A stretch of 64,000 nucleotides of DNA from Bryum argenteum (lineage: Eukaryota > Streptophyta > Bryopsida > Bryales > Bryaceae), in contig CM073322.1 in NCBI GenBank assembly GCA_037043015.1, positions 31,243,864-31,307,863 of the forward strand, in the 5' to 3' direction. The position numbers and the translations under genes were made by a program. This document shows, piece by piece, positions 1-64,000 of this stretch; position 1 is the stretch's first letter; each line of letters begins with the position of its first letter. Below the pieces are notes generated by a model, which saw only the letters and a program-made list of their open reading frames with translations, was not told where the DNA came from and made no database searches.

Positions 1-720
1 ATGTCACACACTCACACCTCTTGCTTCCATGACTATCAGCGATGTTGTGAATGTGCCCTTTCCGGCCCTGTGTCTGGTGATCCAGCAGACACACTCCCAC
101 TCCAAAGGTACAATTCGGAACATGGCCTGCCATATATATAATTTCAGCACATATGTTTTTGCATAAAATACTTGTCCACTTACCTGTGCAGATGTGCGGA
201 TGGTCCTTTCAGAAGACTGAGAAGACGAGGGTAGAAGTAATATGAGTAACCGTTTCATCGATCAACGTCTGTGGTCAAAAGTGGGGAGAGTACAAGAAAT
301 GTTGTTTCTTGTAATGTGATTTGGGATTTGCAATGTTACAAATGTTGCTTTTGTGTAAGCATTACGTAAGTCGAGCAACGTTTTGAAACTTGCTTGAGGA
401 GCATTTTCAATTAGATCATGAATAATTGCTTGATGATCCGATGACGTTGCTTATTTTATTGAGAGTGTTGCTTTATCAAGGTTAGTTCCAAAACGTTGCT
501 AAACTTGAGCAACATTTGAAATAATAACATTGCAAACTCTCTCAAATTGTTGTAGTGAAACGATTCTCGAGAAATCTAAGAAAATACTAGGAGCTCAGAC
601 GCCGTGGAGAGCAATATTTTTCATTTTCTTCACTCTAGATAGTTCAAGACGTTTCAATGTAAAATGCTATGAATCTACCTTTAACATACTCAGAGACGGA
701 TCTAATACAAGTTTGCTAGG
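1..720 (+). pseudogene. Truncated copy of the GARP transcription factor gene at 39.6-41.7 kb
   Basis: Bases 1-110 align with exon 4 of the intact GARP gene (40381-40468), including the shared stretch CCCTTTCCGGCCCT and the splice donor after CCAAAG. Bases 192-285 align with exon 5 (from 40552), with a small internal deletion, and 560-610 match the end of exon 5 around CCGTGGAGAG. Bases 690-720 still match the intron near 40833 (TAATACAAGTTTG). The copy therefore kept its introns and arose by DNA duplication, not retroposition. An insert of about 260 bp splits exon 5, and indels destroy the frame. The upstream part lies outside the window. The Myb-like part was not found here. Confidence 0.8.
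325..536. mobile_element. MITE-like fold-back insert in the GARP pseudogene
   Basis: The left end (325-349) carries TTTGCAATGTTAC then AAATGTTGCT. The right end (508-536) carries the reverse complement, AGCAACATTTGAAATAATAACATTGCAAA, allowing a 4-5 base gap. Inside, GCAACGTT and its complement AACGTTGC recur. The insert interrupts sequence that is continuous in the intact GARP gene, which supports insertion. There is no coding capacity. Exact ends and target duplication are not clear. Confidence 0.55.
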
Positions 721-1004
721 GTCGATGGCTTAAACACTGGCTCATGGTCAATCGCAGGCTGGAATGCTGAGGTGCCACTGTTATTTGCATTGCAGTTCTG
801 CTAGCCACTGACTAGAGCGAGGAAAATAGAGGATCTTTCTAATGAGGTTCTTCCCATGGTTTTCCCTGGTTGCGAAACATACTCAAGTTCACATGTATCA
901 CTTGATATACACCAATATTTTATACTACTTGCGCATAGTGCTCAAAATTTCAAACTAGTTACAGTGACATTCAACAGCTGCAATGAAAAATGTAAATGGT
1001 TCAT

Positions 1005-1777
1005 GTTGCACGATATTTCCTGCAAGACAAGATACATGGACGAATCCATCTAACGCATCTTTCCGGAAGATAAATATTCTGTATTTCCAGTAGCTGCCAT
1101 GACAAGGGAGGACAATCTATGCGATCACGGATGATGGAAATCAATGCTGTGGTTGTTACATCAATCTGGGCTTGACTGACAGTTTTCATGTATGATTTCA
1201 GACCATAAAAGCTCATAGTGATCACGTCTGCAAAATATATAGAAAATCAGTTATATGAAAGCAAAGAGTTCAAAACTATCAAATCTCTGTAGAAGAAATT
1301 AAACATTCAACACAAAATGCTGGAGATGCTGGAGATGCTGGCTGTGTCTCATGCTCCACTTGAATCGCAGGAGAGTGTTGCATCGGAGACCATTCTGTGT
1401 TGTAAGTCCCTCCTGATGAAAGCGGTGTGACTGTAATGGTGGCCCTTCTGGAATGGTGGCCCTTCTGTAATGGTGGCCCTTCTGTCGGAGGTGCTCTCGA
1501 TAGAAGCGGAGACTGCAGCGATTGCATCGATGGTCATTCTGTCTAGTGAATGGGAACGGCTCGTGGTCGATGCGGAAGCGAAGACAGCATCTGTGGCCGT
1601 CCTCGTTGGAAGTATACTAAGTTGAAACACCATGAACGGCCATATCAGTCGGTGAGATCCCGCCATCCCCCAACAACACCACTTGGTGTCGTGGCTATTT
1701 CCAGCACCTCTGGACCAAGGGAGGGTGCGGTGATCGAATGGGAGGCGGAAGGTGCGATCGACCACGCCACTCGCCAC
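1005..1777 (-). CDS. Possible gene remnant, unknown product
   Basis: One open stretch (about 1228-1005) follows a good acceptor, TTTTGCAG, and reads VITMSFYGLKSYMKTVSQAQ onward with codon-like composition. A second stretch (1527-1279) contains SPMQHSPAIQVEHETQPASP, a serine/proline-rich type of sequence. I do not recognise either. They could be exons of one minus-strand gene or chance open frames; no start or complete exon chain can be defined. Confidence 0.22.
1433..1484. repeat. Three tandem copies of a 17-bp unit
   Basis: The unit TGTAATGGTGGCCCTTC is repeated three times with one or two changes. It lies inside the uncertain minus-strand open frame, where 51 bp keeps a reading frame. Confidence 0.8.
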
Positions 1778-1799
1778 CGCTTGACAGGCGCCACCCGAT

Positions 1800-4090
1800 G
1801 ATACATCTAGCGAATTGCATCGGAACCTAGAGCAGGGGTTTCATGCACAGCAGCTTGATTATCCTCCTGTCCCTCCAATCGACAGCCTGCACTGAATGCC
1901 ATGTCTATCCACTTCACCTGTTGGGCTGGGATTGTGAGCGTTGTCGAAATGTTCTTCTTCTGTAACTCTCGAGAACCCTATGCTCGGCCCCGCCGCTACT
2001 GCTGTGATCACATTTCATGCTGGATAAGTGCTCGAGGAAGGAGAGAGAAGACTGGTACTTCTAAACATGAAAACAGGGATTCATACATACAGCATTCTAG
2101 TCTACCCTATTCACTGTAGGCAGGACAGGGGCTGTGACTCTCTGCCCGCCCACATACGCTGCGTGCGCATAAAGTGGAACGGTAGGAATCTAGCCTACCT
2201 GTGCGAGGACATTGGGGGCTTGTGCCTCCATGCCTTCAATTGCTGCTTGGGAGAAAAAACATGTAAACTGTTGCTTTTTACAATCTTGAAGGCCCACAAC
2301 CTTCTGTTATTTTCTAAGCTTTTGGGTTCAACAATAAGGTTGCTACCCCATCTAATCCTTTGAAATCCCATCTAACCCTTCGAAGATCCCAGGCATCTAA
2401 TCCACAAAATGGTTAACAAAATGGTCAATCGGGACTTTAAAGGTTAAATTAGCATATATTTCACGTAAATTGTCGTTTGCTCTCACCTTTGCCTGCAATG
2501 TCGTATTTTGGGTCTAAATTCTAAAACAACAAACTTTAATATTTATTGATCGAAAATGACATTGAATTTACATATGATACTAACTGGTGTTTGGCATGAT
2601 GTCTATTGCTAGAAGGTTGTTCCTTTGGTCCTCCAATGAGTTCTTTTGCCATTCGATGTAAAACCCTTGCCATAAGCTCTTGTAATAATTTGTGTCAAGG
2701 AAGAAGAAGAACAAACAAAAGAAATTTTTAAACTAAAATTAATAAATATTAAATAATGAATAAATATAGAGCTCATTATTCATTTGAATATGCATAATGT
2801 GGTCCTAAATTATCTATCACAAATTTTTTTCTCTATTGTTTATCCATGGTAAAGAAGGCGTACTCTTTACTTTTTTAAGTGTTTTAAGTGGGTTGCTCAA
2901 AAATCACAAATCTGATTTAAATTTGAGAGAACTTGCATGGAGGATTATTTGGGTTACCCAAGAAGTTACAAATACCAATTTGAACTTTTGAAGTACAAAG
3001 AAGTTGAGTGGGTGGTACAAAGCTACAAAACCTCATGTTAATCTCTCAAGGAGAGTAGCCTCAAAAGTGCCGAAAGCCCTCAAAATTTGCCCTCTTTTGA
3101 TGCAAGATGCAACTTTTGAATTTTAGACAAGTTTAATTTGAAATATGTAACCATAGGATCTAGTAGCTAACTTGTACACTTATATGTACACAATATTTTT
3201 CATTCAAAGTCCTTATCATTTGTGAGATCATAACTTTCAAAGTTGCAAAAAAGGTTTTTGTTCTTGTTGTTTACGGACTAAGGTGCATTGTGAACTAAAG
3301 AATGCAATTTGATAAGTATCTTTACATTCTTGTTCCTACTTCCTAGGTGAGTAAGGAACACCTCTAAGTAATTCTTACCCTCAATCATACAACCTATAAG
3401 ACCTATGAAATGTTTGATTATTCACATGGAGGTATGCTGAAATTCAACTACAAAGTTTCCTTTTTGACACTGAAAATGACACGATTGTGAGAAATAATTG
3501 AATTGAAGATCTGCATGGTCACATCATGCCTTATAATCTTATCTACGTGTACAAAAAACAAAACTTGAAAAAAGAAAAGTCTCAATTTTTGGTGAAATTT
3601 TCAAAGTTTTTGCAATTTAAGTAATTTGTGGCAAGTTTGAGCATGAATGAGTATATATTAACAAGTTTGAGCACTTCTCAAATAGTGTTTTCAAACTTTG
3701 ATTGTAAATATCTTCTAATGTATGAGGAATTTTGAAACACAAAATGACTAGGTATGGAAAAAATCTGCATTCCTCACAATGTTCCAACTTCATACCTTCT
3801 ATATTTAGTAATGTTCAACGAGACTACCAAAGTCCAAACGACTTTTTTTGGGTTTTACTCTCCTTTAGGGGTCAATATATAAAACTTCAAGAGCTAAGTA
3901 GGTTGCCCATGACTTCATTTAGAATTAAATGAATGTCACATAACTCGATTTACATTTTTCACAACCATAGGATTACAAAAACCTTCTTGGTAAAAATGTG
4001 ACATTAATTATTTTAATTAAGTATTTTTTTAAAATTGTATAATTGGATACATGTGAGATTATGTTCTTGGGATTAGCTCGTCGAATCGGG
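1800..4090. other. Spacer without a recognisable gene
   Basis: Bases 1800-2360 have mixed composition and short open frames on the plus strand that I cannot assign. From 2370 the sequence is AT-rich, with many stops in all frames and phrases rich in TTTTGAA and CAAAAGT. I see no gene, RNA or clear transposon end. Confidence 0.5.
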
Positions 4091-4092
4091 GC

Positions 4093-4180
4093 GCATGATG
4101 TGTCATTGGAAGCGGATTGTATTTTGGGGTTGTAGAGCATGATGTGTCATTGGAAGCGGATTGTATTTTGGGGTTGTAGA
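4093..4180. repeat. Two perfect tandem copies of a 44-bp unit
   Basis: The unit begins GCATGATGTGTCATTGGAAG and ends GGGGTTGTAGA. Copies occupy 4093-4136 and 4137-4180 with no difference, so the duplication is recent. No coding role is apparent. Confidence 0.9.
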
Positions 4181-4984
4181 AAACAATTGGATCGCAAAAC
4201 AGGTTGACGGCGCCTGAGATATTGTATAGAAAATGATAGAAATTATTTGTACAAGCGTGGCAACGCTACGCAAAAGTACTAGTAGGTAATGAAGGTAGTT
4301 AGCTCGGCAATTGGTCCCTAAATATTGTGTTGTTTTACACTTGTATAGAATCATAAATTAATATTCATTTGGCTAAATTACACCCTCATGATATAATTGA
4401 GTTGTGCATCACAGAGGTTCGGTTCTTCTTATATGTGCTCAGAATCTCATGCCTACATACTACGAGGGATCTACTTGATGCTAGATTGTAGATTATTGTG
4501 TCACCGCGTTTGAAGATCATAATAATTGAAGTATAAACAATTTCTTCTTTATATGAACATACAGTAGTTTCCTAATCATGATATAGATCTTGCCAAAGAT
4601 GAGAAAGTTGCATATAATTCCAATATCTCTAAGTACTTCATTTTCCATATAACCTTTGTGGTTTAGAGCATGTTACAGAATATCTAGCTCAAAGTAATGT
4701 AACTAGAACCTTTATCAGCTATAAGTTTATACAATTATAACTTCTATAACCAACAACAATAAAATGGTGTCATTTTCTTGAAATTTTTCAAAAAATCACC
4801 TTGTTTGAAAGAAAAATTCAATTTTGGAAGAGTACAAATAATTAGAAACATGTTGACTTAATCTATAAAAAAAAAGTATAGAAAAAAAACCACATCAAGC
4901 CTATTATTCATAAAAAACTGGTATATACTATATACTTGTGTCCTCCTCATATGCAAAATGAAATACTAATAATAGTAATTTGTG

Positions 4985-5175
4985 AGTAAGATCCCCCAAG
5001 TCTCGAGCTCGGTGAGCACTTTATTTGGAGCTCTTCAAAAATCATTCCGTATCCTCATATTCCTTGTTCCCGCTTCCATGTGCATTTAAGATTCATAGCA
5101 TGTACTTCAATCCCCTGTTCTCGGTTCGGCGTCCTCTATTCTAGGTTCTCCATCCTCTGTTTCCCTTAAAGCACA
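4985..5175. mobile_element. Degenerate relative of the Helitron-like end at 54.65 kb
   Basis: Bases 5006-5050 (CTTTATTTGG, then TCTTCAAAAATCATTCC) align with the sequence just inside the hairpin at 54661-54679 (CTTTATTTGG, then TTTTAAAAAATTATTCC). The terminal hairpin itself is degraded here. The following TTCTC/TCCTC-rich text, with phrases such as GTTCTCCATCCTCTG, recurs at 38.13-38.42 kb, so three members of one family seem present. Confidence 0.35.
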
Positions 5176-5329
5176 AGAAACATTTTGCAGATTCCCTATA
5201 GGCAAAATGTATTTAAATTCCCTTTGAGAACGGGTTCTTTTTCTATTACACAGGGAAATTTAGTGTCACAGGGAAAGGTGAGACAGGGAAAAACGAGGAC
5301 ACGTATAACAATCAACACATGGGGAAATT

Positions 5330-5560
5330 TTATAGAAAGCAATGAAGGGGAATTCAGTGTAATGCAATGAAGGGAAACTTATTAGAAAACGATGAAGGGA
5401 AACTTAATAGAAAACAATGAGGGGAAACTTTGTGCAAAACAGTGAAGGGAAACTTAGTGCAAATCAATGAAGGGATATGTAATGGAAAACAATGAAGGGA
5501 AATGTAATGGAAAACAATGAAGGGAAATGTACATGAAAAACATTGTGAAAAACATGGTGA
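5330..5560. repeat. Irregular tandem repeat, AATGAAGGGAAA units
   Basis: Units of about 30 bp, with the core AAAACAATGAAGGGAAA and variable links, are repeated seven to eight times. Related words on the opposite strand (TTTCCCTTCAATGTTAATG) occur at 37.67-38.05 kb, so this is the inner repeat of the same dispersed family as the neighbouring 4985-5175 segment. No gene is encoded. Confidence 0.65.
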
Positions 5561-5689
5561 TCAGCCACTGTTCTTTCACAAAAGAATGAACTAAAATGGT
5601 AGAGAAAAATTTGAAAAATTGAAAAATTGAAAAATTGAAAAATGTCATATGTCCAAGGAATATTGCACTACACATCCCTTTATCTCTCT

Positions 5690-6750
5690 ACACAAGTAAA
5701 CTAAGACATACTTCTAAAAAAACAAACATACTTCTCACAGACACAAGAGCCGCATGCACTCCACAGGATCCCGAGCTGCCAAAACCGAACCGGTGAAGAG
5801 CTTGCACACCAAAGCATAACTTGCGTGGCGACCAGACGCTCCATGCCATTGTTCATATTGTGCTGCTGCCATCCTCCTTATTCCAACCCCATGCTTCCAC
5901 GCTCCTCAGTCCCAGGCTTCAATTCAAGATCTCACCTCTATCACCAGCGTCAACTCGTTGCCATCCACCATAGCAATTCCGTCCCAAACCCTACTCCAAT
6001 CACTGCCGGATAAACAACGCGATTACCCGTTATTATCACTCCCATTCTTAGGATCCGATCAATCCACTTACCATTTCTGAGCTCTATATCTATACAACGG
6101 CCCTCAATATGTGCAAAAAATTCACACCATCACGCCACTAGCCCAGCCAATCCGTACTCTAGCTTTCAGCACATCAAAACACTCCCCGTCCAGCTCGCAG
6201 AGCTACATGCATTCCGTAGGGGCAGAGACTCCGACCGACAAATTCAGCAGAACCATTTCATCACTTGCAAAATATTCTAAGGCATGGAACTGGTATCGGA
6301 ATTCAAGCCCAAAGAACTCCTCAAGAAGAAAGCATTCCTGCAGGTGGACACAATGAGGGGTTCTTTTCAACAATTCAGTACTTTGAGCACATACCAGAAA
6401 CACCCCAGCATGTTGTTGTGGTTAAGCTCATACCAGAAGGACTCCTGCAGATCAGAGAGCGAAACACAACAGTTACTCATTGTCAGTACCATCTTCTTTC
6501 CACCATCCTACAAGCAGCTGACGTTGTGCCCACAAATATGCCATCGAACCCTTTCGATTGCTCACCAATTGCATGGAAATGAAAGCTAAAATTAGCTCCT
6601 GGAAACTCCCGAAAATTAGAGTGCACATCCCTAATGAGGCTTTGCACTTACTTAGATATTATCTAATAGGCAGAAAGGTGCCCACAGAATTACGGTATAC
6701 TCATGAACCCAGAAGCTTATTAGATCATCACTAATCGAATCTTTACTCTT
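5690..6750. other. Moderate-GC stretch with unassigned short open frames
   Basis: Plus-strand frames at 6265-6582 (105 codons, with PETPQHVVVVKLIPEGLLQI) and 6284-6589 overlap in different frames, and neither resembles a family I know. The sequence is less AT-rich than its surroundings and could hold decayed exons. No splice-consistent gene could be built. Confidence 0.25.
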
Positions 6751-6972
6751 AAGCATAAATCAAAAGTTAAAGTAATTCGAAGCTGGAAGAGATTTTAATG
6801 GATGATCAGTCCGTGACCCAAAGCACATGGAGTAGTCAAAGTGCGTGTGGTACAATTTTAAGGCTACCCTTGATTCCATGCCGGCAGTCGTTGTTGATAT
6901 ACTCAGTACGATAAAACAAATGGATTGCAATGTGTGACTGAAGTGGTACATCAATTGGTACTGAAGACTCAC

Positions 6973-7913
6973 CTCAACTTCGTTTCCTCTTGTAATGCTT
7001 GATTTCGTGCTGTACTTCATGATGTCGTCAACCTTCCATCGCATGGTTATACTCTCCTTAATGAACACAAGAGTAGCTAGTTCTGGTTCTCTTGCCTTGA
7101 CAAAATCTAAGAGCCTCTTCAGAAATGGACCATCGTGTCTGATGGAGGGATGCTTAAAAAATTCATCAACCAAAGGATCTTTTCTATTTGAGAACCAGTG
7201 CCTGACATCTCCATGAATGAGATTCAGTTTCTCATGTTGCCTTGGATAGTATTTCTTCAAGAATTGCTTACCCCAGAGTTGTTTGTTATCAGCCATGTGT
7301 CGTGGGCGAGGGTGAAAGACTCTCTCGTATGAAAGTTGGCGATCAGAAATGCTTGGTCCATTGACTTGAGAATCTGAGCTGTGACTTGAGAACAACTTAC
7401 CTTGGCTTTCAGCTCCACCAGCCCCTGGACCAAAGAAGCGGCCTTGACTCTAGTAGAGTCCTGGACCGATGAGTGGCCTTGACTCTCCACCGAGCCTTGG
7501 ACCTCGCAAGTGGCTTTCGATTGCACCACCAATTGTCTTGCACCGCAATAGCCGCAGATATGAATAGGTCGAGCTCATGAGTCGTAGCTTGCACCTCCAA
7601 ATGTGTGCCGTTTGAAATGGTGAAGTCTCGATGTCGCCTCCTCCGAGGGTGCATCATCGATTGTCTCAATATTTGTCTTCGATGTTGTTCTCTCCTTGCG
7701 TGAGCTCTCAAATGGCGGTAGTCCTAAAGTCTTTAAGACCATAGCATTTCTCCTCATGTTGGAATCTCGGAGCTTTTCATATTCATTTTCTCCAACTTCT
7801 CCTCCAATTTGAACATGAGATGTCATGTTCTTTTGATTCACACGTCGAGGCTCTCCAATATCAATTGATTTTTTCCCTTTCTTTATGACCTTTTGATGCC
7901 TGCTCAATACCAC
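6973..7913 (-). pseudogene. Broken gene for an unknown protein
   Basis: The 5' part (7913-7575) encodes a basic, lysine-rich segment with GENEYEKLRDSNMRRNAMVL followed by KTLGLPPF, a short motif type (EYE-x-LR-x-x-NMxRN) seen in several plant nuclear proteins. The 3' exon (7395-6973) encodes KQLWGKQFLKKYYPRQHEKL and a mixed-charge helix-rich segment, then ends at a good donor, GAG|GTGAGT. The two parts lie in different frames with a frameshifted, repetitive link (7575-7400), so the gene looks broken. I do not recognise the product. It may be a transposon accessory gene, as many repeats surround it. Confidence 0.4.
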
Positions 7914-8217
7914 AATACCATATCAAGAACGGTTTTTGTAATTCATGAGCATAACTATATTGAAATTCAAAACACATATCAATACATATTTAGTATACAT
8001 ACAACACTTACTTTATAACCGGTTCGGAGGCACCGCACTGTATCGGCTTCATTTTCCTGTTTTTTTGTCTCACTCATAAACATCAATCCACTGAGGAGTC
8101 AATTACATAAAAACGACAAACCTCCGAAATAATAGACGAGATGACGAAGGAAATGCTAATGCCAGAGACAACTAAAAAGTGAGCAACACCAAACAGTGCT
8201 AAGAAGCGCAAACAACA

Positions 8218-8920
8218 TTGTCAAAGAATTCGTCAGAAACAAAACGAAACATCACACTAAATGCAATCAAAGCACCGAATTACTCCTTCAAAGCATCGCA
8301 GCTTATTTGCAATTGCGAATTGAAAATTAAATCACAAAGAACAAGAAAACAACAACCTCGCACAAAGAACACTCCGTCCAGTTCCGAAATTCCCTGCGCA
8401 GTTTCTCCTCCGTCCACTCCTGAAATTCTCCCGCACAGTACTCCTCCGTCCACTCCCGAAATTCTCTTGCACAGTACTCCCAAAGAAATGCATAGAACCG
8501 CAAATCCAATCAAACCAAACATCACCTTATCCAAGCAAGAAATTAAACTCCAAGACATCTTGACACGAGAATACTAATCTTCCAAAAAAGCACACAACCG
8601 CACATCCAATTCAACCAAGTATTTCTCCAATCAAGAACTCCACCACCGCACACCAATCAAAAAATCATGATCTTAATAAAAAAAAAAAATGCTAATCTCC
8701 TCGAGAATCACACTGAGCGTTCAACGAAATCGAACTTACCTTATCCAATGAACAAAGTCACCGCTCCAAGTCCAACGAAACAGAACATCGCTAGAATTAT
8801 AACAACCTCCACTGCAGCTCCTGCTCCGGCTCCACAACAAGCGCCATTCGCTAGAACGAAGCGTAATCCTTCCCAGTCCCGGTCGTTGTCTCTAGGCTCG
8901 TATATACAAGATACGTAATA
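8218..8920. other. Low-complexity region, no supported gene
   Basis: Bases 8390-8490 repeat the word CACAGTACTCCTCCGTCCACTCC with small changes, which gives open frames on both strands (PSTPEIL-type plus, ISGVDGG-type minus). Bases 8667-8918 are open on the plus strand and end in an Ala/Pro/Ser-rich stretch that could be an organelle targeting peptide for the membrane-protein fragment downstream. No exon link can be shown. Confidence 0.3.
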
Positions 8921-8943
8921 TCGCCAAACGTCAACATCAAATC

Positions 8944-9072
8944 ATCAAATGAACTCCACTACGTTGCTTGGAGGTTACACATCAACATCAAATGAACTCC
9001 ACTACGTTGCTTGGAGGTTACACATCAACATCAAATGAACCTTACCTATTACGTCGCCTGTAGGTTACATCA
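8944..9072. repeat. Tandem repeat, 43-bp unit, three copies
   Basis: The unit starts ATCAAATGAACTCCACTACG and ends CACATCAAC. Two copies are nearly identical and the third has diverged. A possible short plus-strand exon follows (9084-9188, encoding MKNVLERWMKTELDLREDEE onward, before a GTTAGT donor). I cannot assign it. Confidence 0.75.
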
Positions 9073-9477
9073 ACATCAAATGGATGAAAAATGTGCTGGA
9101 AAGATGGATGAAAACTGAGTTGGATCTGAGGGAAGACGAAGAGTTGGCTTTTGCAGAGATTGGAGACATGCGCATGCTGTTCAGGAGGTTAGTACTGCAA
9201 TGCAATGCACGTATCAAATTTTTTTAAGCTTGTTTGAGCTTGTTTGAGCATGTATGATTCTTCTCATTGCAGAAATGTACAACTTAATGATGGATTGCAA
9301 CTGTTCATCTTGCAATATAGTTTTCCTGTTTTAGCAGTTTATGTTGTTTGCGGCTGGGCGAGAGTACGTACATGCGAAATATGTATCTTGCTTATGTGAT
9401 GGTGCATTCTTGTGTTGTGTCCGTTTATGTTGGGAATGGTTAAAGTATGATCCTGATGGGTAGTTTTGTGGTTGCAG

Positions 9478-10024
9478 ACTGTCGGGTTTATGACGCTTAT
9501 ACTTGGAGCCGCTATTATTCCAAGTCTGCTTGTAAGTTTCTCACTGCTCTTGTTGATGCTCTTGTTTCTGTACATTATTCTGGCACTCTATGTAGGCTAG
9601 AGATCATTATTTCGCTCGTGTACATAGTATTTCGTCTTTTTTTTTTTCCTGGCAAAAAATGGGTGTGAATTCCATGTGAACTAATACAATAATCTCCGCA
9701 TCATAACCTTGCAAGTAAAGTCGTGCGGACTTGATAGTGGCTCAATACTTTCTGCGCTTCTTGAGTCATTTAGGACACTATAGGTGCCTTCTTCGTGATC
9801 GTAATGGTTTTCGCAGTGCGTATAATTTCATATAAGGTTAGGAACTTTGCTTTGTGCTTTGCTTCATAACAAGCAATGTTACATGTTTACAGGCAATTAA
9901 GAAGGCGGCTGAAGCGCTCGAGAAGCTGGCGGATACAGCAAGGGAGGAGCTGCCTGGCACTATGGCGGCCATCGATTGTCGGCATAGAAAGCAATGACCT
10001 CACAATGGAGCTCAACGACTTAGG
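9478..10024 (+). pseudogene. Fragment of a conserved plant membrane-protein gene, frameshifted
   Basis: Exon 9478-9531 lies between a TTGCAG acceptor and a GTAAGT donor and encodes the hydrophobic segment TVGFMTLILGAAIIPSLL. The next exon (9893-10024) encodes AIKKAAEALEKLADTAREEL, then PGTMAA, then in a shifted frame GIESNDLTMELNDLG before a GTGTGT donor. From memory of plant families this matches a conserved, probably plastid-located membrane protein of unknown function whose signature is PGTMAA...SDLTMELSDLG. The frame shift falls in about 12 bases (around 9970-9985). Two missing single bases (one C, one G) would restore the family's usual residues. No C-terminal exons are visible before the AAATTG microsatellite. 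It may be a dead duplicate, or a real gene with a local assembly error. Confidence 0.5.
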
Positions 10025-10244
10025 GTGTGTAACTTCTCAATCATCATCTCTCACTATTGACATCACTTTTGATTAGAGTGCTCTGTCTCCACTTCATCGA
10101 CTTCTGCTTGTAAACATGTAATAAAAAGATTCACATTTCATTATGCATGTCCTCAGTTTATGATTGTCCGATTTAGTTGAATATCTTTGATTTCCTCAAA
10201 CTAAGGAACCGACAAGATTTTAACATATACTACAATCGAGAGAC

Positions 10245-10469
10245 TTGAAATTGAAATTGAAATTGAAATTGAAATTGAAATTGAAATTGAAATTGAAATT
10301 GAAATTGAAATTGAAATTGAAATTGAAATTGAAATTGAAATTGAAATTGAAATTGAAATTGAAATTGAAATTGAAATTGAAATTGAAATTGAAATTGAAA
10401 TTGAAATTGAAATTGAAATTGAAATTGAAATTGAAATTGAAATTGAAATTGAAATTGAAATTGAAATTG
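10245..10469. repeat. Hexanucleotide microsatellite (TTGAAA)n
   Basis: About 37 perfect copies of TTGAAA run without interruption. The long open frames read through it on both strands (KLKLKL and FQFQFQ) are artefacts of a 6-bp unit and are not genes. Confidence 0.97.
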
Positions 10470-10673
10470 GTGGATTAGTGCAACGCCGTCTTGTCGGATG
10501 TTCATACTTGTTATGACAATCTTAGTTGTCTCTGTTTGCCCACTCACGAGATTTCTAAGGGAGTCGATCAAAAGCTCACTTCTTGCTATGAGTCCGGAAT
10601 CTTTTAAATTTTTGTGGATCTTCCGGGGCCGTGCGATCTGACAACTAGTACCTCAAGAGCTTCATCTCCGAGG

Positions 10674-13600
10674 ATGGAATCAAGTACTAGGGCAAAGAGA
10701 AAAGTTCGATGCTTTTCTCCAAATTGTCAAGGAAGAGAAGTATCCTCAGCGTCATTTTATAGGCACAAGAAAAGGCGAGAATCGTCAAGAGATGTTACTT
10801 TCCAACAATGTAACAATGAAGTTTTTTTCCCAGAAGCAGAAGTTCTCAGAGAAGAAGTTGAAATTAGTGAAGTCGAATCAGTTGGTGTAGAAGAAAATGA
10901 AGAATCAGTTGGTGTAGAAGAAAATGGAGAATCAATTGGCGTAGAAGAAAATGGAGAACGCTTTGAAGAAAAGATTCCAGCACCATCTCAAAACTTTTCA
11001 ACCTTGGAGTGTGCTTTGAAGACTCAAATGGTTTTACTCCAAGCCGATTTGGATTTGGGTAAGGCATCACTTTCTCTACAAGAGAAAATTTTTAAAAGAG
11101 TGTTTGGCATCAACACTAATACAAGGTATGAATCGATGAGTATTGGAGAGCTATTTAAATATGCAGGATCAATTGGAGAGGAGGTAGAGATTCCTAACTC
11201 ATATGATCAATTATTAAAAATGTATGAAGAAGAAGGGATGTTGAAGCCTGTAAGGTGGAGGGTATGTCTGAGAAAGTCTAGGTTCACCTCATTATCCTGA
11301 ACTCTTAGTTCCTAGTTTAGAAGATGATTATGAGGGACCCTTGGTTGTCAAGTGTCTATGCTTAAATGGACCTAAACTTAAAAGAAGTTGTCGGGTGTGT
11401 GGTGAGAAATGTTCTATTTGTCAAACATTGAGAAAAGACATTCTTCCATTTGATTACATCTCGGTCATAGGAGAGTTAGAGCAATTGTGTAAGAATAGAA
11501 CACAATGCCATGAGTTTCTAGAGCATTGGAGGCATCGGAATGAGTGGCGTAGCATCGAATCTGACAATCATCCTTCAAAAATATCCGAATTTTGGGATGG
11601 ATCCAAGTTTCGAATGAACCAAGCATTTTGGGATCCGATCGACAGTGGGGAGCTCCCAAGAGATGTGCCAATGAAGAGTGCGCACAAGTTTATCGTGCAT
11701 TTCCCTCCTGCTTGTGAAGAGTTACTACATGGGTGGAATGAGAATACTCAAGAGTACATGTTTAGATGCGCGGCTTGCTCTACAATTGTACACAGTAAGA
11801 AGACTTTTGTTCAGGTTAGTTTTAACTCTACTTTGTTTATTATCTTTTGGAATGAATGTTTTGACTCTGATTTTGAAAACGTGCTTCAGCGATGTGCATC
11901 ATATGCAGGGGTGGTCTACTTATGTAACCCTAATCTCTTGTAAGTCTAATTGGAACGGCAAGGATGTGTTAAGGAATCGAATCATTCGTATGAGTGCTAG
12001 CGTCCTGTGTCTACTCGCGGTGATCAAGTCCATGCCTGGATTCTTGGTGCTCGAATGGATTTTTTCCCTGTTGTATTTGATGTTGCGAAGTGGTCAGTGA
12101 GAGCTGAGAATACTTATCTGCAGGTCTGCAAGAACGAATCGAATATGTAAGGACACTTGTTCTATTATAAATATTGATTGTAAGTCTACTGTTTGTTTGA
12201 ATCAGGGAGATCCAAGAAATTTTGCTTTAGCAGGTCATTGGGATGGATTTCTGAATGCTTCTACAAAGTTCAAGAATACATGGACAGTTGAAGTTGAAAT
12301 CATGAATGGTGGGAAGAAAAACATTCTTGGCCCTATTCCTCTAGTTTTTATTCCGGCTTCTTCGAAGGAGATTATCAAGCAATCCGAAGACCATATCCTC
12401 ACAATGTTCTTAGAGCCATTGTTTCGAGATTTGGAGGCCCTTTTTACAACTGGTTTTTTGGTGGACTACAACTACCCCCAACATCTCATCTCCTCCAATT
12501 TGCCAATCCTTGAGAATGGGAAGGCTAGGCTAAGAGGATGCTAATGCTTTGGACAGGAGATCATCCCGCTCAAACAAAAATTGGTGGATTAAAAGATAAA
12601 GGATATAATGCATGCCGAAGGGATGTGATGGTAGAAGGTTTATTTGAAAGGAGAGTTGTTTACCATGACAATCGAAGACAAGCACGCTATCCACCACCAT
12701 TGCGGAGCATGAAGGATCTTTTATCCAAGTAAGTTATCCGGGGTGATTGGTTGTTCTTTGCTTCGAGTTTCTTTGTTATCTTTGTTATGTTGCCTCCTCT
12801 CGTCGTCTATGCTTTTGGCTCGATGGATATGGTAAGAGTTTGGGATGGATGCTTTTGAATTGGGTGTACTAAGTCCGCTCTCGTCTGTGGAGCTCGATGA
12901 GGATGTCGGACGAGTGTTTGTTATTGAGTTTTAAGTTTGGGATTTGCATCTGGTGTGGGAATTAGTTAGGGCTTAAGATTTTCCTGGGATGGAGGTGGCG
13001 TTGGGCTTGAAGGGCTTATTTTCATTGATCATATTTATGAATTTTATTTTGATTGTATCAGGTACATAACTTGAAGAAAGTTGATTCAAGACGGATGTGC
13101 ATCACTGGTGTTTCAAAGCTTTGGCGACTATATTACCTGTATGAGTTTAATATCTCGTTGGATTTGGTTTATGATGTGATGCACATCTTACCATTGTGCA
13201 TTTTAAAAAAATATGTTTGTAAACTGAAAGAGGAGTGCCACTCAAGAGGTGATATTCTTGAGAAAGCTTTAGTAGAAGTTAGTGCTTATAGACCTACTGA
13301 CCTCGGTGCTAGATGGCCTATTGGCATCAATGATAGACTTGGATATTGGAAAGCAGAAGAGTATGTGCTTTTCATCCAATGGTGTTTACCGTATATCTTG
13401 GATCGGCTGGGTTACAAAAAAGATGAAGAGTTTTGTCTTTTGGGGCTGATTTTAGTCGAAATCTCTCGATTATTCTTTACCCATTCTCGAATACATGGGT
13501 GGACATTTGAGGCGATAATCATTGCAAGGGAATATCTAGCCGCTTGGAGGGTCCGCTGGGAAGAGCTTTATGGACCTAATGGATCCATCCTTGAACACGT

Positions 13601-13995
13601 AGCTGGTAATGTTGCATTGTAACTTTTTATGTGTTAATTTCGCTTTTTTTATATTATGTTATTAATGTGACATGCATATGTTGGATAATAGTGATGATTG
13701 ATTTCATTGTTTGTGTTGTAGGAAATGGTGAGATATTGGACGATGTACTACGACATGGATCACATGACATCTTTTGGTGCTTTAGACATGAAAGGAAGGT
13801 GTCAAGTTATGTCAACATCAAAACCAACAAGAAGGAGAATGAACTTACATATGCAGCTTACCATGGGAGAACAAGATTTAGTTCCTTATATAAGCAGAAT
13901 CAAATTGATTTGGACTTGTTACTTCCGCCTCATAGAGCTATTCATTTGTTGCATGATCATTTGATGACTTCATCAAGAAGGCATGGAGTTGAAGG
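10674..13995 (+). CDS. CACTA (En/Spm, Tnp2-like) transposase gene, 5' and central exons, frameshifted
   Basis: A multi-exon transposase gene. The first exon, from ATG 10674, has a CxxxxC...H zinc-finger-like start (RCFSPNCQGREVSSASFYRH), an acidic tandem repeat (VGVEENEES, three copies) and a helical segment. About 11270 a one-base shift moves the frame to SLGSPHYPELLVPSLEDDYE. Next come FWDGSKF (11600), an exon ending VFDVAKWSVRAENTYLQ (12123), and an exon at 12207-12729 with GDPRNFALAGHWDGFLN and the Tnp2 signature LWTGDHPAQTKIGGLKDKGY. Exon 13062-13604 carries LDLVYDVMHILPL, the Transposase_21-type segment, and ends SILEHVAG. Exon 13722-13995 carries ILDDVLRHGSHDIFWCF and TNKKENELTYAAYHGR and stops at donor GAAG|GTATGTG. 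The frame ends in phase 1 and fits the exon at 34862. CACTA termini were not found. Confidence 0.8.
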
Positions 13996-14120
13996 TATGT
14001 GAAATTGAGATGTGTTTCTCAATTCTGTTTTGTACTTGCATTATTAAATTTTTTGTTTATTATATGCTATGTTGAGGCATCGGAACAATCAGTGACCAAT
14101 ATGAATGAGATTGTTCCCAA

Positions 14121-14147
14121 AAGGGGATATTCGTTATTTTGAGACAA
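14121..14147 (+). repeat. Left terminal inverted repeat of element A
   Basis: It begins AAGGGGATATTCG and ends TATTTTGAGACAA. It matches the reverse complement of 34651-34677 at 24 of 27 positions. Confidence 0.7.
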
Positions 14148-14149
14148 AA

Positions 14150-14850
14150 TGGACATTTTGAGATGTTGAAAAACGTACACGCACGAGGGATTAGGAAAAA
14201 GTTGTTGAAGTATTTCAAAGATATGAAATTTAAATTAACATGCTAAGCAAAAAGAAAGAGTTGAAGGGTCCAATCACAAAGCAATAGATTTGAAAATGAG
14301 ATCTTACTATAAATAGGAGGAAGTAGAGATCAATTTGGCAATATAATATTTCTAAAAATAGACATTCAACAATACATAGTAAAGAATCATATAGGAACCA
14401 TGTTCACATTATTTCCCCTGAGAAGTCACAATTGATTCAAGTGAGATCATAGTTGAAAGACATAGTAAAGGTTGTATTGAAGTATGAAGAATACGTACAA
14501 TTGTACAAGTGTACACTATATTTTGACATTGGTATATATCGTAAAAAAGAATGAAATCGAGAATGAATGTAGAGGCATTAAATGTTGTGCCTATAATAAT
14601 ACTAAAGATAGAGTAATTAAAAGAATGTTTGTAGAATATACGAGGAATATACGCGGAATATACTAATCACGAAAGAGCAATAAATGCATAGTCACGAAGG
14701 GGATAATCCTCAAGTAAGCACAACTAGCAAAGCCTTGATATCTTAGATGTACTAGGTTCCACCAATCTGCGACACACATTAATTATGTTGAATATATCCC
14801 ATGATGAAGGATATCGGACCGAGGAGGAAGAATAGAAAGGAGGAACATTA
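14150..14850. other. AT-rich left flank inside element A
   Basis: No gene or repeat of note. A short plus-strand frame at 14484-14666 has no coding features. From about 14850 the GC content rises where minus-strand coding sequence begins. Confidence 0.5.
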
Positions 14851-14853
14851 AGG

Positions 14854-15695
14854 CTAGGTCTCTTTAGATTTAGAGCCATTCTCGCTTGGTTGAATTCTCC
14901 AACAACTTGGCTTCGGCCTCGTCTTTGCTTCATAAGCGCGAATAAGATCATTGCGACGAGTTTGGCAAGCAATTAGTACCCAAGGTCTCACTCCGACGGG
15001 CAAACCAGGTGTCAAAACATTCCCCATCACGCCTACGAAGGGAGTCAAGAGAACGTGAAGGACGAGAGGATGAAGGAGCCGCCGATTCTCCATGCGCGGG
15101 ATACGGCCGGGGGTGCAAGAAGCTCGCCTTGATGGTGGGGGTCGCGATGCTAGTGGCTTTGCAAGAGGCAAGAAATCCCCTTTGAACGAAGATGTCGCGG
15201 GGCACCGCCGAGGATCTTGTTGTCCTGCCATCTCTTGTTGTAATTGTTGACTTGGAACGCGGGTTGTGATGTATTGGACGTCCCACCCACATTAATGGTG
15301 GAAGGAGGAACAATAGAATCTCGCAAAGGAACGTCCATAGCGCCCACAACGGAGTAGAGCTGCCTCTGAGGTGTTTTTGAATTTAGAGCATCGGGCGACA
15401 TAGAGCGCCTTCGCGATGGTGATGTACAAAGCCGCTTCAGGGGAGACGGAGAGCAAACCGGGGTCCGAACAGGACCACGACTCGGCGGGCTGTCAACAAC
15501 ATTGTCATCAACACTATCTCTTGTAAAATCCATCGTTGCGGATGCTGCGTCCGTAGCCGTGAACATATCAAAATGCCTCGACGCGAGAGAGGCGGCAACA
15601 CTTGCTGAGAGTGAAACAGAACATTCCGGGACGGAGGTCTGGTTGGAGACATCATCCTCATCACCGGACTCCTCGACGGTGGAAGGCGCCCTGAC
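14854..15695 (-). CDS. Exon of an unknown, serine/proline-rich protein in element A
   Basis: A strong acceptor (TTTGTTCTACAG, just above 15695) opens a frame starting VRAPSTVEESGDEDDVSNQT, running through SPPSRGPVRTPVCSPSPLKR and PSRRRSMSPDALNSKTPQRQ to a stop at 15150. The composition is that of a disordered, phosphorylatable nuclear protein. Beyond 15230 two other frames stay open (for example PSSSRPSRSLDSLRRRDGEC), which suggests a one-base shift and continuation to about 14850. The upstream intron (15696 to about 15950) contains two diverged palindromes. I do not recognise a family. It lies downstream of the FCP1-like gene on the same strand and may be a separate gene of the element. Confidence 0.45.
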
Positions 15696-16176
15696 CTGTA
15701 GAACAAACCCAGAAATGAAAGGAGTCGGTCAGGAAAGATGGACGCAAGAAAAATGGAAAAGTTATCCACGAAGCGGGGATAACTCTAGCCGGGGAGAACT
15801 AACGTCCTGTTCACAACCAAAAAGCATACAAGAACATAAAGCAAACAACCAGTGAAATCAAACTCGACATAAAGAGAACATATGACTCAATGCATACAAG
15901 CTGATACCTCCAAAGATTATCCCCGGGCCGGGCATAAATGACGTCCTAACTGACAACAAAGAAATAGTCATAAAACAGAAACAATCATCCACATCAATCC
16001 TAAGTGAACAAGCATCCACAAATGACGTAATAGAAATTGATCACATTGCGATGTGGTACATAAAGGATGATAAAATAATCGGCTTTTTTACTTAAACCAT
16101 GATATTCATACAATAGCAACTCATTTACATATTTATCTACTGTGTCCGAGAAAAGGAATAAAGAGCGCACTAATCG

Positions 16177-17004
16177 TCATCTGGACAATGACTCAGGAAA
16201 TGAAGGAGTTTCGTAAGTACGCCCTAAGTTCCTATGCGACTGCGCCATACCATCTAAAATAAACCGACCTAAATTGCTATACTTATTGATAGGCGGAATA
16301 CCAATCCTATGATTGTCTACATAGGACCGAAGATTCCCAGGCCTGCAATTGGCGAGAAGAGCAAGTAGCCATGGAGTAAGCACGGCGGACAGAGTATTGT
16401 CCTCCCGGCTAGATTTTGTCCAAGGCTGGAGGAAAATGGCGTTCCCAGTGTGGTTGCAAATACTCTTCTCAAGACTGTCGTCTATAAGGAGAGTGTTATC
16501 CAACCCAAACACAACAGCACCGTTACTAAGCGGGAACACCGCAGAGGACAATGTTTTCAAAAATATCCTCTTTTGAGCATTGGTCGGGTACGACAAAAAG
16601 ACACCTCTGCTAACCTCAACCAATCCACAAGACTCTTGTCCGAGGATCTCAAAAGGCTTAGGAAGTCCACTGAAGAGGTAGTCGATAACGGCCTCAACAG
16701 TGGACTTCTTCATCGAACTCCATATCACAACCCTCGCAACATGGGCGGACATGGTCTCCAAGAAATTTCTCACTCCCGGGCGGCAGAAGACCGCCTTTGG
16801 GGGCACCTTCGCTGGGATGTCCGGCACGTAGAGCCGGTCCCCAGGAGAGCACATGGGAGAATTCTTCCCGAGCGATGGCAGATGCACACACTGACAAAGT
16901 ATCCCGTTGATGTCGAGGACGACATTCAACCATCGAGGCGGCGCCGTCTGCCCGAGTGCAGACCTCGGCCGCGGGACACACTCAAATTGGGAAATCAATT
17001 CTAC
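16177..17004 (-). CDS. FCP1/NIF-type HAD phosphatase-like protein with altered catalytic motif
   Basis: An open exon starts after acceptor GATGCCAG (17005-17012) and runs to a TGA at 16177, about 275 codons. It shows the FCP1-homology order: WLNVVLDINGILCQC (motif I), FCRPGVRNFLETM, VVIWSSMKKSTVEAVIDYL (motif II region), KRIFLKTLSS, then VVFGLDNTLLIDDSLEKSIC (motif III, DDS) and AIFLQPW. In active FCP1-like phosphatases motif I is DxDxT/V. Here the second aspartate is asparagine (DINGIL), so dephosphorylation is doubtful. DxNG variants are common among plant FCP1-like proteins. The start is uncertain; a separate open frame from ATG 17192 lies just upstream (MSFSVHLCGIHSAP) and may be its first exon. 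Same strand as the DGQH gene, inside element A. No frameshift is seen within the domain. Confidence 0.65.
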   Translation of the reverse strand, partial: VELISQFECVPRPRSALGQTAPPRWLNVVLDINGILCQCVHLPSLGKNSPMCSPGDRLYVPDIPAKVPPKAVFCRPGVRNFLETMSAHVARVVIWSSMKKSTVEAVIDYLFSGLPKPFEILGQESCGLVEVSRGVFLSYPTNAQKRIFLKTLSSAVFPLSNGAVVFGLDNTLLIDDSLEKSICNHTGNAIFLQPWTKSSREDNTLSAVLTPWLLALLANCRPGNLRSYVDNHRIGIPPINKYSNLGRFILDGMAQSHRNLGRTYETPSFPESLSR

Positions 17005-17600
17005 CTGGCATCAAAGGAAACGATAATGTTGAGGACACCTGATTGAAAGCAGAGACACTGCGATCTGAGCAAATCCACAATGACGGCATGCATTGCATCC
17101 GTGGCATTGGGGCCAGATCGATCGGATTCTGATGCAATCTCACGGCCCGTGGGCGCAGAATGAATCCCACAGAGGTGAACTGAGAAAGACATTGAGGAAA
17201 ATCAAATCACATTCCAATTTGAAGGCAGATAAATTGGTATCAAAAATAAGTTTATTTACATCAATCATTATACAAGGGATGTGTCTGTCAACTCTGACCG
17301 AAACACTACGCTTGGTACTAAAACTACCGAAAATCTAGAATACATGACGCGCCACAGCAAACGTTGACAACTCCAGAAAAATCATAACGAATAAGGGTCG
17401 ACGATCTCCCCGCAGGAGAAAATAGACGAATAAGCGAAGTTCAGGCAAGCGAATCGGTTCGGGTTACGGCCAAGCGTCAAAATCATGACGGTTGTGACGA
17501 CGACGAGTTATTGCAGACATGCGGGGGAGGGTGAAAGTACTTACATCTTCATGTGGCTCTTGCGGTTGAATCGCGTTGGTCGGGCTAGACGAATAGTCCA
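16998..17600. other. Region between the FCP1-like gene and the DGQH gene
   Basis: It holds the possible first exon of the FCP1-like gene (17192-17043, minus) and otherwise short frames. No palindrome copy and no recognisable gene lie in 17200-17600; it would be the promoter region of the minus-strand FCP1-like gene. Confidence 0.4.
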
Positions 17601-17604
17601 CCAA

Positions 17605-20600
17605 CTAACCGGTCTTGGACACCGGCGCGCGCGACGGGCTCGGTGGATCGGTCTCCTCCACTTCGACTCTTGGCTCCGCATTATCCCCGGCTCGGGGATA
17701 ACTTACCAGTTGGTCGTACTGAGATAGTTCTAGACCAGAATCGGGTGCTTGATCAGACTCAACCACTGGAGCAGCGGGTGCCAGACTCGATGAATCAGGA
17801 CCCAAGGCAGGATCTTCGGCGGGAGGGGAGACCTCTACAGAAGAGTCTGCATTATCCCCGGGCCGGGGATAATCTCCAGACTGAGGAAGCTGATCGGAAA
17901 CAAGATCGGGCGATCGAAAGCAAGATCGGGCCGATCGGAAATGCGACAATGACTTTCGACACGACACGACTTCGGGTTCCTCTCGAGAGGAATGGGTCTG
18001 CGCTGGGCGTCGGAGCTGATCGCAACAAGATTATCCCGGCCCGGGATAATCTGTGTAATGCCGTGCCGAGAGACAATGGCAAAGGCTCGACATCGCTGAT
18101 GGGTGCAGACGCGGTGGTCGTGGCAGTATTATCCCCGGGCCGGGGATAATCTGCAGCAGGCTCGGAACTCAGCGTGCCCGAGGTGGAAGGATTATCCGTA
18201 TTCTGCCGAGCGATTATCTCAGCAACGTGCGGTGGCATCGGCGTGTTAGATCTCAGCCATTCGAAGACGATGTTAGCCTCCGCGATCTTCCTTGCGTCCT
18301 CTGCTTCCTTCTGGGCCTTCTCCTTCTTCTGTCTCGCCTCTTCGGCTAGCCTCCTGCTGTTTGCCAGGTAGTGTTCCTCAACCTTCACACCCGGAGCACC
18401 TGGAGGAGGCGCAACACCTGCTGCATTCGCCATTGGGTCAGTAGAGGGATTGCACACCACGACAGGTTTCTCCTTCTTCACAGGCGTGCCAGCATCAAAA
18501 GAAGCCTGGTCAGAATCATCAACGGGCAGGTTACGTTGACGGGAGCTCAAAGGTGTCGATGTCGGGAGCACGATGGCTTCGCGTTCGGGAGCTGCGACAT
18601 CGACAACATAGAATTCATCCGCCTCATCAGTGCCATCGTCGTCACTGAGATCAATGAATACGTGGGTGGGCGCGACGAGTGCATAGAGTGGCTTCCCCCG
18701 TTTGGTAGGATCTTTACTCTGAGGGGTTCTGTCCACCGCAGGCGCCACAGTAGAAGAGGGCATGGCGCAAGACGCCCCATCCAAAGGTTGACCCGGTGCC
18801 ACTGTCTCAGCTGCGAGATCGAGCCGGCGTTTCAATGGCCTTCGCGAGTCGGGGTTGCCCGATGATCCGACGACAACATCCGCAGATGATTGTACGAGCA
18901 TTGTCGTTGACGTAACGAGCCTCGAGGGGATCGCGGCATGGGCTCCTTCCCGGGCGTCGGGTCTCGGTATCGAGCCCTCTGCTGGTGCTCATCACCCATC
19001 GGATCGGAGATACGAGGAGATGTCTCCATTGCTTCCGGTGATGGTGCGGTTAAGCGAAAGCTTGCGCAGACGGTGCAATGGGCGATGCCGGCTCTTGTCT
19101 GGTGTTGGCGATGCATGCGGGGATGACCCGACCGGGGAATGCCTAGACGCTGACGTCCCCGATCGATAGTCCGAATCGTCGAATCGTCACCATCGGAGTC
19201 GTTTGATGTGGCATTGCTGTTCCTTTTCTCCGAGGAGTCTGCAGACGTATCTGGAGCTTGAGCTTGAGGGGACCGCGTGCTCTCAGCTCCCATGTCGGAC
19301 ACCGGCTCTGCTGCAGAAGATGAAGGTTGGCTCCCTTCGAATGAAGCCCTCGTGACGAGGCTGAGGTCCTGCATTTTGTCGGACGAAGAGCTCTTCCCCA
19401 GGCACGTAGGGACGATCATCGTGTAGGAAGTCCCTATAGTCGACCCTTGTCCTTTTACCCGCAGAGAGTAAGTATCCCCCGTAGTAGTGATTGTCAATCA
19501 GGCCATAAAAGGCATGGTTCAGGATCTGCATGGGAAGAAAAGAAGCGATCAATAACGGTGATGCACAAGGGAAAAGTTATCCCCGCCCCGGGGATAACTG
19601 ATAGAACAGAACGCGAAACTGAAAATTTGCAGGATTACGAGCAACACAGGAATACACTGGTATAAACTGAAAGTTATAAAAGAAGGGGAGCTATTTATCC
19701 CCGGGGCGGGGATAATGGGTCTATTTCGAGACAAATGAGGATGCTGGGTGTCAAGCTTACCAGGGAGGCGACCATGAATTTAGAGCCGGAGAAGATCCCG
19801 AGTGTTGCGTCACCCTTCTTGCAGTACTGGCGGATGAGTCCAATGTAGAACTCCATCCGCAGCTCGGAGTACTTAGCACACCACTTGGCTTCGTTGAAGT
19901 GCCCACTATCGATGTAGTACGGTAGATGGGCGGGTTTGAACTCCGTCGGGTTTGTGCCGATGAAGGCTTCACCTTCTGGTGTCTTCTTGAACAAGAAGAC
20001 AATGAACACGTCGTTTGCAGCTCTCTCTGGGGCTGGTGCGTTGAAGATCCTCTCAGCTTTCGCCACCACGTACTTGGATGTGCTCATTGTGTAGGTGGGG
20101 TGGTGAATGAATCATCGCCTTGACTTCTCAAGCTTCTTCGTAGTGCCGCCGTTCACGATCCAGGACCCATACGGTAGGGTCGGTGTATCTTTGGACTCGA
20201 TATCACCGCGAACTTTGCTACCAATCTTTGAAAAACATTTTCGCAAAGATTGGCGTCCTTGCAAAGCGAGAAGGTCATGTCACGCAAGTCAAAATGTTCC
20301 CAAACGAAACTTGCCCTCAGCGCCTTGGTTGACCATTGGCCAAGAATGGTCATGGCCTTGAGTCGAAGGTCCGAAGATCGAAAGCCCTCGTGGACTCCCG
20401 ATGCTTGGACTTACGCCGCAAGAAGCCCTTGAAGAAGTCCTCAACGTTGGGGTACAAGGACTTCAACTCCCCGCCGTTTTGAACTTCCCCGATTCTCGCG
20501 ATGCTGTCGAGTAAAATTTTGGCTCGGCGTGGGCGAGCAAAGATGTTCCACGACGCCGTCGAGAAGCCCTTCCTCGACTTCCATACCTTCCATTTCTCAG

Positions 20601-22646
20601 GGCTTACTCCTCCGTCGTTGGGAAGGAAGAATGGGAGAGATGGCCTAATCGCCTTCAGCTCTTGGTACACAACACCCTTGCACTTCGACGAAAAATCCGG
20701 TCACCACAAAGTGGCTCGGGCGATGGAAGTACTTCGTCTTGTGGAAGGACAACCTTGATACTTCAAATACACCTTCGGCGGTTTCGACGTGGACAAGGTA
20801 AGTGATGACCCTGTCGATGTCGTCGTCGGAAAGATTTCCGAACTTCCTGAAGAGCTCCCGGCTCACATGATGCAAGTCTCGCGTGAAGTATGTCGGGTTC
20901 AAGCGATAAGGTCCGCCTGTATCGGGGTTGATCAAATTTCCAAGCGAATGAAGTTCGAGGAACTCTGCGAACTTATCGTACATGCTGTCTGGAAATGTGA
21001 TAATCTGGATCTCGTGCTTGAGGTCCGATGTTGTCAAAATCAACTTCCCGACCTTGGTGGGATCGATGTTGCGAAACCGGATTAACAGAAGATCCGTGAA
21101 TTTCTGAGAAAACAAGAAAAAAAGGTTAATTGCGATGAGTGAAGGAGCAATGAATACGTCTGGAACAAACTCAGAAACAAAAGGAGGATTATCCCCGGGG
21201 CGGGGATAATCTTTGGGAATGGTGTATTGTCTTACCTTAAAATTGGTAGGATTGTAGACCGAGTCGTTATTCCGCGTCGATTTATTCCGCATTCTCGTTC
21301 ACGCTTGCGGATGGACGCCCACACTCGATCCAAATAGACCTTCCAGGTTTTATTTGGTTGCCCCACGTCGGCTGGGCGTGCTTCAGAGGGTTCGTGGTGT
21401 TGTAGAAGGCCGAAATCGCTGTAAGGCGCTTTGGGTCGGTCTCGTAAAGAATGTAGGCATACCACGATTGAAGCTCTTTCTTCCTGTCCTCTGTAACGGG
21501 CTCGTTCTGAAGCTCCCTCGAGGCTTCCACGGAGTGCTGGCCATCAATGATGGCAAATTTCCCATCTTTGATCTCCTCCCATGTTTTTGGCCTCCTAGGG
21601 AGCAAGTTTCCACTGGCGTCAATGGGCGTGATGATGATCGTCTGCCTCCTTGTAACATCTCCCATCATTGCGAGGTATGCCTTTGTGTTCGTAACGATGT
21701 CCCTTTCAAGACTTCGCACAACCCATGCGTTCTTTCCCCTCTCAAGCTGGGAAATGGGCACCAGCTTCTGTTCTTTCTTGAACAAGAAAGAGTCCTTGAA
21801 GCTTTGGTTGAAGACTGTCTGCTCAGAAGCAAACCTCACATAGTCTGCCACTTCAGCAGAAGGTTTCGATGATTCCTTCTTCTGTCGGGCAGGCACTGCG
21901 ACTACGGAAGTCAAGGCCGATCCTTGACTTGCGGTTGCAGGGGGAGCTGTACGCTGTCTCTTCTTCTTGGGGGCGGCACCACCTGCAACGATCGCATCAT
22001 TCATCAGCCTCTTCGAAGGCACTCGCGGAGGTGCCGGTAGAGCACCACTAGACTGCGGAGCTGAAGCTTCCGTATGCAGGACAACTGCAGACGCGGCGGG
22101 TGCCTTCTTCTTCTTTGCCGCTTTACTGCTTGACCCTTCATGCGTCTGTGACAGCCTTGAGAGCATGGTCGTAAGTTTACGAACTGTATCTTCTTGGTTG
22201 ATGTTCTCCCAGCTGTCGATTTTGTCCTCCCAGAACTTGAGAAAGCCATGCCGAGTCTTGCGCAGCTCTGCAAGGAAGCCATGCGGGTCGAACTGCGCTC
22301 CGCAGTTTTCACCCACCTCTACCACAATTCCAAAGTGGTAGGGATCCCTACCCTCGTCCTGTTGTTGAAGGACACACCTGAGCATCATGTACTTCTGCCT
22401 GTGTGCCTCAAATGCTGTTACCCTCACATTCTGGTGTAAGGGAAGAAATGGGTCCGTCATGACCAACTTGGTCATAACGAGGACATGGTTCTTGACGATC
22501 TTCAGTGACCAGCTGACGACCACATCCTTGAAGAGCCAGAGGTCAAGGCCTTCGTCGTCGTTATCGCGGAGGAACGGGTTGAACCCAAATGGGTGCTCCA
22601 CCTTGTCCAAGGTCATATCGAGGGGATTTGTTGCACTGAGAGCCAT
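17605..22646 (-). CDS. ParB/DGQH-like and methyltransferase-like protein of element A, multi-exon, frameshifted
   Basis: ATG 22646 (MALSATNPLDMTLDKVEHPF) follows an acceptor, GATTGCAG. The first exon encodes a globular N-terminal region, a basic Ala/Pro linker with KKKK and PKKKRQRT (nuclear-signal-like), then WVVRSLERDI and FAIIDGQHSVEASRELQNEP (about 21560-21520), the ParB/DGQHR-type signature. After two one-base shifts near 21290-21340 it splices (donor 21236) to exon 21103, encoding NPTYFTRDLHHVSRELFRKF. Shifted frames then run through to about 20150. From 20087, SKYVVAKAERIF leads to YCKKGDATLGIFSGSKFMVA, which resembles motif I (FxGxG) of beta-class amino-methyltransferases, where this motif lies C-terminal. 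Intron 19526-19760 follows, then NHYYGGYLLSAGKRTRVDYR. The tail (19400-17605) is disordered, with the coiled segment RRLAEEARQKKEKAQKEAED and in-frame palindromes. Function as a site-specific DNA-binding or modifying protein is inference. Confidence 0.55.
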
Positions 22647-22654
22647 CGTTTTGT

Positions 22655-23454
22655 CTGCAATCGTAAATGGCAACTCAATAATATTAGTGCCTAAATAGCT
22701 TAGTTATCCCCGAGGTGGGAAGAATTTCTGTCTTGTCTACCTCATTTCTACGGTAAGGCTAAGGAATTATCCCCGGGCCGGGGATAACATCTGCATGTAT
22801 AGGTCACATAGCCGACCTGAGCAGGACGTTATCCCCGGGCCGCGGATATCTTCTGCCTACAGAGGTCACAAATCTGCTCTTATTGCAGAGATTATCCCCG
22901 GCCCGGGGATAATTCTTCGCTTCAAAGCGAAAAATTATCCCGGCCCGGGATAATTTCTGCATTAAGAGGAGACAATGTCTTGCTCTCCATGCACAAGTTA
23001 TCCCCGGCCGGAGATAACTTCGCCTCCGTGAGGTCACAAATCTGCTCTTAATGCGAAGTTATCCTCGGCCCGGGATAATTTTTCGCTCGAAAGGAATTAT
23101 TATCCCCTTTGCCGATAACTAACTCATCGCATTAAGTTGTGAAAATGTCGCTGCATGCATGTTATCCCGGGCCGGGATAACTTTGCCGACAAGAAGTACA
23201 ATTTACAAGCCAATATTCAGTTTTATACTCATTTTGTTTGTTTTTCATGAATTATCCCGGCCCGGGGATAATTAGTTCATTTTTATTGTATAAAAATCAA
23301 GCCAAATAACAATTTTATCCCGGGCGCCGATAATACCTCATCTGTACAAGACAAGTACCCTTCTTGCGCAAGATTTATCCACGGCCCGGGATAATACCTC
23401 TGTCACAAGACAAGTACCCTTCTTGCAAGAAGATTTATCCCCGCCCGGGGATAA
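22655..23454. repeat. Array of 13 palindromes upstream of the DGQH gene
   Basis: Copies of the TTATCCCCGG-type palindrome start near 22704, 22767, 22829, 22892, 22935, 22998, 23059, 23099, 23162, 23253, 23312, 23374 and 23435, about 40-90 bp apart. Several have 19-bp short forms or mismatched arms (22704, 23099). Some spacers recur (GAGGTCACAAATCTGCTCTTA at 22862 and 23030; CAAGACAAGTACCCTTCTTG at two sites). An acceptor lies just before the ATG at 22646, so the array is in a 5' leader intron or the promoter. A regulatory or binding-site role is inferred from position only. Confidence 0.85.
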
Positions 23455-24480
23455 CGATGAGAGCCAGAGATGAAATATCAAACATCGGCATCCTGAGAAA
23501 CTTGTGAGACGAATCTAATATCTACATACGACGTAGATTTCAGCATTCCACAACAGTTTTAATGAATGGGAATGAGTTAATCACTCCAAGCAAAACGAAT
23601 AGAATTGGGAGGTCACCTGATAGAAAAGCTTTGTGAATGCTGGAAGTGCTACAGCAAATGAAAACCCAATTCGATGCTGAGTATAGTTATATACTGCAAT
23701 TCCAAGTGCAAATTCAAAACACAATCCCACGACATAATTGCAGACACAATTCCAAAAGACAATTCCAAGAATCATGCTGATGAGTTCAACTGAACCCTAC
23801 AAAACCTGAATGCAATCGATGAAAAAGATTCTGGAAGGAGCTGTGAGACTCAGGCGAAGATGCAATGTCGAATTCCAAATTGAACAATGCAATCTAAAAG
23901 CAGCAAAATCAGAGCATAAAGTATTCAGCAGGATTTAAACTTAGAAGAATGTAAGAAAAAAACCCACAGAGTTCAGGTCTGAACTCACCGAATCTGCCCT
24001 AGAAGCCTGAAGCAGTCCGATTGCATGCACCGGCTCAGCACCCTCAAAACCTAACTGCAAAGAATCGACCGCAGCTCCGACCGCAACTCCGACCGCAGCT
24101 CCGCTTTCACCAACTCGAACCGCAGCTCCGCGTTCCGCAACCTCGACAAGCTGTGAGAGGCTTTCAGCAACCTCGACACGCTCCGCACTCATGAACAAGC
24201 ACTCTCAACGACAAGGATATCACCTACGACACGCTCCGCACTCACGAACAGGACACTCTCAATGACAAGGAGCACGAAAAGGACGCAAAACCTAACAAGC
24301 ACAGGCAAGCTCCGGCACGGCGAAACTAAATGCAGCTCGTTCGATCACAGGAGAAGCAAGAATGCGAGAAACGCGAGAAATGCGAGAAGTGCGGAAGAAT
24401 GCGAGAAATGCGGAGGGCTGAGCGACTGAGGCGGAGAAAGCTCCTGTGCGGAGGAATGACGGCGGAAAAGTGCTCATGAT
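23455..24480. other. Non-coding region of element A with small repeats
   Basis: Bases 23640-23780 repeat CAATTCCAA words. Bases 24055-24135 repeat GACCGCAGCTCC. A 60-70-bp unit (CGACACGCTCCGCACTCA...CACTCTCAACGACAAGG) is duplicated at 24172-24270, and GCGAGAAATGCGAGAAGTG recurs near 24363-24415. Open frames there follow the repeats and are not supported as genes. Confidence 0.45.
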
Positions 24481-24485
24481 GACAC

Positions 24486-24581
24486 GGCCATCATGAAAGT
24501 ACATGACCATGGTCATGCGAATGGCCATGCGCATGTTCATGGCCATTCACATGACCATGGTCATGTACTTTCATGATGGCC
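24486..24581. repeat. Large near-perfect hairpin (44-bp arms, 8-bp loop)
   Basis: Arms 24486-24529 and 24538-24581 are complementary at 43 of 44 positions, loop CGCATGTT. Each arm itself contains the palindrome CATGACCATGGTCATG, so cruciform sub-structures are possible. It sits exactly where GC content drops to the AT-rich island, and could mark an insertion junction. Confidence 0.95.
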
Positions 24582-24589
24582 ATTTGAAT

Positions 24590-25110
24590 TTTTTTATTTG
24601 AATTTTTAAAAAACACTTGGTTTACATATCAATTGCGATTATTTTAATTTAATACTACAAAATATTTCTAATATTTGGTATTCAAATCCATTTGAATTAT
24701 ATTAGAACATTTTATTCAAGTTTAAACTGCCTATTCATTCTATATTCTTTTGTAGAAATATTCACTTAGTTTTGTACACAAATAAAGTTGTATTTCCTTC
24801 GTGGTTTAATATGTGTTTAGTTAGAATACTAATTAATTCATGGCTTGTTCTAAAAAGTTTTGTCTAAGTGTAGTATGTGAAGTTGCGATCAAAGATAGTA
24901 TAAAGACCTTAAACCCTAAATTAGATCTACACGGTTAAATTTAGTAAAATAAATAAGATTCTTTTCATAATTAAATAAAAAGAATATAATTGGTGTTGGA
25001 ATTGACAATTATAGTTGCTACAATTCCACCTTTGTTGACAATTGGTGTTGTTATTCGTAATTAATGTTGTCAATACCAACTATAATTTTTAGTGTAGCGA
25101 GAAAGAGAAT
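24590..25110. other. AT-rich spacer, start of nested island
   Basis: Stops in all frames and no palindromes of the TTATCCCC family. Words such as TTGGTGTTGTTATTCG and TTGTCAATACC recur in both orientations near 24990-25085, suggesting a decayed inverted structure. No gene is seen. Confidence 0.45.
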
Positions 25111-25114
25111 TGTC

Positions 25115-25657
25115 TTGGGGCCCCAGCTGCTTTAGTCGGGGCCCCAACTGGAATAGTTGGGGCCCCAAACTGCACTAGTTGGAGCCCCACTTTGAATAGT
25201 TAGGGCCCCAAATGATCGATTGGGGCCCATTTGGAATAGTTAGGGCCCAAAACAGCATCGATTGGGGCCCCAATTTGGAATAGTTGGGGCCCCCATTGCA
25301 CTAGTTGGGGCCCACATGAATAGTTGGGTCCCCAACAAGACTAGTTGGGGCCCCAATCGGAATAGTTGGGGCCCCACCAAGCGATTGGGGCCCATTTGGA
25401 ATAGTTGGGGCCCCAACAAGATCGATTGGGGCCCATTTGAAATAGTTAGGGCCCCAATTTGCATCGATTGGGGCCCCAATTTGAAATAGTTAGGGGCCCC
25501 AACAGCACTAGTTGGGGCCCCAATGAATAGTTAAGGTCCCCAACAGACTAGTTGGGGCCCCAATCTGAATAGTTAGGGCCCCAATGCATCGATTGGGGCC
25601 CCAACTGGAATAGTTGGGGCCCCCAACTGCATCAGTTGGGGCCCTAGCTGGAGTAAT
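25115..25657. repeat. Array of TTGGGGCCCCAA palindromes
   Basis: More than 20 copies of GGGGCCCC, most extended to TTGGGGCCCCAA, are separated by two alternating spacer types: one with GAATAG, the other with CACTAG or ATCGAT. The spacing is about 20-28 bp. The open frames seen here on both strands (WGPN repeats) are by-products. The array lies about 460 bp upstream of the RING/oxygenase-like gene on the same strand. Confidence 0.92.
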
Positions 25658-26122
25658 TGAAGCCCGAGGTAAAGTTTGAATTTATACTTTTACATTTTTA
25701 AATCTTATTTTAGAATTTTAGATTTTTAAAACTTATTATAGACTTTTACATTTTCTATTTTTAATTTGAAAAGCACATTAAAAGCTTGTTTAAGTAACTA
25801 TATAATGTTAAGACTGTATATTATATTTATTATAATATATATAGATATTTTGTGCGTTAAACTTTATTGCCTTATATTCCATTAGTCTATAATTATCCAC
25901 TTTATTGTAAAGATGGATGAGGTTGTAGTACATGAGGCAAAAACCTAGAATTGCACAAGTGATCGCCTTAACTTCATAGAATCGCAAAATGTTTTAGAGT
26001 TAATATATGATTCTAAAACGAGAGGTTGTAAAGCTCCACAACACTCTCAAAAACTATTCGATTGTTTGTATGTTCTTTCATGCAAATAAACTTTAGAGTG
26101 CGAGTATTTCCATAAAATATTT

Positions 26123-27468
26123 ATGAACCCAACATCTAGAGTAGAATTGCCTATTCTTGCAAAACAACAATATTATGTTCATTATTGCCACAAAATTTGT
26201 GGTACTTGCCTTGAAAAGACATCACATTGTCCCATATGTGAAAATTTGTTGAACGTTGATTTCCAAAAGCACACAAAATATATCTTAGATACATCGATCA
26301 CTAAAGATATTGAAATAACTTCTTTACTAGATTTTCATGATACTTTTGATCGATTACAAATCTTTTTACAAAAAAGGAGTGAAGAAAACAAAAAGAAGAT
26401 GCCGCTTTTAAACAAGATACTTCAATGTGCATTGATGCAAAAAGGATATCTTGAATTATTTATTCTCAAGAAATTTGATATAAAAACTGACATGAGAATT
26501 GTTATTAGCTACACAAGCATTCCAATGAGATAAAAGTAAAAAGAAACACCATATTGGGAGAATATCAAATTTGAAAATGCATGGCAAGAAGTTTATGGAG
26601 ACAATCATCTTATACAAACAACATCTATTGCTTTATTATTATTAGATGGTAATAAAATAATAAATGATAAAATATTAAATCCAAGCACTTTATCATCAAA
26701 TCATGTTTTATTCATTTATATACCTAAAATATGGAATAATGATCCAGTTTGCATATCAAAGCACATTAGTCAAGACAGATATATATTATGAAACTCAAGC
26801 TCGCATAAGGAGGAGGTCCAATCAAACAGACCCAAAAAGGGGTCATTATAAGTCCGTCGGCCATGGGTACATAGCTCATGGAGGAGTAGACTCAAGAGGA
26901 GATGTGGTACCATATGATCGGAAAAACATGCCTCAAAGCAAAAAAACTTGCTTTCAGACGTATAGGAGATTCTCTTGCAACAAAAATGTGGAAGGCATTG
27001 GATTTATTTGGTCATCCAGTTAAAGAATTTTTTACAAATCAATTCCAAGCTATAGATTGCATATCAATTGGTTTAAATTCATATCCAACACAAGTGCATC
27101 AGTTACATTTATCCAAGAATTCTTTTATTAAGCCACACATAGACATATTTGATTTTAATTGTTCTTTTATATGTTGGTTCAATGAGGGACATCCCAAAGG
27201 AGGTGAATTTGGAATTTTCCAACATTGTATGAAGTTCGAAAATAATAACGGAGCTGGTATATTTGTATTTAGCAAATATATTAGCCATGGAACGTTACGA
27301 TTTGATTCCAATTCATTATCAGACACTGATTTTAAGATTGGTTGTGCTCTGGTTAATAAAGAAGCAATTTGTACGAGAGTTGAAAATCAACTACAAAGTA
27401 AAAATCCTATTACTTGGAAAGTTACCAAGTATAGAAATCTTATGGATAATGAAGATTGTGAAAGTTAG
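26123..27468 (+). pseudogene. Broken gene with RING-like and 2-oxoglutarate Fe(II) oxygenase-like segments
   Basis: Frame 1 (26123-26533) carries HYCHKICGTCLEKTSHCPIC, the second half of a RING-type zinc site, then a helical stretch. After two stops an open stretch (26545-26790) reads WENIKFENAWQEVYGDNHLI. A third frame (26902-27468) contains the oxygenase-like part: KPHIDIFDFN (H79, D81), EGHPKGGEFGIFQHC (GGEF), and GIFVFSKYISHGTLRF (distal H129). This HxD...GG...H order is the iron-binding layout of 2OG-Fe(II) dioxygenases, and the GGxF and SHGTLRF context most resembles the TET/JBP-like branch. The 2OG-binding arginine may be the R of TLRF. AT-rich codon use differs sharply from the GC-rich DGQH gene, fitting a separate origin. 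Stops and shifts make it non-functional as read. Confidence 0.45.
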
Positions 27469-27469
27469 G

Positions 27470-28895
27470 TTACAAATAAAAATGAGAAATTGGCCTAGAA
27501 ATTATTAACATGCCAAAAAAATCCTAAATATTCCATTCCAAGTTTTGAGGTAGTTTGCACCATTGCAAGACAATTGTTTGTCTTAAATTTTGTTATCGGT
27601 ACAAGTCTCTTTTTATATAAAATACACATATTTCTTGTTCTTGATTGGGTTTTTTCTTGATATAGTGTTCAACTGAAGAATTCTACAATTTGTGTTTTAT
27701 GATAATTTTCCATTGATACAAATTGAAATTCAAAGTAACTACCACGCAAGTTTATCATCTTTTAAACTGTAGAAGTTATGATTCAAAGTTAAATAAGTGT
27801 TTAGGGTTAAGGGTTTAGTATAGGATTTAGTGTATAGAATTTAGGGTTTCTAAATAGCATTTCTAATGTGTGAGTCATTCAATCCAAGCCTTCAAAGGCG
27901 TAATTTGAATTCTCTCAAGCTAGTTGTCCTTACTATTATGAAAAATAAAGTTTATGTACATAAAATGAATTATAATAATTATAATATAACATAAACTAAC
28001 ATATTAAGATATAGTATTATAGAGTATAATATTATACAATATAGTTCAATAGAATATAATAGTATTTATTAAATCTTACTGAATATCCTTTAATATAAGA
28101 TAATAAACTATAGTATAATATATTATAATATACCAAACTTCTTCCTTTTTTTATATTTCGGAGTTAAAGGGGATTGGGCAAAATATCAAATTAGAAATGA
28201 TTCCAAATGAAAAAAGGAATAACTTTAAAAATCTTGAAATATGAATTGACAAATGATAATCATATAGTACAATAATTATAATCATATAGTGTAATAATTA
28301 TAATCTAACATAACATACCTCAACATAATGGTATACAATTTAATATTGCATAATATAGTATAACGTAATATAATGTACTAAAATATAATATAACATAGTA
28401 TATATTATTGTAATACTATATGAAACGATAATATAAATATGTTTAAAAACATAATAATATCTCATTATCATATAATATTACATAACAAAAATAATGTAAA
28501 TCATTTTCATATGGGAAAATATATCATAATAGAATATAATATAATATAAAATAACAATTTCTATATTTTAAAAAGTACTAAAAAAACTTATAATACAATA
28601 TAAAACAATATAATACAAAGATAATATAGGAAAATATTGGAAATTATAGAAATAATAGTATGATATATTCTAATAAAGTATAGTATCGTATTATTTAGTA
28701 TACTATAGTACAATATAGTATAATATAGTATAATAGAATACAAAATAATAATTAGTTATTTCACATAAATTTTAAACATATAGGACAATATAATCTATTA
28801 TAGCATAACTTAACACAATGGTAACTATACAATTTAATATAGTTTAATATCGTATCACATAGTATTATATAGTAATATATTCTATCGTATAATTG
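27470..28895. other. Very AT-rich non-coding stretch
   Basis: TATAATA-like words are increasingly frequent toward the satellite at 28.9 kb. No open frame of interest. It looks like diverged satellite sequence. Confidence 0.6.
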
Positions 28896-28896
28896 G

Positions 28897-29774
28897 TATA
28901 ATATAATATAATATAATATAATATAATATAATATAATATAATATAATATAATATAATATAATATAATATAATATAATATAATATAATATAATATAATATA
29001 ATATAATATAATATAATATAATATAATATAATATAATATAATATAATATAATATAATATAATATAATATAATATAATATAATATAATATAATATAATATA
29101 ATATAATATAATATAATATAATATAATATAATATAATATAATATAATATAATATAATATAATATAATATAATATAATATAATATAATATAATATAATATA
29201 ATATAATATAATATAATATAAATATAATATAATATAATATAATATAATATAATATAATATAATATAATATAATATAATATAATATAATATAATATAATAT
29301 AATCTAATCTAATATAATATAATATAATCTAATCTAATATAATATAATATAATCTAATCTAATATAATATAATATAATCTAATCTAATATAATATAATAT
29401 AATCTAATCTAATATAATATAATCTAATATAATCTAATATAATATAATCTAATATAATCTAATATAATATAATCTAATATAATCTAATATAATATAATCT
29501 AATATAATATAATCTAATATAATCTAATATAATATAATCTAATATAATCTAATATAATATAATCTAATATAATCTAATATAATATAATCTAATATAATCT
29601 AATATAATATAATCTAATATAATCTAATATAATATAATCTAATATAATCTAATATAATCTAATCTAATATAATATAATATAATCTAATCTAATATAATAT
29701 AATATAATCTAATATAATATAATATAATATAATATAATATAATATAATATAATATAATATAATATAATATAATA
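28897..29774. repeat. Pentanucleotide satellite (ATAAT)n with CTAAT variants
   Basis: About 175 units of ATAAT. 28897-29300 is almost pure, with a one-base phase slip near 29220. Between 29300 and 29710 the variant TAATCTAATATAAT is arranged in higher-order order, and then pure units resume. No coding capacity. Confidence 0.97.
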
Positions 29775-30478
29775 CAACATACTACAATATACTAAATATA
29801 TTATATAACTCTAATTTTGTAGTTATTATAGTTTATTCAATAAATACACTAATACGAATTCGTATTTCTTTTCCACTTCTCATAGTTATGTATACAATGT
29901 TCAATTTTGTAGAGAAAACTATAATACAATATTTTTGTAAAAATAAAAAACCGATATTTAGAAATGGGTTTCCTCCAAAATCAATTTCCCGAACCATCTT
30001 TGCCGCCTAATTTTTCAAATTTCAGTTTGAAAAAGTGGACTCGTATTTAGATTCCCAATCAAGACAAAATCCATATTGCGACAAAAACCCGTCCGCTTTT
30101 TGCACGATTTCGGGCATCGAGATACTCTCGATGTACCGTTGGGGTCGGGCTCGGGTTGCGTCTGCGGTTTCTCAAGTGTCATTTCATTTTTTCTCACTCT
30201 CTATCGTGCTCTCAAGGTGCGCTTCGTTTCGTATTTCGTTCCGGTGTGTAGATTCAAGGTTCTGTGTGTGTAGAAGGAGTTTCAGTTGGTGCTCAATGCG
30301 TCGATGTAGTTTCGCATTTATAGGTTTCGATGATTGTTGCATTAGTTTGAGAGTGATTCAAGTTATGACTCATCGCTCCTCATGTTTCTTTTCGAATTCT
30401 GTATTAAGTACTGATTTTTGTGCTTGGTTTTGTTCAGTTGCGAGCCCTTGTTTATCTTTCGAATTCTGCAATTCGCAG
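29775..30478 (+). promoter_or_regulatory. Probable promoter and 5' leader exon of the element A transposase gene
   Basis: Unlike the AT-rich island, 30030-30478 is of balanced composition, T-rich on the plus strand. It ends at a good donor, TTCGCAG|GTGAGC (30478/30479). Its open frames (for example 30035-30523) are serine/cysteine-rich and not protein-like. I read it as an untranslated leader exon spliced over the palindrome array to the acceptor at 31305. Confidence 0.4.
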
Positions 30479-31305
30479 GTGAGCGATGTTCGCAAATCGA
30501 GTGCAAGGCATGAATGCCAGTAATTCAGCACTTACTATTAATAGAATGGAAGTTATCCCCGGGCCGGGGATAATTTCTCTTGTCTGTGGGGATTATTTCC
30601 ATATGCTATGCTCCGATTATTATCCACGGCCCGGGGATAAACATGCATCCATCCATTAAAACCATTATCCCCGGGCCGGGGATAACTATGTAACCGCCCA
30701 CACGAAACTATTATCCCCGGCCCGGGGATAATAGTTATTTTTTGGCGGTCGAATAGTTATCCCCGGCCCGGGGATAACTTTGTAACCGCCCACAAAATAC
30801 TATTATCCCCGGGCCGGGGATAATAATATTATGTGGGCGGTTACAAAGTTATCCCCGGGCCGGGATAACTATGTAACCGCCCACAAGAAACTATTATCCC
30901 CGGCTCGGGGATAATAGTATTTCGTGGCCGGTTACATAGTTATCCCCGGCCCGGGGATAACTATTCGACCGCCACAAAAAACTATTATCCCCGGCCCGGG
31001 GATATAAGTATTTACTTCCGTTGCATGGTAATCTCGGCCCGGGGATAACTAACCAACTGCCTACGAAGTATTTTTATCCCCGGGTCGGGGATACTGGTTA
31101 TTAGTGGGAAGTTTGTTTGTTATCCCCGGGCCGGGGATAATTCTTATTTTTTTGTCAGTTGCATAGTTATCCCCGGCCGGGTTAATCATGCAATCGCTCA
31201 GGTTAACATACAGCTAGTTTATACTCAACGGAATTCATGTTTTCTCATCTCGTTTGCTATTAAACAAGCACTAAGCTATCTTCTCAATCTTCTTCTTAAT
31301 TGTAG
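30479..31305 (+). repeat. Leader intron holding an array of 14 palindromes with alternating inverted spacers
   Basis: The donor GTGAGC (30479) and acceptor TTAATTGTAG (31305) would remove the whole array, and the ATG at 31307 follows at once. Palindromes (half-site TTATCCCCGG) start near 30553, 30620, 30665, 30711, 30757, 30803, 30849, 30894, 30940, 30985, 31027, 31075, 31121 and 31167, mostly 46 bp apart. The spacers alternate between GTAACCGCCCACAAAATACT and its reverse complement, so the real unit is an inverted dimer of about 92 bp. The last four copies are more diverged. Confidence 0.85.
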
Positions 31306-31306
31306 G

Positions 31307-34117
31307 ATGGAGACTTTCGTCGTCAATGGTGTCGATTTCCGTCCACCGTTTCTGACGGAGTTGCACAAAGGCGAGGGTTTTAGCCGCTCATCATGGGTGT
31401 CGAAACGTGTCACTCTTCTCCGATGACGCCGGTGTCGAAGTTGCAAAAGTCGTCATCAATCGGTTGACTCTAGCATTGTCCCAGTCCGTGGTCGGCCTCT
31501 TGATCCGACTTTGTCTCCGTGCGGTGCGAGTCATTAGTAGAAGCGAGGTTCCTTTCGGTTGGATCTACTCTTTGCGTGCATGGCCGATCAAGCATGTCCT
31601 TCTCAACGGAGCAAGCCTCTACGACCACGACCAACGCGCCATCTTCAATGGAGCTTGCAAGGTTTTTGGTCGGCCACCACGAGTTGGTCTCCGTCAGTAC
31701 GAGAGCAAACGTCAAAGACGTCTTCGAGATTCACCACCAAAGAAGGAGTACTTTCTTACACCGGAGTCCATCAACTTCGTTTCAACAACTTATTGTTGTC
31801 CAAAGAATCGCGTAATGCACCCTATCCTCGAGCCAAAATTAAAGATCTGAGGTTCCGGTTCTATGTTCGCGGTGATGTTTACTTCAGAAAACATTGTCTC
31901 CTTAGTGTGCATGGTCAAGTCCACGAAGCGGCGGACGGAAATGACATGATTATGTTGGAGGGTATTGAGGTGTGTTGCGTGGCGTGGTACCTGATTATGG
32001 GTGTGTCACGTGCCACATTTTTCCGGTGGAGGTATGCCTATCAAGACGGACAGCAAGCAGAGGACCATGGAAACTGTGGATCAAAGAAACCTCGTATCCA
32101 GACATTGCAAGCCACAAAGATCCCTTCAAGCCATTGTGGAAAATGCTGCCGATCTCATGCCGCATCGAACAAAGACTATTGATACAGGCGAGAAGGTAGT
32201 GTCCAAATGCTTGCCCTCCTCCTTCCGCTGGAGGGACAATTTACCCGAGGTGAATGCTATCAATGCCGTCCACGGTCTTCCTCCTATATCAAATTCTGCT
32301 CTAAGTAGGATCCGGCAAGAATCATTCCAAGAGTACTATTCCAAGCAAAAGGGTGACACATTTGCACGATGTGGTGAATGTGACAAAATCAAACAACTTC
32401 GAGCATCCAAGATTTCGAGGCGATCGCGCATGGGCTCTTCATGATGCCAAATTCAAACGTCATAATACTTCTCAAATGGCGCATAGGTTACTATATTATA
32501 GCAACCGTTCAGAGTCTGAGGCACGGCCCGAATCATCTTTGTGCATTATTCATGACAAAATGGATCATTCCAAGACAGCCTCTCCGCAATTCTCATACAA
32601 GAGTAAATCGACCGATTCCTTCATGAAATTGCCGGTTTCCATCACAGGCATGATTGCTCATGGACACGGAGATGTACGTTACGCACATTACGGCCTGGAT
32701 ATATATCCCACGGATTCTAATCATACTATCGGTTCATTTGCTCAAATCGTTAAGAGATTTGGAATCTCCTCCAAAGTGCTCTTCCGGCGCTTGTTTGGTG
32801 GTGGTAGAAGTAGCCCTCTCTCTCGAGGTCGTTTTGGATGGGGCGGACATGTGCTTGGATTCGCTTGGTCTTCTCCCGAGGCTCCGATTCCGGGAAAGCC
32901 TCTTCCTCCGTGCTACACATGCGACTTGATAATGCTTGCGGGGATAATAAGAATCGATTTGTTTTTGCATTCTTTTCATTGCTCGTTTACAAGGGCGTTT
33001 TTAGAGAGATTTACTTGAACTTCCTTATTGTGGGTCACACTCATGAGGATATTGATGCTCTTTTTCGGGCGATGGAGTAGTAAACTCAAGACCAACGGCT
33101 ACCCTCATTGTTCCCCTTCTCATGAGATCTTTTATGGACACAGAGGATAAGCCGGTAATTCCTCACTTAATTGAGGAAGTTCCGGTTTCAAGACGTTCAT
33201 CAAAGGTTACCTCTGTGATGGCGACGAGGCGTTATCCGGGGCATACTAGTGCCCAAACAATTTAGGTTTTTAGAGATGCTTCCGGCTGGCCTTTGATGCA
33301 GTACAAAATTCTATGCACGGATAGCGAGTGGCTTCCTCAAGATAGTGCAGGGGTTAGGTTGTGGAAAGTTTTGCCAAATGGTCAACCTCAGGTTCCTCTT
33401 GGAGATCCTACGTTACTAGTTCCAAACGAAATGAAGAATATTGAAGACATTCGAAAGGGAATTAGTGGTTTTGTGAGCTTGTGGGAATCTTTGGCGGATG
33501 CGGATCCAACAGGGGACTATCGTAGACATCATGAGCAATTCATTTACTATTGGAAAGCAGTTCGTGAGGCTTTAGATTTACCCGTCCCTACTCCATCAAC
33601 ATTTAGGGATGGATTTTGGCCCACTTCTAGGTACTCTCCAAGTGAAGAGGATCGATTTGAAGATAACGGAGAATTACGCGAGGAATTTGCTGTTGATCCT
33701 CCGTTCGTAGGACAAATACGAGATCGTCCACAAGCATCATTCCGAGTTGGACGGGATGTTTATGAGAGATACCTACTTGTGCTACGTCCGGCTGATGGAG
33801 ATCTCAAGAAATTTTGGATAGCTCGTGCTTTGAGCAATCCAAATGCTAGTGTCGAGCATCCTCAAGAAATCCACATTGAGTATTGGAAGCCGGTATCTTC
33901 GAAACATGTCAATCCTGACACTTACGAAGGGTGGGATACAAGAAGAGGTAACTCTTGGTGTAAAGATATGGATTATGATCCAACTTGGGTGGCTACATCA
34001 TCAATCATGGGAGCTTGGAAGCCAAGATTTCGTCTTGAAACCGTTAATCCCAAGATGTGCATACCGGAGCTACAAATTTCAATTATTAAAGACTCAATTA
34101 TCGAGTTTGATGAGTAG
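31307..34117 (+). CDS. GHTHEDID transposase-like protein of element A, frameshifted
   Basis: ATG 31307 gives METFVVNGVDFRPPFLTELH. After about 37 codons the frame shifts to LFSDDAGVEVAKVVINRLTL. Later frames carry YVRGDVYFRKHCLLSVHGQV (31860), VSKCLPSSFRWRDNLPEVNA (32200), CIIHDKMDHSKTASPQF (32540), LDNACGDNKNRFVFAFFSLL (32920) and FLIVGHTHEDIDALFRAM (33020-33080). From 33293 an intact frame of 274 codons ends the protein at 34117. The acidic motifs IxDxMDxSK, LDNxxxDNKNR and GHTHEDID are shared with the element B protein and could form a DDE/RNase-H-like site. That is inference. At least five frame changes plus a stop near 33080 and 33265 show the copy is dead or badly assembled. It reads toward the right end of element A, opposite to the DGQH gene. 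Confidence 0.65.
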
Positions 34118-34650
34118 TTCTCATATTAATATATAGTTATATTAGCTTATATTAGTTACAATGGTGCATTCTTTCTCATCGCAATGTAGCCAACGCAAAT
34201 TAGAGTAGTATGACACTACTTCTAGAGATGATTTATCTATTTATAGTAAGATGATATATCCATTTCAATGTATTTCCATGGGATTATTTCCTTCCATTGG
34301 TGTTGTGATAATTTTATTTCCCTATAGAAATTAATATGTCCTTTGATCGGATTACTTCTTATATATATTTTTCTTTAAAGTAATGATATTCATCATGCAT
34401 AATACTTTTTGGTCCTCGAAGCTTGCAATCTATGACTCGAGTAATGAGATGTGAAGTAGTCTCAATATACTTTCCGTCTCAAAATAATGAATATTAATGA
34501 TCAACAAATATATTAATAGAATTTTTGGTATCGAGGGTTCAAATTACATTCTTTTGTTGGGTTCATTCGAGTCTCATTTTCAATTGAGTCTCATTTTACT
34601 TGACACCAGATTTACTATTTTTAACCACCGATTTAAATTGAGATTGCAAA
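34118..34650. other. 3' flank of the transposase-like gene up to the right end of element A
   Basis: AT-rich, no gene. GTCTCAAAATAATGAATAT at 34474 is a second, partial copy of the end sequence found at 34651, in the same orientation, so the terminal region holds sub-terminal repeats. Confidence 0.5.
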
Positions 34651-34677
34651 TTGTCTCAAAATACTTAATATCCCCTT
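34651..34677 (-). repeat. Right terminal inverted repeat of element A
   Basis: It begins TTGTCTCAAAATA and ends AATATCCCCTT, complementary to 14121-14147 at 24 of 27 positions. The direct repeat CCAATATGAATG follows immediately (34678-34689). Confidence 0.7.
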
Positions 34678-34861
34678 CCAATATGAATGTCTTCCATTGA
34701 AACAACTTCCGCTTTAATTGATTGTTAGTTAGATTCTTTGTAAGCTTATTCTTTTAATAGTCTTCTATTGAACAGCTTCCACTTTATTTTATTGTTAGTT
34801 TTATTCTATGTAGGCTTATTCTTTTAACATGAACAAGTATTAATGGTGGGTTTGCATACAG

Positions 34862-35835
34862 GTGTCTATCTGGAGAAATGCTCTTTAGATCACTCAGACG
34901 GATGTTTTGTGACATCGTCTCAAGATACTGCCATTGAATTATGGAAACTTTTTCCAACTCTTCCAAATTGTACATGCAAAGAAGTCTTGGAGAGAAAAGG
35001 GGTCGGTGTGGGATGGAAAAGTGGAAACAAACGGCCAATGAGTAAGACAGTAAAGGCATACCTTACAGAATATTGGAGGAAAAAAGGGCTGATGAATGAG
35101 GAGAGCGGACATCAATTCAAGGACGAGATTGAAAAAATGTCATTTTTGATCCACAGGGGAACACACTATAAGATGAATGATTTAGTAGTGGTTAGGCCTG
35201 ATGGGGTGGAGGAGTGCGAAGAGATGGACTACTTATCTTGGACTTGGAAGGCTAAGATAATGAGTATTTTTGTACATGAGTTCATGGGAGTACATGAAGT
35301 TTTTTTCCGTGCTAAGTATTTTGACCAAGTACCATCAAGTGAAGGAAGCTGCTCAGCAAAACAGTCCGAGCTCTCTTTTATGAGAATCTTAAAATCAAAC
35401 CCTCGGCAACACTATGGAGATGATACACGACCTGTCAACCAATTGCTTCACAAATTCATTAGACACCCGATACCTAATAGGAAAGATGCAATAGTGGCTT
35501 ATGAACTATGTGATCTTAGTGTCAGGTCTCACTTGCTCTCAGATGGTCATAGAAGTGTTCTACCACCTTGGCCTGAAGTTGAGAAATTATATTGGTTTGA
35601 AGCAAGTCAGGGTTTAGGGAAGTTCAATTTAGGTGTCGTGAGACGGGTGTCACTGCCGAGGCACTTACAAATTGAAGAAGAAGCTGGAGAGGTTGAGGAA
35701 GATCAAAATCATGATCCATATATAGGGTTGGTTCATATAAGTCAATTGAGGAAAATTGTAGGCAAAGAAAGGGAATATCAAGCATCGTCTGAAAGGACTT
35801 TCCTCTTTCGTGGAGATGCCTTGGAGAGTACGTGA
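34862..35835 (+). CDS. Last exon of the CACTA transposase gene, displaced 20.9 kb by element A
   Basis: After acceptor GCATACAG the frame reads (G)VYLEKCSLDHSDGCFVTSSQ, then LWKLFPTLPNCTCKEVLERK, a segment with THYKMNDLVVVRPDGVEECE and WTWKAKIMSIF, and an acidic C-terminal part ending at a TGA at 35835 (or a donor at 35828). The phase-1 start joins the phase-1 end at 13995 (HGVE|G) without a gap. This region resembles the C-terminal part of plant Tnp2 proteins, where a hydrophobic beta-rich segment follows the DDE core. It could be a tail from another CACTA copy, but matching phase and the bounded insert make a single split gene more likely. About 70-bp duplicated words (34683-34757 and 34760-34828) lie in the intron just before it. 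Confidence 0.6.
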
Positions 35836-35935
35836 TGTCAAATTATCACGTGACAGGAATCAAGAAGGGTATTCCCATCTCATGGGGATTTTTGTGAGTG
35901 AGTTGCACTGGAGGTGTCTTAGGTTGAAGAGTGAG

Positions 35936-36128
35936 ATGGAGTTTGCGGTGGGGGCTTGCAGTGGAGGGGCGAGGGTTGGGTCGCTGCAATTGGCGGATGG
36001 TGTGCAGATCGAGACGCCGGGGTTGTTGCAGCTCACGCAGAAGGGGCTGCCCGCCACCATTCCACAGGACATGCTCCTGGACTTGCATCCAGATGCTCGT
36101 CTGTGCCAGTTCACGCCCTTACACTTGT
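35936..36128 (+). pseudogene. First exon of a QTRT2-like (queuine tRNA-ribosyltransferase accessory subunit) gene
   Basis: ATG 35936 opens MEFAVGACSGGARVGSLQLA, then IETPGLLQLTQKGLPATIP and LCQFTPLHL before donor CACTT|GTAAAT. The pattern (charged start, GGARVG, IETPGLL, TxKGLP, LxPLHL) is that of the N-terminus of the plant subunit-2 homologue, which helps insert queuine into tRNA. No further exons of this gene are found; PreP-type exons follow within 165 bp. It is therefore a lone captured or duplicated exon. The GC content is much higher than its flanks. The assignment rests on remembered family sequence. Confidence 0.5.
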
Positions 36129-36290
36129 AAATATGTCGAAGTGATCGTGAAGGTTATATGTTTTTTGTTACTTACAGTGTAACGCTTTTCTTTCGTTGTT
36201 GTTGTCTTTCGTTGTTGTTGTTTTTACTTGTTAGGTCTCAGATCATTTGTAACGGAGCAATATGCTTACTTTCGCATTCTGCTATAACAG

Positions 36291-36850
36291 GTTGGACAGA
36301 TGAAGGGAAGCACGATACTTCGACATGATTTATTCACGAATGATGTGTTGTATACCGAAGTTGCTTTTGACATGCGTACAGTGAAAGCAGAGCTGCTTCC
36401 TCTCGTTCCCCTCTTCTGGCAAGTCTTGAATGGAGGTGCTAGTCTCGAATGGAGGGTGTAGTTACCGGGTGGGAGTAGCATTTGTCCATTTGAGATGAGA
36501 AGGTTGTGGATAGTGACTAAACACATCGTACGTTTATTGCAGATTCGAAAGGAAAGGTGCTCCAGGATGTCAAGTTCGATGACCAAGGCCGCTTCAAACA
36601 GTTTGTTCTGCAAAGCAAGTCTCGAATAGAGGTGCTAAGTCTATTACCCTTTGACAATTTACCAATTCATTTCTGGGCGGTTGTTTTTGTGAGGCTATTA
36701 TGGTACTCCACTGTCATGAAACTAATATATCGGATTTTTTTTTTCATGCAGCCGGGATAACGGGCGGAGGTCATAGTGTTGCCGCAGCACGTCTAGATGC
36801 GAAGCTCAACTCCTCATGATGGGTTAGCGAGAATGGGAGGACTCATGTAA
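36291..36850 (+). pseudogene. Presequence protease (PreP, M16C) gene fragment
   Basis: Three exons are visible. From 36291, after acceptor TATAACAG, comes STILRHDLFTNDVLYTEVAF then KAELLPLVPLFWQ, with a deletion before GGSSICPF. From about 36542, after TTTATTGCAG, comes GKVLQDVKFDDQGRFKQFVL and QSKSRIE. After a further intron, from 36752, GITGGGHSVAAARLDAKLNS precedes a stop within the expected GWVSE context. Order and content match the middle of plant PreP, the organellar zinc metalloprotease that degrades targeting peptides. The catalytic HxxEH part is absent. In-frame stop, internal deletion and missing ends make it a pseudogene, probably carried here by a transposon. Confidence 0.8.
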
Positions 36851-37670
36851 CTACACCCTCACTTGTCAAAGCTCTTGTGATTCTTTCGATGTCTGTTGAA
36901 TCGAACTCCATATGTTACCTGCGCGATTCTTGAGGATCCGGAAAAAGGGTGGATGAAGATTGGCCCTCAGTAGCCGAATTATTGTTGTTTCCTTGAGATA
37001 ACCCCTTCAAAACTTGAAAGTTGCTTGTGATGTTGGAAGGTGTCACATTAGTCTTACAAGCATAACATATGCTAATAAGTATAAAAATGCAAATATAAGA
37101 AAACATAGGCATATGCCTATTGAGAGTTGCATAAAGAAAAACAACTCCAAACCTATTTTCGAGGTCGGTGTGGGGCTTTAAGTGTTGAATGCATAGTCCA
37201 AAATTGTGTCCTCATCCAAGGGTTGCAAGTTGTGCTCACCCTTTGATCAAGAATAACTCCAAATCTATTGTGTATTGTTTTGAATAGAGTGTTGGTTAAA
37301 CCTACCTCACGGAAAATTACACTCTTACATAGTGACAAAAAATTAGGGAGGTAGTTCTGCGTTCATCTTTTAAATTAAAAATTATGATATCACTTGTAAT
37401 TGGCTTACAATGGTAAAACATGCTTAATATTTGAAAATCCTAAAATGAAATTTTCCTTCACTAAAATGCATGCCATTAATTCATCCTTTCTTGAATGGAT
37501 TTGCAAATTTTATCACAAAATTAGACTTGATTTGGAACCCAACCCAAGTGATTTCGTCAAAAATGGAGTACGGATGAAGAACTTCACGTGAACTAAAATG
37601 TAATTCCCTATTATCACTTGAAATTTGGAAAATGATAGTATCTTTCCTACAATAGAAACGAACAAAGTCA
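36850..37670. other. Spacer without a recognisable gene
   Basis: AT-rich with short frames only. No exon of PreP or QTRT2 could be found here on either strand. Confidence 0.5.
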
Positions 37671-37672
37671 CT

Positions 37673-38425
37673 TCAACTTTGTTTCCCTATACAAAAATGT
37701 ATGAAAATGCCCTGCAAGAAAAACGAAAAATTTCCCTTCAATGTTAATGTGCAAGTTTCCTGTGAAAATACAAAAATGTATGAAACTCCCCCGAGAAAAA
37801 CAAACAATTTTCCTTCAATATTAATGTGAAAGTTTCCTATATGAAAATGCCCCGCAAGAAAAACAAACAATTTCCTTCGATGTTTATGTGCAAGTTTCCC
37901 TATATGATAATTCCTTCGAGAACTAAAATGCAATTTCCTCTTATCACTTAAAATTGTGGGAAATAATAGTATCTTCCCTATAATAAAAACGATCCATTTC
38001 CCTCTAATATAATATCTTTTAAAATATCCCTACAAGGAAACATTCCAACATAGGGAATACATACAAACTAGGAAAAGACATAGGGAAAACGTGATAAATC
38101 TCCGAAACATACACAGGGAAAATGAAAAAAGCTCCTTGTGAAGGTTCTCCATCTCCAAACTCTCATTCTCCATTAATTTTCCACTTTGTTTTCATGGTTC
38201 CCATCATTTATTCTCGCTTCCCCATCCCCAACTCTTGTTCTTGATTCCCATAATTCGTTCCCGTCCTCCGTTCCTAGTTTCCAATTCTTGTCCCTCGTTT
38301 CCACCATTTGTTCTCAGTTCCCAAAACTAGTCTCAGGTTGCCTCATACTATCACTCACTTGTTCTCTCCTCCCATTTAAATGTTCCACACTCCTTGTCCT
38401 TTCGACTCCTTGTTATATTATTGGG
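37673..38425 (-). repeat. Second copy of the GGGAAA/TTCTCC repeat family
   Basis: Words such as AAAAACGAAAAATTTCCCTTC and TTAATGTGCAAGTTTCC recur three to four times at 37690-37900, as the complement of the 5330-5560 repeat. Bases 38130-38420 (CTCCATCTCCAAACTCTCATTC, CGTTCCCGTCCTCCGTTCC) match the character of 5040-5165. It is probably an old copy of the same mobile family. Confidence 0.5.
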
Positions 38426-38429
38426 ATTT

Positions 38430-39640
38430 CATAAAACTTTTAATAATAATTAAATACCAATTTTCAAAACTCTTCATTTGAACTCCTCAAAACTCTTCAT
38501 GTTGTGTATACATGACAAGATGATGACCATGACTATGACAATGTATATATGGATTGCCAAGGATGGAAGGTAACTATTCTTTCGTACGTATAAAGAGAAA
38601 AAAAAATAAAATTATTAATCAAAATATTATTTTGCTCTAACATATGTATGATGAGTTCCAATTTGCATTCTTTAAGACCTTTGAGAAAAAATTACTTCAA
38701 AGTATTTGACTCTAAGTCAAAAAAGGTTGAAGTGATAATTGCCTTTCTCCTACACGTGTAGCATGGTTGTTAGTAGGTTTCGTCTCAAATTTTTAGTGAA
38801 ATCTTTGATTCTATATTGAATGATAAACTTGTACCAAGTAGTATCCCTTATCTTTTATAAATATTACATAAGTCAAGAGGTAAGTACAAAAATTAGAACT
38901 CTTGCCAATGAAAGAGAAAAATTCCAAGGACACGCAAGGTTTGATGGCCTTAGAATCCCCATCTTAAGGGGAATTGCACGAATGACCATAAATGTTGTCA
39001 TATAGAAAGGGAAAGGGTTACCTCTAGTTGTGATCTACGTTTGGGTTTTAGAATGTTGAGAAAAGACCCATAAAAATAAAAAGAGGTCCTATACCCCATT
39101 ATCCAGTTTGAAAATTCCAAAAATCTACCTTAGAGGTCTCCACCCTCCACAATGAATTGTTGTAAACTACTCCTTCAATTAAGTCTTAGAGAAAGGGATA
39201 CGAAGGGGTAAAGAAGTCCTCTAACTAAATTTCATTGTATAATTGATTTAAAATCCCAAATACCATACTCCTAGTAAGAAGAAATTGGAGCCACAAGCCC
39301 CATTTTTAAATTCATAATCATCAGAGATGGCCTTGGCGGTTCCGAAGGGAAAAGTTGTAAAAATTCACAAGAAAAATACCCTTTGGCAAGGGCAGGTCCG
39401 GAAAAGGCTTGTAAGGGCGAATCACTGTGATCTCTTCAAACCTCCCAATATCCCAATATTTTCATGAAAAGATCTGGTCCCTGCTTGACCAGCTCCCTGA
39501 CCATTTGAAATGAGCAACTTCAGTCTCCACTCAAAGTGCCCATCAGCGATTGCACCCATGCACGGTTAAGTTGTGCGGGAGGCATCTCCGAGCAGGTGCT
39601 TTTCGCTTTTTCGTTTCTTGTCTAGAGAAACTGTTTCGTC
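38430..39640. other. Upstream region of the GARP gene
   Basis: AT-rich to 39300, then balanced. No gene is seen. The frame is open upstream of the ATG at 39645 back to 39573 (MREASPSRCF), so a longer N-terminus is possible. Confidence 0.4.
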
Positions 39641-39644
39641 CCTA

Positions 39645-41730
39645 ATGGCTGAGCCGACGCCGAAGCCGACGCGCGATGATCCGGATGCAGTTGATCCGGA
39701 CGATTTCTCCGGTTTGGATATGATCATGGACATCGACCTTTTCGACCAAGTCCATGGCGAATCCAGTAAGTTACTGTCAACCCTCATACTACGATTTGCT
39801 GAAACTGTTTCGCAGCTTTTTTGCAGCGAACCTGATACCCTGATGATCCTGTCTACAGGCGCTCAGCAGGAGCGGGGGTTCGTGCTTCCTGCATCACACG
39901 CACTTCCATCACTTCCATCACTAGATGGATCGGGGCTGATGACTTCGAACCCTTCGGAAGGTGTTGCACACCAAAATATGCCCCAAAACACACATGTGAG
40001 TTTCAATCTCATTCTCAGTTCTCAGTTTTTTCTCATATTTTTCCAACTGGCATTCTTGCTATGCTTTTTCGATAGAAACCTCCTGTGACCAATCATTTCA
40101 TTCTTTGATCTGATTCCGAGTCTATCCCAGATGTCTGAGTTGGTGGCACCTCCTTATTCCACGATTCCCCACGATCCTATCGGCTTGCCCTCCGCGGTAC
40201 TGCCAGCCTCTGCCGATCCAGAAGACATAGTGCATACTCCGAAGGTAGAAATCTAGACGTGACTTTTCGAATTGTATCTTCATTCTACAAATGCTTTTTC
40301 GATTCAATGCTCCTCTTACCATTCACCTTAATGCTTAATCTGATTCAGAGTCCATCCCAATTACATGCATTGCACGTCGCACCCATGACTCCCGGCGATC
40401 TTGTGGATGTTCCCTTTCCGGCCCTACCAGTCTCTGGAGATCAAGAAGACACAGATTTCACCCCAAAGGTACGATATCGGACGTGGCCTTCCAAATTGTC
40501 TCTGCAGATGGTTTTTAATGAAATGCTTTTCCACGTACCTGTTTACTTTCTTATGTGCAGATGGTCCTTGAGCTTAAAGCCAAGATCGAGGGCCCAAAGA
40601 AGACTCGGGTCAGAAGTAGTGCAAGTAGCCGCCTCATTGATCAGAAACTGTGGCCAGAGTTGGAAACCCCTTTCAAGAAATCTGAGAAGAATCTCAGCTC
40701 GAAGCCCGTGGAGAGTGAAGGTTAGTGGAATCTTTTCTATTTCTGCAATCTAGATGGTTCTGCACTTTCCACTGAAAAATGTAAGTCTTACTGATTGTAG
40801 CATGCTGTGTCAGTTCCTGGATTTTACGTTTCAGATTCTCAGGGATGAATTAATACAAGTTTGTTTGGACTTTGATTTATGTCAAAGAGAATGAAACAGA
40901 CGAGAGGCCTGCCCAGATCCGCAAACCTCCAGCTCGTGTTGACTGGACTAAAGATCTCCAGAATAGGTTCGACGAAGCTCTTGCCAAACTTGGAGGCATC
41001 GACAACAAGGGTTTGTCCACAGAGCCTTTCTGCATTCGAATTTTCCATGTTTTGATTCTCTTTATTGATTCTGCTGATAATAGACTTCCCCCAGGAGTAT
41101 GTTGTTGAGCTCTTCATGAATGATTTTCAGCATACTCACATGGTGTATTGTCCAGAGGCAACCCCAACGAACATGCTAGTCGTGATGAACTGCAAGCACA
41201 TGACAATGCAACATGTGAGGAGTCATCTTTCCAAGCGCCGGGCCGAAAAGTCGTCGCCCCCCCTGAACAATAAAAGTGAGAACGAAAGCCACAGATCGTC
41301 TCTGCTGAAGGCGACTGGCCAGAATTCAGGACTTCGAGGAGCTTCGAATGCTGGACCTCCAGGAGCTTCAAATTTTGAACCTCCAGGAGCTCCGACTTCT
41401 GGACCTCCAGGAGCTCCGACTTCTGGACCTCCAGGAGCTTCGACGTCTGGACCTCCAGGAGCTTCGACTTCCGGACCACTTCGACTTCGATTTCCAGGAG
41501 ATTCGTCGTAAGTATCCCAATACTTCTCGATATATATGTTTAACCCTGTCTGTGAATGTGCTACAAGAAAGAATTGGTAACTAAGTTGCGATAAGATGAG
41601 TGATTTGTCTGTTTGCAGTTATTTCGATCAAATGGATCCGCAAGAGCGTGCCATCGACTTTGCCAAGCAAATGGCATCGTTTGAAGGGATGCGGGATGCT
41701 GAAGGATCTTCGGTCCGCAGAACACCTTAA
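39645..41730 (+). CDS. GARP/G2-like Myb transcription factor, seven or eight exons, intact
   Basis: A plant-type nuclear DNA-binding protein. Exons fit together: 39645-39765, 39859-39995, 40131-40244, 40349-40468, 40561-40720, 40888-41010, 41084-41507, 41619-41730, all with GT-AG sites and an open frame to TAA. The N-terminus is acidic (DDPDAVDPDDFSGLDMIMDI), like an activation region. Exons 3 and 4 encode related segments, an exon duplication. The Myb-like domain starts KPPARVDWTKDLQNRFDEAL and AKLGGIDN and ends MTMQHVRSHLSKRR, matching W...LHxRFxxAxxxLGG...HVKSHLQKYR, but about 27 residues are inserted before the last helix (after VVELFMNDF). A tandem GPPGASTS-type repeat follows, then a short conserved-looking end (YFDQMDPQERAIDFAKQMAS). 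It is the only clearly intact host gene here. A broken copy lies at 1-720. Confidence 0.8.
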
Positions 41731-42960
41731 TATGTAATTTAAGACATTCTAAAGGCGACAGAGAGATGACTGGAAAGAAAATCAGAGGTGCTGTACTTGC
41801 ATTTGCAAAAGCATATGTAGATTCTATTTGTACATACAAAGTGTAAGCTTTTAACATTGCTTTCTTTACATTCCAATGTGGGTTAACTTGACAATGTACC
41901 CCACAATCTATAGTCGTGAAGTAAAATGATCTCTATGTTGTGTTTTTTGATAAGATCCACTTGCTATGCACTAATTCAATGAAACCTTGATATCATCAGC
42001 AGGTCAAGTATATTTCAAATCATTATGAAAACTTGAAAAAGGTACTCATGAAAATCAGATTTTACTTCATCACATGTATATACATTGCATTGAATACCAA
42101 CTCAATAATGTAGAATATCAAAAACTAAAATCTAAGACATCCATATTCCATAACACCAGAGTAATAATGTACCTATATATAACTATAGGCTTGCTTGGAC
42201 ATTGATACTCCACTCAATGGGTATTTTCTGAAGAATCTTGGTCATTTAGAATAAAAGAACTTGTTTTATCAACTCTTGCCATGTATTATCAACTCATTCA
42301 TTGACATAAATTTCTTGGAGCGAAAATCCAATTGGCTCTCTACTAGTGAAAATCACCGGTTTCCACATACTCATCAACCTGCATTGGAATTTGCAACCGT
42401 AATGCTTACTATAGTATAAACTCGACAAAAAAAATACCTATGAGAAGGGATCTCCATCCTTCCACGCTTGCAGCATCTTCACAAGCTTCCTATCATGGAA
42501 TTTAAGTACATCTAATTCCCTGAGCTTGCAGTAAGTAAGTGAAATCTTGAAGGAACATCTTCTAACTTGTAAGCCACCATGTACTGGGTGGAAGCACACT
42601 AGGGTGGATCAATATGTACGATACAGGATTTAAAATCCTGTAATTTGCATGTTCAAAGGCTATTATTGGTCCTTTTCACATTGTAGTCTTCAAATATTGT
42701 TATGGATTTGACATAATAGTAGCATGTTGATTACAAATCACTTGAGCTTTTTTGTAGAAAACATCTACAACCTTACACAAATGGCACTTTTTATTCATAA
42801 GAAATGTACGTTACGCTGTGTAACATTGACATATAGTACTAAAATGGGGGTAAATATAAATTGCCAAGTACTAAACAAATTAAAGGGTTAGAGAGAGGAT
42901 CTTCTAAGGCTTAAGATTTTGCATTCATACTCCCCAAAATGTCGTTCCCTCCTTACTATT
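41731..42960. other. 3' region of the GARP gene and spacer
   Basis: AT-rich sequence with no open frame of interest. The 3' untranslated region presumably ends within the first few hundred bases, but no clear signal was fixed. Confidence 0.4.
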
Positions 42961-42967
42961 TCTAGTG

Positions 42968-43085
42968 GTCAAAGTGCCCAAACTTTGACATGGTGTACAT
43001 CACCAAGAAATTAAAAAATTTTGAATTTTTTTTCGAGGATCCTATATAGAAAGCTTTCACCATGTCAAAGTTTGGGCACTTTGAC
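42968..43085. mobile_element. MITE-like inverted repeat (28-bp arms)
   Basis: Arms 42968-42995 (GTCAAAGTGCCCAAACTTTG and on) and 43058-43085 are perfectly complementary and enclose 62 bp of A/T-rich loop. Each arm also contains the inner inverted word CAAAGT...ACTTTG. No coding sequence. Target duplication is not obvious. Confidence 0.75.
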
Positions 43086-43411
43086 ATATCAAAAGTGGCA
43101 GATGCGATTTTGACGGCACTATCAAGTTGGATGCCGCCAGGAATGGAATTCCATTAATTTCTCATGCTGGCTTTGGCAGGCTTTTGAAGATACAATATGC
43201 TTTTCAACTTGGATCCGTTGCCTCGCGCGTCGTCTTCCTCCGATTTCTTTGATCTAGGGTTTTGGTTTTGCGCCTGCACACAAGCGCTACGAAGCAAAGT
43301 TGTGTGTCGCCGATGCCGGAGTTTGATGGGTGTGAATAGGGTTTCAATTGAGAAAAACGTACAGATCGTTGTTTTTGACCGTGGTTTCGACTGCTTCCAT
43401 AGTTTGCGGTC

Positions 43412-54720: not shown

Positions 54721-57100
54721 CCATTTCCTCGTTTCTTATTTTTATAAATGCCCATTTTTTTTTATATATGCTCGTTTCTTATTTTTATATATAATATTCA
54801 CTTAAATCCCATAGTAACACTCACTTAACTCCCACTTAACACTTGTTTGCCTCACCAAACGGACAATCAAATTATATTACATAATTAGGTTTTTTTCTCT
54901 TATATATAGTTTGTAATTTTTGAAGAATTTATAGAATTGTTTGTCTAATGTTTCATTCAAATAATACTAAAAGAGATGGGTTTTGTTAAACCATGTATTG
55001 TGGAATTTTTTCAGTGACATGGGACGAATGAAGTGTGAATCGCAAATGAAACACATTTCATTATGTGATGTACGGTAAAACAATTTCACCTATGTTGTAT
55101 GTAAATTAGAATAGGTCAAAGTTTGAGAATACTATTTAAATTTCAATTATTGGAATTGCTATTAAATTTGTCACTTCACAATTTAAGCAACCCTAAAATC
55201 CCTAAATGTCACTACACTTAAAATATTGCAAAGTTAGTCTCAAGTGTTTTCATCCATGTGAATGCATGAATGGATGATAATTATGGTTTTGTGGTGTTTT
55301 TATCGACACTGTACTTGGTTACGTCCGACTATTATGATACAAAATCCATTGTTAGTGTGTTCACATCATTTCGTATGTTTAACCCCTAACTATCCTTTAA
55401 AGCCAAAACAGCTTTTTTCTATTTTGGGCGATCTAGATGAAAAAATTACTAAGTGTTCTTCAAACTACAAGGTGTATGTGCAAAAATTGGCAAAGTTAGA
55501 TTCTAATTTTTGAGTTTTTGAACGCAAATTTTAGTTTTCAGCCTCTAGCGTGGCGTATAAAACTTTTTAATTTTGAGGTTTTATTGAATTTTGTTTTTGG
55601 TGATATTTTCTTAATCAAATCACTACCTAAGTTCCAAAGTGCCTCTAATAAAAAATATTACCAATTTCACAAGGGCGACCTTCAAACTTTATAGAGCAAG
55701 CTTCAAGTTTTTAGAATTTTCAAGAAAAAACTTTTGCGCAAACTTTGGATGTTATAATCTCGAAAATGGTAAAGATCCAACGGTGAAATTTTAGAGCAAT
55801 GACTAAGAATAGGCTTAATTATTAGATCATACAAATTGGAATCTAAAGTAAATAAATAAATTTGGTTCACACTCTCGGAAGTGCATAGAGGTAGAAAATT
55901 GTAGTTTTGAGGTTTCAAGCTCCAAAAATACACAAGGAAAATTAGGGGTTAAATAGTGCTCTATTTTCAAGTGATGACTAAATTTTTGCACAATGTCACA
56001 TACATAGAAGGTGATCTATTGTAATATTGTGCCCATGTACAATAGTATAAAACTTTTGTACGTGAAATGAATGATAATACGCATTATTTCAATACAAAAT
56101 GAATAATCATTATGGAATTCAACCAAAAATTCACAGTAAACATCAACATAGGGCTCCGTTGCATTGGCTTTGGGACTTATAAAACAAAGAGTATGATTTT
56201 AGTGCACAAAACGTATCTAGCATCGAAAGGTGGTAATACCAGAGTTGTATGTCCACACTTGTGATGACATACATCACTCTATTCCAAAAATAATTTCAGT
56301 CCATGAACATGTTTAATATGTTGGCAATTATCCTAAGAGCAACCCCGAAGATCAATGCATGGGTCCTTTAACCTCAAGATCAGATGTCACTGTATTATTA
56401 GCTCATAATTGAATCACCAAATTAAGCTACGGACATAATTGTAATTAAACTTGAATGAATTCTTGCACCGCACGATTATGCACTCATAAAATACTTAAGT
56501 TATATTGAAATGGAAATTAAAGGTTCAAAATTGCTTCAAAATTCCTCATGCTTTAGGAGATATTCACAAATAAAGTTTGAGAACACAATTTGAAATCTGC
56601 CTAAAAGTGCCGAAATTGCAATATATGCTCATTTATTCTCAAAATTTCCAAGAGATCAATTGAAATGCAAAATTTTTGAACATTCACCAAAATTTGAGAT
56701 TTTACGTTTTATCAAGTTCTAATTTTTGGGCATCTAGAAGAGGTACCAAGACATGATCTCACCGTTTAGATTTCCAATTCAATGATTTTTAACATGCCTT
56801 TTTTATTGTCAAAGACCGGACTTTCTATTTATTTAATTTTTACCTCCACACCTCCATGTGAAAAAACGGTATTTTCTCTATGTTTAATAGGGCCTATGAG
56901 GGTAAAAATTATGTAGACATGTACCTAACTCACTTAGGAAGAAGAATTTGAAGATACTCATGTCAATTTTTTTCTATAAATTGGTATTTTTGGCTCACAA
57001 GTAGTATGTTATTTCTATTTTTTGAATGTGAAATTGTTGAATGTTTTTGTAGTAAAATGGATCACTGAAGGTGAAGTTAGGATAACCATTTTATTTGGAG
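54720..57100. other. AT-rich middle zone of element B without genes
   Basis: No supported coding sequence; two short frames (55262-55513, 55703-55933) lack protein-like features. Repeats of the 52-53 kb array type are not seen. Part may be the body of the Helitron-like insert. Confidence 0.5.
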
Positions 57101-57111
57101 TGGGAGAAAAA

Positions 57112-60100
57112 ATGGACGGGAGAGCATTTGGAAGTCCTGTGGCTGCGGTGAATGCAATGACACGTCCACCAAGAAGTGTGGGAGAGAGAATTATCCGAGC
57201 TACTCGCATCCGACTATTTCAAGAACCTTCTCCATCGACACAACAAGGCGCGGAAGTCCGAGAACGAGGCAATGTGGAGCTTCTAAATGCAAACAACATT
57301 GTTGTTGGGACGGGAAAGATAGACAACAGCCTTAAATGTGGAATGGAGTTAAATGCGGTGAAGTTATGTCCTTTTGAAACTGCTATCCGTGTTGTGGACG
57401 TTTATGATGGCTCTGTATGGACAGAGGGAACTTGTTGGAGAACGCTTAAGCGAATGTGTGGGTCATACCATACGATGGGAGAAGGCACGTATACGTACTA
57501 TAGAGGGGACGTCTACGAGTATAGGCGAATCAAGTGGAGGACAAAATTTCTCATTTCCTGCAGTTGTAGCATCGCAATTTGAGTTTGAGGATGAAGTTAC
57601 GCATTCCAACCACTCAAATAGTGTATCAAACATCCCAGAGGACTTTGATACTATATGGAATAGGTCTCCTATGACAGAAGGTTCACAGTGTAGCACCGAA
57701 GAAATCCCTCGTGTTGACGGTTTACCAATGGAGACCCAAACGAGGCGTTATCGTATGCAAAACCGTAGAAGGCGAGTACAGACGCCACGTGAGAGGGGAG
57801 AACCATTGGGCCAAAAAGTTACATTGGATAGTATTTTGGCAGCAAAAAGAGAAGGGGGGTGCAAAAAAAACTGTTTGAGGAATGTGGATGAGAAGTACAT
57901 ATTAGACCAACGGTATATGGCATGGGGTCAAAAGTATGAGCAACGCGCGACATGGATTTTGCAGATGTTGAATGCGTTCTACTCGCGAACGGAGGGGATA
58001 AGGAGGGACAAGTTCAAGACAAAGTTGGATGGCTTGGACGTGTGCAATGCATGTTATGCAAAAGCCCTTGGATACTCTCAAAGGCGGTTCAAGCAATTGA
58101 AGGTGTCTCACCAAGTATATGGAAGAGTTACAGCTGTGCACGGAAACACGTGCAAGCTAAGAGAAGGTGCAAAGATGTCTGCAGCACGTGAGTGTTTCGG
58201 GGAGTTTGTGAGAGAAACTGGTTGTACACAACCGCATCGACAGATATGGCGGAAGTTGGACAATACCATCGTGCCTCTGATTTTGTTGCCTATGAACACA
58301 ACAAAGACGGATGTGTTCTACTATGTGAATGAGGAGGTGAAGAAGATGGTTGATGGGGAACCGCTTTCAATTACTTCATTTCATAGATTGTGGCGTACTG
58401 AATTTCCACATGTTCAAATACCGCCATTTTCTAGATTCTCAAAGTGTTATCATTGTTGGGAATATAAGTGTGGAATGGAGGCGACTACTAATGCAGCTGC
58501 AAGAGTGGAGATCAAGAAGTTGTATATCGTGCACATCAATCATCAAATGGAAGAAAGACGTGACTACTGGTTGTTCAAGAGGTCGAAGAATGATAACTCC
58601 CGATTTCTACATGAGTTTGATTGTAGATGGCATGGACCAGAATACGACTATGGTTCCGAAGATGAGGCAGACGGTGAAGAACATAGAGTCAAGATTTGTG
58701 AAGACTCATTTGTGTGGGGTACTTGTGCACGGGATTGGTTTGTATGCCGATGTTTGGATAGATGCACACCACAAGCACGACAACGCAACCAAGTGATTAC
58801 GACAGTGATGCATGTGATTGCTGACGTGAAGAAGAGGAAGGGAAAATTGGCGCCGACATTGCGAATTCAAGCGGATAACACAACCCGTGAGAACAAGAAC
58901 ATTTACATGTTTGCCATGTGCGCATCACTCGTGGGATTGGGGTTCTTTAAGGAGGTGCAACTTTGTTTTCTTGTGGGCCACACACACACGAAGATATTGA
59001 CCAACGCTTGACAAGATCATATCGAACACGTTGAAGAGAACAAACATTGACTCATTGAAACAACTTCTGCAACTGGTGGAGAAAGGCTCATTGTATACAG
59101 AGGCCTTTGTGAGTGCAAGACATTTAGAGAATGTGAGGGACTGGAAATCGTTTATTACACCTCATCTTTTAACAGGGGGCGATGCACTCACCGGCATAAC
59201 CTTCCCACACCACATGAGATTTTATATGGAGAATGGTGTGCCTCGCGTACAATACAAGCATTTCAGCAAGGACGTATGGGAGCCAACAGAGGGGCATTTG
59301 TGTTTACGCTCCGTGCCAAGCGTGTTGGAGAAGCCTGATTTGGCGAAGGTGTTCGGTGCGGATGAGAGGGAGTTGAAAGCCCTAGATGAGTTTATTGGAT
59401 ACAAAGAAAGATGCGTGGAGAGATTACAGAATGTAGAGAGCAATCTGGAGGCCATTGAGGAAGTGCAATGGTTGGCGTCGTATCTAAAAGAGTTTCCAAA
59501 TATCAACAGGGATGCTGAGAGGGCAAAACCATTCTGGGTAGAGGAGCCGGGAAGAAATTCAAATGCGATGACTGAACCGGATGGAGTAATTGAAGGGGAC
59601 AATGATACAAATGTAGTGAATACAGAGGTTGGTTTAATCATGGCAACTATGCCAAATCCAGAAGCTCGACGGTACTTTGGTCCTCGCAGGAGGAGACCTT
59701 CATCAGTGGCCGTGACAACGACACCGAGGAGAAGAGCTGTGGTTGCTATGGATGGAGCAAGAACCACAACATCTACCGTAGGAGCTGAAGATCCCTTTCC
59801 ACCGTTCAATCCGGAGAGTGACATTAGAGTTGGGCATTTTGTGGCTCTCACCGTAGAACCAGTAGAAGTGCGAGCTGGTGTACCCTTCTATGTGGGGAAA
59901 GTGTTGGAGTTTGGACAAGGCAAATGGGCTACAAAGATGAAGATGGTGTGGTATTGGCCCGTGAGAAGACGGGGAATGCAAGACGAGCGGGATTCTAGCA
60001 GAGCGAGATATACGAATTGCATGGAAGCATTTTGGGAGCCCTCTGGAGAGGGACACGGATGGGTTGTCAAAGATGCGGCTATATTTTCATGGGAAAATGC

Positions 60101-60278
60101 ACCAATGACAACAAGGAGTGGACTTGTACAAGAGAACAATGTGCGAGTGCATGGCGAGCTTACGGAGGCAAGGATCAAAATTCCAACTGAAGCAAAACCG
60201 CATTTGGTGGAATATATTGCACTACAATTGGAAGAGATGGATAATGAACGTTTGCAGAATGACCTTGATGCATATTAA
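57112..60278 (+). CDS. GHTHEDID transposase-like protein of element B, frameshifted
   Basis: ATG 57112 (MDGRAFGSPVAAVNAMTRPP) leads to a beta-rich domain (NVELLNANNIVVGTGKIDNS to LSECVGHTIRW, after a shift near 57440) resembling the DUF8039-type domain of plant transposon proteins. Then come RRYRMQNRRRRVQTPRERGE (basic), VTAVHGNTCKL, ITSFHRLWRTEFPHVQIPPF and CYHCW. Between about 58590 and 58790 the conserved SLIVDGMDQNTTMVPK lies one frame off. The main frame resumes with LRIQADNTTRENKNIYMFAM and LVGHTHT, where an extra CA dinucleotide breaks GHTHEDID. From about 59010 an intact 415-codon frame ends in a domain (VGHFVALTVEPVEVRAGVPF) like the SH3/BAH-type end of such proteins. The element A protein shares DxMDxxxxxxP, DNxxxxNKN and GHTHEDID. 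Confidence 0.65.
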
Positions 60279-60279
60279 T

Positions 60280-60650
60280 ATGTTTAGTACGTCGTACGAG
60301 AGACATGGTACATGGAGTTGTGTTATGTAGCAACAATAGTTGTATAGTATAGCGCAACGTGCATGAGTGGTTTGAATAACATGATGTTTTGGTAGAAAGA
60401 TATCCTAAACTTTGTATCTATTTTGACTATCATGTTTAATACATTGGTTTGGAATAAATGGAGAATCAATTGCATCAAATTAAAATGCATGTGTGACCAA
60501 ATATGCATGATTGAAGTAAGCTGAAACCCCAAAATTCCCATTTTAACACTTCCTAAATTATCGGCCTACAAAACCCACGATTACCAAAATTATACCCCCT
60601 ATCAATTTGAAAAATGTCAGTTTCTATTTGACGGGCGACAAGTGCATTGT
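60280..60650. other. 3' flank of the transposase-like gene, right end of element B
   Basis: AT-rich, no gene. The stop codon to inverted repeat distance (about 375 bp) is similar to that in element A (about 535 bp). Confidence 0.5.
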
Positions 60651-60654
60651 CAAA

Positions 60655-60681
60655 TGGCCAAGTGCAAAAATTCCTAATTCA
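60655..60681 (-). repeat. Right inverted repeat of element B (core)
   Basis: It begins TGGCCAAGTGCAAAAATTCC, the exact complement of 46755-46781. TTTAAGG follows, and TGTAAG precedes the left copy, a weak hint of a TAAG target duplication. Confidence 0.8.
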
Positions 60682-60689
60682 GTGTTTAA

Positions 60690-61180
60690 GGTGTACGAAA
60701 AGACATTCACGTGGCATTGCAGTGGTCCGAGTTCGATTCTCCTCGGCCTCGTTTGAGCGTTGCACTGCGTCTTAAATCAGCTATCCTGAGCTATACAAAT
60801 ACTGGACTATAGCCCCTACCAACATTGGCAAAATTCAATCACTCCAATGGAAATAAAAAAAGACCTTCTCAAACTTTTACTCTGCATTTAGTTTAGAACT
60901 TAAGCATTTACATACACCGGTGCATTGAAATTGGAGTTTTAGAAATTACATTAGGGCTGACGTCTTCATTACAGGCAAGCATGGCTTTAGATTACATTGT
61001 AGTGAGATACTTAGAGTAATACTTGAAACACTTAGTGTAGCTTAAGCTATAAACAATAATCACAATAAATAAATATATAAAACCATATATATTGAAAAAC
61101 AAAAATACATGCTATAGCAGTAATAGATCGAGGTAAACGAATACTCTAGTACCATGTCCGATTACCTATCGGAAAAACAA
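60690..61180. other. Spacer right of element B
   Basis: No gene. It contains a tRNA B-box-like word (60730, GAGTTCGATTCTC) and the direct repeat TTAGGGCTGACGTC (60951-60964). Confidence 0.45.
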
Positions 61181-61181
61181 A

Positions 61182-61380
61182 TCACACTCTAGGCGGAAGG
61201 TGTTGAACCGTTAAAGTGCGATCGCGATGATCGACCTCAAAGTCTATAAACTTAAGCACACTATTGCTATAACGTCGACGTGGAGTGTCAGAGAGAATGG
61301 GAGATGGAGCTTGAACAAACTCTTGAGCAAGTCGCTCAGCGTATGATGGTAGGGTGAATTTTGATGGAGGGCTCGGGGGG
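61182..61380 (-). CDS. Possible terminal exon of an unknown gene
   Basis: An open minus-strand frame without an ATG reads PPSKFTLPSYAERLAQEFVQ, then APSPILSDTPRRRYSNSVLK and ends TVQHLPPRV with a TGA at 61182-61184. Composition is protein-like and differs from the AT-rich flanks. I do not recognise it; it may be the C-terminal end of a transposon protein. Upstream exons were not found. Confidence 0.3.
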
Positions 61381-61384
61381 GCAC

Positions 61385-61785
61385 TACATGTGTAAGTTAG
61401 GTACCACCTGCATTCAGAGGGTATTTTATGGGGAGTTACTTAGCACCTAATTTTGAATTTATCAGACCATTAACTTAGAAAAAAAACGGTTTGAAGAGCA
61501 TATTTCAGACCTTATCTTACTTGTAAAAACTGAGGCTGACTTATTTTTTGCACCATATATTACTTATATGAATCTTAGAAAAACAACCATACCAAAAGAG
61601 AAGATAAAGATCATCATTAACACACGAAATTTATCATTCATTCGTATGGACAGAAATCATTCACAAAAAACATACACAATGGCAGCAAAGGCAAATTGGA
61701 AGTAAAGACCTTTAATTGGCCTTAATTACTTCCCAAACAAGGGTTCTCTTGGAACCTCTGAAATTCAAAATGCATTGCACGTTAA
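61385..61785. other. Spacer without a recognisable gene
   Basis: AT-rich, stops in all frames. Confidence 0.4.
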
Positions 61786-61787
61786 AG

Positions 61788-61939
61788 GTTTATAGTGGCA
61801 TTTACAAATGCAATGTTCTGAAAGGTCACACCAAGAGAAATTGTTCCTCATGAATCCGCTACAGTTTATAGTGGCATTTACAAATGCAATGTTCTGAAAG
61901 GTCACACCAAGAGAAATTGTTCCTCATGAATCTGCTACA
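61788..61939. repeat. Tandem duplication of a 76-bp unit
   Basis: Copies 61788-61863 and 61864-61939 differ by a single base (CCGCTACA against CTGCTACA). The unit begins GTTTATAGTGGCATTTACAA. Confidence 0.92.
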
Positions 61940-61949
61940 GTAAATCAGC

Positions 61950-63975
61950 TTCTCCTAACAACTCCTACGCAAAACTTGTTGTCGTAACGTGCTTTCCCGA
62001 TTCGTGCCCGGATAACCCTTTTTCACGGTAAAAGAGGTTTCCTAAACAAGAACCCGAGTATTCGTTCCACGGAGATCCTGTGAAGTGCAAACGCAACAAT
62101 TTCCACCAGTTAGCTAACCCGGATTTGTGCTATCCGGGTACTATCCTATCCCCTTTGTGCCCTATATCCTGTCCTGGAAGAGCTGCCCGGACAGGAGAGG
62201 AGAGGGTGTTTAGTCTTTGTGGTTTAGTTTAGCCTCTGTATTCACCTCAGAGGGATTTTCCCGGACTTAGATAAGTGGGGGGATTAGGCCACTTCTCCCG
62301 TTGATTAACGTGACCGGAAAGGTCACCGAGACTCTCTCTCTCCTTACCCTGTTAGGAACTTCCCTTATACCTCCCTCTACGTCCGGACTCTAAATCCACA
62401 CGCATGTCACAAAGGTTGGTATCCGGTTCTCCTATGGTCCGGTTATCACAACTTACTACCCGGGTTAGTAGGTCCCGGGTTACTGGACTGGGGGATGGTG
62501 CGACGGCCCGAGTTCACCGCTATCACCTCTGCATGCACTCGCCTACCCGGACTTCAGCGATCTAGGGGACTCAACCGATGGTGTTCTCGGGAGTCGGTTG
62601 AGCGGCCGGAATCCCTTCCTGGCCGCTGTAATCCCAGACGCTACACGGACAGACCGGACCGAACCCTAAGTGGCAATTGCCGTTCGCTAGCCGCACTCCT
62701 CCCCGTCGCCTTCTCTACCTCCCGTACTACTCTCCGTTCAAGGACGGAACCGCTCTCTCTTGCCCGGATAGCAAGGGTCCTCTCGACTCTGCAAACACCC
62801 CGACCCAAAGAGACAAGACAGGGAAAAGGAGAAGGACACACAATCGACACACACACGCACACACACGAGGGAGATGAGAAAGAGGCGTGCTTGCACCTGG
62901 ATTAGGGTATTGCGAGAATCACAAAAAGACCCCGAGGAGTATCCTTCCCTCGGCTAAGTAGCAGATCCTCCCTGGCATCCCAGAAGAGGACAAAATCCTG
63001 CGCCAGGGTATCTTTCTAAATCCGGCCTTTGTCAGTCTAACGCCGTCATCCTCCTACTCGCCATAAAGGCACTAAAATCTAACCCTATCCTCGGCCAGGT
63101 GCACCCGCCATCAATCAACTCGGCCCTAGTCCTTCCCCGTCGCTCTCATCCTACTTGCAGCCTCGGCGATCTCGCGATCTCGGCGGTCTCAACCTTCTGC
63201 GCTCCCAACCCGGGTTGGGAGGTGACCTCCTCCTCCTCGTTCCCCGTCTCCTGGAGCACTGGAGCGGTCTCTTCACTCCCAAGGATCTCAGTGTCCCCTG
63301 AAGGCATCGGGGCTGAGGTGTCCGGGAGTGCCTCTCCGATCTCCGGGACATCGATCAAGTCCTCGGGGATGAGGGGGGCGACCTCCGCGGTCAGCACCTT
63401 CTCTGGGAGGGCCTCGCCGTCAGAGGGCTCCGACGGATTGGTTAAACCCGGACAGCGAGGCATCTGTGGCTCCTCGGTTACCAGTCCGGGTGGCGGGGTA
63501 TCGACCTCCCCCCCCGTCCCGGTTGGATCGTGGCCTCTAGGGCGGGAATAGGACTCCTATCCGCGGGTCCACAACCCGTCCGGTGGAATGGGGAGGGATT
63601 CCTTACCCGGGTATCCTCCTCTGCTATCCGAGAAGCCTCTCCTTCCACCGAGGTTATGCCTCCCCGGTTTGAGGTAGACCCGAGACTGGTCGGCTAAGCT
63701 CTACCCGGGCACTCAGTGGTCGGACTAAGTACGGTGAGTCCGTGCCCGAGTTTTAAAAGCAAAGACTAGGAAGCAAAAGGCGGGTTAGAAATTCCGCTAT
63801 CCTATCCTGCCCACTAAGCTTTAGGATGTCCCCGGGCAGGCAGGTCCCTGGCCAAGCTAACCCTACCCGGTTACTACCCGGATAGCCGGTTACCAGGGCG
63901 TTATTTATTCTATTTAACTACTACTAATTACTATCCGGACCAAATTGGGGCAAAAACGAAAAAATGAGGTTTGAC
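61950..63975. other. GC-rich region with many CCCGG words, gene content unclear
   Basis: TACCCGG, CCCGGAT and CCCGGGT words recur more than 20 times (for example 62006, 62111, 62182, 62266, 62459, 62544, 62762, 63605, 63703, 63866). Composition changes abruptly at 61950. A minus-strand frame at 63463-63146 is acidic and Pro/Glu-rich (PEKVLTAEVAPLIPEDLIDV), but the plus strand is equally open. It could be part of an LTR retrotransposon or another large element that runs past the window. No RT, integrase or protease motif is visible. Confidence 0.4.
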
Positions 63976-63998
63976 ACTTGTCCTCCAAAAGGACAAGT
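63976..63998. repeat. Short hairpin at the window edge
   Basis: ACTTGTCCT pairs with AGGACAAGT across the 5-base loop CCAAA. It lies just before the window end, so its context cannot be read. Confidence 0.85.
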
Positions 63999-64000
63999 TA

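Follow-up and report, generated by a model that had tools for sequence, protein, structure and literature searches.

Sola1-1_Ec32 of Ectocarpus is a 21.5-kb DNA transposon which carries, on the opposite strand, a gene for a 1104-aa protein with ParB-like and DNA methyltransferase parts, and its authors propose, in the available text of the report, binding and marking of the element's own sequence (PMC12477816). ParB-methyltransferase accessory genes have also been described in transposons of green and red algae (Iyer 2011; Petroll 2025, both as cited in the available text of PMC12477816), and fungal DNA transposons of several superfamilies, including KDZ, carry TET/JBP DNA-modification enzymes (Kojima 2025, PMC12730594, according to its accessible part).

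Here, we analysed a window of 64,000 bp from Bryum argenteum (contig CM073322.1, positions 31243864–31307863), which contains two giant elements, A and B (Table 1), and searched the genome of 258.8 Mb in 25 contigs for their relatives. Each element combines a DGQH gene, named after a short motif, with a GHTHEDID gene. The first-pass annotation knew of no giant transposon defined by this gene pair, a claim not supported as it stands, given the published Ectocarpus Sola1 element with its opposite-strand ParB-methyltransferase gene; since that combination is already in print (PMC12477816, accessible text), the plan of A and B is, by analogy, not new in kind.

Table 1. Coordinates of the features of elements A and B within the 64,000-bp window.
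Feature	Position	Strand	Description	Basis
Element A	14121..34677	.	20,557 bp; TSD CCAA on both sides	TIR, copy boundaries, TSDs
A left TIR AAGGGGATATT...	14121..14147	+	holds palindrome half-site GGGGATA	
A right TIR	34651..34677	-		TIR comparison, copies
NIF/CTD-like phosphatase ORF (PF03031)	16177..17010	-	third conserved left-arm gene	E 1.8e-13
Scattered palindromes TTATCCC(C)-S-(G)GGGATAA	17681..23454	.	in and around left-arm genes	
Acidic/Ser-rich low-complexity ORF	17852..19576	-	515 aa in C6 copy	
A DGQH gene	19695..22703	-	broken in window copy	996-aa open frame in C6 copy
Optional middle gene	26090..27468	+	526-aa frame in C10 copy	2-oxoglutarate dioxygenase-like HxD...H by eye
Palindrome array	30553..31140	.	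directly upstream of A DUF7869 gene	
A GHTHEDID gene (DUF7869)	31265..34117	+	probable DDE/D transposase; frames broken in window	long in other copies
Element B	46750..60686	.	13,937 bp; TSD TAAG on both sides	TIR, TSD, left-end copies
B left TIR AACATTGAATTAGG...	46750..46781	+		31/32 identity to right TIR
B DGQH gene	47094..51472	-	spread over several frames; motif near 49920	by eye, a methyltransferase-like tail
B GHTHEDID gene (DUF7869)	57022..60278	+	broken at motif	
B right TIR	60655..60686	-		31/32 identity to left TIR

Both A and B are well-bounded TIR DNA transposons. The inverted repeats that the first-pass annotation had placed around A at 14.1–34.7 kb are 27 bp long and identical at 24 of 27 positions, and all seven further copies retrieved match A from 14117–14121 onwards and have differing flanks (an eighth fetched locus, L005, is the window itself). 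Five of these seven copies are complete, at 18.6–21.7 kb, and each of the five has a perfect 4-bp target site duplication (CAAC, CTTG, TAAA, ACTT and TATT), so that, with the window copy counted, such duplications are found in six of six complete copies. Copy C8 has an internal deletion and lacks a right end within the 26 kb read, and the 20 kb read for copy C2 ended before any right end. Across the genome, A left-end DNA gave 40 scored matches out of 95 candidates. The inverted repeats reported around B are likewise confirmed, with the ends corrected to those in Table 1: its left end starts at the identical base in eight different flanks at eight of eight loci (window counted), and its right end and duplication were read in the window copy alone. 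All 18 genomic candidates for the B left end scored as matches, 10 of them long and 95–100% identical (window counted). The presence of 4-bp duplications in both families is consistent with a single type of transposase. The hallmark of CACTA/EnSpm elements is CACTA or CACTG termini and a 3-bp duplication, neither of which is seen in A and B, with termini AAGGGG and AACATT, respectively, and duplications 4 bp long.

Several other repeats and reading frames were observed in the window. An inverted pair of about 250 bp with 74% identity, with one arm outside B (3492–3739) and the other inside it (56532–56788), represents an older small repeat; two plus-strand ORFs outside both elements (10608–13999 and 45349–46260) resemble transposase pieces by eye; and a perfect TTGAAA hexamer array of 37.5 copies occupies positions 10245–10469.

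A Pfam profile search identified the GHTHEDID gene as DUF7869. Of the earlier claim that this gene is common to both elements, the gene itself stands, whereas in B the motif is interrupted by a frame break, reading GHTHTKIL... in one frame and HTHEDID in the next; the first B piece matches DUF7869 with an E value of 4e-21 and the second with 3.5e-05, under the cut-off. A predicted model of middling confidence, folded from an alignment (A3) with some misplaced fragments, displays an RNase H-like core, with integrases, Mos1 and Argonautes among the matches listed. Three acidic residues, the D of DGMDQ, the D of DN....NKN and the D/E of GHTHEDID, occur in this order in conserved alignment columns, as expected of DDE/D enzymes with an RNase H fold, and are the candidate catalytic acids. 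Because of the RNase H-like core of the predicted model, the DUF7869 protein is very probably a DDE/D-type transposase. The genome yielded 1811 first-look DUF7869 candidates, of which 150 were scored. The name DUF7869 was not found in the literature searched, and recognising this nameless Pfam domain as a transposase of the RNase H type, accompanied by TIRs and 4-bp duplications, would supply a function for it.

The layout proposed in the first-pass annotation, with a minus-strand DGQH gene to the left and a plus-strand GHTHEDID gene to the right, is present in both elements, and the head-to-head gene pair is strongly linked genome-wide in the A family, to which all linkage figures apply. A scored A-type DUF7869 match lies within 40 kb of 26 of the 44 DGQH loci (median distance 7.7 kb; the 26 include the window itself, with its DUF7869 place entered by hand), compared to 1000 random placements that averaged 2.0 paired loci and never exceeded seven. 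Other copies had been expected to pair the two genes head-to-head, and all 26 pairs found are indeed divergent, with no unlinking of the two genes seen. The remaining 18 DGQH loci have no partner within 40 kb among the 64 DUF7869 candidates scored, which is not evidence of unlinking, given that just these 64 out of 2371 candidates were scored for linkage (for DGQH, 46 out of 1612). An opposite-strand DGQH match is located within 12 kb of 21 of the 40 A left ends, and a listed A left end accompanies 21 of the 44 DGQH loci. A single contig, C1, carries 24 of the 44 A-type DGQH loci, and many A copies there are more diverged; this contig may be a sex chromosome or subject to slow DNA loss.

The DGQH frame of the A family is open in two copies, C6, where it probably includes an intron of about 130 bp (by eye), and C7, at 96% identity. 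By eye, the protein consists of a DGQH (ParB/DndB-like) region followed by a possible methyltransferase-like C-terminus. No family match to the 996-aa protein was obtained in Pfam, NCBIfam or PHROGs, the latter two yielding weak matches alone, to families without stated function or without sense here; no methyltransferase profile matched the DGQH proteins in the profile searches made; and a protein homologue search returned 7859 candidates, none at E 0.001. Neither the PDB sequence searches nor the Rfam and tRNA scans gave anything useful, and the predicted fold of the DGQH protein (pLDDT 32) is too low in confidence to use. Immediately to the right of the C9 copy of A lies a distant element (L020:94–5998, minus strand) with a DGQH gene, an acidic ORF and an NIF phosphatase. 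The DGQH protein of this relative is 27–34% identical to that of A, retains the DGQH stretch and has a single Pfam match, to DndB (PF14072; E 0.064, 12.7 bits versus a cut-off of 29.1), which is absent from the Pfam search with A's own protein. From these comparisons, a ParB-like methyltransferase is an unproven candidate identity for the DGQH protein. Between the C6 frame and six other copies, we counted 92 isolated substitutions (omitting changes fewer than nine columns from another difference), of which 49 are synonymous, 43 nonsynonymous and none nonsense; against an expected synonymous share of 0.22 at equal rates, or 0.41 counting C-to-T type changes alone, this split fits, weakly, purifying selection on the frame.

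The other left-arm genes of A also recur in L020, namely, the phosphatase (E 1.2e-07) and, at the equivalent position, a similar-looking acidic ORF of 541 aa. Since the three genes occur there in the order seen in A, the left arm is, judging from these matches, a block of three genes that at least one distant relative has retained. The centre of A varies among copies: the HxD...H motif of the middle gene, which looks TET/JBP-like by eye both in the window and at L022:6649–8226 (minus strand), is present in four of the eight A copies, and its protein gave nothing over the Pfam cut-off and no PDB match. A 1.3-kb AATAT array is also located inside A (28518–29805), and copies align irregularly there.

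Element A contains 20 palindromes of 19–21 bp, counted as TTATCCC-S(3–9)-GGGATAA, and the other 43,443 bases of the window none; six other A copies, one of them incomplete, carry 19–26 each. When the 23 palindromes of C6 were compared with three of its frames, the DGQH frame was found to hold one (by eye, probably intronic), a second borders the acidic ORF and a third sits where the DUF7869 stretch starts, with the other 20 outside these frames. The half-site GGGGATA is common to the A TIR and the palindromes, and L020 contains its own set of palindromes (ATTTAGGTCGA...). The middle of B is occupied by tandem repeats of 269 bp and by an array of 155 bp rich in GGCC; hence, of the claim that palindrome arrays separate the divergent starts in both elements, the part concerning A holds, whereas the repeats of B are weaker as palindromes. 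The natural reading of these sequences would be that each family has its own sites, recognised by a protein particular to that family.

We consider it fairly probable that A and B are autonomous-type cut-and-paste transposons with a DUF7869 transposase and a DGQH accessory protein which acts on the element's own palindromes, perhaps methylating the element. The TIRs, 4-bp duplications and copies observed, along with the linkage of divergent genes seen for A, would represent two distant transposon families, each autonomous-type and cut-and-paste, in which the plus-strand DUF7869 protein, with the core fold of its predicted model, would pair the TIRs and insert the element by a 4-bp staggered cut. 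The minus-strand DGQH protein would be a co-inherited accessory factor, whose ParB/DndB-like domain most likely binds the repeated palindromes of its own element; it might bridge or regulate the divergent promoters and, at the weakest step, could perhaps mark element DNA by methylation.

That last step is at stake in an alternative which we regard as possible while leaning against it, namely, that the DGQH protein lacks methyltransferase activity and instead binds DNA as a regulator, or as a bridge of the partition type, controlling the divergent promoters through the palindromes. DndB is a regulator of the Dnd system, and the sole profile hint for the DGQH proteins is the sub-cut-off DndB match of the L020 relative; the searches that failed to return a methyltransferase profile and the position of the palindromes next to the genes point the same way, but FxGxG- and DPP-like stretches are visible by eye in both A and B, and the algal relatives in print are said to combine ParB with a methyltransferase (PMC12477816, available text). 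The palindromes, together with the TIR half-sites, could instead be putative sites of the transposase rather than of the DGQH protein, a possibility that we hold with similar doubt: the GGGGATA half-site in both the TIR and the palindromes speaks for it, and, while nothing directly opposes it, the palindromes flank the DGQH gene, with one lying within its frame.

The first-pass annotation had inferred a plan shared across distant relatives, and the layout and DUF7869 are indeed found in both, but the likeness of the DGQH genes is limited to the short motif, with no significant match of the 996-aa A protein to B in a tblastn search (best E 1.5). Accordingly, homology of the B gene to that of A is, at the sequence level, unproven. 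We nevertheless find it unlikely that the second gene of B is unrelated, with the DGQH letters arising by chance and DUF7869 as the sole unifier of the two elements: the lack of a significant tblastn match would suit such a scenario, but the two genes agree in position, strand and by-eye tail, and the distant A-type relative in L020 retains DGQH at no more than 27–34% identity. Finally, the idea that A and B are merely unrelated genes that happen to lie between inverted repeats, for which the shortness of the TIRs might be invoked, is refuted, to near certainty, by the common boundaries, differing flanks and 4-bp duplications.

The frame breaks in the window have a peculiar distribution. Near-identical copies (L049–L056 and the A copies in L009–L028) differ mainly by small, complex, clustered indels, and CAG/CTG is the most touched of nine triplet classes and, in a full scan, the first of all triplets in both families. 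In A, these indels touch 82 of 103 CAG/CTG sites in the DGQH region and 112 of 153 and five of seven in two other bins, and in B 34 of the 46 coding-part sites and one of two in another bin. CCG/CGG ranks second in A (37–60%), with 11 of 29 sites touched in the B coding part, and the remaining seven classes are touched at 0–38%. CAG/CTG is the plant CHG methylation context, and the signature suggests, as a host, a land plant or close relative. The scars are most simply explained by miscalled bases where the DNA is methylated, although a true lesion process may also be their source; the frame breaks, largely at CAG/CTG sites, may be assembly errors. Because both genes have open frames elsewhere in the A family, the breaks in the window do not signify the death of the families, and we rejected them as proof of it.

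A bolder extension of the favoured scheme of a DUF7869 transposase and a DGQH accessory protein appears improbable: DUF7869 would be a very large unnamed transposase lineage, the giants of which carry a DGQH self-recognition module and a palindrome-guided, non-5mC self-mark against host CHG silencing. If this were true, a DGQH protein with a DNA-modifying tail would locate its element by palindromes particular to the family, which have their half-site in common with the TIR, and the self-written mark would shield or license the element against CHG silencing by the host. The near-identical young B left ends and the A copies with both frames open make transposition, palindrome binding and self-methylation directly testable.

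A 4-bp target site duplication is a mark of Sola elements, and the 4-bp duplications expected of Sola1 are found in both A and B. The opposite-strand position of a Sola1-type accessory gene is also seen in A and B, and the encoded protein gives, in this respect, a sub-cut-off DndB hint (L020) only. Bacterial DndB/DGQHR proteins, which belong to a phosphorothioation context, have the DGQH motif in common with the proteins described here, with the profile match of the L020 relative under the curated cut-off. The TET/JBP-carrying fungal elements, likened by description, differ in having a fungal dioxygenase and differently named transposases (PMC12730594, accessible part), and the ParB-methyltransferase elements of green and red algae are alike in accessory type by description alone (PMC12477816, available text). 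Compared with Sola1-1_Ec32, again by description, A and B differ in host and sequence, and the palindromes and NIF phosphatase are features of A that the available text does not mention for the Ectocarpus element; what they have in common with it is the giant size and a gene opposite to the transposase strand (PMC12477816).
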